Positions 1 through 64,000 of a stretch of 64,000 nucleotides of DNA are shown here, one piece after another. Under the pieces are notes generated by a model. That model was not told the DNA's origin. It saw only the letters and a program-made list of their open reading frames with translations, and did no database searches. Where the stretch lies: positions 28,270 through 92,269 of the forward strand of contig CADBYS010000007.1 of assembly GCA_902798965.1 (NCBI GenBank). The letters are read 5' to 3'. This DNA comes from an uncultured Bacteroidales bacterium. GTDB taxonomy: Bacteria; Bacteroidota; Bacteroidia; Bacteroidales; Paludibacteraceae. Numbering within the stretch: the first letter of the stretch is position 1; each line of letters starts with the position of its first letter. The translations under genes were made by a program, and so were the position numbers.

Positions 1-942
1 TCGACCGGTCATCCGGGTTATGGCGGTCTGGATATATTCAAAGCCGAACGCGACACTACTGCCATCGACAGTTTGTCGGGGATGGGTTGGCAGATATACA
101 ATATGGGTGCTCCGTTCAATACGAACGGCGATGATTTCGGAATAACGTTTGCCTCGGAGGGCGAGCAAGGTTTCTTCTCGTCGAACCGCGGGCAGAGGAA
201 AGGTATAGACCAGATATACAGTTTCATACTTCCTGAGATGGAGTTCATTGTAGAGGGAACGGTGATGGACAACAACAACGAACCGATAAGCGAGGCTGCT
301 ATTCGTCTGGTAGGAAATAACGGCACGAACACCCGTCTGCAAGTGCGCCGCGACGGCACGTACAAGATCAAACTGCAACGCGACGTGAAGTACGTGATGC
401 TTGGCACGGCACGAGGCTATCTGAATCAGAAACAGGAACTGAACACCTTGGGACTGAAGGACAGCAAGTCGTACAGTCAGGATTTTGTGCTATCGCCTAT
501 CAGCAAGCCTGTAACGATGGATAATATCTTCTACGAGTTCGGCAAGTGGGACTTGACTCCCGCTTCGGAGACCGGCTTGGCAGCACTTGTGAAGTTGCTC
601 AATGACAACCCGAACATCACCATCGAGCTGTCGGCACATACTGACTATGTGGGCAACGATGCAGCCAACAAAGAGTTGTCCGCCAAACGTGCGCAGAGCG
701 TTGTAACCTACCTGATCGAGCACGGCATAGAACGCGACAGGTTGACACCGGTGGGTTATGGCGAAGAGAAACCCGTAGTGGCGGATGCAGCACTCAATCA
801 GAAGTACCGGTTCATACCTGTGGATCAGGAACTGACAGAAGAGTTCATCACGGGATTGACAAGTGAGCAACAAGAGATCTGCAACCAGATCAACCGTCGT
901 ACGGAGTTCAAGGTATTACGCACAACGTATAAACTTTATTAG
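1..942 (+). CDS. OmpA-family outer membrane protein (PorE-like), 5' partial
   Basis: The frame is open from base 1, so the N-terminus lies outside the window. The visible part begins with beta-propeller-like sequence (GGLDIF near the edge and FFSSNRG), continues with a carboxypeptidase-regulatory-like segment (EGTVMDNNNEPISEAAIRL) and ends in an OmpA C-terminal peptidoglycan-binding domain (LSAHTDYVGND, LSAKRAQSVVTYL, VGYGEEKPV). This TPR/WD40/CRD/OmpA order matches PorE-type proteins of the type IX secretion system, which anchor that machine to peptidoglycan, but several OmpA-family proteins share it. The final TAG is the first three bases of the repeat word TAGACCG that fills the gap to thyA. 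Confidence 0.8.
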   Translation, partial: STGHPGYGGLDIFKAERDTTAIDSLSGMGWQIYNMGAPFNTNGDDFGITFASEGEQGFFSSNRGQRKGIDQIYSFILPEMEFIVEGTVMDNNNEPISEAAIRLVGNNGTNTRLQVRRDGTYKIKLQRDVKYVMLGTARGYLNQKQELNTLGLKDSKSYSQDFVLSPISKPVTMDNIFYEFGKWDLTPASETGLAALVKLLNDNPNITIELSAHTDYVGNDAANKELSAKRAQSVVTYLIEHGIERDRLTPVGYGEEKPVVADAALNQKYRFIPVDQELTEEFITGLTSEQQEICNQINRRTEFKVLRTTYKLY

Positions 943-984
943 ACCGCCTTCGGCTGAAAGACAAAAGACAAAAGACAAAAGACA
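941..984 (+). repeat. AGACCG hairpin word plus AAAGACA heptamers
   Basis: The whole gap between the OmpA gene and thyA is repeat. It starts with AGACCG, then the hairpin GCC-TTC-GGC, then GAAAG and tandem copies of the 7-mer AAAGACA running up to the thyA ATG. The first bases overlap the upstream stop codon. No ribosome binding site can be seen. Confidence 0.85.
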
Positions 985-1779
985 ATGAAACAATATTTGG
1001 ATTTATGCCGCAGGGTACTTGAGGAAGGAGTACAAAAGACTGATAGAACGGGTACGGGAACAATCAGCGTGTTCGGACATCAGATGCGATTCCATATGGC
1101 GGACGGTTTTCCGTTGCTAACCACCAAGAAACTGCACCTGAAATCAATCATCTACGAGTTGCTGTGGTTCTTGCAGGGCGATACCAACGTGAAGTATCTG
1201 CAAGAGCACGGCGTGCGTATATGGAACGAGTGGGCTGACGAGAACGGCGACTTAGGGCCGGTATATGGTCATCAGTGGCGCTCATGGCCTGACTACAAAG
1301 GCGGGACGATTGATCAGATAAGCAATCTGGTGGAGATGATCAAGAAGAGTCCGGATTCCCGTCGGCTGATCGTGAGCGCCTGGAACGTGGCGGAGGTGGA
1401 TACGATGGCTTTGCCGCCTTGTCACACCTTGTTTCAGTTCTATGTGGCAGACGGGAAGTTGTCGCTGCAACTCTATCAGCGGAGTGCGGATATCTTCCTG
1501 GGTGTGCCGTTCAACATCGCGTCATACGCGCTACTGCTGCAGATGATGGCTCAAGTTACGGGCTTGGAGTGCGGAGATTTTGTGCACACGTTCGGCGATG
1601 CGCATATATATATCAACCACCTGGAGCAAGTGAAACTGCAACTGACGCGCGAGCCGCGGCCGCTGCCTAAGATGCTGATCAATCCTGACGTGAAGTCGAT
1701 CTTTGACTTCCAATACGAAGATTTCACATTAACCGATTATAACCCGCATCCGCATATCGCGGGAGTAGTAGCCGTATGA
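985..1779 (+). CDS. thyA: Thymidylate synthase
   Basis: This cytosolic enzyme makes dTMP from dUMP using 5,10-methylene-tetrahydrofolate and leaves dihydrofolate. At 264 residues it is exactly the length of the classical ThyA. The N-terminal DRTGTGT motif (phosphate-binding loop), the catalytic cysteine in [11 protein letters not shown], the [13 protein letters not shown] segment and the C-terminal AGVVAV are all present. It overlaps folA by 4 nt (ATGA), the usual coupling because DHFR recycles the dihydrofolate that ThyA produces. The start codon follows a run of AAAGACA repeats rather than a Shine-Dalgarno sequence. Confidence 0.98.
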
Positions 1780-2264
1780 TATCCATTATAGTAGCTATAG
1801 CAGAGAATTACGCCATTGGTAAGAAGGGCGGATTGTTGTGTCACCTGCCGGCAGACCTGCAACATTTCAAGCAAGTGACGCAAGGACACACGGTAATTAT
1901 GGGGGAGCGCACGTACCTGTCGCTGCCCAAGCACCCGCTCCCTAACCGGAAGAACATCGTGATAAGCGACAACCCTGCTTTCAACGACGAGCAGGCTGTT
2001 GTAGTGCGTTCGATACCCGAGGCGATGGCGCACGTAGGCAAAGAGGAAGAGGCATTCATCATTGGCGGCGGAATGGTGTACAGGCAGTTCATGCCAATAG
2101 CCGACAAGCTGTATATCACGCATATTCACCATAGTTGGGAGGATGCCGATACCTTCTTCCCTGTGATTGAGCCTGACACATGGCAGCAAACAGCCGCTGA
2201 ACGGCACGAGGCTGACGAAAAGAATCCCTACCCCTACACGTACGCGGAATATTTAAGGAAGTGA
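1776..2264 (+). CDS. folA: Dihydrofolate reductase
   Basis: NADPH-dependent reduction of dihydrofolate to tetrahydrofolate. The 162-residue protein has the family N-terminus [15 protein letters not shown], the substrate helix with [10 protein letters not shown], the TVIMGERTY region, the [11 protein letters not shown] nucleotide-binding loop and a C-terminal [12 protein letters not shown]. The residue before HLPADL is Cys (LLCHLPADL), where most family members have Trp. Start and stop overlap ThyA and a repeat respectively: the TGA lies inside a GAAAGGT heptamer run. It is translationally coupled to thyA. Confidence 0.96.
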
Positions 2265-2297
2265 AAGGTGAAAGGTGAAAGGTGAAAAGTGAAAGGA
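2260..2297 (+). repeat. AAAGGTG heptamer run
   Basis: About five near-perfect tandem copies of the 7-mer AAAGGTG/AAAAGTG immediately follow, and overlap, the folA stop codon. The same word, or its complement CACCTTT, recurs at 28732-28806 and 58931-58952. Confidence 0.85.
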
Positions 2298-2348
2298 AAT
2301 TTGGCACGGTTATTGCAACGAGGGGTGTAAACAGTAAATTGAAGCGTT

Positions 2349-3959
2349 ATGAAACAGATGAGATTATTTGTAACGATAGCAGCCATTATGATGGCTTGCG
2401 GTCTGTATGCTGCGCCATATACGGCACAGATAGAGCATGTTACGGTGTTTACGCAAGGCGCAGAGTTACAACAGAAAGTATCTATCCCTCTGCAAGCCGG
2501 CAACAATACCGTGGTGATAGAAGGCTTGTCGCCATATATCAACCAGAAGAGTTTGCAGATCGCCCTGAGCGGAGGTGTGATAGTACAACAATACGCATTT
2601 AGCAACGACTATCTGTCGGCAGACAAGCAGAGGATGAACACAGCCGCGTTGGAGGACAGCCTGAAACTGGCACAGGATGCGTTGGCGGATGCAGAGCGCC
2701 GAATAGCGACCATCGCGGAGATGCAGAAACTACTGCAAGCGGGTGTGAACAGTACGTTAACTGCCTCTACAGGAGTGACAACCGCGCTGATTGACAAGAA
2801 TCTGCAGTACTTCCGCACGAACTCCCTGGAGCTTGCCAAGCAGATGGATGCCACTCGTGGCGAGAAGACTGCGTTGGAGAAACGTATCAAGGCGCTGCAG
2901 AAACAGATACAGGAGAACGGCGGTTTGGCAGTAAACAAGGCAGGTATCGTGACACTGGAGGTTAACTCTCCCAAGAAACAGACAATAAGCGCGTTGCTGA
3001 CGTACTTCACGCCGCAAGCTTCGTGGTATGCGACCTACGATCTGAACATCAAAGATCTGAGTTCGCCTATTGCGCTGGTGATGAAAGCGCACGTAGCGCA
3101 ACACACGGGTATTGACTGGAAGGATGCTCATCTGACCTTATCCACCGGCAGTCCTTCGCGCACGAACGAGGCGCCGGAACTATATACCTGGTGGTTGGAA
3201 CAGCAGGTGATTCGCACGCGCGGTTATGCTGCAAAGAACGCTTTGTACGGCGTAGCAGCGATGGCTGTGGAAGCGGATGCAGCGCCTCAGGCCGAAGAGG
3301 TACTCTACGAAACAGCGGGTGTCGGCAACTATGTTTCCGCCAATGAGCAAGCGCTGGCTGTGGAGTACGCTATCAGCCTGCCCTACACCATCGCCGGCAA
3401 CTGCAAGGAGCAGATGATTGCGCTGCTTGACAAGCAGGTACAAGATGTGAACTATGCGTACTATACCGCACCGTGCAAGGACGAAAGCGCCTATCTTGTG
3501 GCGTACATCAACAACTGGAGCGCGCTGAGTCTGCCCGACGGCACAGCGAACATCACCTACAACGGCACGTACTACGGCGAGAGCCGGTTGGCAGCGAACG
3601 ATGAGTCGGCAAAGGTGCGACTGACCTTGGGCGATGACAAGCAAGTGAAGATCAAACGCGAGAAAACCGCCTACAACACCAAGACAAGCGGTAATAATAA
3701 AATAGTAACGTACGCGTACACGACGCACGTGCGTAATGATAAGAAGGAAGCTATCACGCTGACCCTGACCGACCAATATCCCGTAAGCAGCGCCAAAGAA
3801 ATACAGGTGAGCGTGAGCGACAAGAACACGCAGCCGACCACGGAGAACAAGCAGACAGGCATCGTGACCTACGAACTGACGCTGGCACCCGGAGAAAGCA
3901 GAGATATAGTGCTCGGCTACACGGTTAAGTATCCGAAAGATTGGAGAATCAATTTGTAA
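2349..3959 (+). CDS. MuiA-like DUF4139/DUF4140 protein
   Basis: This is a predicted periplasmic or surface protein of 536 residues. It starts with a clear signal peptide (hydrophobic residues 5-21, then Ala-rich LYAAPYTA). A DUF4140-like N-terminal domain (VTVFTQGAELQQ, IEGLSPYI) is followed by a coiled-coil segment at about residues 95-190 and a DUF4139 C-terminal domain (ASWYATYDL, LTLSTGSP, LPYTIAGN). The family is named after mucoidy inhibitor A, but its biochemical role is unknown. The gene stands alone between folA and an outer-membrane protein. The stop codon again abuts an AGACCG repeat. Confidence 0.88.
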   Translation: MKQMRLFVTIAAIMMACGLYAAPYTAQIEHVTVFTQGAELQQKVSIPLQAGNNTVVIEGLSPYINQKSLQIALSGGVIVQQYAFSNDYLSADKQRMNTAALEDSLKLAQDALADAERRIATIAEMQKLLQAGVNSTLTASTGVTTALIDKNLQYFRTNSLELAKQMDATRGEKTALEKRIKALQKQIQENGGLAVNKAGIVTLEVNSPKKQTISALLTYFTPQASWYATYDLNIKDLSSPIALVMKAHVAQHTGIDWKDAHLTLSTGSPSRTNEAPELYTWWLEQQVIRTRGYAAKNALYGVAAMAVEADAAPQAEEVLYETAGVGNYVSANEQALAVEYAISLPYTIAGNCKEQMIALLDKQVQDVNYAYYTAPCKDESAYLVAYINNWSALSLPDGTANITYNGTYYGESRLAANDESAKVRLTLGDDKQVKIKREKTAYNTKTSGNNKIVTYAYTTHVRNDKKEAITLTLTDQYPVSSAKEIQVSVSDKNTQPTTENKQTGIVTYELTLAPGESRDIVLGYTVKYPKDWRINL

Positions 3960-3998
3960 GACCGCTGCGCTCAAAGATAAAAGACAAAAGACAAAAGA
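3958..3998 (+). repeat. AGACCG word plus AAAGACA heptamers
   Basis: Begins on the last base of the stop codon of the preceding gene (TAAGACCG) and continues with GCTGCGCTC and four AAAGACA-type heptamers (AAAGATA, then AAAGACA copies). It is the same composite as at 941-984. Confidence 0.8.
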
Positions 3999-4061
3999 TT
4001 ATTTGGTATTGACTTTGAGCGAGAGAAATGAACGTTATTCAACTAAATACACATCACTACT

Positions 4062-7001
4062 ATGAAACGAACGATTTTGTTAGCAATCCTGCTGAGTAGC
4101 ACGTTAGGGCTATTCGCGCAGCAGACCGGCAGCATACAAGGCACGGTGGTTGACAGTCACTCCGGACAGATTCTGGAGATGGTGGCTGCGCAGTTGTTTG
4201 TGTACTCGGGTAGCGACTCGACGATGGTAGGAGGCGCACAGACCGATCAAGAAGGTTACTTCTACTTCATGAAGATCAAGCCCGGCAAGTACAAGATCGT
4301 TCTTTCATCCTTAGGATATCACACCCGTATCATCCCCGTAGAACTGACACCCGAACAGCTGTTTGTGGAGTTAGGCAAACTGCCGCTAACCGAAGATGTG
4401 CAGACGCTGCAAGAGGTGAACGTGAAAGGCAAAGCGGCAGAGATGACCGTGAAAGGCGATACGATTGAGTACAACACCTCGGCATACAAGATGGAAGAGA
4501 CGGCTGTGGTGGAAGACTTGCTCAAAAAGATGTCGGGTGTGACGGTGGACAAGGAAGGTAATGTGACGGTTAACGGCGAGAATATAAAAGCCGTGCGCGT
4601 GGACGGAAAGAAGTTCTTCGGCGACGATGTGCAGACTGCCACCAAGAATATTCCCGCCGACATGATTGAGAAGATTCAAGTGCTTGACGAGAAGAGCGAG
4701 ACCTCGAAGATGACAGGTTTTGAGGATGACGAAACATCGCGTGTGATCAACCTGACGCTCAAGAAAGACAAGAAACAGGGAATGTTCGGCAACTTCAACG
4801 GCGGCTTGGGCGCCGACCTGGTGACGGACGACGGCAAGTGGTTCAACTACGGTAATCCCGCGTTCGGTTCAACCCCGTGGCAACTGACCAAACACTTCTT
4901 CGAGAACGACTTCCGCTATTCTGCCGGAGCGTTCATGAACATCATGGCGGGGAACAGTCAAACGACCGTCATCGGCAACGCCAATAATACGAACGAGATC
5001 AGGATGGGTCGTGGTCGTGGTGGCTGGGGCAGCCAGAATCAAGGTATAACCTGGGCAGAGAACATAGGCGTGAATACGAGCATCGACGTGAGCGCCAACG
5101 TGCCCGGGCTGCTGCTTGGCGGCGACGGACAGTTTGCGCACGCATCCAACAACACGCGCGCCGACTCCCACAAGGAGAGCTACTCGAGCGGCAACACCTA
5201 TCTGCAGAAGGATAATTCCAATTCGCTGTCGAACACGTGGGATGCGAATGTGCGTCTGGAGATGGAGTATGAAGTGGACTCGATGAACAAGGTGCTTGTG
5301 CAGCCGCAATTCAGTTATGCCAACACGCGTTCGGATGCGACGAACACCTACAGCAATGCGCAATTCGGCGAAGGCACGGACACGACGCTCATCAGCGACG
5401 GCAAGCAGACAAAGAACAGCCTCAGTGAGGATATCAGCGGCAAGATTCAGGTGATATACACCTACTCTTTCCTCAAGCCCGGAAGAAAACTAACGCTGAC
5501 GGGTAATGCGAACGTGAGCAATACGAAGGGTCACACCGACACCTACGCTTATGACAACCTCGGCGACAGTATACTCGTCAATCAATATACGAACAGCGGC
5601 AACACGGCTGTGGGCTATAGCCTGCGTGCCTCATATATCGAGCCGCTGAAGAGCAAGGAGCACTTGTTGGAGGTGGCTGTTCTTGCCAGCGGCAACAACC
5701 GCCGTTCGCACAAGGATCAGTACGACATAGGCGCGATAGATACGACCTATAACAACGAGTACAGCAATAACCTCAAGAACGATTTCTACACCGAGCAACT
5801 GGAGGTTAACTACCAGTGGAAACATGAGAAGTTCAACCTGACGGCTGGTATGAAAGGCCTGATGTCACAGACTCACTCGCGGACGTCGTACGGCGGTGTG
5901 CTGGTTCGCGATACGCTGCGTAACGTGTTCAACTTCGCGCCGAACATCAATTTCCGCTACAAGTTCGGCAAGAAAGAGTTTGCGCGTATCCGCTACAACG
6001 GCACGACGCAACAACCGACAATCACGCAAATGGAGCCTGTTCGCAACAACTCCGACGCGATGCACGAGACGGTCGGTAACTTAGGGCTTAACCCTGCATT
6101 CAAGCACAGCCTGCACATGATGTACTCGAAGTTCGACCAGGAGAAGTTCTGGAGCCTGATGACCGGATTGCACGGCAATGTGACGAAGGATGCGCTGGTG
6201 GGTAACTCGCTGTACGACGAGACCGGAAAGCAGTACCAACAGACGGTGAACGCTCAGGATGCGCCGTTTGACGTGCGGGCAGACCTGATGTTCAATACGC
6301 CGTTTGCGAACAAAATGATGCAGTTCAACACCCGTACAGTGGTCAGCTACAACCAGCGTGTGGGATATATATCCTACGGCTATACGGCTGCTCAGATAGC
6401 CAAGATGATTGAGACGAACAGCCTTGCGCTGGGTGATCGCTCGGTAACCGGCAACGTGCAGGTAGGCGAAACGATGACACTGCGTTTCACGCACGAGGTG
6501 GTAGATTTGGGTGTGACCGGCTCTGTCAACTACAGCTATACGCAAAACAACCTAAGTACCAAGGCGCAGAGCAACGTGCTGAACTGGACGGTGACCGGTG
6601 ATGTGAAGTTCAACCTGCCCAAGCAATGGACGATCAGCGCGGATTGCGGATACACCGCTCGCTACGGCTACGGCTTTGACGACCCCGACGAGATTCTGCT
6701 CAATGCTGCGATTGCCAAGAGTTGGTCGAACGCTACGCTCAGCCTAAAACTGTATGACCTGCTTAACCAGAAAAAGAACATCGTACAGGTTGTTGGCGAG
6801 AACTACGTGCAGTACAAGGAGTACAACACCTTGCCCACGTACGCCATGCTCACGTTCACATACAAGCTGAACAAGATGGGCAAGCTGAAAGCCAAAGGCT
6901 TCGCGGGACATATGCAAGAGATGATGGAGAGCGGTCAGCAACCCGGTCAACCCGGCAGAGGCGGACAACCACCCATGGGGCCTCCACCTGAGAGACGATA
7001 A
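4062..7001 (+). CDS. Outer membrane beta-barrel family protein
   Basis: A 979-residue TonB-receptor-like outer membrane protein. A signal peptide (cut near LGLFAQ) is followed by a carboxypeptidase-regulatory-like beta-sandwich (GSIQGTVVDSHSGQ, about residues 24-110), a plug-like domain (GVTVDKEGNVTVNG, VRVDGKKFFGDD) and a long beta-barrel domain of the OMP_b-brl_3 type. The tail is rich in Gly, Pro and Gln (QPGQPGRGGQPP). Proteins with this order resemble SusC receptors, but a typical C-terminal barrel signature is not obvious, and the substrate cannot be told. lgt follows 14 nt after the stop. Confidence 0.88.
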   Translation: MKRTILLAILLSSTLGLFAQQTGSIQGTVVDSHSGQILEMVAAQLFVYSGSDSTMVGGAQTDQEGYFYFMKIKPGKYKIVLSSLGYHTRIIPVELTPEQLFVELGKLPLTEDVQTLQEVNVKGKAAEMTVKGDTIEYNTSAYKMEETAVVEDLLKKMSGVTVDKEGNVTVNGENIKAVRVDGKKFFGDDVQTATKNIPADMIEKIQVLDEKSETSKMTGFEDDETSRVINLTLKKDKKQGMFGNFNGGLGADLVTDDGKWFNYGNPAFGSTPWQLTKHFFENDFRYSAGAFMNIMAGNSQTTVIGNANNTNEIRMGRGRGGWGSQNQGITWAENIGVNTSIDVSANVPGLLLGGDGQFAHASNNTRADSHKESYSSGNTYLQKDNSNSLSNTWDANVRLEMEYEVDSMNKVLVQPQFSYANTRSDATNTYSNAQFGEGTDTTLISDGKQTKNSLSEDISGKIQVIYTYSFLKPGRKLTLTGNANVSNTKGHTDTYAYDNLGDSILVNQYTNSGNTAVGYSLRASYIEPLKSKEHLLEVAVLASGNNRRSHKDQYDIGAIDTTYNNEYSNNLKNDFYTEQLEVNYQWKHEKFNLTAGMKGLMSQTHSRTSYGGVLVRDTLRNVFNFAPNINFRYKFGKKEFARIRYNGTTQQPTITQMEPVRNNSDAMHETVGNLGLNPAFKHSLHMMYSKFDQEKFWSLMTGLHGNVTKDALVGNSLYDETGKQYQQTVNAQDAPFDVRADLMFNTPFANKMMQFNTRTVVSYNQRVGYISYGYTAAQIAKMIETNSLALGDRSVTGNVQVGETMTLRFTHEVVDLGVTGSVNYSYTQNNLSTKAQSNVLNWTVTGDVKFNLPKQWTISADCGYTARYGYGFDDPDEILLNAAIAKSWSNATLSLKLYDLLNQKKNIVQVVGENYVQYKEYNTLPTYAMLTFTYKLNKMGKLKAKGFAGHMQEMMESGQQPGQPGRGGQPPMGPPPERR

Positions 7002-7015
7002 ACATTTAACAAACA

Positions 7016-7984
7016 ATGCATAATTTACTATATATAACTTGGAACGTTGATCCTGTGCTGCTGCATTTGGGCAGTCTGGAGATACGGTGGTATGGTTTGC
7101 TTTGGGCGATTGGATTGTACTTGTGCTACCTGATACAAATCAAGTTGTACAAGCACGAGAACTGCCCCGACGAATGGGCAGACAAGATCTTCCTATGGAT
7201 GGCACTGGGAGTGATCATAGGCGCACGTATCGGTCACTGCTGGTTCTACGAATGGCACGACGTGACCATCCCCTGGATGGCTAACTACTGCAAGGCGATG
7301 AACATCAGCACCGAACCTGTGCAGATCTTCGGTTGGACGATCAAGTACCGCAATCCGTACATAGAGCACCCGTTCTATCTATTGAAGATCTGGGAAGGCG
7401 GCTTGTCGTCGCACGGCGGAGCGATAGGTCTGTTCATAGCCGCGTGGCTGCTGAACAAGAAGCACTTCTCGAAAGTGCCTAAGTTCCACACCTCGATGAT
7501 CTGGATTCTTGACAGGTTGTGTATCGGCGTGGGTGTAACGGCTACGCTTATCCGTTTGGGGAACCTGATGAACAGCGAGATTTACGGCGGTCCGACCGAT
7601 CTGCCATGGGGATTCATCTTCGTACGTGACGGTCAGACTGTTCCCTGCCACCCTACGCAGATCTACGAGATGCTCTACTGCATCGTGGCGCTGATTGTCA
7701 CGAAATGTATGTACCGCTACGGCAAAGCATATCGGCGCGAAGGACTGCTGCTCGGCACGTTCCTACTCATCGTGTTCGTCACGCGATTCCTGTTGGAGTT
7801 CATCAAGAACGATCAAGAGCTTTTTGAGGCGGGACATCTGCTGAATATGGGGCAGATACTGAGTATTCCGTTCATTGCCATTGCTGCATGGCTCGTGGTA
7901 CGAGCCTATAAGCGGCCGATGAATCCTGACACAGCTGAGGAGAAGTCAGAAATCAGAAGTCAGAAGTCAGAGAAGAGAAAGTGA
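7016..7984 (+). CDS. lgt: Prolipoprotein diacylglyceryl transferase
   Basis: An inner-membrane enzyme that attaches diacylglycerol to the lipobox cysteine of prelipoproteins. It has several membrane helices, the N-terminal SLEIRWYGLLWAIGLYLCY segment, the signature HGGAIGLFIAAW and the arginine/glutamate-containing RLGNLMNSEIYG. The last 14 residues (EKSEIRSQKSEKRK) are encoded by a run of AGAAGTC heptamers, so the tail appears repeat-derived and lies beyond the last membrane helix. The TGA overlaps the GTG start of the next gene. Confidence 0.96.
   Translation: MHNLLYITWNVDPVLLHLGSLEIRWYGLLWAIGLYLCYLIQIKLYKHENCPDEWADKIFLWMALGVIIGARIGHCWFYEWHDVTIPWMANYCKAMNISTEPVQIFGWTIKYRNPYIEHPFYLLKIWEGGLSSHGGAIGLFIAAWLLNKKHFSKVPKFHTSMIWILDRLCIGVGVTATLIRLGNLMNSEIYGGPTDLPWGFIFVRDGQTVPCHPTQIYEMLYCIVALIVTKCMYRYGKAYRREGLLLGTFLLIVFVTRFLLEFIKNDQELFEAGHLLNMGQILSIPFIAIAAWLVVRAYKRPMNPDTAEEKSEIRSQKSEKRK
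7941..7980 (+). repeat. AGAAGTC heptamers encoding the Lgt tail
   Basis: Tandem near-copies of AGAAGTC inside the last codons of lgt, translated as the Ser/Glu/Lys-rich tail. They lie outside the conserved catalytic core. Confidence 0.75.
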
Positions 7985-9183
7985 TCAAGCGATATATATA
8001 TTGTTTGGCTTTGTGCTGTCTGGCACTTGGCGTTTGGGCTGATGATACCATAGTTGTGGTTCATCAGTATGCCGACACGCTCAAGTTGCAAGACGCGCAA
8101 CAGACCGTGGATATAAGCGATGCTTTTCTGCTTGACCTCGTGGCTCAACAGAGTCGCGAGTTGGCGGATTCGGCGGATATAGAGCGAATGATAGCCCTGC
8201 ACGAACAGCTGCGGCGCGACTCACTGATTCGTGATTCGCTGCGCATCGATTCCATCCGCATGGAGACGCAACGGCTGGTACAAGAGTACAATACGCACGT
8301 CGAGATTCAGGATATACGCATCGAGAAACATATCTTCCGCGACGAGGAACAGGACAGGGAAGATATCCTCCGCGCCATCCGTCAGCAGTACTCGCCGTGG
8401 ATCAAGGAGGCACGAACCATGGTGCAGTTCACGCAGAACTATATATCCCCGAACTGGTACAAAGGCGGTAACTCCAGTCTGGCCATGCTCGCCTTGCTCA
8501 AGGGTAATATCACGTACAAGAAAGAGAAATTCGTTTGGGAGAACACCGGCGAGTGGCGCATGGGTCTGTCCACAACCGGCAAAACAGACTCTGTACACAA
8601 GGTGAACGTCACCGACGACTTGTTCAAAATCTACTCGAAGGCGGGCTATCAGGTGTACAAAGACAAGCTGCTCGTATCCGCCTCCACCGAGTTGCAAACG
8701 ACGTTCCTACCCTCGTTCAAGGCCAACAGCACGCAACTCAAGTCGGGTTTCATGACACCGATCCGCTTTAATCTTGGTATCGGTGTGGATTACAAACCCA
8801 TAGAATGGGTGACGGTGAACTTCTCGCCGGCAACCTACAAACTGGTACATGCCGCCATCAGCGACAGCAACCGCGTGGATGTCACATCGTTCGGTATCGA
8901 CAAAGGGCAGAACACACTGTCCGAGTTCGGTAGTTCGCTCCGAATCGAGGCCAAGTACAAGCCGCTGCGAGAAATTGAGCTATATACCCTGCTCTACTTA
9001 TATACCAACTACCGGCAAGTGGAGTTCGACTGGCAGATTGATGTTGATTTTATTATCAACCGCTTCCTGTCCACGCACCTCACACTCCATCCGCGCTTCG
9101 ACTCCACGGTCAAGAGCAGCGAACCGCAACACCTGCAATTCAAGGAGCTACTATCCATCGGATTTAACCACTACTTCAGATGA
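7981..9183 (+). CDS. DUF3078 outer-membrane-like protein
   Basis: A 400-residue exported protein with a GTG start that overlaps the lgt stop (GTGA). The signal peptide covers the first 20 residues (YCLALCCLALGVWA). A charged helical region at about 45-125 precedes the DUF3078 beta-barrel domain (FTQNYISPNWYKGGNSSLAML, LTLHPRFDST). Members are predicted outer membrane barrels of unknown role. The gene is coupled to the next one by an ATGA overlap. A second DUF3078 gene lies at 49295-50485. Confidence 0.85.
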   Translation: MIKRYIYCLALCCLALGVWADDTIVVVHQYADTLKLQDAQQTVDISDAFLLDLVAQQSRELADSADIERMIALHEQLRRDSLIRDSLRIDSIRMETQRLVQEYNTHVEIQDIRIEKHIFRDEEQDREDILRAIRQQYSPWIKEARTMVQFTQNYISPNWYKGGNSSLAMLALLKGNITYKKEKFVWENTGEWRMGLSTTGKTDSVHKVNVTDDLFKIYSKAGYQVYKDKLLVSASTELQTTFLPSFKANSTQLKSGFMTPIRFNLGIGVDYKPIEWVTVNFSPATYKLVHAAISDSNRVDVTSFGIDKGQNTLSEFGSSLRIEAKYKPLREIELYTLLYLYTNYRQVEFDWQIDVDFIINRFLSTHLTLHPRFDSTVKSSEPQHLQFKELLSIGFNHYFR

Positions 9184-10541
9184 GAATATTCGAAATATTG
9201 AAATATCGAAATATCGAAATATCGAAATATCTCCTGATCGGTATTATCCTCTGCCTCACGGTAGTCTCTCACGCCGCGGAGTATATCGGTCGGGTGGTTG
9301 ATGAGCGAGGCAATCCGGTCAGTTATGCCACGGTCTATATGGCGGATGATCCCGTGGTAGGTGCAGCCACAGGCAGCAACGGCTTGTTCCGCTTGCAAAC
9401 CGATCTGCCTATCTACTCCGAACTGATCGTATCATTCATCGGCTATGAGAAGCAAACGCTGCTACTCAGCGAGCTGCACGAGGATACGACCGTTATCATC
9501 CTCAAGGAGCAACCTATTCATCTTGAGGAAGTGGTGATTGCCGCCAAACCGCAGAAGCAGAAAAACAAACGCAAGCGGATGCAAGAGTTGCTGGCAGCCG
9601 TGTACGCGCAGATGGAGCGCGACTTCCCGCTCAGCACTACCGGTTATCATATCGTGAGCGATGTGCGCATGGATGCCGACAACGTACCGTGGGGTATGGA
9701 GCAGATGATTGCCTATGTGGTTATGCTGCCGCGCCAAGGCAGGTACTACAAAGACCCGCGCAATGGCAAGAAAGGTGTTGTGCCAACCGACTCCATCCAG
9801 TTCAGCGGCGAACATTGCAAACGGTTCTTTGATGCCTCTATCCGTAGCCTTGCCGACAGCATCTATACGACCAACGACCTGGAAGCCATCAACCCGAACA
9901 TGCGCAATGCCGCCGCCGCGGTGGATTCCGGTGTTGTGGTGCATCGAACATTGTGGAGCATGGGCAATGTGTTCTACGACTTTAGCAACACCATGAAAGA
10001 GGTCAACCGTTGGCAGGTGAGCAACGAGAACGAAGGAGAGACAGTGCTTACGTACACCGAGAACCGGAACATTCTGGGCATCTTCCTCTACAAGATGCAA
10101 CGGCATTACATACTCCACTCCGACGATCTGCGCATATCGCGCTTCGTGGAGCAGGCACATGTAGAACTCAATATTCCTTTCGGCTACAAAGTCAAACCCA
10201 AAGAGATGCAACTGCTTAACCTGCTGAACATGGAGGAGAAGCAGATTGAGCAATACCGCATCAGCAAGGTGCATGCCGATATCAGTCTGAACAGCATCTA
10301 TCAGGAACGCGACGAGCACCTGTATCCGCTCGAGAAGAATCTGCAGAGCGATGCAACCATCATCGGCAAGCGCAAAGACCGCAAACCCACAGGACGTGGG
10401 ATGATCGAATCGAAGGATACTATCCCGCTCAACATCCGCGCCACGCAACGCGTGACCACACTGCGCACACGTGATGTGCAGCCGATGACCCGCAAAGAGA
10501 TCAAACGACGCGTTCCGCGAACCAACGTTCCTATATACTAA
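9180..10541 (+). CDS. Carboxypeptidase-regulatory-like domain protein
   Basis: A 453-residue secreted protein. The start codon and the first 17 residues (ISKYRNIEISKY-type) are encoded by tandem GAAATATC repeats. The hydrophobic core of the signal peptide (LLIGIILCLTVVSHAA) follows directly, so the repeat supplies the n-region. Residues 35-115 form a carboxypeptidase-regulatory-like beta-sandwich (YIGRVVDERGNPVSYATVYMA). The rest resembles uncharacterised Bacteroidales proteins that combine this domain with an all-beta C-terminal part. It probably acts at the envelope with the preceding DUF3078 protein, with which it shares an ATGA overlap. Confidence 0.82.
   Translation: MRIFEILKYRNIEISKYLLIGIILCLTVVSHAAEYIGRVVDERGNPVSYATVYMADDPVVGAATGSNGLFRLQTDLPIYSELIVSFIGYEKQTLLLSELHEDTTVIILKEQPIHLEEVVIAAKPQKQKNKRKRMQELLAAVYAQMERDFPLSTTGYHIVSDVRMDADNVPWGMEQMIAYVVMLPRQGRYYKDPRNGKKGVVPTDSIQFSGEHCKRFFDASIRSLADSIYTTNDLEAINPNMRNAAAAVDSGVVVHRTLWSMGNVFYDFSNTMKEVNRWQVSNENEGETVLTYTENRNILGIFLYKMQRHYILHSDDLRISRFVEQAHVELNIPFGYKVKPKEMQLLNLLNMEEKQIEQYRISKVHADISLNSIYQERDEHLYPLEKNLQSDATIIGKRKDRKPTGRGMIESKDTIPLNIRATQRVTTLRTRDVQPMTRKEIKRRVPRTNVPIY
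9181..9232 (+). repeat. GAAATATC tandem repeat at a signal-peptide start
   Basis: Four to five copies of an 8-nt unit (GAAATATC or CGAAATAT) fall inside the first codons of the gene starting at 9180. They encode its positively charged N-terminus before the hydrophobic segment. Confidence 0.85.
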
Positions 10542-10559
10542 CTCTCGAAATACTATCTT

Positions 10560-11522
10560 ATGGAAACGAAAGACCTCTACAAAGCAGCAGAGACCCGCTA
10601 TGACGTACCGCAGATGTATACCTACTGTGGTCGCAGCGGCGTACAGTTACCGAAGATCAGCCTGGGCATGTGGCATAACTTCGGCAGTGTTGACCCCTAC
10701 GAGCGTAGTCGCGCTATTACGCATTTTGCGTTCGACCATGGCATCACGCATTTCGATCTGGCTAACAACTATGGTCCGATATACGGGTCGGCGGAAGAAA
10801 CGATGGGCAGACTGATGGACGACAGCTTCCGTCCGTATCGCGACGAGCTGTTCATTTCCACCAAAGCGGGCTACGATATGTGGCCGGGATTGTACGGCAA
10901 CGGAGGCTCGCGTAAGTACCTCATCTCAAGCCTCGACCAGAGTCTTAAGCGGATGCATTTGGACTATGTTGACCTGTTCTACAGTCATCGTTTTGACCCG
11001 AAAACGCCTATCGAAGAGACATTGCAGGCGCTTGTGGATATTGTTCGCGCCGGAAAAGCGCTCTATATAGGTATATCCAACTGGCCGCTCGAGCACCTAC
11101 GGAAGGCGTACGATTACCTTGCTCAGCGCGACGTTCCGCTACTGATCTATCAGGGCAAACTCAACCGGTTGTACACCGATCATATCGACAGCGGACTGCT
11201 GCAGTTCTGCCATGAGAAAGGTGTGGGATTCATTGCATTCTCGCCGCTCGCACAAGGGCTGCTTACCGACAGATATATTGATGGTATACCTGCAGATTCA
11301 AGAATGGCGAAAGGAAAGTTTCTGCGTGCCGAGCAACTGACCGACGCGGTGCGTGCCGAGGTAGCAGCCGTACGCGTGGAAGCAGCAGAACGCAAGATTT
11401 CTACTGCGCAACGCGCATTAGGATGGATTCTGGAGCAACAAGGTGTGACTTCCGTGCTCGTAGGTGCAAGCAGCGTGGAGCAACTGGCGGACAACCTCGC
11501 TGTTACAACATTAGTCGGATAA
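10560..11522 (+). CDS. Aldo/keto reductase (YghZ/AKR14-like)
   Basis: An NADPH-dependent oxidoreductase with a TIM-barrel fold, 320 residues. The catalytic tetrad is visible: Asp in HFDLANNYG with its Tyr, Lys in ISTKAGYDMW, and His in FYSHRFD. ISLGMWHNFG, SLDQSLKRMHLDYVDL and the cofactor-binding VLVGASSVEQL match the L-glyceraldehyde-3-phosphate reductase group. The C-terminus is somewhat shorter than in E. coli YghZ. It overlaps the convergent TonB receptor gene by 20 nt at their 3' ends. Confidence 0.92.
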   Translation: METKDLYKAAETRYDVPQMYTYCGRSGVQLPKISLGMWHNFGSVDPYERSRAITHFAFDHGITHFDLANNYGPIYGSAEETMGRLMDDSFRPYRDELFISTKAGYDMWPGLYGNGGSRKYLISSLDQSLKRMHLDYVDLFYSHRFDPKTPIEETLQALVDIVRAGKALYIGISNWPLEHLRKAYDYLAQRDVPLLIYQGKLNRLYTDHIDSGLLQFCHEKGVGFIAFSPLAQGLLTDRYIDGIPADSRMAKGKFLRAEQLTDAVRAEVAAVRVEAAERKISTAQRALGWILEQQGVTSVLVGASSVEQLADNLAVTTLVG

Positions 11523-13605
11523 TTCCTTTGCCATTCAATCCGGGCATCGGATAGTTCAAGATGATGTCGTATTGCTGATTGAGTATATTATTGAACTCCA
11601 AAGCAAAATGCAAGCGAGGTCTGATTGCTGATTGCTGACTGCCGACCTCCATCTCATACGACACGCTCACATCGTGGGTGTACCACGGTTGCTCATGGTT
11701 GGCGGGAATGTTCGCGGAGTTGTGGTATCGTTCGCCCACATAGATAAACGCGTAGTTAAGCGATAGTCCCCGCCACAGGATATTGGCAGTTACTGACCCG
11801 CTATGCCAGGGCACGTAAGCGATCTGACCACCGTACGTAATCTCGTTCGGATCGGTCAGATCTTGTGCTTTCTGGTAGGTGTACGCCGCGGCTAACGAGA
11901 ACAGTACCTGATTGTCGGTCACAGCCCATGGATTGAAACATAGCGTGGTAGAAAGGTTGGCATCCACACCGCGAATCTCCACATACCCCAAGTTCATCAT
12001 CTGCCAGCGATACTGGCCTGTACCTTTCGGCACGGCTACAATCTTGTTTGTCACCTGATTGAAGTAACCATCCACCTTCAGGTCAATCGCACGACATACG
12101 CCCCTACTCCACGTCTTGGTATATTCCGCACCCAAGTCGTATTGCGTCGTGTATTCGGGCTTGAGGCCAATATAACCGACATCGGTGTAATACAGATCGT
12201 TGAACGTAGGCATGCGGAAGATGCGCTTGTAGAACGTACGGATATACAGGTCTTGGATATACGGATGTACGGTCAGGAACACGGCTGGTGTGAACTGCGG
12301 TTTCTGCTTGGAGGCAGTAGGCATAGTGGCTGTAGGGTGATGAATCTTGTCGTGCACGAACGTACCGAGTACGGAAGCCTGCGCCTTGATATACGTCCAG
12401 TCGAGCTGCGTAGCTACGGCAGCAAGTACTGTCTGACGCTCGGGATAGACGAAGTTAGCCATGTTACTCTCCAGGTAGTTCCACTGGTAGTCAGCCGAGA
12501 GCGATATATCCCAGTTGAGCGTGCGATGCGGTAGCAGACCTTTCACGCCTACTATAGCCAAACGATGCGCCATGCTCAGATACACCTCTTGCTGCGTAAA
12601 ACTGTTGTCGATATACATCAGCGTGGTGTCGGGATTCAGATAGCGCATAAAGTCGTTGCTGTACTTGGCATTCACCTGCACGTCGTAGCCTTTCGTCACG
12701 CGCTGCGTGAAGTTGCCTTGCACAAAGGCATTTCTGTCCCACTGCCGCTGCGAGTTTTTCCACACATTGTTCACTATCGCACCCGGAATACCTTTCTCGC
12801 TCTGGTAGTAATAGCCCTTGATATGCCACTTGCCTTCGGGCAGGTAGCCGAATATGCCCGCCTCAGCCCTGCCGGCTTGTATATCGCCGTTCTGCCTGAC
12901 GGCGGTCGTGTCCCACGCCACGATGCCTCCGGGCAGCACCTTGCGGTAGCGGAAATGGTAACGGCCGTGTGCGTACGTGTACTCGCCGCCGGCTGATAGG
13001 TGGATATCCTCTGTCAGTTTCTGCTCGTAGAGCACGGATGGGTTAGCCAAGCCGAACGTACCCGCTTTCATACCTACGCTCAGGTTGTACGACTTGCCGT
13101 CCGTGAACCGCGGCCGACGCGTCTTCAGATACAAGGTGCCCGCAGAGCCGTAATCCTTGGCGGGCTGGAAGATCTCGGATTTCTGGCCATTGTACAACGC
13201 TATCTGTTCTATATTCTCCATGGAGAATTTGCCCAAGTCAACCACTCCGTTCTGAGCATTGCCTATCTCTATGCCGTCGTAGAACACGCCCAGATGATGC
13301 GTTCCCATCGAGCGCAGGTCAACAGTCTTCAAGCCGCCTACTCCGCCGTAATCCTTGATCTGCACGCCGGAGAAGTATCGCACGGCATCCGCCACGCTCT
13401 GTGTGGACAAGCCAGCCAGGCGCGCACCTTCCAGCTTCTGCACGGGTATAACCGGCTCCTCCCTGCGGCGAGCACTCACCTCCACCTCATCCAACTCAAA
13501 CTGACGAACAATGCTGTCCAGCATCGCTGCCGAACGGTCATCCTGTGCCGACACCTGCAGTGCCGACAAGGTACAGATCAGTATGAGCATATAGCATCTA
13601 CGCAT
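11503..13605 (-). CDS. TonB-dependent outer membrane receptor
   Basis: A 700-residue receptor that imports a ligand with energy from TonB. A signal peptide (ends near LQVSAQ) is followed by a plug domain (ISVARRR-like VEVSARRREEPV, GVQIKDYGGVGGLKTVDLR, VFYDGIEIGN) and a beta-barrel ending in LEFNNILNQQYDI and a terminal aromatic-poor strand. The plug and size are closest to BtuB/FepA-like receptors, but the ligand is unknown. Near the C-terminus a GATTGCT heptamer run is read in frame (GSQQSAIRP) between two predicted strands. Confidence 0.92.
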   Translation of the reverse strand: MRRCYMLILICTLSALQVSAQDDRSAAMLDSIVRQFELDEVEVSARRREEPVIPVQKLEGARLAGLSTQSVADAVRYFSGVQIKDYGGVGGLKTVDLRSMGTHHLGVFYDGIEIGNAQNGVVDLGKFSMENIEQIALYNGQKSEIFQPAKDYGSAGTLYLKTRRPRFTDGKSYNLSVGMKAGTFGLANPSVLYEQKLTEDIHLSAGGEYTYAHGRYHFRYRKVLPGGIVAWDTTAVRQNGDIQAGRAEAGIFGYLPEGKWHIKGYYYQSEKGIPGAIVNNVWKNSQRQWDRNAFVQGNFTQRVTKGYDVQVNAKYSNDFMRYLNPDTTLMYIDNSFTQQEVYLSMAHRLAIVGVKGLLPHRTLNWDISLSADYQWNYLESNMANFVYPERQTVLAAVATQLDWTYIKAQASVLGTFVHDKIHHPTATMPTASKQKPQFTPAVFLTVHPYIQDLYIRTFYKRIFRMPTFNDLYYTDVGYIGLKPEYTTQYDLGAEYTKTWSRGVCRAIDLKVDGYFNQVTNKIVAVPKGTGQYRWQMMNLGYVEIRGVDANLSTTLCFNPWAVTDNQVLFSLAAAYTYQKAQDLTDPNEITYGGQIAYVPWHSGSVTANILWRGLSLNYAFIYVGERYHNSANIPANHEQPWYTHDVSVSYEMEVGSQQSAIRPRLHFALEFNNILNQQYDIILNYPMPGLNGKGIIRLML
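11621..11646 (-). repeat. GATTGCT heptamers inside a TonB receptor
   Basis: Three tandem 7-mers (GATTGCT, GATTGCT, GACTGCC on the + strand) lie inside the receptor coding sequence. They are translated as a short polar stretch that probably sits in a loop. Confidence 0.7.
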
Positions 13606-13707
13606 AGTTAGCTACGCAAAAATAGCCTGCAAAGTTACTAAAAATTTTTGACTTTTGCAAATATATAAGCAAAAAATTGATGATTACACCAAAAATTTGG
13701 TAAAATA

Positions 13708-13739
13708 TTTGCATATATCATTATTTTTTCGTATCTTTG
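13708..13739 (+). promoter_or_regulatory. Bacteroidales promoter of the HAD-HD gene
   Basis: The -33 box TTTG is at 13708-13711 and the -7 box TATCTTTG at 13732-13739, with 20 nt between them. The ATG of the downstream gene is only 20 nt after the -7 box, so the leader is very short. Confidence 0.85.
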
Positions 13740-13758
13740 CATAAATTTTGAATACTAC

Positions 13759-15024
13759 ATGACTATCATTTTTGACTTGGACGGAACGCTGCTCAATACG
13801 ATTGACGATTTGGGCTATGCTTGCAATTACGCTCTGGAAAAGGTGGGTTATCCAACCCATCCGATAGCTGACTATCCGCGTATGGTGGGCAACGGCATCA
13901 ACAACCTCATACGTCGCGCCTTGCCGGAAGGCGAGCGAACAGAGGACAATATACTACGTGTGCGTGCACACTTCGTGCCGTATTACAACGACCACAATTG
14001 CGACTATACGCATCCCTACGCCGGTATTCCCGAACTGCTCGGCGCACTCCGGGCACAAGGACATCGGCTCGCTGTGGCAAGCAACAAGTACCAGGCGGCT
14101 ACCGAGAAGATTGTCAACCACTTCTTTCCTAATGTGTTTGACGTCATTCTGGGCGAACGTGAGGGCATCGAGCGCAAACCCGATCCGCAGATCGTCTTCG
14201 ATATTTTAGACCGGCTTCGCCTGAAAGAACAAAGACCGGCTTCGCCTGAAAGAATAAAGACTGATATACTTTACCTTGGCGACAGCCTTGTGGATATGCA
14301 GACCGCTCAGAATGCCCAGGTGCCGTTTGTAGCCTGCTCATGGGGTTTCGTGCCACGCAAGCAACTGGAGGAAGCAGGTGCAGTGCGCATCGTGGACAAG
14401 CCGCAAGACTTGGCAATAGATGTGTACGTTCAGCAATCTATCCTACCGCAATATGATGTTTTCGATGGCGGTCATCAGCGCGATCATGCCGAGACAGTCA
14501 TACGCGAGAGCCTCAAGCTTGCTCGCGCCTACCAAGCCGACGAGAACATGGCCTTCGTCATCGCTGCTTATCATGATCTGGGACTGCGCTACGACCGCGA
14601 GAAGCATCATATCCATTCTGGAGAGATTCTGCTCAGCGATGAGCAGTTGCGCCAATGGTTCACCGACGAACAGCTGCTCACTATGCGCGAGGCGGTGGAA
14701 GACCATCGCGCAAGTGCCAAGCACCCGCCAAGAACTATTTATGGAGCCATCGTTGCCGAGGCCGACCGGCAGATTGATCCACTTACCGTAGTGCATCGCA
14801 CGATGGCGTATAGCCAAAAGCTATTCCCGGAAGGAGATTTTGAAACCTTGTACCAACGTAGCCTCGAACATCTTTTGGAGAAATATGCCGAGGGAGGCTA
14901 TTTGCATCTTTGGCTCAACAGCGAACGCAATATCCAAGGCCTGGCATCGCTTCGTGCCCTTATCCGCGACGAGTCCCGTCTCCGCACCCTCTGCCAAGCC
15001 TGGTTCGATAGCAGGAGGATATAG
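13759..15024 (+). CDS. HAD phosphatase fused to HD hydrolase domain
   Basis: Two domains in 421 residues. Residues 1-215 are a phosphoglycolate-phosphatase-like HAD enzyme: catalytic DLDGTL (Asp6, Asp8), ASNK, KPDP and LYLGDSLVDM. Residues about 230-415 form an HD domain with His near HQRDH (239-243), HD in AAYHDLGLRY (272-273) and Asp336 in AEADRQ, as in metal-dependent phosphohydrolases. A TTC-loop hairpin repeat in two copies is read in frame at residues 150-168, between the KPDP helix and the LYLGDS strand. The fusion suggests nucleotide or phospho-metabolite clean-up, but the substrate is unknown. Confidence 0.88.
   Translation: MTIIFDLDGTLLNTIDDLGYACNYALEKVGYPTHPIADYPRMVGNGINNLIRRALPEGERTEDNILRVRAHFVPYYNDHNCDYTHPYAGIPELLGALRAQGHRLAVASNKYQAATEKIVNHFFPNVFDVILGEREGIERKPDPQIVFDILDRLRLKEQRPASPERIKTDILYLGDSLVDMQTAQNAQVPFVACSWGFVPRKQLEEAGAVRIVDKPQDLAIDVYVQQSILPQYDVFDGGHQRDHAETVIRESLKLARAYQADENMAFVIAAYHDLGLRYDREKHHIHSGEILLSDEQLRQWFTDEQLLTMREAVEDHRASAKHPPRTIYGAIVAEADRQIDPLTVVHRTMAYSQKLFPEGDFETLYQRSLEHLLEKYAEGGYLHLWLNSERNIQGLASLRALIRDESRLRTLCQAWFDSRRI
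14208..14260 (+). repeat. Two in-frame AGACCG hairpin words
   Basis: Two copies with a 25-nt period of AGACCGGCTTCGCCTGAAAG followed by AACA or AATA and AAG. Each contains the hairpin GGC-TTC-GCC. They belong to the same family as the intergenic elements at 941 and 34667 but lie inside the HAD domain and keep the frame open. Confidence 0.9.
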
Positions 15025-15078
15025 TTATGATTGCATGATTGTTTGTATCGTTTGTCAGGCAATGGATTTGTCCATATT

Positions 15079-15147
15079 TTACTCCACTTTTGCTCCGGTG
15101 GCAGTGTAACGCGTGCCGTTAGGGAGAAAGATGAAGAGTTGGCCGTT
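15079..15147 (-). pseudogene. Relic of a C-terminal protein tail
   Basis: On the minus strand a short open segment ends in FLPNGTRYTATGAKVE and a stop codon. Upstream of NGQLF the frame is meaningless and AT-rich. It looks like the last 20-odd residues of a Bacteroidales secreted protein (an xDGxxYxxxGxxV type tail). A second relic is at 16659-16731, and 27 nt are identical between the two. Confidence 0.5.
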
Positions 15148-15211
15148 TCGCTCAGCAAAGTTGACGATTATACGAAAATGTGCATAAATTGAGCATCTTC
15201 TAGTAAAAAAA

Positions 15212-15243
15212 TTTGCATATATTGATAAAAAGTAGTACCTTTG
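15212..15243 (+). promoter_or_regulatory. Promoter of the AAA ATPase gene
   Basis: TTTG at 15212-15215 and TACCTTTG at 15236-15243, spaced 20 nt. Transcription would begin near 15250, exactly at the first of three 33-nt repeats. Confidence 0.85.
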
Positions 15244-15248
15244 CACCG

Positions 15249-15339
15249 ATTTTGACTTTTCAAAAAGACAAAATGCGCCATATTTTGACTTTTTCAATCG
15301 ACAAAATTAACAACATTTTGACTTTTCCATTCGACAATT
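15249..15339 (+). repeat. Three 33-nt leader repeats before the ATPase
   Basis: ATTTTGACTTTT begins at 15249, 15282 and 15315, exactly 33 nt apart. Each copy ends near GACAAAAT or CGACAATT, so each unit is an imperfect inverted repeat (ATTTTG...CAAAAT). They fill the whole leader between the predicted start site and the ATG at 15340. The frame is closed, so they are not coding. An operator or an RNA-level control is possible. Confidence 0.8.
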
Positions 15340-16527
15340 ATGGACAGATTAAACGCTAAGTACCTGCATTTATTAGACCTCGTGTCATTGGATTACACGC
15401 GGTATTTGTATTCCCAAATCAATTGGGATAATCGTCTTATTCTGCTAAAAGGTCCGAAAGGCGTTGGTAAAACGACTCTACTCTTGCAGCACATCAAGCG
15501 CACATTTGACGACAAATCGAAGGCGTTCTATGCGTCGGCTGACAGTTCGTGGTTTGCTACGCACTCCATAGTCGATTTGGCGGAATACCTATATTCTCAT
15601 GGCGTAACGCATCTTTATCTGGACGAAGTACATAAGTATCCCGCGTGGGATAGACAGATTAAGGAGATCTATGATTCGTTTCCGAAACTGCATGTGGTAA
15701 TCACTGGTTCGTCGATGCTGCAACTGAGCGAAACGCAAGCTGATCTGTCCCGTCGTTGCAGACCATACACGATGCAGGGACTGAGCTTCCGCGAGTATCT
15801 GGAGTTGGAGGGAGTAGCGCAACTACAACCGATTCCGCTGGAAGAAATACTAAAAAACCATCCGACGATTGCGGCACACATAACCAACCAAATACCTGTG
15901 TTGAAACATTTCGAGCAGTATCTGGATCATGGCTACTATCCGTTCTACAAAGAAGAGGGCGACGGCTTTGCCATTCGGTTGGATAACGAGGTGAATTCCA
16001 TCATTCAGGTGGAAATGCCCTCTATGACAAACATTTCTTATGAACTGGTATATAAGATTAAGACATTGTTAGGCATCTTGGCAGAGATCAATCCCTATAC
16101 GCTTAATGTTTCCGACTTGGCTACGAAGTTAGGCGCATCGCGTGACAGTGTGTATAAGATGCTCGATTTGATGCAGAAGGCGGGACTTATCAGGCGCCTT
16201 TATCAAAAATCCGGCGGTATGAAGATTCTGCAAAAACCCGAAAAGATCTTGTTTGACAATACCAACCTGATGTATGCGTTGGCATCTAACACTGATGTTG
16301 GCACATTGCGTGAGACATTTGTGGCGAACATGCTCAGCAATCATAGTATTTGCATGCCGGAGTCCGGTGATCTGCTGATGGATGGCTCAATACTCTTTGA
16401 GGTTGGCGGCAAGAACAAGAACTATAAGCAGATAGCCAATATCACCGACAGTTATGTCATTGCTGATAACATCGATGTCGGCATGGGCAATAAGATTCCT
16501 CTATGGTTGTTCGGTATGTTGTATTAA
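15340..16527 (+). CDS. AAA ATPase with DUF4143 C-terminal domain
   Basis: A 395-residue protein of the AAA_14/DUF4143 family, cytosolic P-loop ATPases of unknown biological role that are abundant and variable in Bacteroidales. Walker A is LLKGPKGVGKTTLLLQ (about 35-50), Walker B is HLYLDEVHKYP and sensor-like VVITGSSMLQL follows. The C-terminal half has a winged-helix-like part (LNVSDLATKLGASRDSVYKML) and the DUF4143 segment LFDNTNLMYAL. It sits alone between two copies of a 27-nt direct repeat, with its own promoter and three 33-nt leader repeats. Confidence 0.92.
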   Translation: MDRLNAKYLHLLDLVSLDYTRYLYSQINWDNRLILLKGPKGVGKTTLLLQHIKRTFDDKSKAFYASADSSWFATHSIVDLAEYLYSHGVTHLYLDEVHKYPAWDRQIKEIYDSFPKLHVVITGSSMLQLSETQADLSRRCRPYTMQGLSFREYLELEGVAQLQPIPLEEILKNHPTIAAHITNQIPVLKHFEQYLDHGYYPFYKEEGDGFAIRLDNEVNSIIQVEMPSMTNISYELVYKIKTLLGILAEINPYTLNVSDLATKLGASRDSVYKMLDLMQKAGLIRRLYQKSGGMKILQKPEKILFDNTNLMYALASNTDVGTLRETFVANMLSNHSICMPESGDLLMDGSILFEVGGKNKNYKQIANITDSYVIADNIDVGMGNKIPLWLFGMLY

Positions 16528-16581
16528 TCGTCTATTAATAACCCAACAACAGCAATCATCCAAAGATCTGTAGTACAACAG

Positions 16582-16607
16582 CGAGCGACTCTGTTTTGAG
16601 CCGCTCG
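16582..16607 (+). terminator. Hairpin downstream of the ATPase gene
   Basis: CGAGCG...CGCTCG with an inner CTC/GAG pairing and a TGTTTT loop, 55 nt after the ATPase stop. It is not followed by a clear T run, so termination is only a suggestion. Confidence 0.4.
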
Positions 16608-16658
16608 GTGTATTATCATCCAAGATTTATTCTCTTTTTCCTTTCACTTTTCACTTTT

Positions 16659-16731
16659 CAATTCCCCCTTCCTCCACTTTTGCTCCGGTGGCAGTGTAGC
16701 TTGTGCCATCAGGATGGTTGAAGATAATCTA
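16659..16731 (-). pseudogene. Second relic of the same C-terminal tail
   Basis: The minus strand reads IIFNHPDGTSYTATGAKVE and then runs into CTTTTCA heptamer repeats, which supply a stop. Bases 16672-16698 are identical to 15082-15108. The relic lies directly after the stop codon of the 113-residue gene. Confidence 0.5.
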
Positions 16732-17073
16732 CTAACTGAATATGTTATGCTTGGTTTTAGATTTTTCGTTGTAGTCCATTAGGATTTGCCTGATCTTTTT
16801 GCAGTCACTTTTGTCCAAGCACTTGGCTGTTAGTTTTCCGCCAACGGCTTGGATGGTGATGTCTGCACCTATGAGATGCTGATCAATGGTTACACGACGA
16901 ATGAAACGGAAGGCAAGTGTATCTTCGTCAACACCGATCAGGTACTTGTTGCGCTTGCGGATAGTGATGGTTTGTTCGTTGGTGTCAATCTCTATTTGCC
17001 ACGGAGTTAATATATCCGCTGCATGTCCATTAGCCAGCAAGGAGGCTTCGGAGGAAGAAAATTTGTATGTCAT
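16732..17073 (-). CDS. Small conserved-looking hypothetical protein
   Basis: I do not recognise this 113-residue protein. It has no signal peptide or membrane segment. Alternating hydrophobic strands (WQIEIDTNEQTITIRKR, FRFIRRVTIDQHLIGADITI) followed by a C-terminal helix (KSDCKKIRQILMDYNE) resemble a small PH-like fold, as in many bacterial membrane-proximal proteins. It is the last gene of the minus-strand operon running from 22912, and starts 7 nt after the DUF1232 stop. Confidence 0.6.
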   Translation of the reverse strand: MTYKFSSSEASLLANGHAADILTPWQIEIDTNEQTITIRKRNKYLIGVDEDTLAFRFIRRVTIDQHLIGADITIQAVGGKLTAKCLDKSDCKKIRQILMDYNEKSKTKHNIFS

Positions 17074-17079
17074 AGTTTA

Positions 17080-17604
17080 TTATCTTTTGTTTATAAAATT
17101 ATTTGCTCCTTTTATAATTTCTGTTACCGAGTCCAATGCTTTTTCGTCGAACTCCCCAAAAAGATTGCGTAATTGTTCTTTCGCCTCATTTTGAATATCT
17201 TCCGTTATGCAAGATGCAAGTGCTGTAATAGTGGCGGTAATTGCTGCTATATCATCAGTATAACCCATTCCTGCAATTGCATCGGGTAGAAGATCCACAG
17301 GAAGTACAAAATAGCCGAGAGTACCTATAATCATAGCCTTCTCTTTCAGATTGATATCTCCTGATTTCAGCAAGTAGAATAACAAAAACATAGGATAAAG
17401 GACAGTGGCACCGATAGATTTTCCGAACTTACCTATTTTCTGCCACAATTCGCTTTCCGAAAAATATTTCTCGTACAAATTAAGGTTGGCAGTAATATCT
17501 TCCAACTTTACCTCAGAGATAGAGGTCTTAATTTTATTTGTGCCATCAGATACTTTTTGAGATGCAACAGAAGCCGTTTGTTTGATAGAATCTATAAATC
17601 CCAT
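17080..17604 (-). CDS. YkvA-type DUF1232 membrane protein
   Basis: A 174-residue protein. The N-terminal 60 residues are helical and Lys/Ser-rich, resembling the N-terminus of the 414-residue protein of the same operon (MGFIDSIKQTASVASQKVSD versus MSTFFDKVKKAASDVGSS). The core is the DUF1232 motif: LYPMFLLFYLL, then LGYFVLPVDLLPDAIAGMGYTDD, a membrane-embedded segment of unknown function. The shared N-terminus suggests the two proteins meet at the same membrane or partner. Confidence 0.8.
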   Translation of the reverse strand: MGFIDSIKQTASVASQKVSDGTNKIKTSISEVKLEDITANLNLYEKYFSESELWQKIGKFGKSIGATVLYPMFLLFYLLKSGDINLKEKAMIIGTLGYFVLPVDLLPDAIAGMGYTDDIAAITATITALASCITEDIQNEAKEQLRNLFGEFDEKALDSVTEIIKGANNFINKR

Positions 17605-17687
17605 AACTATAATGTTTGAGCGTATTTACTATTGGGTTTCGTCTTTATATTTGCCCAGAAGTTCAAAATAGAGAGTGACGGATAGAA

Positions 17688-18314
17688 TCAATTAAGTATC
17701 ACGATATTGAAGCCAAAGGTTTTTAACAGTTCAGTCAGACGTTCACGACCGAACTTGTCGGCTTGCTCCAAGATGCCATAACCGATTGCATCATCCTGGA
17801 TTCGCACACGTGCACTTGCCTGGATAGCTGTTACCTGCTCGTGTGACCACTTGCCTTCCTCCACATATACCTCGCAATTGGAAGGATTGACAATCACGTC
17901 AAATATCTCCGGCTTCGGCAGAGTCATCGTCAACGTATCACCGGATATGGCAATGGCATCGTCAGCGACTTTCGACAAATCGAATCCCGCACGCACCTTT
18001 CCGTCCATGATAAGACAGATCTCATCTTTCGAAACGGCGCCTCTGCCCAGCATTTTAACAACCTTGTTTGTTGTGTTTTCGCTGTCTTTCACCTCCGCCA
18101 TAACAAGTTCCTCATAGTAGCAAGCGGAAGTAAACTCGGATATGTTGCGGATTTCGGTGATCACATTCGCAGTCTTCTCATACTGCATGCCCTTACCGAA
18201 CAGATTGTCAAAGATGCTTAAACCTGCATATTTATCTGCCACATACAGCCCCACTGCTGCAACTACAAGAATGGTAACGCATACCAATATCACTCTAACA
18301 CTTCTCATATTCAT
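17688..18314 (-). CDS. DUF4230 membrane-anchored protein
   Basis: A 208-residue protein with one N-terminal membrane segment (VRVILVCVTILVVAAVGLYVA) and a DUF4230 domain of unknown function (ITEIRNISEFTSACYYEELVM, DLSKV, LTMTLPKPEIFDVIVNPS). It overlaps the upstream DUF4230 lipoprotein gene by 4 nt, so the two paralogues are probably made together. They may form a heteromer on the outer face of the inner membrane or across the periplasm. Confidence 0.8.
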   Translation of the reverse strand: MNMRSVRVILVCVTILVVAAVGLYVADKYAGLSIFDNLFGKGMQYEKTANVITEIRNISEFTSACYYEELVMAEVKDSENTTNKVVKMLGRGAVSKDEICLIMDGKVRAGFDLSKVADDAIAISGDTLTMTLPKPEIFDVIVNPSNCEVYVEEGKWSHEQVTAIQASARVRIQDDAIGYGILEQADKFGRERLTELLKTFGFNIVILN

Positions 18315-18856
18315 GCAAATTTAATGGTTATTCGTTCATATCCCAATTGTTTGAGCAGAGCTCTGAAAAACATCTCCGCGTTCTTGCGGGCATCGTCCAG
18401 GATACCGAGATTCGGTACATCTTCACGGATATCAGCCTCGCCGAGTTGCAACAGTTCATTGCGCTCCTTGGCTGATATGTCCATACGCAAAACACCAACT
18501 TTCTCATAAACGATCTTTGCTTCATCTGCCGGCATATTCATTGCCAGCAATTTCGGTTGCGGAAGAGTAATCTCAATGCTCTTTTCATTGATTACCACAC
18601 TTTTTGGATCGAACTCACTCATATCAACACCGGCTTTCAGTTTTGCCTGACATGAGAATAGGATCTTCCTGTCACCGATCGTGTACCAAGCGACATCACT
18701 GCCTTTAACCACTTTGGTTACTGTGTACTCCACAGTCCCCAGTTCGCTCAATGCAGCCATCTCCTGCATTTTACTTTCTGTCTTCTTCTGCAAGTCTTCG
18801 CCGCAACTCATCAGCGCAACAGTACAGAGAGACAGAATAAAGAATTTTGTTTTCAT
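18311..18856 (-). CDS. DUF4230 lipoprotein
   Basis: A 181-residue predicted lipoprotein: the signal peptide MKTKFFILSLCTVALMSCGED has a lipobox ending at Cys18. The DUF4230 domain follows (VEYTVTKVVKGSDVAWYTIGDRKILFS, DMSEFDPKSVVINEKSIEITLPQPKLL). It is a diverged paralogue of the next gene, and the gene pair overlaps. Function is unknown. Confidence 0.8.
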   Translation of the reverse strand: MKTKFFILSLCTVALMSCGEDLQKKTESKMQEMAALSELGTVEYTVTKVVKGSDVAWYTIGDRKILFSCQAKLKAGVDMSEFDPKSVVINEKSIEITLPQPKLLAMNMPADEAKIVYEKVGVLRMDISAKERNELLQLGEADIREDVPNLGILDDARKNAEMFFRALLKQLGYERITIKFA

Positions 18857-18868
18857 TATGACTATAAA

Positions 18869-19876
18869 TTATATATCCAATTCCGAATCATCACTCAGCA
18901 TTTGCTGCACAGAGTTGATGTCAGCCAATGCTTTGAAAGGACTTGATGCCGCCAGTTCGTTGATGGAACTCAAGCCGGCAGAAAGCATCGCGTTGTCTCC
19001 TGTCTCAAGAGCTTTGTCAACGACCTCAAACTGTTTCATGAATATAGCACTACGCTCATCAAACGATTTCGCCAGATAGTCCTTAAGGACATCGCGCATA
19101 GCCTCCACTTTTTTGATGGCGACTTCTGCATCGGCAAGAATCTGTGTGCGTTTTGTTTTCTGCAATTCGGTGAATTTGGCAACTTCTCCTGCTACACTCA
19201 CAAAACGGTCAAAACTCTCTTTGGCAGCTTCCGGACTGGAGAAGTCCATCTTCATTGCACCAAAAACGTCGTTAACAAACTGCTCATCTTCCTCATCAGT
19301 CATCTTTTCTTTTACGGTTGGAATATCCGTAATTTCTTCTGGTTCCGTTACGACCTCCTCTCCAGATTCAACAACAAGAGGTTCTGTTTCTTCTTCCGTA
19401 TCCTGAAGCACTTGTTCCTCTGCAGGTGCATTATTCAATGCCGCAATCGCATTCGCAGCCAGCTGCAATTGCTCTGTCACTTGATTACCAGCGAACTGCG
19501 AAATGATTGACTCAAATGCATCATTTTGCGTCAATACACCCACATATTCCGATATTTTTGTAACGATTTCCTCCCCATGGGGATTATTCGAAGCAATAGA
19601 TGCCACTTTAGGTACCATATCAGAATAAATCATGTCGGAAATTTTATTACCGTCAATCGTTTGTCTATGTATGGTTTGCGTAATCACGTAAGCAATAAAT
19701 TTAGACAACCATTCGGTTATTCCGGTAAATTGTTCCGGCTTAACATCATAGTTGTCCTGCATGGATTTCGACAACTTTTTTGTCGATAATGCCAATGCCG
19801 CATTAAGAGATTTTTCTCCGGCCACATCCCACGCTTTTGCAGCAAATATTCCTAAGTGATTTTTTATTTGTACCAT
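18869..19876 (-). CDS. Uncharacterised helical protein with acidic linker
   Basis: I do not recognise this 335-residue protein. No signal peptide or membrane helix is visible. A helical N-terminal domain (residues 1-145) is joined by an acidic, Pro/Glu-rich linker (about 150-195) to a second helical domain (200-335) ending in SPFKALADINSVQQML. The second domain holds a coiled-coil-like stretch (KRTQILADAEVAIKKVEAMRDVL). The middle gene of the operon, it starts 16 nt after the preceding gene. Confidence 0.6.
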   Translation of the reverse strand: MVQIKNHLGIFAAKAWDVAGEKSLNAALALSTKKLSKSMQDNYDVKPEQFTGITEWLSKFIAYVITQTIHRQTIDGNKISDMIYSDMVPKVASIASNNPHGEEIVTKISEYVGVLTQNDAFESIISQFAGNQVTEQLQLAANAIAALNNAPAEEQVLQDTEEETEPLVVESGEEVVTEPEEITDIPTVKEKMTDEEDEQFVNDVFGAMKMDFSSPEAAKESFDRFVSVAGEVAKFTELQKTKRTQILADAEVAIKKVEAMRDVLKDYLAKSFDERSAIFMKQFEVVDKALETGDNAMLSAGLSSINELAASSPFKALADINSVQQMLSDDSELDI

Positions 19877-19891
19877 GGTTTCTGATAGATT

Positions 19892-21136
19892 TTATTTAAG
19901 CTGGTTGTTTAATACATTCAGTACATTGCCTTTAACAACGCCCGACATTTCGCTGACATTGCCTTCCTCGTCCATTACCGGAACTTGTGCCAATTCGCTC
20001 ATGGATTTGATTAATATGGCTGTTTGTTGGAAAATTTTGATGTGCTCCATATTCTGAGCATCAAAACCTATCATAATGTCAGCCAATTGATCAAGTCCTT
20101 GCATACAACGTTCTTTCAACTGCAATGTTACATCTTGCAGTTCCAATGCGCGTTTATTAACGTTATCCAAGATTGTCCAACCAAGTTCCATTTTTGCCTT
20201 AAATTCTTTCATATCTGCAAGATACTGTGTGGCCTCAGTATGTTTCTTGGCAAAATATGCAGTAGCTACGACACTTGCGGATGCTAAAGCGACAACTCCG
20301 GTCAACGTACCCAACACTGCCATTCCGCCGGCTACGCCCAATCCTCCGGAAGCGATACTACCACCTCCTAACCATGCAAACACCGCATTGGTAGCAGCGG
20401 CACCATGCAGCGATGCGATTGCAGTGCCTGTGCTCGCCGCTGCAAATTGTGTCACGAGAGCAGGAACTCCCATAACAACTGCTATTGCATTGCCACCTGA
20501 AACGGCCAGTGTTTTCAGTGCCGTTGAGGCATTCATATTAACTGTTTCAAGTTCTTTAACTTGTTCGGGCGTAATATTGATACTGGTCATCAGTTCGTAT
20601 TCCTTAACCTTTGCTTTTTTCTTAATCAGGTCAAGATAGATAATGAACTTACCGACTGTTTCATGTAATGCGTCAAGTCGTATTCGGCCAAAAGTATCCA
20701 GAATCTTGTTACTTTCTTCGCGTCTGCGTTCGTTCTCAGTCTCAATGTAGGCTTTTATTTCGTCAGCTTCTGTTTTAGCTATTTTTGCTGCTTTACCGTC
20801 TTGATATGCCTGCACTCCGCTGATTGTCTTACCTATTTTAACAGCGCCTCTTCCTGCCTCTGTGACAATATCAGGTATACCATCTCCATCCGTGTCCTCC
20901 GTTAATCTCGTTTTAACGGAATTTCCCATATTGATATACGTTTCCTTGTCAGACAAAGTTTGTCCTATTTGGATGTAAGTATCTTTGTTAGTTACCACTT
21001 CTGCGGCTGCAGCCGCTTTGTCTTTAGCGACCTTCGCTGTTTCCGCCACCGACTCAGCAGTCTTTGCTGCAGCGTCAGCAATTGAACTTCCTACATCAGA
21101 AGCCGCTTTTTTTACTTTGTCAAAAAAAGTACTCAT
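19892..21136 (-). CDS. Coiled-coil protein with glycine-rich hydrophobic hairpin
   Basis: A 414-residue protein. Residues 1-50 are an Ala/Lys amphipathic helix, 100-200 a charged coiled coil, and about 215-295 a strongly hydrophobic Gly/Ala-rich stretch (WLGGGSIASGGLGVAGG, VLGTLTGVVALASASVVATAYF) that could form a membrane hairpin of the glycine-zipper kind. A helical C-terminal part follows. Such hairpins occur in bacterial pore-forming and membrane-remodelling proteins. That function is an inference here. A DTDGDGIPD motif near residue 79 resembles a calcium-binding loop. Confidence 0.6.
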   Translation of the reverse strand: MSTFFDKVKKAASDVGSSIADAAAKTAESVAETAKVAKDKAAAAAEVVTNKDTYIQIGQTLSDKETYINMGNSVKTRLTEDTDGDGIPDIVTEAGRGAVKIGKTISGVQAYQDGKAAKIAKTEADEIKAYIETENERRREESNKILDTFGRIRLDALHETVGKFIIYLDLIKKKAKVKEYELMTSINITPEQVKELETVNMNASTALKTLAVSGGNAIAVVMGVPALVTQFAAASTGTAIASLHGAAATNAVFAWLGGGSIASGGLGVAGGMAVLGTLTGVVALASASVVATAYFAKKHTEATQYLADMKEFKAKMELGWTILDNVNKRALELQDVTLQLKERCMQGLDQLADIMIGFDAQNMEHIKIFQQTAILIKSMSELAQVPVMDEEGNVSEMSGVVKGNVLNVLNNQLK

Positions 21137-21148
21137 ATAAAAAACGAT

Positions 21149-22630
21149 TTAGTTTGTATATCCTTCGTATCCGATGTCCTTAACCTTTAATTCAGGAACA
21201 TCGGGATTGCCATCTAATCCTAAAAGCTCTCTATTGATAGCCTCAGCTATGTCCCTCGCAATCTTAATTGCTCTCATATCCCAGCATATTACACTCCATG
21301 CAACTCGAAGCGAAACAGCGTTAACCTTGTTTTCTAAGTGTCGAGCAAAGAGTGCGGGATTTGAGTTGTTGTGATACTTTTGTTTGTCCGCACACAACGA
21401 ATACCTATTTTCTAAAACATCTGATAAAGAGTGATAAAAAGCGTCAAAAGCCAATGTGTCGTTCAAAGTGATATTGGGATTTGAAAAAGCAGTTTCACCT
21501 TTTTTCAAACCATAGCTAAAATGGAATTGCGTCGGATATTTCGGCTCAAATTGTCCGCTACTTGGCATCAGTGTGAACACCCAACTATCCGAGGCGTTTG
21601 CCAAATAATTCATGTCTTCCATAAACTCCGTATTCCCGGGAATATTCAATTCTGGCTTATAGGTATAATATGACAAATACGGGCGAGTCTGTCCTAATTC
21701 GCGAGAAATATAATTAAATCCACCAATCATCGCGAGATAATAGCTCCACCACCCCATAATCGGGTCAACGATATTACCTGGAGAAAAAATGGTCACCTTG
21801 CTTCCTCTATCAATACATTGTCCATACACTGTATTTAATGTATAAAGTTCTACTGCCAGCATATCTTGTGGGTGCTCTTCTGCGGTTTGAGTGACCCCGA
21901 CATTGATGAGGCGATAGTGGTCATCATTTCTTACTGCATCAAGAATCTCGTCCTCCTTAAGACCCAAGCGCGCCTGTATTTCAGTTATAGAAATATATTT
22001 AGGTGCAATTTGGTATCCTGTAGGTCTATCTAATTTTCGCTCAAAAGCCAAGTGGAGTGTTTTTATATTTTCATGTATTTGAATTGCTTGTTGTTCTTCC
22101 TCCATCGCCCCGATAAAACCGCTAGAGACGATACCTGCAGGAATAGCAAATACTGCAACACCTAATAATCCAATTACGTTAGCCACAATCCGACCAAGCA
22201 AAGTAATAGGCTTTGGAGGAGCCATCTCACCCGGGTCTTGGATACATTTCACAAATGTCCATAATAAAGACGTTGGGAAATGCTTATATACAGTTGGCTG
22301 GGCAAAGTGTTCTGCCAGATACAGAATAAACGACAAAACCAATAGCAGCACAAGCATCAATTCAAAGGTCACCAAGAGTTGGCTTTTGGTCTTGGCAAAT
22401 GCCTGCTGCAACAGATAAAACGGATTTCTATCGGTATGATGCTGTACTACAACATAATTGTCATCCGCTCCGTCATCAGCCGCAGCAACAACTTCCTGAG
22501 TTTGATCGCTAATTAATACAATACTGTCACTTACGACTTTATTTTGTTCGTCGGATCCGGAAACGCACGACGCAAATAAGGTCACTATCAACAGCGACAA
22601 ACAAATAATGTATTTATTCACTAATCTCAT
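21149..22630 (-). CDS. Two-helix K+-channel-like lipoprotein lacking the TVGYG filter
   Basis: A 493-residue protein. A lipoprotein-like signal (LFASC, Cys22) is followed by an acidic linker, TM1 at about 84-107, a pore region and TM2 at about 144-171. TM1, the YLAEHFAQP stretch, FPTSLLWTF, LLGRIVANVIGLLGVAVFAIPAGIVSSGF match bacterial Ion_trans_2 channels almost residue for residue. Where the selectivity filter TVGYGD should be there is KCIQDPGEM. A large C-terminal domain (about 190-493) has features I cannot assign. It either conducts something else or is a sensor. It leads the operon with the small protein at 22742-22912. Confidence 0.75.
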   Translation of the reverse strand: MRLVNKYIICLSLLIVTLFASCVSGSDEQNKVVSDSIVLISDQTQEVVAAADDGADDNYVVVQHHTDRNPFYLLQQAFAKTKSQLLVTFELMLVLLLVLSFILYLAEHFAQPTVYKHFPTSLLWTFVKCIQDPGEMAPPKPITLLGRIVANVIGLLGVAVFAIPAGIVSSGFIGAMEEEQQAIQIHENIKTLHLAFERKLDRPTGYQIAPKYISITEIQARLGLKEDEILDAVRNDDHYRLINVGVTQTAEEHPQDMLAVELYTLNTVYGQCIDRGSKVTIFSPGNIVDPIMGWWSYYLAMIGGFNYISRELGQTRPYLSYYTYKPELNIPGNTEFMEDMNYLANASDSWVFTLMPSSGQFEPKYPTQFHFSYGLKKGETAFSNPNITLNDTLAFDAFYHSLSDVLENRYSLCADKQKYHNNSNPALFARHLENKVNAVSLRVAWSVICWDMRAIKIARDIAEAINRELLGLDGNPDVPELKVKDIGYEGYTN

Positions 22631-22741
22631 ACTTTATTTCTCTCATTTCAGCGATTCCTTGACGCTTTCTATTGTATTTCCATTGTTCCCTCAACTGAGT
22701 CTGCTAGTCAAGCCTGCCGGTTCTTACTACATAGCCTTACA

Positions 22742-22912
22742 TTAAGACATAATATAAAACACTGCAACAAGAATTAGCATTATTATTCCAACAAGTCTGA
22801 ATATCCATTTTATTCTTTTTCCAAACCCGGTACGCTTATCCACGGACGTGAATATTCTTTCCATTATAGCAATAACACAAAAGAGAAGAAAGAAAAACAA
22901 TCCAAAATCCAT
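22742..22912 (-). CDS. Small 56-residue two-helix membrane protein
   Basis: An ATG at 22912 opens a 57-codon frame ending in TAA at 22742-22744. The translation has two hydrophobic segments (FFFLLFCVIAIM, residues 6-17, and LVGIIMLILVAVFYIM, 40-55) with a basic loop between them (DKRTGFGKRIKW). The positive-inside rule puts the loop in the cytoplasm. It lies downstream of a -7 box and upstream of the channel-like gene, so it is probably the first gene of that operon. No family is recognised. Confidence 0.55.
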   Translation of the reverse strand: MDFGLFFFLLFCVIAIMERIFTSVDKRTGFGKRIKWIFRLVGIIMLILVAVFYIMS

Positions 22913-22989
22913 AATATTTCAATGGTTTGCCTATACACCATAAGGTTCTATATAATTGGTTATATCATTACTTATCATCATTAGTGTCG

Positions 22990-22997
22990 CAAAGTTA
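22990..22997 (-). promoter_or_regulatory. Possible -7 box of the channel operon
   Basis: TAACTTTG on the minus strand, about 78 nt upstream of the 56-residue gene. No convincing TTTG is found 20 nt further upstream, so only half of the promoter pattern is present. Confidence 0.45.
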
Positions 22998-23029
22998 CTT
23001 CTCTCGCATATTGATTAGATAGTAAGCAC

Positions 23030-23047
23030 GGGAGCGTTCAAGCTCCC
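23030..23047 (-). terminator. GGGAGC hairpin after the coiled-coil gene
   Basis: Perfect 6-bp stem GGGAGC/GCTCCC with a 6-nt loop, 30 nt after the stop of the 81-residue gene. There is no T run, so its role is uncertain. Confidence 0.4.
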
Positions 23048-23076
23048 CTGCCCTGTTTAATTTCGCCTAACAGGCA

Positions 23077-23322
23077 CTATGATTTCTCGCGCTTGAGAGA
23101 TTCACGAGCGCTTTCAATCTGACGTTTCAGTGAATCGATAGCACTATCATGGCGTGCAGCGGCATCGATTTTAGATTTACGATAAGATGCCTTGCTCGAA
23201 GGTGAAGATGCACCTTTAACCAAAGAAGCATAACGCTCATTATCGCGCTTCTTGGCTTCTTTTTCTCTGTCAAGACTTGCACGCAAGTCGATAATACGCT
23301 TGCGATAATACTCTTTACTCAT
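23077..23322 (-). CDS. Small charged coiled-coil protein
   Basis: An 81-residue, very basic and acidic helical protein: two coiled-coil helices (YYRKRIIDLRASLDREKEAKK and DAAARHDSAIDSLKRQIESA) joined by a Ser-rich linker (GASSPSSKASYRKS). Small proteins of this look occur next to defence or signalling genes in many bacteria, but I know no function. It follows the GIY-YIG-like gene by 23 nt and is probably co-transcribed with it. Confidence 0.65.
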   Translation of the reverse strand: MSKEYYRKRIIDLRASLDREKEAKKRDNERYASLVKGASSPSSKASYRKSKIDAAARHDSAIDSLKRQIESARESLKREKS

Positions 23323-23345
23323 AGTGATTCTATTTTAAGGATTAA

Positions 23346-23894
23346 TTATTTCAGTTTTCGTTTATTCATTACATATTCGCGCCACATATCGCTGATAGCG
23401 GGATTGCCATCCATATTCAGAGGATAAGCGCCAAGCGAAATCGCTGTCATTTCCAACATGTCAACCAACTCTTTGTCATCAGCAAGTTCTATCCATTCGT
23501 AGTAACAACGGCTTAAGATGGCACTTATCTCCGCTTCTGCTTTGGTTGCATCAACATTGGAGAATAACAGAGCGTACAATGTTCTGCGTAATGTTGAGTT
23601 ATCCATTGGTCCATTGATGTGATGTCTAAATCTCTTACGCCCGTTGATACTCTTGCCGAAATAGAGTGCACAATATGTATCTTCACCAATCTTCTTTTTC
23701 TTCAGGCGAGAATGATATAGATAATGCATTTGTGCGTCTTCAGGCTTATCCTTTAGATATTTCTCGATAGCTTTAATCGGTTCTGATTCACAAGAGAACC
23801 ACCAGCGATAGAGAATGGGCACATTGTGCGGAAGATCCGTTGTAAGCGTTGTGCCATTAGACAATTCAGATATTGGTAGATAATAACAATTCAT
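23346..23894 (-). CDS. GIY-YIG-like domain protein
   Basis: About 182 residues from the ATG at 23894. A GTG two codons upstream is possible. The pattern ILYRWWF ... YCALYFGKSINGRKRFRHHI ... STLRRTLYALL ... YYEWIEL ... EMTAISLGAYPLN fits GIY-YIG proteins: first strand, basic helix with Arg, then a helix with the metal-binding Glu and the terminal PLN turn. The first GIY tripeptide is degenerate (LYRWW), so nuclease activity is uncertain. A strong hairpin lies directly before the start. Confidence 0.65.
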   Translation of the reverse strand: MNCYYLPISELSNGTTLTTDLPHNVPILYRWWFSCESEPIKAIEKYLKDKPEDAQMHYLYHSRLKKKKIGEDTYCALYFGKSINGRKRFRHHINGPMDNSTLRRTLYALLFSNVDATKAEAEISAILSRCYYEWIELADDKELVDMLEMTAISLGAYPLNMDGNPAISDMWREYVMNKRKLK

Positions 23895-23906
23895 AATCAC
23901 AAAAGC

Positions 23907-23932
23907 GGAAGCTGCTGCACGCAGCAGCTTCC
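23907..23932 (-). terminator. Perfect 11-bp hairpin after the precursor peptide
   Basis: GGAAGCTGCTG - 4-nt loop - CAGCAGCTTCC, followed on the minus strand by GCTTTTG. It lies between the 38-residue peptide gene and the GIY-YIG-like gene. It could end or attenuate transcription of the radical SAM/peptide unit. Confidence 0.65.
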
Positions 23933-23943
23933 TTACAGGGTGT

Positions 23944-24060
23944 TTAGAAATTTCTCTTTGTCTTGCAAGTCATCGAACCAGCTTGGTCACGATTCAAGCA
24001 TTTAGTACCCGATGCGGGATTAACTACACCCATGCTTACAACCAAATTTACAGATTTCAT
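23944..24060 (-). CDS. Candidate 38-residue precursor peptide
   Basis: The ATG at 24060 opens a 39-codon frame ending at 23944, 39 nt after the radical SAM/SPASM stop and 11 nt before a perfect hairpin. The peptide begins MKSVNLVVSMGVVNPASG and has two cysteines (residues 21 and 32) in a polar, basic C-terminal half. Its position directly beside a peptide-modifying radical SAM enzyme is the main argument that it is the substrate. It matches no RiPP family that I recognise. Confidence 0.5.
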   Translation of the reverse strand: MKSVNLVVSMGVVNPASGTKCLNRDQAGSMTCKTKRNF

Positions 24061-24099
24061 AATCTTAGTTATTAATAGTTACAGAGGATTTATGGGACC

Positions 24100-25641
24100 T
24101 CATTTGCCCGTTTCTTTATATTCTCTATGCAAAGGAGAGAAAACATACTCAGGTAGAAGTTCAAGATTTTCCTTTAGCGATTTTCCATTAAGCACATCTA
24201 CTCCAGCCCTCAAATTCATCATTAAAGAATACTTGTTTTTTGCACAGTAACAGTCATTCTCATTAGAGTGAAAAGGAGTTCCATGCTCAGCGTAGCTATT
24301 TCCGGCACAGAAAGTACAGCACTTACAATAGTCATGAGTTCCGCACTCAACATATTCAGATTCCTTTGCTCCTAATAATTTATTCAGTTTTGGGTTATTC
24401 GTTATAATAGAATGAAAGTCTTGTTGTCTTAAATCGCCTAACTCCATGTGCATAGCGACACAAGGGATTAACTTTCCGTTAGGCATTACACAAAACGTTC
24501 CTTGACCGGCCAAACATGGCACTCCTTGTTTACATGGAGCCGGATTGGAAGTCATCTCAAAGTCTTCATTTTTAGATTCAACATCCGGATCCATCATTAT
24601 CAATTCCATTTCTTCAGGAGTGAGACGAAGATGTTTCGTGGCACAGACATCGCCATCCATAGAACTTATTACTCCATAATCAATCGAAATAGGACATGAC
24701 AATTTTTGTGCAAGGGATTTTAGTTCCAAATAGGACTTTACTCCAGGTCGCATAAGTACACAATTGATTCCAACAGAAATTCCTCTATCTTTAAGAGCAT
24801 GGATTACATCCATTGTTATTTGCCATGAACCTTTCTTACGCGTTATACCATCGTGCATTTCCGGATTAGCAGCATATAGAGATATGCGTACGGTTCTTGG
24901 GTAAAACTTTGCGAGTTTATCTATTTGATTAACTATCTGCTGCCCATTTGTAAGTATCGCAATAGCGATGTCCTTTTGGTACAAGTATTCAATAATTCCC
25001 CAAATGTCTTTATAAGAAAAAGGATCTCCTCCGCTGAGAGATACTGATACTAAACCGGCATCGCACATCTGGTCAATAATACGCTTGTAATCGGACAGAG
25101 TAAGCTCATCAAAATCTGCTCGGCCGCTTTTTTCCTCATCATTACGAGTGGCGCCTAAATTATAACAATGCAAACATCTCTCACTACAACGATATGTGAG
25201 TTCAAATAATGCCCCTGTAATTTCTGTACAATCAGCTACTGCATGATAATACGCTTCTTCTACGCTACTTATATCACAATGAATGTAATGCTCTGCATTA
25301 TCGCCTATATAGGTCGTTATATTGGGCTGTGAGGCACAATGTTTTCTATATTGCTCGACATCGCTATAAGTAGGATATTTTTCCGACAAAAGACCTATCT
25401 CCACCAAAGAAGCAAAGAAAGGCAGAATGGAATCTGGAGAAATATTTAATGTCTCTGATATTTGAGAAACGGACACCTCTCCATTACGACTGGCTGCAAG
25501 TATCATACCAACAACATCAGCAGATTCATGTTCAAAGAAGTACTCTCCGTTCATGAGTAGATTGAACATGATTGCAACATGCTTGGTTGCGTTATATTTG
25601 CCACATGTCCATTCCGGACGATAAAAAATGTTATTCTTCAT
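24100..25641 (-). CDS. Radical SAM/SPASM peptide-modifying enzyme
   Basis: A 513-residue iron-sulfur enzyme. Residues 1-95 look like a winged-helix or RRE-type recognition domain (VSVSQISETLNISPDSILPFF). The radical SAM core has the cluster motif CSERCLHC (CxxxCxxC), followed by SLSGGDPF and ILTNGQQI. The C-terminal SPASM-type region is Cys-rich (CKQGVPCLAGQGTFCVMPNG, CVAM, CGTHDYCKCCTFC) and should hold auxiliary clusters. The architecture is that of enzymes that crosslink or epimerise ribosomal peptides. A short frame just downstream (23944-24060) is the likely substrate. It has its own promoter. Confidence 0.88.
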   Translation of the reverse strand: MKNNIFYRPEWTCGKYNATKHVAIMFNLLMNGEYFFEHESADVVGMILAASRNGEVSVSQISETLNISPDSILPFFASLVEIGLLSEKYPTYSDVEQYRKHCASQPNITTYIGDNAEHYIHCDISSVEEAYYHAVADCTEITGALFELTYRCSERCLHCYNLGATRNDEEKSGRADFDELTLSDYKRIIDQMCDAGLVSVSLSGGDPFSYKDIWGIIEYLYQKDIAIAILTNGQQIVNQIDKLAKFYPRTVRISLYAANPEMHDGITRKKGSWQITMDVIHALKDRGISVGINCVLMRPGVKSYLELKSLAQKLSCPISIDYGVISSMDGDVCATKHLRLTPEEMELIMMDPDVESKNEDFEMTSNPAPCKQGVPCLAGQGTFCVMPNGKLIPCVAMHMELGDLRQQDFHSIITNNPKLNKLLGAKESEYVECGTHDYCKCCTFCAGNSYAEHGTPFHSNENDCYCAKNKYSLMMNLRAGVDVLNGKSLKENLELLPEYVFSPLHREYKETGK

Positions 25642-25675
25642 TTAGTTTTATTATATGTCTTTCCGTTTTCGAGTG

Positions 25676-25707
25676 CAAAGTTAGCATTTTTTTTTGATAT
25701 ATACAAA
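25676..25707 (-). promoter_or_regulatory. Promoter of the radical SAM gene
   Basis: On the minus strand TTTG (complement of 25704-25707) and TAACTTTG (complement of 25676-25683) are separated by 20 nt, 35 nt upstream of the ATG. Confidence 0.85.
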
Positions 25708-25735
25708 GTCCTTTTTGGTTCTTTTCTGCTTGGGA

Positions 25736-25767
25736 TTTGCATAAATCCTTATTTTTTAGTAATTTTG
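25736..25767 (+). promoter_or_regulatory. Plus-strand promoter feeding a non-coding stretch
   Basis: TTTG at 25736-25739 and TAATTTTG at 25760-25767 with 20 nt between. It points into 25774-26000, which has no plausible gene but extensive base pairing. Confidence 0.8.
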
Positions 25768-25773
25768 CAGTGC

Positions 25774-26000
25774 TTTTCAGCAAGCGTCCATGCGCAAAAA
25801 AAGCATGAACGGTTCTTGTTCATGCCTTGAGGTCGTAGGAAAAACCTGTAAATGTCAACAAGAAACGTCCATGCTAATGATGGACGCTTGCTTGATTTGT
25901 TCCGACATTTACACGTTATGAAGTTTCCTACGTTTCAAGGCGTGTTTCGAACAAACAGCAAACGCTATAAATCAATATGTCTGCGCAACGCTTTGCGCAT
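25774..26000 (+). ncRNA. Candidate structured non-coding RNA
   Basis: Downstream of a good promoter, a dense set of complementary arms is found. There is a 10-bp outer arm CATGCCTTGA (25821) with TCAAGGCGTG (25935, one G-U), CGTAGGAAA (25834) with TTTCCTACG (25924), TGTAAATGTC (25847) with GACATTTACA (25904), AACAA with TTGTT, and CGTCCAT with ATGGACG at the tip. Together they form one long interrupted hairpin of about 124 nt. A competing 12-bp arm GCAAGCGTCCAT (25780) can instead pair with ATGGACGCTTGC (25880). A 7-bp hairpin TGCGCAA/TTGCGCA at 25982-25999 may mark the end. It could be a 6S-like RNA, a retron-like or mobile-element RNA, or something new. Confidence 0.6.
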
Positions 26001-26041
26001 AATCTTCGGTTTAACGTCGGGAAGCGACGAGGGGGCGTGAT

Positions 26042-26526
26042 CTATTTTAACATCCCTTTGACCATCTTTCGCAGTTCTTCCTTATTAGGGAGGAATAGTT
26101 CATACTTCGAGACAAACAGATTGCTATCCACGTCAATTTTTCAGATGTCTGAAAATTTTGCGAAGATTTGTCAGATGTCTGACATTTGGGAAACATCAAG
26201 TAGAACTTGCGCATGTTGTTCAAATTAGGATGGCTATAGCCTCGCCCGACTCTTGCGCGAAGAATCTTGGAAAGGTTGGAAAGCATAGCAGTTCCGTACT
26301 TTGCACGCTTGTTACCATCCTGTTCAAACTCAACAATATGACGACCAATCCTCCAATATGTCGTTTTGATGGTTTCGCTGATGCTAATGGCTAAGGCTCT
26401 TTTTCCATCCTCTATTTCTTGCACAATCTTGTCGGCAAGCAAGGAAAGATCTGCATCAGGCAACACAACTGGATGATCAATCTTTGCAAGTTCGTTATTC
26501 ATATTTCTATGTGGCATTTCATTCAT
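26042..26526 (-). pseudogene. YhcG-type (DUF1016) nuclease remnant with internal deletion
   Basis: The N-terminal DUF1016 domain is well preserved (ISETIKTTYWRIGRHIVEFEQ, SNLSKILRARVGRGYSHPNLNNMRKFYLMFP). After SEKLTW the normal PDDEXK nuclease part is missing. In another frame the same DNA reads DSNLFVSKYELFLPNKEEL and stops at 26042, which is a typical C-terminus of the family. So most of the catalytic half has been deleted and the frame shifted. The product would be a 150-residue fragment. The start may be at MNNELAK, ten codons into the frame. Confidence 0.8.
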
Positions 26527-26618
26527 GTCGTATTCTTACTATCAGAACAGGTTTTCTCATAGTGATTGTAACTATCTATAAAATGATAGTCATCCATATG
26601 GTTAAACTTTTGTGGCTA

Positions 26619-26650
26619 CAAAGTTACAAAAAAAAACTGATATTTGCAAA
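26619..26650 (-). promoter_or_regulatory. Promoter of the DUF1016 remnant
   Basis: Minus strand TTTG (26647-26650) and TAACTTTG (26619-26626) with 20 nt between. The promoter is intact although the gene is broken. Confidence 0.8.
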
Positions 26651-26715
26651 TAAAGATCAAAAATAGTCGCAATTTTGTATAATTATTTGCATATTTTATG
26701 TAAATATTCGATTTT

Positions 26716-27678
26716 TTATGGTTCAGAAAGCAGATTATTGATAAATTCAGTCGTCTTATTAGTCCAAAACGTGTATATTTGGTCGCGACGTAATTCATCA
26801 TCAGGATACAGGTTCATGAGCGAGTCACGAATAGCAAAGCCTCTCTGAGATTCCTCGGAAATAGCCGAAATTTTAGTTATTACATCATCTGATTGTTCTG
26901 CCGCGTGACGGATAGCTGCATAGTGTTGCTCCAAAGAGGTGTTGACCCGCTCGAGCATCAGTTGTTCCTCTTGCTCGGCAGCATGGCGCTCGTTTTGGGC
27001 GGCATAGAAGAGACTCGCTGCAACAGCCAACAAACAAACGGAAAATATAACAGGTAATGCGCGAAGTACTCGGCGCGTTACGGCATAACGGCGCGGATAA
27101 ATCTTCCGGAGCAGTTCTTGCGCTTGCGCATTCTCGTTACGTATATCGTCGGCGGAAGCATAGATGCTGTCATCCGTTTCGCTTAGCCCGAAATCGATAA
27201 GTTTGACGTTACAGCCATTACGCGTGATGAGTATATTATCGCCTTTCAGATCGCGATGAGTCAGCTGGTGCGCATGGATATAATCCAAAGTGTCTTGCAG
27301 TTGTCCGACTACTCGTTCGCGGGCAGTCCAAGACGGTTTGGCAAGCAGCCATTGCGTTAAAGTCTGCCCTTCGATATACTCCTGAACGATACACTCCCCT
27401 AACCCTTCGACAGGTTCAAGGGAAAAGGTTGTTGCTATATTCGGATGGGATAAGGCAATACCGGTTCGGAACTCACGTTGCAGCATCCGGCGATATTCTG
27501 TGAGCGCACGATGTTCGGGACGCAGGGCTTTGATCAGGAATCGCCGGTCGTACCGTACTCCGCTATAGATAAGGCAGTTCTTGCGCTCCTGAAGGAGCGT
27601 AAGATCCGACCATTCGGTGTTCCATGTATCGGAAGCTATGAAGCCGGAAGAACTCGGGCTGTTATACTCTGCGGACAT
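26716..27678 (-). CDS. Membrane-anchored Ser/Thr kinase with shortened C-lobe
   Basis: 320 residues. The kinase N-lobe has Lys50 (FLIKAL) and a Glu in the following helix (QREFRTG). The catalytic loop HRDLKGDN (141-148) and IDFG (161-164) are present. After DFG only about 30 residues remain before a basic juxtamembrane stretch and one membrane helix at about 208-226. The activation segment, APE motif and most of the C-lobe are missing. A periplasmic helical region of about 95 residues follows. It overlaps the upstream gene by 17 nt. It may be an atypical or inactive kinase. Confidence 0.75.
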
Positions 27679-28240
27679 AGGTCAAGCCGTGACGTTTGCC
27701 GGCCACATAGGTTTTTGGAGGTTGATTTTCTTGGACTACATTATCCAGATACATAGGGCGATTGACAAGGAAACAAACGGCACTACACGTATCACCGGCA
27801 TGCAACTTGCTATTCTCTGCCTCCACAACCGTAAACCGGTTCGTTCCTTCATAGCGCAATACCGCGCGTCGGTTCGGTCGCCAGGCTACTTCCACACAAT
27901 CTCCTGCTTGCAGCTCATCAGCCCGCACACCTTCTCCCACAAATGTCTCACTGTCTGCTTCCTGACGGTCAGAAAGCGCCTGCAAATACTCCTCCCATGA
28001 AGCGTATCCTAATAAATGGCATAGAATAGAAAGTGTAGTATGACGTGGCGTTTGCGCGCCGTCGATATAGTTCCACAGGCGCTTTAATGTGGTGGGAGAC
28101 AGGTATTCGTGCGATACCTCCCAGATACGCAGATTGAGCCAGTCGAAATCCGTAGGCGTACGCATTTCCCGCCCCATAAGCTGCTCAATATCTGCTCGCA
28201 GCGATACTATTTCTGGTGATTGTTTTGTCAAAATATCCAC
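27662..28240 (-). CDS. Kinase-associated regulatory protein (HTH-like N-terminus)
   Basis: A 192-residue protein paired with the kinase gene. Residues 1-90 contain the pattern [13 protein letters not shown]-like ([33 protein letters not shown]), which is frequent in Bacteroidales proteins next to or fused with kinases and resembles a helix-turn-helix or adaptor fold. Residues 105-175 are a small beta-domain ([35 protein letters not shown]). It probably senses or delivers a signal to the kinase. It starts 14 nt after the BRO remnant stop and shares its promoter. Confidence 0.65.
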
Positions 28241-28254
28241 AGGTGGGGATGGGA

Positions 28255-28589
28255 TTATTCTTTATCTTTATCAGTTTTCTCTTCAAGCGGCAAAGAGGGG
28301 TGCTGGCTTTCGAAGAAACGTTTGGCACTTAATGGGGAAACGACATTCCTGCCGGTTTGTGCTTCCCGTCAGCTGCTTGCATCTTCAGTTGTCCGATTTT
28401 TTCGGACAACTCGCTTCCTTCCTTCTTCAGTTTACCTTTAAGGTCGCTCCAATATTTGCGAGGTCTGTCGGTATCGGTCAGAACTTCAATCACATCTACA
28501 ATGGAGAAGAAGTATTTATCCTTCTCACTATCCCACACGACGCGAATATTACTCGCCTCGAAATGTTTTATGATTTCCTCTTGTGCCAT
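28255..28589 (-). pseudogene. BRO-family antirepressor remnant with internal deletion
   Basis: The first 73 residues are a good BRO-N domain (NIRVVWDSEKDKYFFSIVDV, DRPRKYWSDLKGKLKKEGSE, LSEKIGQLKMQAADGK). After that the frame runs into a stop within 12 residues. In another frame the following DNA reads TGRNVVSPLSAKRFFESQ up to a stop at 28255, which looks like the C-terminus of the same family. The middle (about 150 or more residues) is gone and the frame shifted. It shares this pattern with the DUF1016 remnant 2 kb away. Confidence 0.75.
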
Positions 28590-28608
28590 TATGCTCGATT
28601 TGCAACTA

Positions 28609-28640
28609 CAAAGTTACTAAAAAAAATTGACATTTGCAAA
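28609..28640 (-). promoter_or_regulatory. Promoter before the BRO remnant and kinase pair
   Basis: Minus strand TTTG (28637-28640) and TAACTTTG (28609-28616), 20 nt apart. After loss of the BRO gene it probably drives the regulator and kinase genes. Confidence 0.8.
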
Positions 28641-28731
28641 TGATTTGCGAAAATATTGGTAGTTTTTTTGATTTTTTCGTAAAAATACACAAAAAAAGCC
28701 GCGCGGGCGGCTCTTTTTGTTCAATTCACTC

Positions 28732-28806
28732 CTTTCACCTTTCACTTTTCACCTTTCACCTTTCTCTTTTCACCTTTCGCCTTTCACCTTTCACCTTTCA
28801 CCTTTC
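28732..28806 (+). repeat. CACCTTT/CACTTTT heptamer run
   Basis: Ten or so tandem 7-mers (CACCTTT with variants CACTTTT, CTCTTTT, CGCCTTT) in the long gap between the BRO remnant and dtd. This is the longest heptamer run in the window. Confidence 0.9.
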
Positions 28807-28918
28807 AAAAGTGTGCAGCTTAATCGGGGTCAAATCATAGTCAAGTCCATGGCAACACCAACCTAATCGCTCACTGGTCGCGTACGGTTTGCCCCTCCGA
28901 TCTTTCCGCAACCTCGTC

Positions 28919-28970
28919 GGGGTCAAAATGGGGTCTTATCAGGGTCAAGATGGGGTTTTATCGGGGTTAT
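28919..28970 (+). repeat. About 22-nt GGGGTC tandem repeat
   Basis: Two and a half copies of a unit like GGGGTCAAAATGGGGTCTTATC with small changes. The surrounding 28810-29100 has no plausible gene. One further GGGGTCAAATC lies at about 28816. Confidence 0.6.
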
Positions 28971-29035
28971 CCTAGACTTTAGTCCTCCCCAAAGCCCAAT
29001 CAAACCCTGACCTTCCCCATATCATCTTTGCATTT

Positions 29036-29055
29036 TTCTCGCATTTTTGCGAGAA
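29036..29055 (+). other. TTCTCGC/GCGAGAA hairpin
   Basis: A 7-bp stem with a T-rich loop in the non-coding stretch upstream of the large inverted repeat. Its function is unknown. Confidence 0.4.
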
Positions 29056-29105
29056 CTATCCCTACGTCCATTCCCGAAGGATACCATCATCCGACATTTT
29101 TTTAA

Positions 29106-29212
29106 CATGACGGTTTGACGGTTTCTATTACCAAAATCAGCGCATTTCAACATCTTAATTTATTGTTTTTATGCGCATTGCGCAGAAACCGTCAAACCGT
29201 CAAACCGTCATG
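29106..29212. repeat. Large inverted repeat built from an 8-mer
   Basis: The left arm CATGACGGTTTGACGGTTTCT (29106-29126) is complementary over 21 nt to the right arm at 29184-29212. The right arm has one extra copy of the 8-mer AAACCGTC. The arms enclose 57 nt. It resembles the edge of an element or an iteron-like binding region. No recombinase or primase gene is left nearby. Confidence 0.75.
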
Positions 29213-29314
29213 CAAAAATATGCAAAGATATATGGGAAAAAATTTCATTTTTCTTCATTTTGCAAGCGAAATGCGAGATTTTGAGTGCAAAAATTCAATC
29301 AGCTGCACGAATGG

Positions 29315-29767
29315 TTACTTCAAGTCGTCCGTGTCGAGGAGGATGGTGACGGGACCGGAGTTGATGAAATCGACTTGCATGTCGGCTCCGAAACGGCCTG
29401 TCTCAACGTGCAGTCCGTAGGTGGTACGGAGAGTTTGATTGAAATAGTCGTACAACGGCGAGGCTTGTTCCGGACGCGCGGCACGGATGAAGGAAGGTCG
29501 GTTGCCCTTGCGGCAATCGGCATAGAGCGTGAACTGCGATATACTGAGGATAGCCCCATCCACCTCACGCAGAGAGAGATTCATCTTACCCTGCGCATCC
29601 TCAAAGACGCGGAGTTGGGCGATCTTCTTCGCCAAGAGATCGGCTTCTGCCCGGGTGTCTGTTTCGGTGATGCCCACCAGAAGCATGAAACCCATTCCTA
29701 TCCTACCGACCGCCGTGCCATCAATGCGCACCTCGGCACGGCTACAACGTTGTACTACTACTCGCAT
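29315..29767 (-). CDS. dtd: D-aminoacyl-tRNA deacylase
   Basis: Removes D-amino acids wrongly loaded on tRNA, a cytosolic quality-control step. It has 150 residues, the usual length. Signature motifs are present: [13 protein letters not shown] at the start, the active-site SQFTLYAD, the GNRPSF loop and NSGPVTILL near the C-terminus (the cross-subunit Gly-cisPro region). It is the last gene of the long minus-strand run and borders the accessory region. Confidence 0.96.
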
Positions 29768-29827
29768 GGTTGTTCTATTTTAAATATTACCGGATTGCTT
29801 GGATGAGGGCTGTGGTCATCTTTTTCG

Positions 29828-31546
29828 TTATTTGGTGAACAGCCAACCGTCGTATTGGATGTCGATGGTGCTGTCGCTGTAGGCTGTGATATCAATATCG
29901 TCCAAGGCAAAAGCTACCTTATTGTCCTGCGAGTGAACGACCAATGCAGTCTTTTCGGCTTTGGCAGCAGCTATGGACGCGGTGTCGAAGAGGAGGAGGT
30001 AATTCTGTTCTCCGTATTTGAGGTTGATATGCAATACGCTACCTTGCAGACTATTAGCGGGAATAGAACGCGTTGTCCAGCGGTTGATGCGTCGGAACGA
30101 GGTGAATCCTTGCGGACACGGATACGAAACTTCATTATTCGGTGTGTAATACGCCAACGCCCACGTTAGGGTACGCATTGTTGCTGTTGAGTCAGCGGAA
30201 CCGTTACTGCCATAACAGGACGTATCCAACCAGCGGTTTGCGTAGTCGTCGCCATAGTTATTGCGCATATACAGCAGGTCATCGCGCAGACTGTTGGCCT
30301 CAGATTCGGTCAGTGCGGAATTGTCCGTCAAGCCATAGATATGCAGCGGCAGTTGCAGTTGCTTGTCATTGACTATGCGGTCGATCTTGGCTGTCAGGAT
30401 GGGACGAGATATACGATAATAGTTCAGCGGCTGACCGGAAGTGAGCAGGAACAGCGCGGCAAACGACCAGATGATCCAATGGAAACGTTTGCGCTTGGCA
30501 ACAAGCATCACGATGCAGATGGCGTAGAACCACAGCAACATCGTCAGCACATACAGACGCGGAGCAGTAATGCCGTAATCCACCACCCGACGCACGATGC
30601 CGACCGTCATCAGCACGAGCAGCGGCAGAATGATAACAGGCAACCAGCGTGTGAGCAGCCTACTCTGCCACGTGTCGCGTTTGGTTACCTCGGGATAGAG
30701 CAAGACGAAACAGAGCACGTAGCCAATCATCACACATGATACGAGCACGGATAGCAGACCTTTGGGCAGTTCCCAGTGCACGAGGATGCTGATGCCATAC
30801 GCGTAGAGCACCACGATATAACAGCCAAGCAAGGGCAAGAGCAGCCACGACACGACTTTGCGGAGCAGCGAGGGCATATCGGCAGAGGTGTTGTGCTTGC
30901 GGTCGCCCTGTGGAAGCAACGCCATGAACAGCATCCCGAAGAGCATCACCGACCCAAGAACCATCAGAATAACCATCAGTTTCTCGCTCGGCTTGAAATC
31001 AAACAGCGCTCCCGTACCTGCCACCAAGCCTTCTGCACCACCGACCATCAGCCACGACACGATGCCGCTGATGAGAAGTGCACCGGCAGACGAACAGATG
31101 AAGTGCCAGGCTTTGAGGTCGTCTTGCTCCTTATGGAACGAGCCGAGCAAGGCAAAAAGGATGATGGCTGTGCCCCACGCCGCATTGCCGATGTAGAATG
31201 CCGGGAGTTCTTTGTCGGGGAACAGATTAGTATAGAACAAGAGGATGCTATACCCACCCCACAACGCAAGGGCGATACCTTCAGTCCACCAGCGCAGATG
31301 TTGGCTCCTCTGCTCTTCGCCCCACAACGATACAGCCAGGCTGATCGGTATTCCTCCCGAAAGGAAGACAAGCAGACACAGCAACCACGTTGCGGATTTC
31401 CCGGGTTGAGCAATAGTCAAATAGGTAATCAAAGCGGTTAAAGCCGTTAGCAGACAGACTGCCACGGGAAATCGCAGCACAACGCGCCGGAGCGATTGCC
31501 AAAGGTTGTGCAACGACAGACGTTGCTTGAGTGAGGCGATGTTCAT
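29828..31546 (-). CDS. DUF4153 multi-pass membrane protein
   Basis: A 572-residue inner-membrane protein with about 12 hydrophobic helices in residues 25-370 and a soluble C-terminal domain (about 375-572, e.g. LPLHIYGLTDNSALTESEA, SLQGSVLHINLKYGEQNYLL). Size and layout match the DUF4153 family, which has no known function. It lies 19 nt after the YqeY gene and is probably in one transcript with it. Confidence 0.85.
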   Translation of the reverse strand: MNIASLKQRLSLHNLWQSLRRVVLRFPVAVCLLTALTALITYLTIAQPGKSATWLLCLLVFLSGGIPISLAVSLWGEEQRSQHLRWWTEGIALALWGGYSILLFYTNLFPDKELPAFYIGNAAWGTAIILFALLGSFHKEQDDLKAWHFICSSAGALLISGIVSWLMVGGAEGLVAGTGALFDFKPSEKLMVILMVLGSVMLFGMLFMALLPQGDRKHNTSADMPSLLRKVVSWLLLPLLGCYIVVLYAYGISILVHWELPKGLLSVLVSCVMIGYVLCFVLLYPEVTKRDTWQSRLLTRWLPVIILPLLVLMTVGIVRRVVDYGITAPRLYVLTMLLWFYAICIVMLVAKRKRFHWIIWSFAALFLLTSGQPLNYYRISRPILTAKIDRIVNDKQLQLPLHIYGLTDNSALTESEANSLRDDLLYMRNNYGDDYANRWLDTSCYGSNGSADSTATMRTLTWALAYYTPNNEVSYPCPQGFTSFRRINRWTTRSIPANSLQGSVLHINLKYGEQNYLLLFDTASIAAAKAEKTALVVHSQDNKVAFALDDIDITAYSDSTIDIQYDGWLFTK

Positions 31547-31565
31547 AGGTTGCTATTGATCCGAA

Positions 31566-32012
31566 TTATGCCAATTGGCTTTGCACAACCTGTGCAACCA
31601 TCTTGCCGTCGGCATTGGGCAGAGCGGCCTTGATGGCTTTGACGAAGAGACCCATGTTCTTCTTCTCGGCTTCCCAGCCGTTGGCTTCTTTGGCCTGATT
31701 GAAGGCACGAACGATATCTTCTTCGCTGGCAGCCTTGGGCAAGAAGGTCTCCAGCACGTCGATCTGTGCCTGCTCGGCATCGGCCAGTTCTTTACGTCCG
31801 GCAGCGATGTATTGCTCCACCGACTCCTGGCGTTGCTTAACCATCTTCTTGATGATCTGGATCTCGTCGGCCTCGGTCATTTCCTTACCGGCATTCTCCT
31901 TGCTTGTTGACCAATTGAGGAAAGCACTCTTGATGGCGCGCAGCGTCTCAGTGCGTACGGAATCATGGTTTTTCATTGCCTCCATGATCAAGGCATTCAT
32001 TTCATTCTTCAT
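31566..32012 (-). CDS. GatB/YqeY domain protein
   Basis: A 148-residue soluble helical protein of the YqeY family, which shares its fold with the C-terminal tRNA-binding domain of GatB. EMNALIMEAMKNHDSVRTETLRAIKSAF at the start, RQESVEQYIAAGRKELADAE in the middle and LPNADGKMVAQVVQSQL at the end fit the family. Its role is uncertain, and tRNA-linked quality control has been suggested. Confidence 0.92.
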   Translation of the reverse strand: MKNEMNALIMEAMKNHDSVRTETLRAIKSAFLNWSTSKENAGKEMTEADEIQIIKKMVKQRQESVEQYIAAGRKELADAEQAQIDVLETFLPKAASEEDIVRAFNQAKEANGWEAEKKNMGLFVKAIKAALPNADGKMVAQVVQSQLA

Positions 32013-32057
32013 ATGATTATTCTTTTACTATTTCTATTTTTGGGCAATCAGTATCGG

Positions 32058-33269
32058 TTATCGGAGGAACGCATCCTTGAAGCCAAGGAAGTACAGGATA
32101 CCGTCCAGGCCGACCGTTGAGATAGCCTGCCGCGCGTTTTCCTTCACTTTGGGCTTGGCATGGAAGGCTATTCCGAGTCCGGCTTTGCCTAACATATTCA
32201 GGTCGTTAGCGCCATCGCCGACGGCAATGACCTGCGCCAGATCGATATGTTCAACTTGCGCTATGAGTTCCAGCAGCTCCGCCTTGCGCCGTGCATCGAC
32301 CACCTCACCCAGATATCGGCCGGTGAACTTACCATCCTCGACCTCCAGCTCGTTGGCATACACATAATCCACGCCAAAGCGCTGCTGCAGATACTTGCCC
32401 ACGAAGGTGAATCCACCGCTGAGGATGGCGATCTTGAATCCGCATCTCTTGAGTATGCCGAACAACCGGTCTGCTCCTTCGGTGATAGGCAGATGATCGA
32501 TAATATCCTGCTGGACGCTTGCATCCAGCCCCTTGAGCAAGGCACAACGCCGCGTGAAGCTCTCCTTGAAGTCGATCTCTCCCCGCATAGCCGACAGGGT
32601 GATGGCTTTGACCTCATCCCCCACTCCAGCTCGCATCGCCAACTCGTCGATGACCTCGGTCTGGATGAAGGTGGAGTCCATATCCACGCAGATGAGTCGT
32701 CGGTTGCGGCGGAACATATCATCTTTCTGGAAGGATATATCTATACCCTCTTCCCGGGACACCTCCATCAGTTCGCGCTGCAGCGCCTCTCTGTCGGGCA
32801 GGTTACCGCGCAGCGAGAACTCGATACAACTGTGGCGTTTTTCAATTGGGAGATCAACATTCGGGCGGTCACTGAGGCGCAAGATATTATCGATATTCAG
32901 TTGCCGCTTAGCCACCAGTTCTGTGACGCGCGCTACGTGACGCGCATTGATCTCCCGCGCCAAGAGCGTAATGACGTATCGCTCCTGCTCCTGCCTGCCA
33001 ACCCATGCGGCATACTCCTGTTCGGTGAGGGGCGTGAAGCGTACGATCATCTCCAAGCGCGAACAGCAGAACAGCACCTCCTTGATCATATCGCCGCTCT
33101 GGGTTGCGTCGTCCACACGAATCAGTATACTCAGGTTCAATTGGTGATGCAGATTGGACTGACCTATATCCTGAATAAACGCGCCGTACTTGCCTAACAC
33201 TTCGGTTACGGCAGCGGTCACGCCGGGCTTATCAAAGCCGATAATATTAATCAATATAAATTCTCTCAT
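32058..33269 (-). CDS. serB: Phosphoserine phosphatase with N-terminal ACT domains
   Basis: The last step of serine synthesis, phosphoserine to serine. The 403-residue protein starts with two ACT-like domains (residues 1-175: LINIIGFDKPGVTAAVTEVL, YVITLLAREINARHVARV), which usually bind amino acids and give feedback control. The HAD domain follows with catalytic DMDSTFIQTEVIDELA, the SGGF motif, and AVGDGANDLNML. The length agrees with the ACT-containing SerB subfamily. Confidence 0.95.
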   Translation of the reverse strand: MREFILINIIGFDKPGVTAAVTEVLGKYGAFIQDIGQSNLHHQLNLSILIRVDDATQSGDMIKEVLFCCSRLEMIVRFTPLTEQEYAAWVGRQEQERYVITLLAREINARHVARVTELVAKRQLNIDNILRLSDRPNVDLPIEKRHSCIEFSLRGNLPDREALQRELMEVSREEGIDISFQKDDMFRRNRRLICVDMDSTFIQTEVIDELAMRAGVGDEVKAITLSAMRGEIDFKESFTRRCALLKGLDASVQQDIIDHLPITEGADRLFGILKRCGFKIAILSGGFTFVGKYLQQRFGVDYVYANELEVEDGKFTGRYLGEVVDARRKAELLELIAQVEHIDLAQVIAVGDGANDLNMLGKAGLGIAFHAKPKVKENARQAISTVGLDGILYFLGFKDAFLR

Positions 33270-33313
33270 ATCAGGGCGAAGTGATTGTTAGTTTGTCATA
33301 TTCCCTTATTCGG

Positions 33314-34651
33314 TTACTCTTCGGCGGACGAAAAATCACGATCAAAGAGGGCAAGACGCTCGTCGAGCGCGGGGAATTGATCCTCGCGGATAGACGCTGC
33401 ACAGCCGCGCATACCTTCGCGTTTGGCACCTGTAGAGACGAGCGAGATTGCCGACACACCATAGTAGATGAGCTTGTTGAGCAACTGTTCGCCAGTCCAG
33501 TTTCGATAGGTGAAGGTGAAGAAGAATCCGTCGCCAACAGGTTGGTCATTGGCATCCTTGTCATATACAACATGGAAGTGATGTTTCTCCATGATCTGCT
33601 TGATGCGATGTGCCTTATCGGCATAGACGTGGGTATTCTGCACGAAGTTGATCTTCCCTTCTGCAGCCGCCTTCATCATCGCCGCCATAGCATATTGCAC
33701 GGAGTGCGATACACCCGACGAGATAGCATAGAGAATCTGGTAGACGAGCGTACGCATGAACTGTCCATCACTGTTGTAGCGCTTGGTGAGTGCCGGGAAA
33801 TGACGATGTGCCAAGTCGGGATTGACAGCAATAACAGCCGCCCGTTCACCTGCGTACGAGAAGATCTTGGAGCAGGAAACGAGATGTACGCAGTTCATCG
33901 TATATCGTCCGATAGTAGGCTGGAAGGGTGCCTGATAGGGTTTGCCGCGATTCGGGTCACGGAAATCCATATTCAGGTACGCCACATCCTCGATGACGAT
34001 GGTGTCGTAGCGGTTAGCCAGACGACCGATGATACGCAGTTCATCCTCGGTGAGGCACATCCACGAGGGATTGTTCGGGTTGCTGTAGAGGATAGCGGAG
34101 ATGTTGCCTTTCTGCAATTTCTGCTCGAGCGCATCGCGGAGCTTGTCGCCACGGAAGTCGCCTATATCGATGGAATCGACCTTAAGACCGATGACGCGGC
34201 TCTGCTGTTTCTGCACAGGGAAACAGGGATCGAGGAAGAGGATGGTATCACGATCCGGCCGCAACTGCGAGATGAGCGTATCGAGCGCATAGCAGCCTTG
34301 CATAGAGCCTACAGTAGGCACGATGCACTCCTCGGGGATACTGATGCCCAGGAAGGCACGAATGAACTCGGAAGCGGCAGCGGTAAGCTGCGGAATACCC
34401 GTGATGAGCGGGTACTGGTTGGCGCAACCGGCACGCAAGGCAGCTACCTGGGCTTCGATGCCGATCTGCTCGGCCGGCAAGCCCGGGTTGCCCAGCTCCA
34501 TATGCACATATTCGCAGTCGGCCTGGCGCTCAATCTCGCGCACAATGCCCACCATCTGGCGGATAGTGGCGTTTCCTAACTCGTGTGCATCCATCAAGCC
34601 AAAGGCTCCGCACACATTATCTACGAGGTTCTTATCAAGTGGGTAGTTCAT
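33314..34651 (-). CDS. PLP-dependent class I/II aminotransferase
   Basis: A 445-residue aminotransferase with the fold-type I pattern: GCYALD (cofactor phosphate region), YSNPNNPSW, the aspartate in VIEDVAYLN and the Schiff-base lysine in SCSKIFSYAGER. The substrate cannot be told from the sequence. I start at the ATG at 34651 (MNYPLDKN). An upstream in-frame ATG at 34708 would add 19 residues encoded wholly by the AGACCG repeat, and the same residues appear before the LytM-like gene, so that start is rejected. Confidence 0.9.
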   Translation of the reverse strand: MNYPLDKNLVDNVCGAFGLMDAHELGNATIRQMVGIVREIERQADCEYVHMELGNPGLPAEQIGIEAQVAALRAGCANQYPLITGIPQLTAAASEFIRAFLGISIPEECIVPTVGSMQGCYALDTLISQLRPDRDTILFLDPCFPVQKQQSRVIGLKVDSIDIGDFRGDKLRDALEQKLQKGNISAILYSNPNNPSWMCLTEDELRIIGRLANRYDTIVIEDVAYLNMDFRDPNRGKPYQAPFQPTIGRYTMNCVHLVSCSKIFSYAGERAAVIAVNPDLAHRHFPALTKRYNSDGQFMRTLVYQILYAISSGVSHSVQYAMAAMMKAAAEGKINFVQNTHVYADKAHRIKQIMEKHHFHVVYDKDANDQPVGDGFFFTFTYRNWTGEQLLNKLIYYGVSAISLVSTGAKREGMRGCAASIREDQFPALDERLALFDRDFSSAEE

Positions 34652-34666
34652 GGTAGTTATTTTATT

Positions 34667-34740
34667 AGTCGAAAGACCGTCCCTTCGGGACTCAAAGACA
34701 AAAGACAAAAGACTAATTACTCTTTGAGCGTTAGCGGTCT
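34667..34740. repeat. Composite AGACCG element
   Basis: Between the MscS-like stop and the aminotransferase start. Reading minus, it begins TAGACCGCTAACGCTCAAAG on the stop codon, continues with TAATTAG and AAAGACA-type heptamers, and ends with the hairpin GTCCC-TTC-GGGAC and CGGTCTTTCGACTAATA. The ends AGACCG and CGGTCT are inverted copies. A near-identical composite is at 43838-43926. Confidence 0.85.
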
Positions 34741-35716
34741 ATTCATTGATCATCGTGACATCCATATGCGGATATGCAAAGGTGAATCCTTGCGGCGGGA
34801 GCTCGGTGTAGAAACGTTCCTGCAGGTCGAAGAATACGCCCCAGTAATCCGAGCCTTTCACCCAGCAACGTGCCACAAAGGTAATGTCGTTCTCGTTGAG
34901 CGACTTGAGTGCCACGAACGGTGCAGGGATTGCCGCCATACGGTAGCCAACTGTGGAGAGTTGGAACTTACTGATGTTCAGATCCTTGTACAGCTTATCC
35001 ATATCCGTATCGGCAGGCAGCACGCGCTGGTCGGAGTTCATGATGTTGAGGATAGCCTGCTTGCAAGCCGCAGCATCCACGCCATACGAGACGCTCACGA
35101 GCCACTCCACCCTACGCAGCGGTCGACCGCTGATATTGTTGATCGTTCCGTTGGCCAGGGCACCGTTAGGCAGGATGATGACGCGGTTGTCGGGCGAGAG
35201 GATCTTGGTGACGGTGATGTTCACCTCGATCACTGTTCCGCTCTGCCCCTCTGCCTCGATGAAGTCACCCGCCTTGAAGGGTTTGAACGCCAAGAGCATC
35301 AGTCCTCCGGCGAAGTTCTGCACCGTGCCGGACAGAGCCATACCTATGGCCATTCCTCCGGCAGCCAGAATGGCAGCCAGCGAGGTGGTATTTACGCCTA
35401 AGGTGCTGACTGTTACGATGATAAGCAGCACAGTAAGCGTGATAGAGACAAACGAGGTAATGAACGATGCCAAGGTAGGTTCAACCTTCTTGCGGACGAA
35501 GCCTTTCGCCAAGCCTTTCTTGAGCAGGCTGATAAGCCATATGCCCACGATATAGATAAGCAAGGCAGCTACGACCTTGAGGCCGAACTGCGTCACCTTG
35601 TCCACAAAGATCTGCCAGAACCCCTCGGGGTCAGCCTTGGCAAACTCGATCATCTGTCTGGCACCCTGACGGACACTATCCGCAGGGATGATAGGGATAT
35701 CTTGTAAGAATAACAT
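34739..35716 (-). CDS. MscS-family mechanosensitive channel
   Basis: A 325-residue inner-membrane channel that would release solutes under hypo-osmotic stress. Membrane helices lie at about 40-65, 85-110 and 115-140. The third is the Gly/Ala-rich pore helix typical of MscS (AILAAGGMAIGMALSGTVQNFAGG). The soluble beta and alpha-beta domains follow (FKAGDFIEAEGQSGTVIEVNI, VIILPNGALANGTINN). The stop codon overlaps the composite repeat. Confidence 0.93.
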   Translation of the reverse strand: MLFLQDIPIIPADSVRQGARQMIEFAKADPEGFWQIFVDKVTQFGLKVVAALLIYIVGIWLISLLKKGLAKGFVRKKVEPTLASFITSFVSITLTVLLIIVTVSTLGVNTTSLAAILAAGGMAIGMALSGTVQNFAGGLMLLAFKPFKAGDFIEAEGQSGTVIEVNITVTKILSPDNRVIILPNGALANGTINNISGRPLRRVEWLVSVSYGVDAAACKQAILNIMNSDQRVLPADTDMDKLYKDLNISKFQLSTVGYRMAAIPAPFVALKSLNENDITFVARCWVKGSDYWGVFFDLQERFYTELPPQGFTFAYPHMDVTMINE

Positions 35717-35718
35717 AA

Positions 35719-35765
35719 TAATGTACGATTTATGAATGTACGATGTACGATTTATTTACGATTTA
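35719..35765. repeat. ATGTACGATTTA short repeats
   Basis: Near-copies of ATGTACG and ATTTACG/ATTTATG words fill the gap between the DUF4293 and MscS-like genes. Confidence 0.6.
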
Positions 35766-36245
35766 GCGCAAGCGGTCAGCGGCGCGGACAAGCGCCTCAT
35801 CCTTGAGGATAGCACGCGTAGCCATGAGCGTGAGTACCATACAAATCAGCGGGAACGAAGCCCACGGGGTGATATACCACTCCACTTCGGCAACCATCTT
35901 TACCAGCCATACATAGATAGCTACGACTCCGTAATAGCCTATGCAAAGCATCACGGTGAAGATGTTCAGGCGAGCTTGCAGGATGCGCTTGTTGAAGAGG
36001 AAGATATCCACCAGTGCCAGCAGCGGGATAAGTGCTGAAGTTACAAGCAAGCCCCATAAGCCCTGCACATCAGGAACAAGTGCATCGGCGCCTACAGGCA
36101 TCAGTTCCTGAAAGCCAATCGGCCGCAACTGCCATGTGTGAAGCATATCGGCTGCGGGTACAAACTCCACAACGGGCAGCCAAATCATGGCTATGCCCAA
36201 GGCCACTACAGCCAACAGATACAATGTTTGAATTCGTTGAATCAT
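35763..36245 (-). CDS. DUF4293 membrane protein
   Basis: A 160-residue protein with four membrane helices (7-25, 65-85, 95-115, 125-145) and the N-terminal MIQRIQTLYLLAVVAL that is typical of DUF4293. Function is unknown. A short-repeat spacer separates it from the DUF4249 gene upstream. Confidence 0.85.
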   Translation of the reverse strand: MIQRIQTLYLLAVVALGIAMIWLPVVEFVPAADMLHTWQLRPIGFQELMPVGADALVPDVQGLWGLLVTSALIPLLALVDIFLFNKRILQARLNIFTVMLCIGYYGVVAIYVWLVKMVAEVEWYITPWASFPLICMVLTLMATRAILKDEALVRAADRLR

Positions 36246-36248
36246 AAA

Positions 36249-36308
36249 AGTATTTACAATTTAATTATTTACAATTTACTATTTAATTATTTACTATTTA
36301 GTCATTTA
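36249..36308. repeat. ATTTACA/ATTTAAT heptamer-like run
   Basis: About eight A+T-rich 7- to 8-mers (ATTTACA, ATTTAAT, ATTTACT) between DUF4249 and DUF4293 genes. It is part of the same class of short tandem spacers. Confidence 0.7.
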
Positions 36309-37408
36309 ATACTATATTCGATGTGCTGCTCGGTAGTATTGACGAGCGAGAAGCAACCAAAGGGTTGGATGTTTTGCTTGTTGCTGCCGCTAAGATTGCC
36401 GTACACCTGATAGCTCTCGGCATTGCCGAGCACATCGAAATTCTCGGATATCATGTAGAACAGTTCCTCCATATTGATATCGAAATAGTCGTCGGCAGGG
36501 TTGCTCGACTGCCGGCGCTCGGATATCAGTTCATTGACATACATCGACCGCCCCAGAGCAGCATACATCGTGGATTTGTACATATAATCCTCCCGTGTGC
36601 GCGCGAGCATATACGCGTTAATATGTATGGTATCAGCGGTATCGTCATAGATATCGGCCATATACCCCATTCCGGGATAGAGCACCAGAGCTATATCTCT
36701 ATCGGTCAGCGCGGGCTGCATATGCAGCTGATAGCCGGCATAGTATCCGGAAGGAGTCTGATAATTGTCGTAATAGGCAAAGGCCTCATCGCGCGAGTAA
36801 GCAAACATGCTCATTCCTTCCTCGTCGTATTCGTCGGTCATGATGGCCGATTGAATGGTCAGCACATCATTCATATCGCCCGTATATGCCGGCACGTGCA
36901 TATGGCACCACAGTTCGCCGTACTCAGAAACGGAATCGATGCTGAGGGTGAAGGGCTGCTTAACCGGGCAGACCTGCACGGCATCCGCCGTGCCGTACGT
37001 AGGATGCTCTACATGCAGACGGACGGTATCCTTGGCAGCAAATGCCAATGGAGTCATATAGCCTCCCTCGAGTATGCGCAGATATACATTGCCCGTGCCA
37101 TCCATGGTCATGATGGTGTCGCTGCCCGGCGTATAGACGGCCGGTACGGCAGGCAGACTGTTGACCTGCACGCTCACCTTGGCATCCTTCAGAACAGGCA
37201 ACACATAATCCTCGTCGCTGAGGAAGAACATGGAGTGCAGCACATCCACGCGGAACAGGTCGTCGGAAGACTCGGGCGGCAACTCACGACTGACGACACA
37301 CAAGCGCATATCCGCTTCCTTCCCCTTGTAATCCACCGTGGAATAGAAGAAGTCGCACCCCTGAAGGAGCAACGCCAACATGAATACTATGTACAGTTCT
37401 CTTCTCAT
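36302..37408 (-). CDS. DUF4249 lipoprotein
   Basis: A 368-residue predicted lipoprotein (signal peptide with LLLQGC, Cys14) of the DUF4249 family. These are surface or periplasmic partners commonly encoded next to a TonB receptor, as here. Motifs such as DAKVSVQVNSLPAV, ILEGGYMTPLAFAAKDTVRLHVEHP and MSMFAYSRDEAFAYYDNYQT fit an all-beta exported protein. It starts 22 nt after the receptor stop and is probably co-expressed with it. Confidence 0.88.
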   Translation of the reverse strand: MRRELYIVFMLALLLQGCDFFYSTVDYKGKEADMRLCVVSRELPPESSDDLFRVDVLHSMFFLSDEDYVLPVLKDAKVSVQVNSLPAVPAVYTPGSDTIMTMDGTGNVYLRILEGGYMTPLAFAAKDTVRLHVEHPTYGTADAVQVCPVKQPFTLSIDSVSEYGELWCHMHVPAYTGDMNDVLTIQSAIMTDEYDEEGMSMFAYSRDEAFAYYDNYQTPSGYYAGYQLHMQPALTDRDIALVLYPGMGYMADIYDDTADTIHINAYMLARTREDYMYKSTMYAALGRSMYVNELISERRQSSNPADDYFDINMEELFYMISENFDVLGNAESYQVYGNLSGSNKQNIQPFGCFSLVNTTEQHIEYSIK

Positions 37409-37429
37409 TAACCGTTTAACAATTTACCC

Positions 37430-39700
37430 CTAAAACCTGAACGCATAACTAACCGTGGGCAATATAGGGAATATGGATATCTGCTTGAGTTGGTTGCCCA
37501 CCACCAGCATCAAGTAGGGATTCTTGTGGCAATAGGTGTTGTACACCGACACGCTGACCAGATGTTCGGCATCCTTGAGCCATCCGCCTTTCGATAGCGA
37601 TGCATCCCCACTCTTCTTGTGCGGTATATGCCAGTTGAAAGCGAGGTCGAGGCGGTGGTAATCAGGCATCACGAAGTTGTTGCGCTCGGAGATGTAATCC
37701 ACCCAACACATCTCGTTGGTGTCGTAATAGCGCTGCATGGCGAGCGTAGCGCGATTGCCTGTGCCATATACGAACGTGCCTGCCAGCTCGAACCGGGGCG
37801 TGATGCGGTATTGCAGCGTGATGCTCAGGTCGTGCTCGCGGTCGTACTTGGCGTGGTAGGGTTTGCCGTTGTTGATGACCATCCCCGGGCGATCGAACCG
37901 GCGCATGGTGCGACTCCAGGTATAACCTATCCATCCTGTAACAGGTCCGAACTTGCGTTGCAAGAGCAGCTCCACGCCATAACTCCAGCCATCGCCCACT
38001 GCCACCTTTTCTTCCCAACCGGACGACAAGCCGAAGAACGATGCGCCTTCCTTGTACTCCACAAGGTTCTTCGAGCGCTTGTAGTAACCCTCGACCGACA
38101 ATTCGACCTGGTCGAGGATGTTGTAACTCAATCCGGCAGCCACCTGCATGGAGCGCATAGGCGGTATATCCTTCGTAACGGGCACCCACAGATCGGTAGG
38201 CGACGATATACTGGTACTCGAGAGCAGGTGCACATACTGCGACATGTAGGAGTACGAGGCCTTGAACGCCACATCCTTATGCAACATGAACCGCAAGCCG
38301 ACACGCGGCTCGATGGATGGATAGGTCTTGCCATCGATATGGTACAATGCAGTCCGCAGACCGTAGTTCATCGTGAACCAGCGCACGGGGGTATATGTAT
38401 CCTCGGCATACAGATACGCCTCGTGGCCAAAGATCGTTCCTTGCGTGTAGGTCGTATCGTAATTGAGGTTCATCGGTCCGAGTTCGGCAATCATCAAGTT
38501 ACCTATCTGCGGACGGAACGTGTGGAGTTCGTATCCTGCTCCGAAATGTACGGAATGTTCGTCGCGCTCGTAGAGGAAATCCGTTCGTGCCACGCCGTCC
38601 ATCAATCGACTCCGGTAATCGAGCGACTGATTGAACGTGGTGGTAGTAGCCGGTTTGCCCGGTTCGGACTCAGTCATCACGGCGTCCATCTGTTCGCTCA
38701 AGTTATAGCCGAACTTGAGGAAATGCGCATGTACTTGCATGGTGAGGTCGGAGCGCAAGCGATGGTCGTATTGCACCTTTGCCATCAAGTTTCCCGATGC
38801 CCAACGCAGCCCTAACTTGGCCTTTTCCTTGGTGCGCGTTCCGTCGTAGTAGGAGTTATACTCTTCCTCGCGGTTGTAGCGGATATAAATCACATCATCG
38901 CCCATGTAGAACGAAGCCGAGAGCCGGTCGTTGTTGCGGAAGCGGTGTTGGAGCTTGGCATTCACATCGTAGAAGTAATACCCTCCGATAGCACTACCAT
39001 CCATCTGCCTGGCCGATACCAGCGCCATGAGCGGTGCCATAAGCACATCGTAGTACGTTCGTCGCGCAGCAATGGCAAAGGTCGTAGCCGCCTGAAACGT
39101 ATCTTTCTGTTGGGATAGTTTGCGTTCGCGCAACTGTTCGCCCGTGAAGATAGGTCCTTGAGCATGAATCTTGGCAGAGATAAGCCCTACGCTCACTCCT
39201 CCGTGCCACATGGTCGGGTCACCCGCCGTCTGCTCCACATCAATCACCGAACTGAGTCGCGAGCCGTAACGCGCAGGAAAATTACCCTTGTAGAGCGTGA
39301 CGTTCTTGAGTATATCGGCATTGAACACCGAGAACATCCCCATGGCGTGGCTGACGTTATAGAGCGGCACTCCATCCAGAAGGATAAGATTCTCGTCCGC
39401 TCCACCACCGCGTACGTACACGCCTGTCTGCCCCTCGGATGCCGACTGCACTCCCGGCAAGAGCTGGATAGCCTTCAGCACATCCGCCTCGCCACCCAAA
39501 GCGGGGATAGTCTGCAGTTGCAGCAGGGGAATCTCCACGGCTGACATCTGCGGCGACTCGGGACCGGAGATCGATTGCCTACCCGTTACTTCGATCTCAT
39601 CCACACGAAAATTGACCGTATCCCCCGTGGTGGAAGTACGGGTGACCTGCGCGGAAACAATAGCAGGGACGAGCAATATCAGCAGCCAATGCTTACGCAA
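37430..39700 (-). CDS. TonB-dependent receptor (DUF4249 partner)
   Basis: A 756-residue outer-membrane receptor. The signal peptide ends near IVSAQ. The plug domain shows VDEIEVTGRQ, LKAIQLLPGVQSASEGQTGVYVRGG, NLILLDGVPLYNVSHAMG and ARYGSRLSSVIDV. The barrel ends with the terminal motif PTVSYAFRF. No N-terminal carboxypeptidase-like domain is present. Pairing with DUF4249 is a recurrent Bacteroidota arrangement whose ligand is unknown. The start overlaps the acyltransferase stop by 8 nt. Confidence 0.94.
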   Translation of the reverse strand: MRKHWLLILLVPAIVSAQVTRTSTTGDTVNFRVDEIEVTGRQSISGPESPQMSAVEIPLLQLQTIPALGGEADVLKAIQLLPGVQSASEGQTGVYVRGGGADENLILLDGVPLYNVSHAMGMFSVFNADILKNVTLYKGNFPARYGSRLSSVIDVEQTAGDPTMWHGGVSVGLISAKIHAQGPIFTGEQLRERKLSQQKDTFQAATTFAIAARRTYYDVLMAPLMALVSARQMDGSAIGGYYFYDVNAKLQHRFRNNDRLSASFYMGDDVIYIRYNREEEYNSYYDGTRTKEKAKLGLRWASGNLMAKVQYDHRLRSDLTMQVHAHFLKFGYNLSEQMDAVMTESEPGKPATTTTFNQSLDYRSRLMDGVARTDFLYERDEHSVHFGAGYELHTFRPQIGNLMIAELGPMNLNYDTTYTQGTIFGHEAYLYAEDTYTPVRWFTMNYGLRTALYHIDGKTYPSIEPRVGLRFMLHKDVAFKASYSYMSQYVHLLSSTSISSPTDLWVPVTKDIPPMRSMQVAAGLSYNILDQVELSVEGYYKRSKNLVEYKEGASFFGLSSGWEEKVAVGDGWSYGVELLLQRKFGPVTGWIGYTWSRTMRRFDRPGMVINNGKPYHAKYDREHDLSITLQYRITPRFELAGTFVYGTGNRATLAMQRYYDTNEMCWVDYISERNNFVMPDYHRLDLAFNWHIPHKKSGDASLSKGGWLKDAEHLVSVSVYNTYCHKNPYLMLVVGNQLKQISIFPILPTVSYAFRF

Positions 39701-40337
39701 GATAATCTACGCGATAGTAATCGGCAGGCGAATCGGGTTTTTCTTCTCCTTTGGGCACATGCTGGCAAATGACCTTCACGACGCCATCCTTGAGCAGGTA
39801 CTTCTCGCCCGTGGCAGGACATATAGCCCGACCATCGGCATCGAAGGTCAGCTTCTCGCCATGACGACTCACCCAGCCTATGCGTCGTGCGGGGTTACCA
39901 ACCATCAGCGCAAAGTCCGGCACGTCTTTCGTTACCACGCTGCCTGCACCTATCAGGCAATATGCACCGAGCGTATGACCGCAGACGATTGTAGCGTTAG
40001 CGCCCACCGAGCAACCGCGCTTGAGCAGCGTCGGCTTGTACTCATCCTTGCGCGACACGGCCGCACGGGGGTTGATCACATTGGTGAACACCATACTCGG
40101 ACCAAGGAACACGTCGGCTTCGCAACGTACGCCGGTATATACACTGACGTTGTTCTGGATCTTGCAGTTCTCGCCCAGCACAACATCCGGCGAGATAACC
40201 ACGTTCTGACCGATGTTACAGTTCTCACCGATCTTGCAGCCCGACATGATATGACTGAAATGCCAAATCTTAGTGCCTGCGCCAACCTGACAACCCTCAT
40301 CTACATAAGAGGATTCATGTACAAAAAATTCTGCCAT
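39693..40337 (-). CDS. WbpD-like sugar N-acetyltransferase
   Basis: A 214-residue left-handed beta-helix acyltransferase with hexapeptide repeats (GCQVGAGTKIWHFSHI, IGENCNIGQNVVISP, LGENCKIQNNVSVY, GANATIVCG, IGAGSVVTKDV). It is closest to the UDP-2,3-diamino-uronate N-acetyltransferases used in surface polysaccharide synthesis (WbpD/WlbB type). The catalytic His could be in KIWHFSH. The C-terminal 50 residues contain CPATGEKYLL. No other polysaccharide genes are near. Confidence 0.85.
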   Translation of the reverse strand: MAEFFVHESSYVDEGCQVGAGTKIWHFSHIMSGCKIGENCNIGQNVVISPDVVLGENCKIQNNVSVYTGVRCEADVFLGPSMVFTNVINPRAAVSRKDEYKPTLLKRGCSVGANATIVCGHTLGAYCLIGAGSVVTKDVPDFALMVGNPARRIGWVSRHGEKLTFDADGRAICPATGEKYLLKDGVVKVICQHVPKGEEKPDSPADYYRVDYLA

Positions 40338-40360
40338 ATGATTATATCCATTTTTACGAG

Positions 40361-41800
40361 TTAGAAGAAGGCCTTGAATATATCGTTGCCGTTGGCAAAG
40401 ACGAGCAAGGCTATCAAGATCCAGAAGCCTACATTATTGATCTTCTCGAGCCACTTGTCGGGTATGCGCTTGCCGGTGATCATCTCAATGAGCAACAGCA
40501 ACACATAGCCGCCATCCAGCGCAGGGATAGGCAGGAAGTTCATGAATGCGAGGATAAGCGACAGGAAAGCCGTCATGTGCCAGAACGAATACCAATTCCA
40601 CAGTTTGGGGAACATGTTGCCAATAGCCCCGAATCCTCCGAGGGACTCTGCGCCTTCCTTGGAGAACACGAGCCGGAACTGATGTACATACATCGCCAGC
40701 AGATCCCAACCGTACCGGATGCCTGCGGGTATGGATTCCCAGAAACCGTAATCCTTGTGTTCGGGTTCGTAGAAGGCAAACACAGGCTTCATGATGACAC
40801 CCATCTTCGCATGATCGCCTATGAACAGCCGCGCCTCACCATACTCACCTTGGCGGAAGAATCCAACGGTAATACTATCGCAGGGGTGTTCAGCCAGGGC
40901 ATTCTGCACCATGACAGTACATGGTGTTGCCTCGCCGTTGATACTTACGACACTATCACCGCGCTCCATGCCACCGAAGTACGCAGCATGGTTGGGGAGC
41001 ACGGAATCCACCACGAACGGCATAAAATAACTGATGAGTACGTACGGACGTTTCTGATACGTATCGTCCATATGTGCCTTGGCACGTTCCTTGCGGTCAT
41101 GCTCGTTGTTGAGAGCCAAGTAACGGTTGCCCAGATCTTCGGACATAGTGAGTTGTACTGTCTCTGTGCCGCGCTGAACAACTACGTTGCGCTTGCCCTC
41201 GATGATGATGGCTTCCACGATATCCGAAAGCATCTCAGGCTCTTTGCCATCGATACTGATGATCTTGTCTTGCTGCTCAAATCCTTCGGCAACCAGAATA
41301 GGCGAGTAGTACAACCCGCTATCGATGTTGCGCAGAGGCAATGAGGTATCGCCCCAATGGAAAAGCATCATGCTGAAGATAACCAGGGCGGCAATGAAGT
41401 TCACCATGATACCTCCGAGGATGATTAGCATGCGCTGCCAGGCTTTCTTGCTGCGATACTCCCAGGGTTGCGGTTCGCTGGCCAGATCGTCGGAGCCTTT
41501 GGTCTCGTCCACCATACCGGCTATGGAGCAGTACCCGCCAAAAGGTATCCATCCTATGCCCCACTCTGTTTGCTCGGGGTGTTTGTCCCACTCCTCGTCG
41601 TCGTTCTTGGCAAAGAGCTTGAAATGCCACTTGCCGTCGAACTTCTTCGCACGGAAGAGCGAGATCTTCCAGTTAAAAAACATGTAGAACTTCTCTACGC
41701 GCACCTTGAAAATGCGCGCAAAGGTGAAGTGCCCCAGTTCGTGTATCACTACCAGGAAACTTAATGCTACTATTAGTTGAATCCACTGTATGGCTGTCAT
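40361..41800 (-). CDS. rseP: RIP zinc metalloprotease (site-2 protease)
   Basis: A 479-residue intramembrane protease that cleaves membrane anti-sigma factors and remnant signal peptides. The zinc motif HELGHF lies in the first membrane helix (residues 20-25). PDZ-like domains (EGFEQQDKIISIDGKEPE, GGMERGDSVVSINGEATP) lie in the periplasmic part. The second active-site segment is NFLPIPALDGG. dxr follows the common dxr-rseP gene order. The gap to dxr is a heptamer run. Confidence 0.95.
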   Translation of the reverse strand: MTAIQWIQLIVALSFLVVIHELGHFTFARIFKVRVEKFYMFFNWKISLFRAKKFDGKWHFKLFAKNDDEEWDKHPEQTEWGIGWIPFGGYCSIAGMVDETKGSDDLASEPQPWEYRSKKAWQRMLIILGGIMVNFIAALVIFSMMLFHWGDTSLPLRNIDSGLYYSPILVAEGFEQQDKIISIDGKEPEMLSDIVEAIIIEGKRNVVVQRGTETVQLTMSEDLGNRYLALNNEHDRKERAKAHMDDTYQKRPYVLISYFMPFVVDSVLPNHAAYFGGMERGDSVVSINGEATPCTVMVQNALAEHPCDSITVGFFRQGEYGEARLFIGDHAKMGVIMKPVFAFYEPEHKDYGFWESIPAGIRYGWDLLAMYVHQFRLVFSKEGAESLGGFGAIGNMFPKLWNWYSFWHMTAFLSLILAFMNFLPIPALDGGYVLLLLIEMITGKRIPDKWLEKINNVGFWILIALLVFANGNDIFKAFF

Positions 41801-41810
41801 AATTTTTATT

Positions 41811-41842
41811 TTAGTCGAAAGTCAAAAGTCAAAAGTCGAAAG
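41811..41842. repeat. AAAGTCA/AAAGTCG heptamers between dxr and rseP
   Basis: Tandem GTCGAAA, GTCAAAA, GTCAAAA, GTCGAAA words fill most of the 47-nt gap. A nearly identical run is at 47439-47469. Confidence 0.85.
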
Positions 41843-41847
41843 CCTAA

Positions 41848-42996
41848 TCAGTTCGCTAATAACTTTTGCACATATAATCTTGTTTCTTTATCCGTTTTTA
41901 CGTAATCGTCGTAGGTGGGTTTGGCGATGAAGGGCATATCGGTCATCGCACGATGAATGAGTTCGGACATCTCGAGGAACTTGCATTTGTGCTCACGGAA
42001 CGCGAGGTTCACCACTTCGTTGGCGGCATTGAGCACGCAGGGCACCGTTCCGCCTCGGTTCGTAGCCTCGTATGCCAAGCCCAGGTTCGGGAATCGAGCC
42101 AAATCAGGCTTGTCAAAGGTCAGCGAGCCTATGGCTGCCAAATCGGCACGGGGGAAGTTACTCTTGATGCGTTCGGGGTACGTGAGTGCCAACTGTATCG
42201 GCACACGCATGTCCGGAGCGCCCAATTGCGCCTTGATCGCCCCATCCACGAACTGCACCGCCGAGTGAACGATTGATTGCGGATGCACAAGCACCTCTAT
42301 CTTCTCTACAGGAACCCCAAACAGCCACTTGGCTTCGATAACCTCAAAACCTTTGTTCATCATCGAGGCAGAGTCGATAGTGATCTTTGCGCCCATCGAC
42401 CAGTTCGGGTGTTTCAGCGCCTGCTCGGCTGTCACTTCCGCCATCTGCTCGAGCGTAAAGTTGCGGAAAGGCCCACCGGATGCCGTAAGCAGTATCTTCT
42501 CTATCTCAGCTTTCTCCCCTATCAGAGACTGGAAGATTGCCGAGTGTTCGCTATCCACAGGCAGAATAGGTGCATGATACTTAAGTGCCAGTTCGCAGAT
42601 CAGTTCGCCGGCAACCACCAGCGTCTCTTTGTTCGCCAGAGCGATAGTCTTGCCGGCTTTGATTGCCTCGATTGTCGGGCGCAAACCGGCATAACCGACC
42701 ATAGCCGCCACAACAATATCTATCGGCTGAAACGTCACCATTTCTGCAATAGCGTCTGCACCTGCCCACACCTTGCATGGCTCATCCTTCAGCGCCTCTT
42801 GCAACTGCGGATACAGACTCTCGTCGGCGATGCACACTACCTCGGGTTTGAATTCCCGTGCCTGCTCGATAAGCAGATCCACCGAACGGTGCGCGCATAT
42901 AGCATACACGCCGAACTTATCGGGATTATCGCGAACTATATCCAAGGTCTGCGTACCGATACTTCCCGTACTTCCTAATATGGCTAATTGTTTCAT
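41848..42996 (-). CDS. dxr: 1-deoxy-D-xylulose 5-phosphate reductoisomerase
   Basis: The committed step of the MEP isoprenoid pathway: DXP to MEP with NADPH. The 382-residue protein shows the Rossmann motif LGSTGSIGTQTLDIV, the metal-binding acidic segment LPVDSEHSAIFQ, TASGGPFR, the HPNWSMGAKITIDSASMMNKG substrate loop and the C-terminal helical domain. It is 1 base from overlapping the LytM-like gene start and stop, which suggests coupling. Confidence 0.97.
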   Translation of the reverse strand: MKQLAILGSTGSIGTQTLDIVRDNPDKFGVYAICAHRSVDLLIEQAREFKPEVVCIADESLYPQLQEALKDEPCKVWAGADAIAEMVTFQPIDIVVAAMVGYAGLRPTIEAIKAGKTIALANKETLVVAGELICELALKYHAPILPVDSEHSAIFQSLIGEKAEIEKILLTASGGPFRNFTLEQMAEVTAEQALKHPNWSMGAKITIDSASMMNKGFEVIEAKWLFGVPVEKIEVLVHPQSIVHSAVQFVDGAIKAQLGAPDMRVPIQLALTYPERIKSNFPRADLAAIGSLTFDKPDLARFPNLGLAYEATNRGGTVPCVLNAANEVVNLAFREHKCKFLEMSELIHRAMTDMPFIAKPTYDDYVKTDKETRLYVQKLLAN

Positions 42997-43826
42997 TAGA
43001 ATGCAATGATCTCTTCGGGGTTAATTTCTTGTCCTTGTTTCCAAAGTTCGAACGTGAACGGGGTGCCATCCTGTACGATGGCTATCGTCTGACCGGTCTG
43101 TACTGCGTCACCCACATGGCAGAGCACTCGTCCTACATTCCTGTAAACGGACAGATACGATTGATGCAGTACCATCACGGTGTTCGTCTCATTCTCCTCG
43201 CCATCCACATATACAATCGTGCCATCGAGCGTGGCGCAGATATTCTCCTTGTTCGGTGTCTGTATCTTCACGCCGTGTCGGCCTTCGTGCGGAGCATGAG
43301 GTTCAATCACCACGCCATGTGCGGGCGTAAAGAGCGAGAAAACGGGCGTGGTGATCGGTGCATCAAACAGTAGCAGGTTATCACGTTCGCGTGCCTCGTA
43401 CTCTGCAATGAATGCCTCTGTCACCTCGCTCTTGGCTTCGAGCAGTTGCTCCTGCATGATGATCTGCAGCGAGTCCAGGCTGACCACTGTATCCGTATGC
43501 ACCTCACCTGCCATCACGTCGCGTACCACACCGATGTATTGCGTCTGCAAGTCAAGTGTGTGCTGCAAACTGTCAATACGCATCGACTCCTCGATAATCT
43601 CTTGTCGGAGGCTTGCCGAATAGCCTGGAAGAATATTCCTGAACGGTGTATAGACGATAAGCAGCGACAGGATGCCAATTGTGAGCAGAAACATCAGGAA
43701 CAACACGGTGAACACGCCAAGTCCTGACACATGAATGTGCCAGAACTCGCGCAGCGTGTCATCGTCAATCAGCGTCAGTCGCCGCTTCTGCCGTATTCGC
43801 TTAAACCAACTTTCTTCTTTGTACAT
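42996..43826 (-). CDS. Degenerate LytM/M23-like membrane protein
   Basis: From the ATG at 43826 the protein has 276 residues: an N-terminal basic cytoplasmic tail, one membrane helix (about 40-65), a coiled coil (75-155) and a LytM-like domain (170-270). In place of the zinc ligands there is RHGVKIQTPN (Lys where Asp is expected) and VYRNVGRV (no His in the usual AHL position). So it is probably an inactive LytM protein of the EnvC/NlpD activator kind. A longer frame adds only repeat-encoded residues and is rejected. Confidence 0.85.
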   Translation of the reverse strand: MYKEESWFKRIRQKRRLTLIDDDTLREFWHIHVSGLGVFTVLFLMFLLTIGILSLLIVYTPFRNILPGYSASLRQEIIEESMRIDSLQHTLDLQTQYIGVVRDVMAGEVHTDTVVSLDSLQIIMQEQLLEAKSEVTEAFIAEYEARERDNLLLFDAPITTPVFSLFTPAHGVVIEPHAPHEGRHGVKIQTPNKENICATLDGTIVYVDGEENETNTVMVLHQSYLSVYRNVGRVLCHVGDAVQTGQTIAIVQDGTPFTFELWKQGQEINPEEIIAF

Positions 43827-43837
43827 AATTATTGTTA

Positions 43838-43926
43838 GTCGAAAGACCGTCCCTCGGGACTCAAAGACAAAAGACAAAAGCCTAATTACTCTTTGAGCGT
43901 TAGCGGTCTTTGAGCGTTAGCGGTCT
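43838..43926. repeat. Composite AGACCG element with a duplicated end
   Basis: The same composite as at 34667-34740, with GTCCC-TC-GGGAC (one T shorter in the loop), AAAGACA heptamers, and a TTTGAGCGTTAGCGGTC word present twice. It lies between the fumarase stop codon (TAGACCG on the minus strand) and the LytM-like gene. Confidence 0.85.
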
Positions 43927-45565
43927 ATTGCATAATCGTGCACCCTTCACAAGGCTTCAGTTGCTTGAAGAAGTCATTGCCCTTGTCGTCCACGAGGATG
44001 AAGGCGGGGAAGTTCTCCACCTCAATCTTCCAGATGGCTTCCATGCCAAGTTCGGGATATTCCACGCACTCGATGGATTTGATGTTCTCCTGAGCGAGGA
44101 TAGCAGCAGGTCCTCCGATCGAGCCGAGATAGAATCCGCCGTGTTTCTGGCAAGCGTTGGTCACGTCAATCGAGCGGTTGCCCTTGGCCAGCATAATCAT
44201 ACTGCCACCGTGATCCTGGAACTCGTCCACATACGGGTCCATACGTCCGGCTGTGGTCGGGCCCATCGAGCCGCACGCCATACCTGCAGGAGTCTTAGCC
44301 GGTCCGGCGTAGTAGATAGGATGGTTCTTCAGGTACTCGGGCATCGGTTCGCCTGCATCCAGACGCGCTTTGATCTTGGCGTGAGCGATATCGCGACCTA
44401 CGATGATCGTGCCGTTCAGGCTCAGACGTGTACCGATAGAATATTTCGTCAGGATCTTGCAGACATCCGCCATCGGCTGGTTCAGGTCGATGCGTACAGC
44501 GTCACCTTCACCTGCATTGCGCAGTTCGGCAGGAATAAGCGAAGCGGGGTTATTGTCCATCTTCTCGATCCATATACCATCCTTGTTGATCTTGCACTTG
44601 ATGTTTCGGTCAGCCGAGCAGCTTACGCCCAGACCGATCGGGCAGCTTGCTCCGTGACGTGGCAGACGAACCACACGCACGTCATGAGCCATATACTTGC
44701 CGCCAAACTGAGCACCCAAGCCGATCTTGTAGGCCTCTTGCAGCAATCGCTTCTCCAGTTCGATGTCGCGGAAAGCACGGCCGGTCTCATCGCCTGTGGT
44801 AGGCAGACTGTCATAGTAATGCGTCGAAGCCAACTTAACCGTCAGCAGATTCTTCTCTGCCGACGTGCCGCCGATGACAATAGCAATATGATACGGCGGG
44901 CAAGCAGCTGTACCCAGGGATTTCATCTTCTCTACCAGGAACGGGATAAGTGTGCCTTCGTTCTGGATGCGTGCTTTGGTCTCCTGATACAGGTAGCTCT
45001 TGTTTGCCGAGCCGCCACCTTTCGTTACGCACAGGAACTCATACTCCATACCTTGTGCCGCCTCTATATCAATTTGTGCAGGCAGGTTGCACTTGGTGTT
45101 CACCTCGTCGTACATCGTAAGCGGAGCATTCTGGCTGTAACGCAGGTTACATTGGGTATAGGTGTTGAACACACCGCGACTCAACGCTTCCTCGTCGCAG
45201 AAGCCCGTCCAAACCTGCTGGCCTTTCTCGCCGTGGATAATAGCCGTGCCGGTATCCTGGCACAAGGGCAACTGACCTTTGGCAGCCACCTCGGCATTAC
45301 GCAAAAACGTCAAAGCAACGTATTTGTCGTTGGCACTGGCTTCGGGGTCACGAAGAATCTTAGCCACTTGCTCGTTATGGCTGCGACGCAACATGAAACT
45401 TACATCATGAAATGCCTGCTGAGCCATCAGCGTCAGTCCTTCAGGCTGAACCTTAAGCATAGGGTGACCTTCAAACTCGCTCACACTGACATAATCCTTG
45501 GTGAGCAGATAGTATTCCGTCTCGTCCTTGCCGAGTTGGAACATGGGAGCATACTTGAATTCCAT
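43925..45565 (-). CDS. fumA: Fumarate hydratase, class I
   Basis: An iron-sulfur enzyme of the TCA cycle that interconverts fumarate and malate. From the ATG at 45565 ([21 protein letters not shown]) it has 546 residues, matching E. coli FumA. Cluster cysteines appear in [17 protein letters not shown] and [33 protein letters not shown] and [21 protein letters not shown] match the family. An upstream frame extension into the promoter is rejected. Expression is from the promoter at 45656-45687. Confidence 0.95.
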
Positions 45566-45655
45566 ATGTGTTGAGTATTTTATTAATTTTCCTCTTCCTG
45601 CCGAAAAACGGCACATAAAATATACGTATGCGCACTGCACGCGCAAAATCGGCTA

Positions 45656-45687
45656 CAAAGTTACAAAAAAATTTTGATATTTGCAAA
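45656..45687 (-). promoter_or_regulatory. Promoter of fumarase
   Basis: Minus strand TTTG (45684-45687) and TAACTTTG (45656-45663), 20 nt apart, about 91 nt upstream of the ATG. It is divergent from the pdxJ promoter, and the two share the stretch TTTTTTTGTAACTTTGTAGC. Confidence 0.88.
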
Positions 45688-45795
45688 TGTTTTGCGATTT
45701 TTTTTATTTTTACCCCCATTTTATGCCAAAATATAATGCAGATTATAGCAATTAAATAGCAGGAAACATTTTTTTTGAAAAAATTTTTGAAAATA

Positions 45796-45827
45796 TTTGC
45801 AAATTTGAGATTTTTTTTGTAACTTTG
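45796..45827 (+). promoter_or_regulatory. Promoter of pdxJ
   Basis: TTTG at 45796-45799 and TAACTTTG at 45820-45827, 20 nt apart. The rest of the 321-nt gap between fumarase and pdxJ is A+T-rich with no other feature seen. Confidence 0.88.
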
Positions 45828-45886
45828 TAGCCGTTTTTGTGTGCATGTTGAATTATGCCCTCAAAATGCCCTAAAAATTGAAAGAA

Positions 45887-46600
45887 ATGACCCGTTTGAG
45901 TGTCAACATCAATAAAGTAGCCACCTTGCGTAATGCACGTGGCGGTAATGTGCCCGATGTAGTGCAGTTCGCCAAGGATTGTGAGCGATTCGGAGCACAG
46001 GGAATAACCGTTCATCCTCGTCCGGACGAGCGGCATATACGCCGTAGTGACGTATATGCGCTCAAGGAGTGCATCACAACCGAGTTCAATATCGAGGGTA
46101 ACCCCGAACCGGAGTTCGTGCAGATGGTTTGCGAGGTTAGGCCGACGCAGGTAACCCTGGTGCCCGATGGACACGAGCAGTTGACATCCAACCACGGTTG
46201 GGACACGATCAGGCATCGTGCGTTCCTCACGGAAGTGACCAAACGATTCCACGAGGCGGGCATACGCGTATCGATCTTCGTCAATCCCGATGCAGCAATG
46301 GTGGAGGGAGCCAAACTCGCAGGTGCTGACCGCGTGGAGCTGTACACTGAGCCGTACGCTGCGCTGTTCCCGAAAGATCCAGAAGCAGCGATAGAGATGT
46401 ATCGTGCGGCTGCCGAGAAAGCCAAAGAGATAGGATTAGGGCTGAATGCCGGGCATGACCTGAGTACGGAGAACCTACCGGCACTGGTGAAAGCCTTCCC
46501 GTGGATAGATGAGGTGAGCATAGGGCACCAACTGATAGCCGATGCGCTATATTGGGGAATAGAAGACACCATCAAGCGATACCTCGCTTGCTGTAAATAG
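45887..46600 (+). CDS. pdxJ: Pyridoxine 5'-phosphate synthase
   Basis: Joins 3-amino-2-oxopropyl phosphate and DXP to form pyridoxine phosphate. 237 residues from the ATG at 45887. A TTG three codons upstream is less likely. Motifs: [37 protein letters not shown] (catalytic and phosphate residues), [27 protein letters not shown] and [13 protein letters not shown]. Promoter at 45796-45827. Its stop codon is the start of a TAGACCG repeat. Confidence 0.97.
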
Positions 46601-46722
46601 ACCGCTTACGCTCAAAGAAAAAAGACCGTTTCACTAAAAGACCGCTAACGCTAAAAGAGTAATTAGGCTTTTATCTTTTTTCTTTGAGTGAGTGAAACGA
46701 ACGGTCTTTTGACTAATAAAAA
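46600..46722. repeat. Composite AGACCG element between pdxJ and exbB
   Basis: Reads TAGACCGCTTACGCTCAAAG, AAAAAAGACCGTTTCACTAAAAGACCGCTAACGCTAAAAG and TAATTAGGC, then the inverted part ending AACGGTCTTTTGACTAATAA. It holds three AGACCG words and one CGGTCT, and begins on the pdxJ stop codon. Confidence 0.8.
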
Positions 46723-46744
46723 AATTAATTAAACAAAGAAAAAT

Positions 46745-47437
46745 ATGTTACTACAAATCGACACCACGGCTCTGATGGATGAGTCGCTGATTCAAGCCGA
46801 AGAACCCGTTCAAGAGTCAATCAACCTGCTGACTATGGCGCAGTATGGCGGATGGATTATGGTTATTCTTGCTCTGCTGCTGGCATGGGCAATCTACATC
46901 TTTATTGAGCGCCTGATCGTGCTCCACAAAGCCACGAAGGAGGACAGCTCGTTCATGGATCGCATCAAGGATTATATTCACGAGGGTAAGATTGATTCCG
47001 CTCTCAACCTGTGCAAGCAAGCCGCTACGCCTGCTGCACGTATGATTGAGAAAGGTATAAGCCGTATTGGTCGCCCCATGCAGGATGTTCAGGTAGCCGT
47101 TGAGAACGTAGGTAACCTGGAGGTTTCCATACTGGAGAAAGGCTTGGTTATCATGGCTACTATTGCAGCCGGAGCACCGATGTTGGGTTTCCTGGGTACC
47201 GTACTCGGTATGGTTCAGACGTTCTACAACATGGCACAGAACGCCAGCGGCGTGATTGAGATGTCGGCATTGAGCGAAGGTATGTATCAGGCTATGGTTA
47301 CCACCATCGGAGGTCTGATTGTAGGTATCATCGCCATGTTCATGTACAACTTCCTCGTTTCGCGTATCGACCGCGTAGTACGACAACTTGAGAGCAGAAC
47401 TCTCGCATTCATGGACTTACTCAATGAACCGGCGTAA
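46745..47437 (+). CDS. exbB: MotA/TolQ/ExbB proton channel protein
   Basis: A 230-residue inner-membrane protein with three helices (about 35-55, 130-155, 175-200). The conserved TM2-TM3 motif is APMLGFLGTVLGMVQTFYNMA and the TM3 segment GGLIVGIIAMFMYNFL. Together with the ExbD and TonB-like proteins that follow it forms a proton-driven motor that energises outer-membrane receptors, several of which are encoded in this window. Confidence 0.93.
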   Translation: MLLQIDTTALMDESLIQAEEPVQESINLLTMAQYGGWIMVILALLLAWAIYIFIERLIVLHKATKEDSSFMDRIKDYIHEGKIDSALNLCKQAATPAARMIEKGISRIGRPMQDVQVAVENVGNLEVSILEKGLVIMATIAAGAPMLGFLGTVLGMVQTFYNMAQNASGVIEMSALSEGMYQAMVTTIGGLIVGIIAMFMYNFLVSRIDRVVRQLESRTLAFMDLLNEPA

Positions 47438-47438
47438 A

Positions 47439-47469
47439 TAGTCGAAAGTCAAAAGTCAAAAGTCGAAAG
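47439..47469. repeat. AAAGTCA/AAAGTCG heptamers between exbB and exbD
   Basis: The 36-nt gap is almost entirely the words GTCGAAA, GTCAAAA, GTCAAAA, GTCGAAA. It is nearly identical to the run between dxr and rseP. Confidence 0.85.
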
Positions 47470-47473
47470 AATT

Positions 47474-47887
47474 ATGTCTTTAAAGAAACGAAATAAAGTT
47501 GAGGCCACGTTCGCCATGTCGTCGATGACCGACTTGATCTTCCTGTTGCTGCTGTTCTTCGTGATGGCAAGCACCATGTCGTCGCCAAACGACATCAAGA
47601 TCAACCTGCCGCAGGCCAAGGCCAAGACGAACACCAAGCAGGTAGTGGCTAAGGTGAGCATCGACAACCTGGGTAATTACTTCGTAGCCTTGGGCAAAGA
47701 GAAACCCATAGCAATCGACGTGGAAGACCTGGAGCCGTACCTGGCATCTGTGCAGCAGCAGGACAGCACGGCGTATATCGCCCTGCATGCCGATGAAGAT
47801 ATCGCGTACAAGGAAGTGGTACGCGTACTCGATATTGCCAACAGCCACCATATGAAGTTGGTTGTGGCTACCCGCAACAAGAAATAA
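47474..47887 (+). CDS. exbD: ExbD/TolR family protein
   Basis: A 137-residue protein with one membrane helix near the N-terminus. The family motif MTDLIFLLLLFFVMAST contains the conserved membrane aspartate (residue 18) that carries protons. The periplasmic domain ends in VLDIANSHHMKLVVATRNKK. It lies between the ExbB and TonB-like genes. Confidence 0.94.
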   Translation: MSLKKRNKVEATFAMSSMTDLIFLLLLFFVMASTMSSPNDIKINLPQAKAKTNTKQVVAKVSIDNLGNYFVALGKEKPIAIDVEDLEPYLASVQQQDSTAYIALHADEDIAYKEVVRVLDIANSHHMKLVVATRNKK

Positions 47888-47893
47888 AGTTCA

Positions 47894-48727
47894 ATGAACA
47901 ACGATAAGAAAGCTAAAATAGAATCAGGTGTATCGACGCTGCTTATCATGGCGTTGCTCTATCTGTTGCTGTGGTATATCAGTATCGATGCGCCACAGGA
48001 AGTGGAAGAGGAAGGCATTGAGGTAGCGTTCGGCACGAGCGAGGATGGCGGCGGCGCAGAGCCGGATGCCATACCTATGCCGGCTACACCTGTCACACAA
48101 GCTCCGCCCCCTACCCCGCAAGCACCGAGCGACAACGACCTGATGGTTCAGGACGACGAGGAAGCTCTGCAACTGGCCAAGCAACGCGAGGAAGAGCGCA
48201 AACGTCGTGCCGAAGAAGAGGAGATGATTCGCAAGCAGCGTGAGGAGGAAGCACGTGTGGAAGCCGAGCGTGTAGCCCGAGAGCAGCAACTCGCCGAGGA
48301 ACGTGCTCGCAAGGCAGCCGAGGAACAGGAGAAACGCGATCGCGCCAACAACATGATGAGTGGTATGTTCGGCAACAACCAGCCGGGAGCACAAGGCAGC
48401 GGAACAACGCAAGGTGCGGCTACGCAAGGCTCGAACAACCCCGTTGGCCATGGCTCAGTGGGCGGCAACAACTGGAGTCTGGCAGGCAGAAACCTGAAAT
48501 CACTGCCCAAACCCTCCACGCAGTTCAATCAGGAAGGAAAGGTTGTGGTGAACATACAGGTGAACGCCGCAGGCAAAGTGATATCTGCCACCGTGGGCGA
48601 AGGAACGACTGTGAGTGACTACCAGACTCGCCAAGTGGCACTGGAAGCTGCTCGCAAAGCAGAGTTCTCCGCTTCCGAAAACAAGATTCAAGTAGGAACA
48701 ATTACATATACTTTCAAATTAAACTAA
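47894..48727 (+). CDS. TonB/TolA-like energy transducer
   Basis: A 277-residue protein with one membrane helix (LLIMALLYLLLWYIS, about 17-31), a Pro/Ala-rich stretch (TPVTQAPPPTPQAPSD), and a long charged helix of Glu/Arg/Ala (95-155), as in TolA. A Gly/Asn/Gln-rich linker and a small TonB-C-like domain (GKVVVNIQVNAAGKVISATV) close it. Together with ExbB and ExbD it should transmit proton-motive force to receptors. The shape is between TonB and TolA. It is 2 nt from the DJ-1 gene. Confidence 0.85.
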   Translation: MNNDKKAKIESGVSTLLIMALLYLLLWYISIDAPQEVEEEGIEVAFGTSEDGGGAEPDAIPMPATPVTQAPPPTPQAPSDNDLMVQDDEEALQLAKQREEERKRRAEEEEMIRKQREEEARVEAERVAREQQLAEERARKAAEEQEKRDRANNMMSGMFGNNQPGAQGSGTTQGAATQGSNNPVGHGSVGGNNWSLAGRNLKSLPKPSTQFNQEGKVVVNIQVNAAGKVISATVGEGTTVSDYQTRQVALEAARKAEFSASENKIQVGTITYTFKLN

Positions 48728-48729
48728 GT

Positions 48730-49257
48730 ATGAACTATCTCTTTCTTGACAATGGCTTCGAGGAGATCGAGGCACTGACCACAGTCGATTTGTTACGCCG
48801 TGCAGGCATTGAAGTGACCACAGTAGCCATTCGCGGCGCAATACAGGTCAATGGTGCACACGGAATCATCGTACATGCCGACCGCCTGTTTGAGGACTGC
48901 AACTTCGCTGACGCCGAGATGCTTATTCTGCCCGGCGGTGCTGCACATCTCGAGAACCACGAAGCACTGTGCAACCTATTGAAGAAACACAACGCTGAAG
49001 ACAAACTCATCGCTGCCATCTGCTATGCGCCTTCTGTACTCGGACGACTCGGCATACTTGAAGGCAAGCAGGCTACCTGCTACCCGGGATTCGAAGGATT
49101 CCTCGGCGAGAGTTATATCGGCGGTCTGGTAGTGGAATCAAAGAACGTGATCACCGCCAAAGGTCCCGGACTGAGTAGCGACTTCGCCTTCTGCCTGATC
49201 GAGAAACTCAAGGACAGCGAGACAGCCGATGCGGTTTATGATGCCGCGCAATATTGA
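48730..49257 (+). CDS. DJ-1/PfpI family protein
   Basis: A 175-residue cytosolic protein of the DJ-1/ThiJ family. The nucleophile-elbow cysteine is in AAICYAPSVLG, and the conserved Glu in NGFEEIEALT. LILPGGAAHLENH and TAKGPGLSSDFAF match YajL/YhbO-type members. Proposed roles are protection against carbonyl stress or chaperone function, and the exact activity is unknown. It is probably co-transcribed with the ExbB-ExbD-TonB set. Confidence 0.93.
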   Translation: MNYLFLDNGFEEIEALTTVDLLRRAGIEVTTVAIRGAIQVNGAHGIIVHADRLFEDCNFADAEMLILPGGAAHLENHEALCNLLKKHNAEDKLIAAICYAPSVLGRLGILEGKQATCYPGFEGFLGESYIGGLVVESKNVITAKGPGLSSDFAFCLIEKLKDSETADAVYDAAQY

Positions 49258-49294
49258 AAAAAAAAATAACAACAAATTAATCAAATAACAAACA

Positions 49295-50485
49295 ATGAAG
49301 AAATTCTATTCCTTTTTAGCATGTCTGGTAATTAGTGCAGGCATGTTTGCACAAGAGGAAGCAGCCCCTTCCCCCTGGAAGTATGACGGTTCACTGGGCT
49401 TAAACGCCGCTGCAACAGGTTTGGTAAACTGGACAGCCGGTGGTAAGAACAACATGAACGGTTTTGTATATGCCAAGCTTCACTTTCTGTATGAGAAAGA
49501 TGCCATAGCCTGGGAAACAAACTTCGATACCGACTTCGGATTGACATGGATCGATCAGAAGGAAGATCCCTTCCAGAAATCAAGTGATAATATCAAGTTG
49601 GCTACCAAGTTCGGTTGGGCATTCAAGGAGAACTGGTATCTGACAGTAAGCGCCGGCTTCCAGAGCCAATATGCACTGGGTCGCAAGTACCAGGACGGTT
49701 ACAACGATATCACTTCCAAATGGTTGGCTCCTTCGTACACGGATATCTCTATCGGTGTTGACTGGAAGAAGAGCGTGAACGGTTGCGACTTCTCCATTTA
49801 TCTGTCACCGGTAGCAGGTCGTATCACTACGGCATACATTGGCGACAAATGGAACGACATTTACACCCGCGAGAGCTGGCTTGGAGACGAAGTATATGCT
49901 TTGGAATATGCCAAGACGGCCGCTGATAAAGCGAAAGCACAAGCAGATTACGACAAGGCTCTGGCTGACTACGAGACATTAGGTTATGCTTATTTTAGAG
50001 ACAATCACGCTGACCTTCGCAGCTTGCTGCAAGAGAAGTACGGTACAATCGGCTACGACAAGACAAACGGCGAAAAGTTGTATCAAAACGCCCGCGCTGA
50101 GTTAGGTTTGAGCTTCAAGGGAGGTATTGCTTATACCTACAATGACTTCAAGCTGAGCACCACTCTTGGTTTGTTCACTCCGTACAGGAGCAAAGGCTTC
50201 AATGTGAAAGAAAAATGGGAAAAAGCCAACCCGGGTCTGAACTGGGCGGACCGTGACGAGATCGACCGTTACTTCGAATACTCGAGCAACAACCGTTACT
50301 TCGGTAACTTCGATGTTGAGTGGGACGTAGCTCTCGGCTATCAGTTCCTGAAATGTCTGCAGATCACCTTCCAGACGAACCTGAAATACTATCCGGGCAC
50401 GCTGATTGCCGACAAGGACGGCCACTACAGCGAGCGCGTACAGTTCAAGGGCGTTCTCGGTCTGGGTGTAGGATACAGTTTCTAA
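49295..50485 (+). CDS. DUF3078 outer-membrane-like protein
   Basis: A 396-residue exported protein with signal peptide (ISAGMFAQ) and the DUF3078 pattern (WKYDGSLGLNAAATGLVNWTAGGKNN, LATKFGWAFKENWYLTVSAGFQSQY, LGLGVGYSF at the end). At about 205-260 it carries an inserted helical stretch (AKTAADKAKAQADYDKALAD, RSLLQEKYGTIGYDK) between predicted barrel strands. Function is unknown. A paralogue lies at 7981-9183. Confidence 0.87.
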   Translation: MKKFYSFLACLVISAGMFAQEEAAPSPWKYDGSLGLNAAATGLVNWTAGGKNNMNGFVYAKLHFLYEKDAIAWETNFDTDFGLTWIDQKEDPFQKSSDNIKLATKFGWAFKENWYLTVSAGFQSQYALGRKYQDGYNDITSKWLAPSYTDISIGVDWKKSVNGCDFSIYLSPVAGRITTAYIGDKWNDIYTRESWLGDEVYALEYAKTAADKAKAQADYDKALADYETLGYAYFRDNHADLRSLLQEKYGTIGYDKTNGEKLYQNARAELGLSFKGGIAYTYNDFKLSTTLGLFTPYRSKGFNVKEKWEKANPGLNWADRDEIDRYFEYSSNNRYFGNFDVEWDVALGYQFLKCLQITFQTNLKYYPGTLIADKDGHYSERVQFKGVLGLGVGYSF

Positions 50486-50508
50486 TCGAAGCGAACGACA
50501 CTCATACA

Positions 50509-50787
50509 GTGGATTACCTGCAAGAGATAGAGCAAAACGTGTCACGTCTCGTCGAGGCATATACTGCGGCGAGACGTGATAGCGCGGCTCTACAGGAGCA
50601 GGTTGAACAGAAGGACAAAGAGCTGTTCGACCTGCGCACACAACTCAAGCAGACACAAAACGAACTACGCACCTTGCAAATAGCACACGCACTGACCGTA
50701 GATTCGCCACAACGCACAAAAGCAAAAAATCATATCCGATCTATCATCGCCGATATCGACAAAACGATAGAAACGTTAAAACAATAA
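50509..50787 (+). CDS. Coiled-coil protein upstream of zapA
   Basis: From a GTG at 50509, a 92-residue almost fully coiled-coil protein (QEIEQNVSRLVEAYTAARRD, QEQVEQKDKELFDLRTQLKQ). Such genes regularly precede zapA in Bacteroidota and resemble ZapB in size and form. A role at the division ring is inferred only from this neighbourhood. The frame extends upstream into the DUF3078 gene, which I take as coincidence. Confidence 0.7.
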   Translation: MDYLQEIEQNVSRLVEAYTAARRDSAALQEQVEQKDKELFDLRTQLKQTQNELRTLQIAHALTVDSPQRTKAKNHIRSIIADIDKTIETLKQ

Positions 50788-50795
50788 ACACATTA

Positions 50796-50829
50796 TTAAA
50801 TTGTTAAGCTGTTAAATTGTTAAACCGTT
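50796..50829. repeat. GTTAAATT tandem words before zapA
   Basis: Four to five 8-mers (TTAAATTG, TTAAGCTG, TTAAATTG, TTAAACCG) occupy the gap just before the zapA ATG. Confidence 0.75.
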
Positions 50830-51156
50830 ATGGCTGAGCAGAATCCAAGCACACTGAACATCACCCTGCAAATTGGTGAACACACCATGCGCTTTCCCGT
50901 AGCTTGGAATGAGGAGAAGTATTACCGTGATGCAGCAGCTCATCTGAACAACAGGTTTAAATATTACAGCTCAGGCATGAAAAACAAATCTGCTGAGCAA
51001 ATATGGGTATATGTAGCTCTGGAAGCAGCAGTTAACCTGCTGCGGGAAAATGCAAAATACGATATAGAACCCATGTTGCAGCGTATAGAAAACATCAATC
51101 AATCAATCACCGACGCGTTGAATAACAACGCATCAAGCACACAAGAGAAACTATGA
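50830..51156 (+). CDS. zapA: Cell division protein ZapA
   Basis: A 108-residue protein that crosslinks FtsZ filaments. The N-terminal [33 protein letters not shown] and a C-terminal coiled coil ([26 protein letters not shown]) match the family. Its stop overlaps the rny start (ATGA), a common Bacteroidota arrangement. Confidence 0.9.
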
Positions 51157-52682
51157 ACACAACAATGATAGTACTGATAGCAGTCGTAACATTCATTATA
51201 GGAGTACTGGTCTGCTTTCTCATATGCCGTTTTGCACAGAACGGATTATTCAAGAAGGCGCTTGCCGAGGCTGAGGTTATCAAGAAGAACAAGATAGTGG
51301 AAGCCAAGGAGAAGTTCATTCAACTCAAGGCCGAGCACGAGAATATGGTACGCGCGCAGGAGCAGAAGCGCCAGCAGGCCGACCAGCGTCTGCAACAACG
51401 CGAGCAGCAGCTCAACCAACGCCAGGGCGAACTGCAACGTCTGCAGAACGACCTGAAGAACCGCTCGCAGCAATTGGATAAGCAACAACAGATCATCGAC
51501 TATAAGACTACCGAAGCCGATAAGCTGTATGCACAAGCACAGCAACAACTCGAAGAGTTGTCAGGTCTGTCGGCTGCCGAAGCAAAGAAGCAACTGGTTG
51601 ATAACTTGAAAGAGGAAGCCAGGACGGAAGCCCTCTCGTTCATCAACGAGACGATGGACGAAGCCCGCCTGAACGCCAACATGGAAGCCAAGAAGGTGAT
51701 CATCAAGACCATACAACGTGTAGCCTCCGAGGCAACGGTGGAAAATGCCGTGAGCGTCTTCCGCATCGAGAACGATGAGGTCAAAGGTCGTATCATCGGT
51801 CGCGAAGGCCGTAACATACGTGCTCTGGAAGCTGCCACAGGTGTGGAGATCGTAGTGGACGACACCCCGGAGTGCATCACCCTATCCGCCTTCGATCCTA
51901 TTCGCCGCGAGATAGCTCGACTCAGTCTGCACCAGCTCGTTCAGGACGGCCGTATCCACCCCGCACGTATCGAGGAGGTGGTAGCCAAAGTAACCGAGCA
52001 GATCGAGGAGGAGATCATCGAGATAGGCAAGCGCACAACCATCGACCTGGGTATTCACGGTCTGCACCCCGAGCTCATCCGTCTGGTGGGTAAGATGAAG
52101 TACCGCTCGTCGTACGGACAGAACCTACTGCAACACTCGCGCGAGACAGCTAACCTCTGCGCCACTATGGCTTCGGAACTGGGACTCAACCCCAAGACTG
52201 CACGCCGCGCAGGTCTGCTGCACGATATAGGCAAGGTAGCGGACGAGGATTACGAGCAGCCGCACGCAGAGGTAGGTATGAAGCTCTGCGAGAAGTACGG
52301 CGAGAAACCCGAGATATGCAATGCCGTAGGTTCGCACCACGACGAGATAGAGATGGAAACACTGATCGCTCCAATCGTACAAGCCTGCGATGCCATCAGC
52401 GGCGCCCGTCCCGGTGCACGACGCGAGATTGTGGAGACCTACATCAAGCGATTGAAAGATCTGGAGAACATAGCTATGACCTACCCCGGCGTAATCAAGA
52501 CCTACGCGCTGCAGGCCGGTCGCGAACTGCGCGTGATCGTAGGCGCTGACAAGATCAGCGACAAGGACACAGAGCTCCTCTCCTACGATATCGCCAAGAA
52601 GATCCAGGACGAGATGACCTATCCGGGGCAAGTAAAGATAACCGTTATACGCGAGACTCGCGCTATATCGTATGCAAAATAG
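51153..52682 (+). CDS. rny: Ribonuclease Y
   Basis: A membrane-anchored endoribonuclease that starts mRNA decay. 509 residues: N-terminal helix (2-22), long Gln/Arg-rich coiled coil (30-150), KH domain ([20 protein letters not shown]), and HD domain with [19 protein letters not shown] and GSHHDEIE. Size and domain order agree with the family. Confidence 0.97.
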
Positions 52683-52795
52683 ACAATAAGGATTAAGGAA
52701 TAAGGAATAAAGACTTAAATGGATTCGACGGATGTAGCTCGTCTTTACTCCTTCAGTGAAACGGTCCTTACTCCTTACTCCCCAAAAGATAAATA
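52681..52795. repeat. TAAGGAA heptamers and their complement
   Basis: The rny-DUF349 gap has TAAGGAT, TAAGGAA, TAAGGAA, TAAAGAC words on one side and GTCTTTA, CTCCTTC, CCTTACTCCTTACTC words on the other. The two halves are roughly inverted relative to each other, so a stem is possible. Confidence 0.65.
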
Positions 52796-52797
52796 AT

Positions 52798-54258
52798 ATG
52801 GAAAACGAAAAACTTACAATCGTAGAACAACTGCGTACTCTACTCGCAGAAGGTGACGTAACCGCTATCAAAGAGCAAGTAGCCGAACTCAAGAACCACT
52901 TCTACCGCGAACTGCATCAGGAGCAGGAAGCACTGAAGAAAGCCGCCGAGGAAGCCGGAGAAGAGTTTGTACTGCCGCAAGACGAAGCAGAACTCATGTT
53001 CCGCCAACTGCTCAACGACTACAAGCAGCGTCGCGACGAGATGCTCAAGCAACAAGCCGCCGAACAAGAGCACAACCTGCTGCGCAAGGAGAACATCATC
53101 GCCCAGATGAAGGAGCTCGCCAATCCCGAGACAGCCGACGTCATGGGTAACTTGCAGAAGATGCGCGACTTGCAGGCCGAGTGGAAAACCATCGGACAAG
53201 TGCCCGCACCCAAAGTACAGGAGTTGTGGCGGCAGTACAACATGTATCAGGAGCAGTTCTACGATCTGGTAAAGATCAATATCGAGCTGCGTGATCTCGA
53301 CTTCAAGCGCAACCTGGAGATGAAGACCGCCCTGTGCGAGAAAGCCGAAGCACTGGCTGAGAACAACAATATCGTAGAGGCCAACCGCCAACTGCAGCAG
53401 CTGCACGACGAGTGGAAAGAGATAGGCCCTATCGCCCGCGACCAGCGCGAAGCACTCTGGGAGCGGTTCAAGGCAGCATCCACCGTGGTCAACAAGAAGC
53501 ATCAGGCACATTTCGATGCGCTGCACCAGCGCGAGGAGGAGAACCTTCAGAACAAACGCGCACTCATCGAACGCATCAAAGAGATCGATCTCGACAAAAT
53601 CAAGTCCAACAAGGCGTGGGACGAAGCATCCGAGAAGATCCAAGCCATCCAACAAGAGTGGCGCTCCATTGGTTTTGCGCCGAAGAAGTACAACCAGGCT
53701 ATCTACGATGAGTATCTGGCACTGCGCGAGCAGTTCTTCAAAGCCAAAGCTGCGTTCTACAAGTCCACACGCGACATGTTCAACGACAACCTGCGCCGCA
53801 AGCGCGAACTGCTCGCCAAGGCCGAGGAGCTCAAGGATAGCCAGGACTGGAAAGCAGCTTCCGAAGCATTCGTGGAACTGCAGAACGAGTGGAAGAAGAT
53901 AGGTCCCGTAGCACGCAAGTACTCCGACGACATATGGAAGAAGTTCACAGCCGCTTGCGATGCGTTCTTCGAGGCCAAACGCGAAGCTACCAAGCAGGAA
54001 CGCGAAGCATTCAAGGCACGTAAGGAGAAAGCGAACGAGAAGTGGCACAAGAACATCGAAGGCACGACCGACCGTGCACGACTGATGCGTATGTACGAGT
54101 CGCTGCAGGCGGAGATCCGCACGGCCGAGAACAACATCCTGTTCTTCACTTCCAAATCCGGCAACGCGCTGGTTAACGGACTACAGAAGAAGATCGACGA
54201 GCTCAAGAAGCAAGCCGACGATATAGAAAACAAAATCAACGAGTTGGACAATGAGTAG
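52798..54258 (+). CDS. DUF349 repeat coiled-coil protein
   Basis: From ATG at 52798 the protein has 486 residues and at least four DUF349 helical repeats (marked by LQAEWKTIGQVP, LHDEWKEIGPIARDQREALWERFK, IQQEWRSIGFAPKK, LQNEWKKIGPVARKYSDDIWKKF). These highly charged helical proteins are common in Bacteroidota, and their function is not established. The gene overlaps ftsE by 8 nt. I reject a longer start that begins within the repeat spacer. Confidence 0.88.
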   Translation: MENEKLTIVEQLRTLLAEGDVTAIKEQVAELKNHFYRELHQEQEALKKAAEEAGEEFVLPQDEAELMFRQLLNDYKQRRDEMLKQQAAEQEHNLLRKENIIAQMKELANPETADVMGNLQKMRDLQAEWKTIGQVPAPKVQELWRQYNMYQEQFYDLVKINIELRDLDFKRNLEMKTALCEKAEALAENNNIVEANRQLQQLHDEWKEIGPIARDQREALWERFKAASTVVNKKHQAHFDALHQREEENLQNKRALIERIKEIDLDKIKSNKAWDEASEKIQAIQQEWRSIGFAPKKYNQAIYDEYLALREQFFKAKAAFYKSTRDMFNDNLRRKRELLAKAEELKDSQDWKAASEAFVELQNEWKKIGPVARKYSDDIWKKFTAACDAFFEAKREATKQEREAFKARKEKANEKWHKNIEGTTDRARLMRMYESLQAEIRTAENNILFFTSKSGNALVNGLQKKIDELKKQADDIENKINELDNE

Positions 54259-54928
54259 TATCATTCAATACAACAACGTCAGCATTCATCAGGCCGAGCA
54301 GATTGTGCTCAAAGACATCAATCTGCAGATCGGCGAGGGTGAATTCGTTTACCTGCTCGGGCGCGTAGGTTCGGGTAAATCATCGTTCATGAAAACCATG
54401 TACGGCGAGCTTCCCATAGCAGCAGGCGAGGCACATATCCTTGATTACGACCTGGCTAAGCTCAAACGCAAGCAGATACCCTACTTGCGCCGTAAGCTCG
54501 GTGTCGTATTCCAGGACTTCCAGTTGCTCACCGACCGCAATGTCGAGGAGAATCTGCTGTTCGTGCTCCGCGCTACCGGATGGAAGGACAAGAAAGCCAT
54601 GAAGTCGCATGCTATGGATGTGCTCGAGCAGGTAGGTATGGCCAACAAAGCCTACAAGATGCCCTACCAACTGTCAGGAGGTGAGCAGCAACGTGTGGTC
54701 ATCGCACGCGCACTGCTGAACATGCCATCACTCATCCTTGCCGATGAGCCCACGGGTAATCTCGACCACGAGACCGGCAAGGAAATCATGGATTTGCTGT
54801 ATAGTATATCCAAGGCGGGCATCACGGTCATCATGTCAACGCACAACACCATTTGGCCGGAACAATACCCCGGACGCAAACTCAACTTCGCAGCCGGAAA
54901 GATTACTGACGAAAATCCGACCGAATAA
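54251..54928 (+). CDS. ftsE: Cell division ATP-binding protein FtsE
   Basis: A 225-residue ABC ATPase that pairs with FtsX to control septal peptidoglycan hydrolases. Walker [10 protein letters not shown], the signature [16 protein letters not shown] and Walker [13 protein letters not shown] are intact, and [16 protein letters not shown] is the H-loop region. ftsX does not lie next to it here. The DUF349 gene overlaps its start. Confidence 0.92.
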
Positions 54929-54937
54929 GCGGAAATA

Positions 54938-54969
54938 TTTGCAAATGTGCGAACTTTTTCGTACCTTTG
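54938..54969 (+). promoter_or_regulatory. Promoter of rpsU
   Basis: TTTG at 54938-54941 and TACCTTTG at 54962-54969, 20 nt apart. Transcription from about 54976 gives a leader of about 150 nt. Confidence 0.88.
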
Positions 54970-54987
54970 CAGCCCGTTTTGTATAAC

Positions 54988-55081
54988 AACTGTCAGCCTG
55001 GAGGATTGCCTTGACTTGGCAATCCGAAAAGGGAAGGCTGGCGGGGAGCCAAGCCGACCGAGAGTAATTGGGGCGACAGTT
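54988..55081 (+). promoter_or_regulatory. Structured leader of rpsU
   Basis: The leader holds a closing stem AACTGTC/GACAGTT (54988-54994 with 55075-55081), CAGCCT/AGGCTG, and an inner perfect 8-bp hairpin GGATTGCC/GGCAATCC (55003-55025). A GGC/GCC hairpin follows. It ends just upstream of the strong ribosome binding site. It is a candidate ribosomal-protein leader. Confidence 0.6.
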
Positions 55082-55110
55082 AAATAATTAACTAATAAAA
55101 AAGATCGTGG

Positions 55111-55119
55111 AAGGAGGTG
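55111..55119 (+). promoter_or_regulatory. Perfect Shine-Dalgarno AAGGAGGTG of rpsU
   Basis: AAGGAGGTG, 7 nt before the ATG at 55127. Such a sequence is almost unique in this window, where genes otherwise lack one. It fits the known case of Bacteroidia in which bS21-free ribosomes use the anti-Shine-Dalgarno to make bS21. Confidence 0.85.
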
Positions 55120-55126
55120 TCATGCA

Positions 55127-55321
55127 ATGATCATCGTACCTGTAAAGGAAGGCGAGAATATCGAGCGCGCGATTAAGAAATTCAAACGTAAATTCGATAA
55201 GACCGGTGTCATCAAGGAGCTGCGTCGTCGCCAGCAATTTGAGGCTCCGAGCCAAATCAAACGAGTTAAGATGGCTCATGCCAAGTACGTGCAACAACTG
55301 CATGCCAATGACGAGCTCTAA
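55127..55321 (+). CDS. rpsU: Ribosomal protein bS21
   Basis: A 64-residue basic protein that binds the 30S subunit near the anti-Shine-Dalgarno. IIVPVKEGENIERAIKKFKRKFDKTGVIKELRRRQQFE is the family core. The start at 55127 follows a strong Shine-Dalgarno. An ATG at 55122 is out of frame. It has its own promoter and structured leader, and a terminator follows. Confidence 0.97.
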   Translation: MIIVPVKEGENIERAIKKFKRKFDKTGVIKELRRRQQFEAPSQIKRVKMAHAKYVQQLHANDEL

Positions 55322-55352
55322 TTCGTTCGTTTAGCGAAGTCTTTCTACGCTA

Positions 55353-55388
55353 AAAAAAAGTGAGTTTCCCTCAGGAAGCTCACTTTTC
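55353..55388. terminator. Bidirectional terminator between rpsU and lepA
   Basis: AAAAGTGAG-TTTCC-CTCA-GGAAG-CTCACTTTT: a long stem with A run before and T run after, so it can end transcription of rpsU on the + strand and of lepA on the - strand. Confidence 0.85.
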
Positions 55389-55430
55389 TTTTGTATGCTT
55401 GCCGGGCATTGATGTCAGCCCGCAAGGCTG

Positions 55431-57239
55431 TTAATCCAGTTTCAGCACGGCGAGGAAGGCTTTTTGCGGCACTTCCACGTTGCCTATCTGTTTCATACGT
55501 TTCTTACCGCGTTTCTGCTTCTCGAGCAGCTTGCGCTTACGGCTCACGTCACCGCCGTAACACTTGGCGAGCACGTCTTTGCGCACCTGCTTCACCGTTT
55601 CGCGGGCAATGATCTTGGCACCTATAGCCGCTTGGATGGCTATATCGAACTGCTGGCGCGGCAGCAGTTCCTTCAGTTTCTCGCACATCCTGCGCCCGAA
55701 ATCCACGGCATTGTCGCGGTGCGTCAAGGTTGATAAGGCATCTACCTGTTCGCCGTTCAGCAGGATATCGAGTTTCACCAGGTTCGACGGACGGAAACCG
55801 TTATGATGCCAGTCAAATGAGGCGTAACCCTTGCTTATACTCTTCAGTTTGTCGTAGAAGTCGATCACTATCTCGCCCAGCGGCATATCGAACAGCAGCT
55901 CCATGCGGTTGCCGGATATATACTCCTGCTTCACGAGCTCGCCACGTTTGTCGAGGCAGAGCGTCATGATGTTACCGATGAAGTTCGAGGTCGTGATGAT
56001 CGATGCACGGATATACGGCTCTTCAATATGGTCGATCTCCGTCAGGTCGGGCATACCCGCAGGGTTATGCACCTCCTTCATCGTGCCGCCTTTCAGGTAC
56101 ACGTTGTAACTTACGTTCGGCACGGTAGTGATCACATCCATGTCGAACTCGCGATCCAGACGCTCCTGAACGATCTCCATGTGCAGCAGTCCGAGGAATC
56201 CGCAACGGAAGCCGAAACCCAAAGCGACCGATGATTCCGGCGTGAAACTGAGCGACGCATCGTTCAGTTGCAGTTTCTCGAGCGATGCACGCAGATTCTC
56301 ATAATCCTCTGCTTCAATCGGATACACACCCGCAAACACCATCGGCTTCACTTCCTCGAAGCCCTCGATGGCTTTCTCGCAGGGACGAGCCACATGCGTG
56401 ATCGTATCACCTACCCTCACCTCGCTCGAGGTTTTGATGCCTGAAATGATATACCCCACATTGCCCGCACTGATCTCTTTCGTGGGCTGCATATCGAGCT
56501 TGAGGATGCCTATCTCGTCGGCATCGTACTCCTTGCCGGTGTTGAAGAACCGCACCTTGTCGCCTGTGCGCATCGTGCCGTTCACCACCTTGTAGTAACC
56601 GATTATGCCGCGGAAGGAGTTGAATACGGAATCAAATACCAGGCACTGCAGCGGTGCGTTGGGATCGCCCTGAGGAGCAGGTATGCGCTCCACGATGGCA
56701 TCCAGTATGGCTTCCACGCCCTCGCCGGTCTTGGCGGAACAACGGAGTATCTCGTCGCGCTTGCAGCCCAGTAGCTCCACTATCTCATCTTCGACCATGT
56801 CGGGCATAGCGCTCTCCATGTCGCACTTGTTCATCACGGGTATGATCTCCAAGTCATGTTCCAGCGCCATGTATAGGTTCGATATGGTCTGTGCCTGCAC
56901 GCCTTGCGAGGCATCGACTACGAGCAGCGCGCCCTCGCACGCTGCAATCGAACGGCTAACCTCGTACGAGAAGTCCACGTGCCCCGGAGTGTCAATCAAG
57001 TTCAAGATGAACGTCTCGGTCTTTTGACTTTCGACTTTCGACTTTCGACTATAAGCCATCTGTATGGCGTGCGACTTGATGGTTATGCCGCGCTCCTTCT
57101 CGAGCTCCATATCGTCGAGCACCTGGTTCTCCATTTGGCGCACGTCAACGGTGTTGGTTATCTCCAACATCCTGTCCGCCAACGTTGACTTCCCATGGTC
57201 AATGTGCGCGATTATGCAAAAGTTCCGTATATTCTTCAC
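55431..57239 (-). CDS. lepA: Elongation factor 4 (LepA) with a repeat-encoded insertion
   Basis: A ribosome back-translocating GTPase, 602 residues. GTP-binding motifs [17 protein letters not shown] and NKCD are intact, and the family C-terminal domain ends in the usual Lys/Arg region. At residues 63-75 (between [10 protein letters not shown] and [10 protein letters not shown]) the sequence reads RKSKVESQK, encoded by heptamers. The segment is about 7 residues longer than I expect for Bacteroidetes LepA, which equals 21 nt or three heptamers. The likely start is the GTG at 57239. Confidence 0.96.
57021..57050 (-). repeat. AAAGTCG heptamers inside lepA
   Basis: Four tandem words (TTTTGAC, TTTCGAC, TTTCGAC, TTTCGAC) read in frame in the GTPase domain of lepA, between two conserved strands. 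They are identical in type to the intergenic runs at 41811 and 47439. Confidence 0.92.
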
Positions 57240-57255
57240 TAACTCTCTGTAAAAT

Positions 57256-57342
57256 ATTCATTGTAACCCCGAAAAAGAACCTGTTAAGGTTGTTTTTCTA
57301 TTCATTGTAACCCCGAAAAAGAACTTGCCAAGGTTGTTTTTC
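57256..57342. repeat. 44-bp tandem direct repeat with hairpins
   Basis: Two copies with a 44-nt period of a unit beginning ATTCATTGTAACCCCGAAAA and ending GGTTGTTTTTC. Each contains a small stem (AACCT/AGGTT in copy one, AACTTG/AAGGTT-like in copy two) followed by a T run on the + strand. It lies between tmRNA and lepA and may act as a terminator of tmRNA or as a spacer. Confidence 0.7.
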
Positions 57343-57409
57343 GGAGAGCGGAGGCAATGGTGCGCTCTATGCCGCCCGCGGCATCTGTAAGCACCATTTG
57401 CCGAACGCG

Positions 57410-57801
57410 TGGAGATAGCGGGAGTCGAACCCGCGTCCAAACATGGAATCAATACGCTTTCTACACGCTTATCTTGGCCTTCGTTTTCGTGCGGTAGCAA
57501 GACCCAAGCCACCAACTATCGCCTTATCTGCTAAGATTTCGGCATCGCATCGCAGCCTGCGATGCCTATTCTGTGTATTTCCGCGCCACTTTGCCCATTC
57601 AGCCCACAGACTCGGCTTGGAGTGACGTCTCGGGTCAGTACCTTGTACCGACGCTAAGCTGATCTACTATACTTCGATCAAGCGGCGAGAGCTACATTGT
57701 AGTTGCCAGTTATAATTTTGCAGACGATATTTACGAGCGTCTCTGCAGTGCTCGGCGTGCTTACATACCTATTCTACATGCTGTCAAAACCAATTATCCC
57801 C
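57410..57801 (-). ncRNA. ssrA: Transfer-messenger RNA
   Basis: About 392 nt, minus strand. The 5' end GGGGATAATTGGTTTTGAC and the 3' tRNA-like end (GGACGCGGGTTCGACTCCCG then CTATCTCC and A) pair in the acceptor stem (GGGGATA with TATCTCC). The T-loop GTTCGAC is present. CCA is not encoded. The tag reading frame (57678-57707) gives GNYNVALAA then TGA. It rescues stalled ribosomes with SmpB. The promoter is at 57813-57844. Confidence 0.95.
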
Positions 57802-57812
57802 GTAAGCGGGCA

Positions 57813-57844
57813 CAAAGGTACAAAAAAAAATTGACATTTGCAAA
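57813..57844 (-). promoter_or_regulatory. Promoter of tmRNA
   Basis: Minus strand TTTG (57841-57844) and TACCTTTG (57813-57820), 20 nt apart, about 12-15 nt before the mature 5' end. Confidence 0.88.
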
Positions 57845-57941
57845 TTTTTCGTCACTTTTTTTTGCAAGATTGTCAATTTTTGGTACTTTTGGTCATTTTG
57901 ACCTAATAAATCTTTTCTGTAGCAGCCTGTGTCGGGCAGAT

Positions 57942-58994
57942 CTACGTATACGAATGCAATCCTCCGAGCAGGTACGAAACGCCGAAATATGTGAACAGCA
58001 CGAATACGAACGCCACCACCGCGGCTATGTGGTAGATCAGCTGTTTGCTGTTGCCGCTGAGTTTCAGGTATCTGCTCAGCCACGGCCAGTGCAGCAGCAG
58101 CGCATACACGAGCATCGTGATCAGTGCCCAGGTCTCTTTGGGATCCCAGCCCCAGTACCTGCCCCACGACATGTTCGCCCAAACTGCACCGATGAAGATG
58201 CCGGCAGTAAGGCAGAACAATGCCGGATACAGCAGCAGTTGCGACAGATGCATCAGCCGCTCGCGGCGCGCAGGCATCGACAGCCCTAATATTCCGTTCA
58301 CCATCATCACGGCAAACAAGGTATAGGCTAACATGATTACCGACACATGTATGCCGAGCAGCGGCGTCTGGAGCACGGGCTGCAACGGCGGTTTGGGTGT
58401 CACCACCTTCGTCATCACAACAGCCAGTACGACCACCGCTACCCCTAACACAACCATCAGCCACGTGTGTTGCTTGCTGATCAGCGCGCGGAAATACGTG
58501 CGGCGCTGGAAGAAGAAACCTATCATCGCTATCAGCAGCAAACTGTAGCCTGTATAGGTGATACCTATGCCCCACGGGTCGTAGCTGTAGGTGAGCACCA
58601 CGCCTTGCATGTCGCTGTCGTAATCCGACTGACAGAAGCGGTAGCCGTGGTACTTGAGCGGCTTATTCATCTGCACGATACCCTCATCAATCTGCAGCGG
58701 CTGAACGCTCCTGTCAAGCAGTCGCAACTCGCTCACAAAATCCGCAGGGTTGCCTTGCTCATCGCTCACAATATGAAAGTCCCACAGGAACATGCTGAAC
58801 TCCGTATCAGGAATACGAGTCGCCTTATCCGCGCGCAGGTGTATCTCGCCCTGTACGCCGACGAAGTGCGTCACACACGCCCCCACGACTATTGTCGCGA
58901 GGGCTATGTGCAACATCCACGTTCCTATCTTCAACCTTTCACCTTTCACTTCCTGCTTTCGACTTTCGACTTTTGACTTTCGACTAAATAGCAT
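57942..58994 (-). CDS. ccsA: Cytochrome c maturation protein (ResB/CcsA-like)
   Basis: A 350-residue membrane protein of system II haem ligation. The N-terminal part contains ResB-like sequence (HLRADKATRIPDTEFSMFLW), the C-terminal part the CcsA haem-handling WWD region (WGRYWGWDPKETWALIT) with six or more helices and conserved His. Its first 20 residues ([19 protein letters not shown]) come from heptamer repeats, starting at an ATG 11 nt inside the preceding gene, so it is translationally coupled. It probably attaches haem to the di-haem enzyme. Confidence 0.88.
   Translation of the reverse strand: MLFSRKSKVESRKQEVKGERLKIGTWMLHIALATIVVGACVTHFVGVQGEIHLRADKATRIPDTEFSMFLWDFHIVSDEQGNPADFVSELRLLDRSVQPLQIDEGIVQMNKPLKYHGYRFCQSDYDSDMQGVVLTYSYDPWGIGITYTGYSLLLIAMIGFFFQRRTYFRALISKQHTWLMVVLGVAVVVLAVVMTKVVTPKPPLQPVLQTPLLGIHVSVIMLAYTLFAVMMVNGILGLSMPARRERLMHLSQLLLYPALFCLTAGIFIGAVWANMSWGRYWGWDPKETWALITMLVYALLLHWPWLSRYLKLSGNSKQLIYHIAAVVAFVFVLFTYFGVSYLLGGLHSYT
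58931..58986 (-). repeat. Heptamer mixture supplying the CcsA N-terminus
   Basis: CACCTTT and TTTCGAC words follow each other. They encode the charged N-terminal tail of the ResB/CcsA-like protein and the stop codon of the preceding gene lies at their edge. Confidence 0.85.
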
Positions 58995-60573
58995 TGATGA
59001 AGGCTACGATAGCGTCACGATCCTCCTTCGGCAGCTTGTAGAACTGCTGCGTAGGCCAGTAAGCGTCGCTCTGCTGGCTGTAGCCGTGCCACATGATAGC
59101 CTCGATCACGTCGCGTGCGCGGGTGTCGTGCATACGTGCCTCATAGGCATCGCCCGTAGCTTTCTTGTGCAGTCCCCTGCCCCACAGCGGCGTTGTACGG
59201 CACCAGCCGGTACGGATATCGTTCTCCATGCACAGCTTGTGCTGCACCATGTCGGTGTACGGCCATATCTTCTGGTTCGGGTAGCGAGGCAGTTTGCCGT
59301 CGCCGGCTGTATAGAAACCGTTCGGGTCACGTACCTCGTCGCTGCCCGTCGTCCATGTAGGACGGTGGCAGTAGTCGCAACCGATCTGCGTGAAGAGCTC
59401 CTTGCCTTTCAGCACCTTCTCGTCCGTCACGTTACGTGCTGCCGGCACTGCCAGACCGCGATGCCAAACCATCACTTGCGTGAACTCATCGTCGCTCATC
59501 TCTACAGGCAGTTCCTTGCTGGTCAGGTAGTTGTACAACTCTTCCTCTGTCTTGCCGGCAGCCTGCTGTACCTCGGGATCTTTCGACGCATACTCGGCAT
59601 AGATCGTGCCGTTGAGGTCGAGGTAGTGATAGCGGCGGTCGCTACGTGTCACGTTCGTGATGTTCCAAATAGCGTTAGCACCCGCACCGTCCTGCAGCGG
59701 ACCACGTGTCAGCGCGTACGTGAAGCGCTTGGGTCCCCACTTCGGGTCGTTCTTGTAGTAGCCGCTCTCCTTGAAGCCACCCTCGTAGAACGCGGGGTTC
59801 AAGCCGTTCTTCAGCTTGCCGTCCTGTGCTTCCTTCTCGTACTGAGCGATGATGTCGGCATCGGTGATGGCATCCAGCAGTCCTGAGCCGTACACGCCGA
59901 TCGTGTTCTCCAGCTTCACCTCATAGCCCTCGCTTGCCAACAAGCCGTCGGGATCGCGGTAGCCTTGGTTATACACATACACAGCCGTGTTCGGCATCCG
60001 TACTTCAGGATAGCGCAGCTCGTACTTCTCGCCGTCGGCAAACTGGTTGCCGTGCTCGTCGGTAGCCTGCTTCCAGGTTACGGTAATCTGACTCGGGTCG
60101 AGCGGAGCCTTGAACGGCTCAGCGCCGAACAGCTGCGGCATACCTGCCAACCAGGGCACATAAGCCTGCGTAGCGGGGTTAATAACTACCAGCAGCGTTC
60201 CGTTACCTACGTTAGCTGCGTCGTATGTACCCTCGGGCACACTTGTGCCGTGCGAATAGTTCGGGTGGCAGTGCTGGCAACTGGCGCGCACATATACCGG
60301 TCCCAAACCGTGCTGACGACCTGTCTCGTTCGTCACGAAAGGCTTCTCGGCAATCTGGTCGCCTTGTGCAAACAGTTGACCCAAACCGGCATCTTCCGTA
60401 GCGGGAGTCGGCTGACGGAACGTCATCGATGTGAGGTTCTCCGTCGTGCCTAACTTACCGCCCGTATAGTACCATTCGGGTTTGTTCTCGCCGGCGGGCT
60501 CGGTGGTTGGGTTTTGCTTACAACCCACGAGCGCCAAACCGGCAAGCGCGATAAATAAAAACTCCTTCTTCAT
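58984..60573 (-). CDS. Di-haem oxidoreductase (DUF1111-type peroxidase) lipoprotein
   Basis: From ATG at 60573 a 529-residue lipoprotein (LALVGC, Cys near residue 18). Two haem-attachment motifs are visible, CQHCH and CDYCH. The family links to thiol oxidoreductases and di-haem peroxidases, periplasmic redox enzymes often found with imelysin proteins in iron-linked clusters. I start at the second in-frame Met cluster because it gives a clean lipoprotein signal. The C-terminus overlaps the CcsA-like start. Confidence 0.88.
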   Translation of the reverse strand: MKKEFLFIALAGLALVGCKQNPTTEPAGENKPEWYYTGGKLGTTENLTSMTFRQPTPATEDAGLGQLFAQGDQIAEKPFVTNETGRQHGLGPVYVRASCQHCHPNYSHGTSVPEGTYDAANVGNGTLLVVINPATQAYVPWLAGMPQLFGAEPFKAPLDPSQITVTWKQATDEHGNQFADGEKYELRYPEVRMPNTAVYVYNQGYRDPDGLLASEGYEVKLENTIGVYGSGLLDAITDADIIAQYEKEAQDGKLKNGLNPAFYEGGFKESGYYKNDPKWGPKRFTYALTRGPLQDGAGANAIWNITNVTRSDRRYHYLDLNGTIYAEYASKDPEVQQAAGKTEEELYNYLTSKELPVEMSDDEFTQVMVWHRGLAVPAARNVTDEKVLKGKELFTQIGCDYCHRPTWTTGSDEVRDPNGFYTAGDGKLPRYPNQKIWPYTDMVQHKLCMENDIRTGWCRTTPLWGRGLHKKATGDAYEARMHDTRARDVIEAIMWHGYSQQSDAYWPTQQFYKLPKEDRDAIVAFINAI

Positions 60574-60601
60574 AAACATATCATTATATTTCATGTTAAT
60601 T

Positions 60602-60695
60602 ACTGCGTGTTGGTGACTGCGTGTTGGTGACTGCGTGTTGGTGACTGCGTGTTGGTGACTGCGTGTTGGTGACTGCGTGTTGGTGACTGCGTGTT
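60602..60695. repeat. GTGTTGGTGACTGC 14-mer array, copy A
   Basis: Seven copies of the 14-mer at exact 14-nt spacing between the di-haem gene and the hairpin array. 14 nt is two heptamers. The partner array is at 62098-62190. Confidence 0.92.
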
Positions 60696-60882
60696 AACAT
60701 GAAATCATTAACAGCCAAAGGCTCATTAACATGCAATCATTAACAGCCGAAGGCTCACTAACATGCAATCATTAACAGCCGAAGGCTCACTAACATGCAA
60801 TCATTAACAGCCAAAGGCTCATTAACATGCAATCATTAATAGCCAAAGGCTCATTAACATGCAATCATTAACAGCGTAGCTC
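60694..60882. repeat. 32-mer hairpin array, copy A
   Basis: Six copies of a 32-nt unit such as ATTAACATGCAATCATTAAC followed by AGCCGAAGGCTC. Each unit holds the stem AGCC-GGCT with loop GAA or AAA. The last copy has AGC-GTA-GCT, so the stem changed but still pairs. The array runs to the imelysin stop. Confidence 0.92.
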
Positions 60883-60890
60883 ACAAACAT

Positions 60891-62060
60891 TTATTTAGAA
60901 AGCATCGGCAACACTTCCTTATCCAGCACATCTTCCAGTGCCGACACCTTGTCGATAGCCGCCTTCACTTGCGGGTTTCCTTGTGCGTTGCTCTCGAAGT
61001 TCTCGATGGCTTCGATAGCTGCTATCGACTCCTCAATAGCCTTCCTTACCTTCGCATCCAGATCCTTGTCCTGACTCTTCACGTAATCCGACACACTTGC
61101 GTCACCGGCCTTCGCACCGCAGTAAGCATGCTCTATCGAATGGATATTGTCGGCAAAGTCAGTGGTTGACGTGCAGCTGTACGGACTCTCTATGTAGTCG
61201 CGCTGCTCGGCGGTGTTGCTGATGTACGGATTACCCATCTTCAGGTCAGCTACCTCACCGGCTATATCTATCGCACCGGCAATGATCTCTTCCGCTACTT
61301 CCTGATAGGTTACGTAAATCGATCCTGCCTTACCGGCGTTGATCATCTGCTCGCCGTACTTGTCCTCATATGGCTCAATCTCACCTTCTTTCAGCAGATC
61401 AGCCTTCGCCTTGCTCACCTCGCCTGCCCAGGCGTACTCGAGCAATATAGCCTGTTGCGTCAGATCCTCAACGATAGCATTCAGATACACAGCCTCGGCG
61501 TGCGTGAGGTTAGCGGCGTGCGGACGACCTGTACCGATGGCACGACCGTCTTGCTCTACCGACTCAAACAGCAGGTACTCGCAAGCATGGAAGCCTTTCA
61601 GTGCATAGCCGAGCTTGTCGCCTACGTACGCACCGCCTTCCCTCTCGATCTGAGCCATCTGCTCCTGGTTGTTCAGCAAGGCGTTCATCGCATTGAAGTC
61701 CAACGGCCACGAGTCGATATGCGGGTCGATGTTGTGCGAGCTGGCAGGTCCGTACAGGAACGCTTCGCTCTGCTCCCAATGTTTACGCATCTTACGCCAG
61801 TTAGCGTCTGCGGCAACGATCAGATCCGTGTAGCCTTCGCCTTTCTCAACTTTGTCGAGGATAGCTTGCGTGTTCGCGAGCAGTTCCAGTCCGGCATCAG
61901 CCATGGCGCTATACGTGGCCACAACAGTGTTCTTTACATACGGCGCTGCGACTTTCTGCAACGCCGCTTCTTTGTCCGAGGTAACAGGCGTGTTACCTTT
62001 CTGTTCGCAGGCAGCCAATCCAATAACTGCCAGCGCAACAAGTAAAAAATTCTTCTTCAT
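60891..62060 (-). CDS. Imelysin-family iron-regulated lipoprotein
   Basis: 389 residues with a lipoprotein signal (VIGLAACEQKG, Cys18). The imelysin motif GFHACEYLLFE (GxHxxE) and repeated helical bundle (SIEHAYCGAKAG, FLYGPASSHNIDPHIDSWPLD) fit periplasmic iron- or haem-linked imelysin proteins (IrpA type). It lies in a cluster with the porin upstream and the di-haem enzyme downstream. Both neighbouring gaps are complex repeat arrays. Confidence 0.93.
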   Translation of the reverse strand: MKKNFLLVALAVIGLAACEQKGNTPVTSDKEAALQKVAAPYVKNTVVATYSAMADAGLELLANTQAILDKVEKGEGYTDLIVAADANWRKMRKHWEQSEAFLYGPASSHNIDPHIDSWPLDFNAMNALLNNQEQMAQIEREGGAYVGDKLGYALKGFHACEYLLFESVEQDGRAIGTGRPHAANLTHAEAVYLNAIVEDLTQQAILLEYAWAGEVSKAKADLLKEGEIEPYEDKYGEQMINAGKAGSIYVTYQEVAEEIIAGAIDIAGEVADLKMGNPYISNTAEQRDYIESPYSCTSTTDFADNIHSIEHAYCGAKAGDASVSDYVKSQDKDLDAKVRKAIEESIAAIEAIENFESNAQGNPQVKAAIDKVSALEDVLDKEVLPMLSK

Positions 62061-62097
62061 ATCTTTGTATTATCATGTTAGTTACGTTGTGTTAATT

Positions 62098-62190
62098 ACT
62101 TCGTGTTGGTGACTTCGTGTTGGTGACTGCGTGTTGGTGACTGCGTGTTGGTGACTGCGTGTTGGTGACTTCGTGTTGGTGACTGCGTGT
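62098..62190. repeat. 14-mer array, copy B
   Basis: Seven copies of GTGTTGGTGACTGC/TTC variants just upstream of imelysin, with the same spacing as copy A. Two copies have C-T-T instead of C-T-G. Confidence 0.92.
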
Positions 62191-62369
62191 TAACATGCAA
62201 TCATTAACAGCCGAAGGCTCATTAACATACAATCATTAACAGCCGAAGGCTCATTAACATGCAATCATCAACAGCCGAAGGCTCATTAACATGCAATCAT
62301 TAACAGCCGAAGGCTCATCAACATGCAATCATTAACAGCCGAAGGCTCACCAACATCAGCTTACAGCTG
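62190..62369. repeat. 32-mer hairpin array, copy B
   Basis: Five 32-nt units with AGCC-GAA-GGCT, then a partial unit CAGCT-TAC-AGCTG at 62357-62369 whose hairpin overlaps the stop codon (62361-62363) of the porin gene. Confidence 0.9.
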
Positions 62370-63872
62370 ATAGAACCCCGCATACACAATCCCCACAGCA
62401 ATCTGCGGCTCGTCGTTATAGAGCTTGCCTACCGTTCCGTCCGCGCGCGTACCGGGCTTGAGTATGCCGTACGAGAACTCTGCCTTCACGGCTACCTGCT
62501 TTATCGGGAAGTAGTTGATGCCCACGGCTGCTCTGTGCCGTCCGCACCAGGCATACATATCCGTCGGTTTGTTGTCGTAGCGGAACATCGAGTCGTAGTA
62601 GTCGTAGCGCCCGAACAAATATAGCTTTTGACTTTTGACTTTCGACTTTCGACTAAGACTAAAGAAGTCGTACCCTATCTCGCAGCCAGCTGCCAATGCA
62701 TCGCTGGCTACCCACTGCTTGCTGCTCACACTACCCTTGCGCATGGATATGTTGTACTGCGTGATAGCTGCAGCGTCGCTCAGGTGACCGTACAGGAACT
62801 CCCCGCGCAGCACCAAGCCGCTGTACTTGTAATCGAAGTCAAACGCACCGATACTAACCATACCCTTTACGTCCTTGTACGCGCTGGCATCCAGCTCGGC
62901 GTTGGTCTTGCTCAAGGTGTTGCGGAACGAGTTGCCGCAATAGCCGCTCAAGCCCAAACGCAAACCATCAATACCTACATAATCCACGCGCGCCGCACCC
63001 GCGAACACATTCGCCAACTTGAACTCGTACGGACTACCGGCACCCGGCTTGATCCAGTTCTTGCGGTTGAAGCGGTCGCTATCCAAACCCGGCAGGAACA
63101 TCAACTGATAGCGCCAGCCCTTGGGTGACGAACCCATGAACGTCAGTGCCACTTCGTGCCAGGTGCTGGGGATGATAGTGAACGATCCCTCGTTACGATA
63201 CACGCCGAAGTATTCGGTCGATTCGTGATGCGCATTCAGGCCGCCCACAGGTATAACCTGCATACCCGCACGCAGAATGGCATATCGGTTGAACTTCTTC
63301 TGCAACCAGAACTGCTCCAGCGCCACTTCGCCGCCACGTTCTATCTCGCCCTCGTACTCACCGCCTTCCTCCTCCTCAATCTCTATGGCGCTCTCCGTGC
63401 CGCCGTGCTCGAACTCGATCTCCGTGCCTACGCTCCAACCGTGGCCGAAGTCGTAACCTAAATATACGACTACGTGCGGCAGATCGAACTCGCCGTAATG
63501 GTCGTTGGCATACTTCTCGGGGTTCTTGCCGTAACGCAGGTAGTTGTTCGAATAGAAGCAATGCTTGGCTGTCACCTCGCCGTACCCGCCGATGGTGAAC
63601 TTCCCGCGCCGACGCGGCTCGCTTTGCGGCGCAGCTTTTGGCTCGCTTTGCGGCGTGGCTTGTGCCGTCTGAGTAGTGTCCACACGGCGCGTAGCACCGC
63701 TCATCGCGTCCACATTACCAACATTTGGGGATAAGCTGTCGCGCTGCTCCAATCGCTCCACGCGACGTATCAGCGCCTGCAGGTCGGCTGCACTTATCTT
63801 TATAGAATCCTGTGCGTACGCACCCAATGCGCACGTTATCAATACAAAACAAATAAGAATCTGTCTTTTCAT
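62361..63872 (-). CDS. Outer membrane porin-like barrel protein
   Basis: 503 residues, signal peptide ending ALGAYAQ. A coiled-coil or linker with Gln/Ser/Pro repeats (residues 30-85) precedes a long beta-barrel (FTIGGYGEVTAKHCFYSNNYL, HVVVYLGYDFGHGWSVGTEIEFEHGG, AVGIVYAGFYQL). The pattern resembles phosphate-selective porin O/P-like proteins. An AAAGTCA heptamer run is read in frame (SLSRKSKVKSQKLYLF). It leads the iron/haem cluster and its last codons lie in the hairpin array. Confidence 0.85.
   Translation of the reverse strand: MKRQILICFVLITCALGAYAQDSIKISAADLQALIRRVERLEQRDSLSPNVGNVDAMSGATRRVDTTQTAQATPQSEPKAAPQSEPRRRGKFTIGGYGEVTAKHCFYSNNYLRYGKNPEKYANDHYGEFDLPHVVVYLGYDFGHGWSVGTEIEFEHGGTESAIEIEEEEGGEYEGEIERGGEVALEQFWLQKKFNRYAILRAGMQVIPVGGLNAHHESTEYFGVYRNEGSFTIIPSTWHEVALTFMGSSPKGWRYQLMFLPGLDSDRFNRKNWIKPGAGSPYEFKLANVFAGAARVDYVGIDGLRLGLSGYCGNSFRNTLSKTNAELDASAYKDVKGMVSIGAFDFDYKYSGLVLRGEFLYGHLSDAAAITQYNISMRKGSVSSKQWVASDALAAGCEIGYDFFSLSRKSKVKSQKLYLFGRYDYYDSMFRYDNKPTDMYAWCGRHRAAVGINYFPIKQVAVKAEFSYGILKPGTRADGTVGKLYNDEPQIAVGIVYAGFYQL
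62625..62658 (-). repeat. AAAGTCG/AAAGTCA heptamers inside the porin
   Basis: Four words read in frame as SRKSKVKSQK between two predicted barrel strands, so probably in a loop. The same words occur in lepA and in intergenic gaps. Confidence 0.9.
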
Positions 63873-63958
63873 TTTTGCACTTCTATACTTTTCGAAATAT
63901 ACTTCTATATAACTAAACTCTGCGCTATATAGATAGTGTGTTCATTTTATGTTTATTA

Positions 63959-63990
63959 CGCGACACATGTGAGTTCTTTCTCAAGTCGCG
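63959..63990. other. Hairpin at the window edge
   Basis: CGCGAC ... GTCGCG with an inner GAG-ttcttt-CTC stem, about 87 nt upstream of the porin gene. It may be a terminator of a gene beyond the window or a regulatory structure. No typical promoter was seen between it and the ATG. Confidence 0.35.
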
Positions 63991-64000
63991 CTAATTTTGC

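Follow-up and report, generated by a model that had tools for sequence, protein, structure and literature searches.

Period-7 arrays and a dispersed 30-nt unit in the gaps and conserved genes of a rumen Paludibacteraceae genome

The window analysed here is a 64-kb stretch of the genome of an uncultured rumen member of the Paludibacteraceae (G000, about 90% complete), in which short tandem arrays lie between and inside genes that include thymidylate synthase, dihydrofolate reductase, lgt, a TonB-dependent receptor and lepA. An earlier note had listed 20 places in the window as 7-mer repeats, with some related 8- or 14-mers, used as spacers. A period-7 array is present at 15 of them (941, 2260, 3958, 7941, 11621, 28732, 34667, 36249, where it is weak, 41811, 43838, 47439, 52681, 57021, 58931 and 62625), the period is 8 at 9181 and 50796 and 14 at 60602 and 62098, and at 46600 no array was found by TRF. 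TRF found further arrays at 16642-16660 and 35721-35751. The places are not purely gaps: period-7 arrays at 7941 (lgt), 11621, 57021 (lepA) and 62625 and the period-8 array at 9185 put five of the 20 within coding sequence. An Rfam search of the window returned only a tmRNA, which lies away from the arrays. The features are as follows.

957-985, plus strand: AAAGACA x4.1, reaching the ATG (985) of thymidylate synthase
2261-2296, plus strand: AAAGGTG x5.1, overlapping the dihydrofolate reductase stop (2264)
3973-3998, plus strand: AAAGACA x3.7, intergenic, adjoining AGACCGCTGCGCTC
7941-7971, plus strand: AGAAGTC x4.4, within the 3′ end of lgt (7016-7984)
9185-9231, plus strand: AATATCGA period-8 array, within the 5′ end of gene 9180-10541
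11621-11642, minus strand: AATCAGC x3.1, within the TonB-dependent receptor gene 11503-13590
28731-28807, minus strand: AAAGGTG x11, intergenic
34694-34713, plus strand: AAAGACA x2.9, intergenic, adjoining the GTCCCTTCGGGAC stem-loop
41813-41842, plus strand: 30-nt unit AGTC(RAAAGTC)3RAAAG, R = GAAG, intergenic
43863-43880, plus strand: AAAGACA x2.6, intergenic
47440-47469, plus strand: 30-nt unit, R = GAAG, occupying almost the entire gap from stop 47437 to ATG 47474
52685-52710, plus strand: AATAAGG array; the corresponding site of G001 has CTTTCAA heptamers
52765-52781, minus strand: AAGGAGT array, intergenic
57021-57050, minus strand: 30-nt unit, R = GGGA, inside lepA and encoding a 10-residue peptide; the G001 site is empty
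58934-58949, minus strand: AAAGGTG array, adjoining a 30-nt unit
58956-58985, minus strand: 30-nt unit, R = GAGG, intergenic
60602-60695, plus strand: 14-mer ACTGCGTGTTGGTG x6.7, copy one
62098-62191, plus strand: 14-mer ACTGCGTGTTGGTG x6.7, copy two
62625-62654, minus strand: 30-nt unit, R = GGAA, inside gene 62361-63872, encoding SRKSKVKSQK (aa 407-416 of 503)

Period 7 also predominates genome-wide. Of the TRF arrays with at least 3.5 copies, those with this period make up 118 of 191 in 1,256 kb of G000; its nearest relative, G001, has 86 among 134 (751 kb). Lag-p runs of at least 12 matches, counted in 464 kb of G000, numbered 32 at p = 7, 15 at p = 14 and 13 at p = 22, with fewer at all remaining p up to 40, and dinucleotide shuffling left no p = 7 runs in any of three shuffles, a control that covers the lag-p count. 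The proposed excess of unit length 7 over shuffled sequence is thus confirmed, and tandem short-unit copies exceed chance as they do in LSSRs. The genome uses several different words, as the earlier note had claimed: a single word class accounts for 43 of the 119 arrays with a 7-nt consensus, and eight more take in 51 of the 76 that are left. Array lengths range from 18 to 77 nt, and the peak, at 30 nt, comprises 29 of the 101 arrays located in genes or between them (one genome per species).

The commonest word builds the 30-nt unit AGTC(RAAAGTC)3RAAAG. A scan for (RAAAGTC)n runs of at least 16 nt gave 42 runs, 22 of them exactly 30 nt long; 30 start with AGTC and 39 end with RAAAG, the next base being C in 31 of these 39. 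The 20 runs of other lengths count against the copying of a fixed unit, as do 7 of the 39 exact units in G000, which are 3′ portions of longer runs. One locus from each of 30 genomes other than G000 and G001 gave 12 runs of exactly 30 nt among 34, in loci picked by a 23-nt pattern that favours longer runs. This 23-nt part of the unit is present in 53 of 101 genus genomes, and G000 has 202 overlapping matches to it and none to its reversed control. The words do, then, occur in other genus members, and neither outcome that the earlier note had set against its own reading, a lack of 7-mer excess or words missing from other clade members, was obtained.

Arrays in G000 are denser in non-coding than in coding DNA (41.9 vs 5.2 per 100 kb; 1,256 kb, genes called by a simple codon-score caller made for this analysis); 57 of 121 period-7 arrays nevertheless lie within called genes, lepA included, so that the words are not confined to non-coding DNA. 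Proteins with the in-frame repeat include LepA, Era, a GluQRS-like protein, LeuRS, dehydroquinase II, PrmA and SecDF, among others. The 22 exact 30-nt units in genes comprise 21 in sense and one in antisense orientation, the sense units being spread over the frames as 6, 7 and 8. A second antisense case, a 27-nt run in folC, is not part of this exact-unit count. At the 30 other loci, 15 runs were sense, none antisense and 13 outside genes. The idea that words outside genes are stop-free was considered and rejected: of 63, 33 are open on both strands, 29 on one and one on neither, vs 55%, 37% and 7% for random genomic 7-mers.

Comparison with G001 covered 58 sites, of which 20 have period-7 arrays in both genomes; the words differ at 15 of these. 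Some sites are empty in relatives. Few units have a clean empty counterpart, since identity in the alignments to G001 is roughly 70-84% and the flanks are variable as well. In lepA, G000 and G009 share an identical unit (30/30) at one and the same codon, despite 53% identity at third codon positions over the compared stretch that follows the loop (up to about 160 codons). The insert is absent from lepA of G001 and of G017/G075, which are nearby on a single-gene tree drawn with no supports. The lepA inserts of G076 and G019, at the same codon, look like decayed forms of the G000-type array, which would also fit a single early insertion followed by losses and upkeep rather than repeated recent insertion. 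By sequence alignment, on which its placement rests, the insert aligns to a 6-residue gap of a solved EF4 chain. A LepA structure predicted from 15 sequences had a mean pLDDT of 36.8 and was set aside.

On balance we lean towards the view that the arrays are families of dispersed units of about 30 nt that are copied whole and survive where they are harmless. Each family would consist of four-odd copies of one 7-nt word, whole units being copied to new places, rather than re-made at each site, and kept in intergenic gaps and at tolerant protein positions. The likeliest route may be a switch of template while DNA is replicated or repaired, with AG/AAG homology of a few bases as the primer, while 7-nt slippage would make the words and let them drift. 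The fixed length, the ends and the shared internal variants fit whole-unit copying better than slippage alone. We infer, rather than observe, that units move, because no target-site duplication of 2-7 nt was seen above shuffled flanks for 63 exact units and no mobilising enzyme with a Y1_Tnp or RVT_1 match was found in G000. The indifference to frame follows from the array itself, since a heptamer array gives one cyclic seven-residue peptide in every frame, and a stop-free 30-nt unit should therefore do no harm at any position where a charged loop of 10 residues does none. A point against copying is that the 15 shared sites with different words could be old local arrays drifting by slippage.

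Slippage alone, occurring locally during replication and mostly in steps of 7 nt, would let every array arise and drift in place; this is the long simple sequence repeat model put forward by Mrazek 2007 (cited in PMC4679880 and PMC4692102). It accounts for the prevalence of period 7 whatever the word, for the kept period and changed word at those 15 sites and for mixed arrays such as AAAGAC+AAAGTC, which do occur. We nevertheless consider it unlikely as a full explanation, since it does not predict the concentration of arrays in a few word classes, the 23-nt pattern in so many genomes or the identical unit at a diverged lepA site. The earlier note had suggested a slippage or polymerase-linked origin; the polymerase-linked idea for 7-nt units was already in print (Mrazek 2007, cited in the same two papers), and simple slippage does not explain the 30-nt peak, the fixed ends and the unit common to many genomes.

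A third possibility is a true mobile element whose own, as yet unrecognised enzyme would place units of 28-32 nt in new sites and leave no target duplication. This would explain the precise ends, the missing duplication and the dominance of one subfamily per species. It seems to us quite improbable, because several unlike words would each require recognition and because a survey of 61 genomes for Y1_Tnp (E 1e-8) and RVT_1 found Y1_Tnp in 3 and RVT_1 in 14 genomes and neither in G000. REP elements with RAYT (Y1) transposases are likewise very short dispersed units but are palindromic, whereas the G000 units are not; with the lack of Y1_Tnp matches in a genome about 90% complete, REP/RAYT mobilisation was rejected, as was reverse-transcriptase-templated addition, there being no RVT_1 match in G000. 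Genomes with RVT_1 carry the 23-nt pattern in 8 of 14 cases, and genomes lacking RVT_1 in 25 of 47 (hand tally).

There is little likelihood that the arrays are sites to which a regulator binds as RNA or ssDNA, a role that would be analogous to the one proposed for TAACTGA repeats in Beggiatoaceae (PMC4679880). Twenty of 121 arrays overlap a gene end and some reach a start codon (957-985 in the window), but the many arrays within genes, the orientation of exact units between tandem genes (7 same vs 4 opposite) and the different words at the same sites in different species argue against it. Single heptamers outside arrays, moreover, occur at only 0.9 to 1.9 times second-order expectation for nine words, for which reason a DNA uptake signal was also rejected; the most enriched, AAAGACA, occurs 184 times vs 95 expected, and its reversed word 157 times.

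The resemblance to heptamer repeats of other bacteria that had been suggested holds. The earlier note knew of no description in Bacteroidales; TAACTGA repeats are on record for Beggiatoaceae, for cyanobacteria and for five Bacteroidetes, and Paludibacter propionicigenes has two sets of heptamer repeats (PMC4679880). Heptamers inside ORFs and their repeating peptide are already published there. In that system one word is dominant, a set has 2 to 6 copies in BOGUAY but as many as 43 outside it, and the sets inside ORFs usually occupy protein termini or belong to hypothetical proteins; G000 has many words, a 30-nt unit whose ends are fixed, and arrays inside conserved enzymes. The GGGAATC-type repeats of Xanthomonas and Nostoc likewise have a heptamer unit, and in related species many of them occupy corresponding gaps between genes, varying in length and sequence, but they are G-rich with a proposed G-quadruplex, and no fixed unit is described in the available text (PMC4692102). 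Rickettsia palindromic elements are dispersed between genes and in frame in conserved proteins (19 reading frames; PMC2229807), and G000 likewise has the same repeat in frame across unrelated conserved proteins; they are, however, 105-146 bp long with terminal inverted repeats (PMC2229807), whereas the G000 unit is 30 nt and tandem and was not assigned to that type. Nor was it classed as a MITE, its ends AGTC and AAAG, on direct reading, not being inverted repeats and the 63 exact units having no target-site duplication, although a few MITE families lack one of these features (PMC2229807).

What is new here is the fixed unit, its location inside conserved enzymes and the changed words at kept sites. 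Tentatively, the units could represent a new minimal class of dispersed DNA, heptamer-built, about 30 nt long and copied whole. A length divisible by 3, words free of stops and the heptad period would permit entry into genes in any frame; each species would have a word set of its own, and the same protein loops and gaps would be refilled repeatedly. An excess of heptamers in bacteria has been reported since 2007 with an explanation so far tentative; because in this genus the period persists at orthologous sites despite frequent changes of word, and the unit turns up in several species, strain comparison could separate slippage from copying. The units inside genes also illustrate how the unrelated conserved proteins LepA, Era, LeuRS and dehydroquinase acquire one short peptide. 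Variants inside the unit recur: by hand tally, the R pattern is GAGG in 10 of the 15 complete units listed for G029, and in G115 GGGG in 7 and GAGG in 2 of the 11 listed (GAGG share, Fisher p 0.02). Arrays of AATCGTC, ACATCGT, AAGGAAT and AAAGTTG, read by eye, have shared ends or irregularities too.

The genome that holds the window (G000; 2.85 Mb, about 90% complete, 51 contigs) has the genome-wide excess of period 7 that the earlier note had predicted, with 32 runs at lag 7 in 464 kb and 0 in each of three shuffled controls; lag 14 gave 15 runs, lag 22 gave 13, and lags 4-6 and 8-13 gave at most 7 each. Among TRF arrays with at least 3.5 copies, period 7 accounts for 118 of 191 in G000, followed by period 22 (11 arrays) and period 14 (8 arrays), and for 86 of 134 in G001, the nearest relative compared. 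At the 20 places in the window where short tandem spacers had been reported, TRF recovered period-7 arrays at 15; two places have period 8 and two period 14, and no array was called at 46600. The genomes compared are drafts, one per species and mostly MAGs going by their labels. Labels of Paludibacteraceae or of uncultured Bacteroidales MAGs, several from goat, sheep or deer rumen, stand on 10 of a set of 20 loci, with the best matches to one window protein (67-75% identity), and on further loci. In 12 relatives' loci whose copy of this protein is at least 67% identical, the density of period-7 arrays is 13.3 per 100 kb (24 arrays, 180 kb); it is 2.5 per 100 kb (3 arrays, 118 kb) in 8 loci with a more distant copy (35-52%), where periods 9, 11, 12 and 15 outnumber period 7. 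One genome, G004, has no period-7 array in the 40 kb examined yet has 16 genome-wide matches of AAAGACAAAAGACA, which indicates that the heptamer trait is uneven. That heptamers are the commonest longer simple repeats is already known, and a published idea relates the period to the DNA stretch touched by polymerase (both cited in PMC4679880 and PMC4692102).

The word AAAGTCR builds a unit, AGTC(RAAAGTC)3RAAAG, and in 856 kb its runs are exactly 30 nt long in 22 of 42 cases, with an AGTC start in 30 and an RAAAG end in 39; T precedes 23 of the 30 starts and C follows 31 of the 39 ends. When all period-7 words are pooled, the length peak is again 30 nt (23 of 94 arrays in 856 kb of G000; 9 of 48 in 382 kb of G001), and other words, judged by eye, likewise fall into families with common ends or internal irregularities. 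The full 30 nt, which we call the exact unit, occurs 39 times in 1,256 kb of G000, in 7 cases as the 3′ portion of a longer run, and no flank duplication was seen at 63 exact units checked. The words are also present in other members of the genus, as had been anticipated: a 23-nt part of the unit is found in 53 of 101 genomes, with 1 to 202 overlapping matches per positive genome against 0 to 2 per genome for the reversed control. In G065 this pattern is less balanced between strands (48 forward, 9 reverse) than in other many-match genomes, perhaps because of one long array. Two other genomes, G008 (L065) and G018 (L068), carry the unit at one place with the same flanking sequence, and the four R bases read GAGA and AAGA. 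Copying of entire units could account for the length peak, the ends, the recurring R patterns and the recurrence across species, and would leave period 7 itself unaccounted for; the survey for a mobiliser covered two enzyme families. Mobility of TAACTGA repeats, which occur in five Bacteroidetes including Paludibacter, is raised in PMC4679880.

The arrays are not spacers alone. By approximate calls from a purpose-written caller (972 genes in 1,256 kb of G000, coding fraction 0.88), 57 period-7 arrays lie inside genes, 44 are intergenic and 20 cross a gene end; their density is 5.2 per 100 kb in coding versus 41.9 in non-coding DNA. Called genes hold 22 of the 39 exact units, 21 sense and 1 antisense (binomial p 1e-5), with the sense units distributed 6/7/8 over the frames; a 27-nt run in folC, not an exact unit, is an additional antisense case. 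In 30 loci from 30 other genomes, selected by sequence pattern, 15 of 28 arrays are in genes, all sense, and 13 are outside. A Pfam look-up identified 16 host proteins (the names Era, GluQRS and LeuRS were assigned by us from domains and sequence); one further host, window gene 62361-63872, had no Pfam match, and one crossing stretch borders was left out.

Proteins hosting an exact unit in G000
LepA
Era (GTPase and KH_2 domains)
GluQRS-like (class I Glu/Gln-type synthetase)
LeuRS
Dehydroquinase II
PrmA
S41 peptidase
Pseudouridine synthase
POR/TPP enzyme
AcrB
GH2
SecDF
GH81-domain protein
MBOAT
TMEM260-like
SpoIIE

A 2,399-aa protein of G000 (C6, 13895-21094) has three 30-nt units, all sense, within its first 230 residues. 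The sense unit encodes a turn of the cycle SRKSKVE and the antisense unit a turn of STFDFRL. A stop-free heptamer array gives one cyclic heptapeptide whatever the frame, so that a unit of 3n nt would be tolerated in any frame, and the sense orientation gives a charged peptide; together these properties would account for the in-gene pattern without any special function. PMC4679880 describes in-ORF TAACTGA sets in 25 proteins of the Beggiatoaceae genome BOGUAY, the peptide that they repeat and the stop codons that arise in the opposite orientation. The review PMC2229807 treats repeats carried in frame by Rickettsia proteins.

At lepA we compared the best 30 of 61 genomes (L099-L128), 29 of them readable. 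The loop is plain (YKGYTLN or a close variant) in 17 and carries inserts in 12, all different save for an identical 30-nt unit in G000 and G009. The inserts of G076 and G019 resemble decayed heptamer arrays of the 30-nt-unit family, and other species have palindromic or other non-heptamer inserts (L100 = G080, L103 = G002, L111 = G031), so this site is generally receptive to inserts. Third positions in the part of lepA that was compared are 53% identical between G000 and G009, although the unit matches at 30/30; for a neutral, inherited unit the computed chance of this is about 5e-9 at 0.53 and 0.001 at 0.80 per site. G001, close to G000 on the lepA tree, which represents a single gene, has an empty site. 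Recent arrival, exchange and upkeep are all possible origins of the identity. Among the 18 of 30 loci readable by pattern, only G000 carries the unit in the KH loop of Era; G073 (L196) bears a heptamer-like insert at that position. A second gluQRS site carries CTTTCGA in G000 and ACACCTT in G001, each over about 30 nt.

Such replacement of words was assessed for 32 G000 and 35 G001 arrays in stretches where the two genomes align (261 kb in total, each HSP at least 600 nt long). Period 7, taken as at least 15 of 21 matches, was present in the opposite genome at 15 of 32 and 14 of 35 arrays; control lags 5, 6 and 8-11 at the same sites gave 0 or 1, and random segments gave 1.4%, the other lags being the better control because random segments are mostly coding. 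After merging by hand, both genomes have period 7 at 20 of 58 sites, with the same word at 5 and a different word (at most 5 of 7 bases in common) at 15. Word likeness over the 29 listed rows, which contain 9 sites twice, is 5.0/7 versus 3.9/7 in permuted pairs, an excess partly due to the same-word sites; it speaks for some common descent of these arrays. Heptamers with altered sequence between the same genes of related species are described in PMC4692102. Our literature search, which took in few subscription papers, found no description of a fixed heptamer-built unit that lies within conserved enzymes, exists in several words and has its word exchanged where the site itself is kept.

Palindromic pieces, AGACCGCT..GCTCAAAGA and GTCCCTTCGGGAC, lie within or adjoin AAAGACA arrays and look as if inserted at GAC|AAAGAC.

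Window 3958-4000, palindromic pieces at AAAGACA array
Window 34660-34745, palindromic pieces at AAAGACA array
Window 43830-43930, palindromic pieces at AAAGACA array
Window 46595-46720, palindromic pieces at AAAGACA array

Near-identical composite repeats (window 60602-60875 and 62098-62356), in each of which 5-6 copies of the 32-mer TTAACATGCAATCATTAACAGCCRAAGGCTCA come after a 14-mer array, flank an imelysin (M75) gene at 60891-62060. A tmRNA gene lies at window 57407-57801 on the minus strand.
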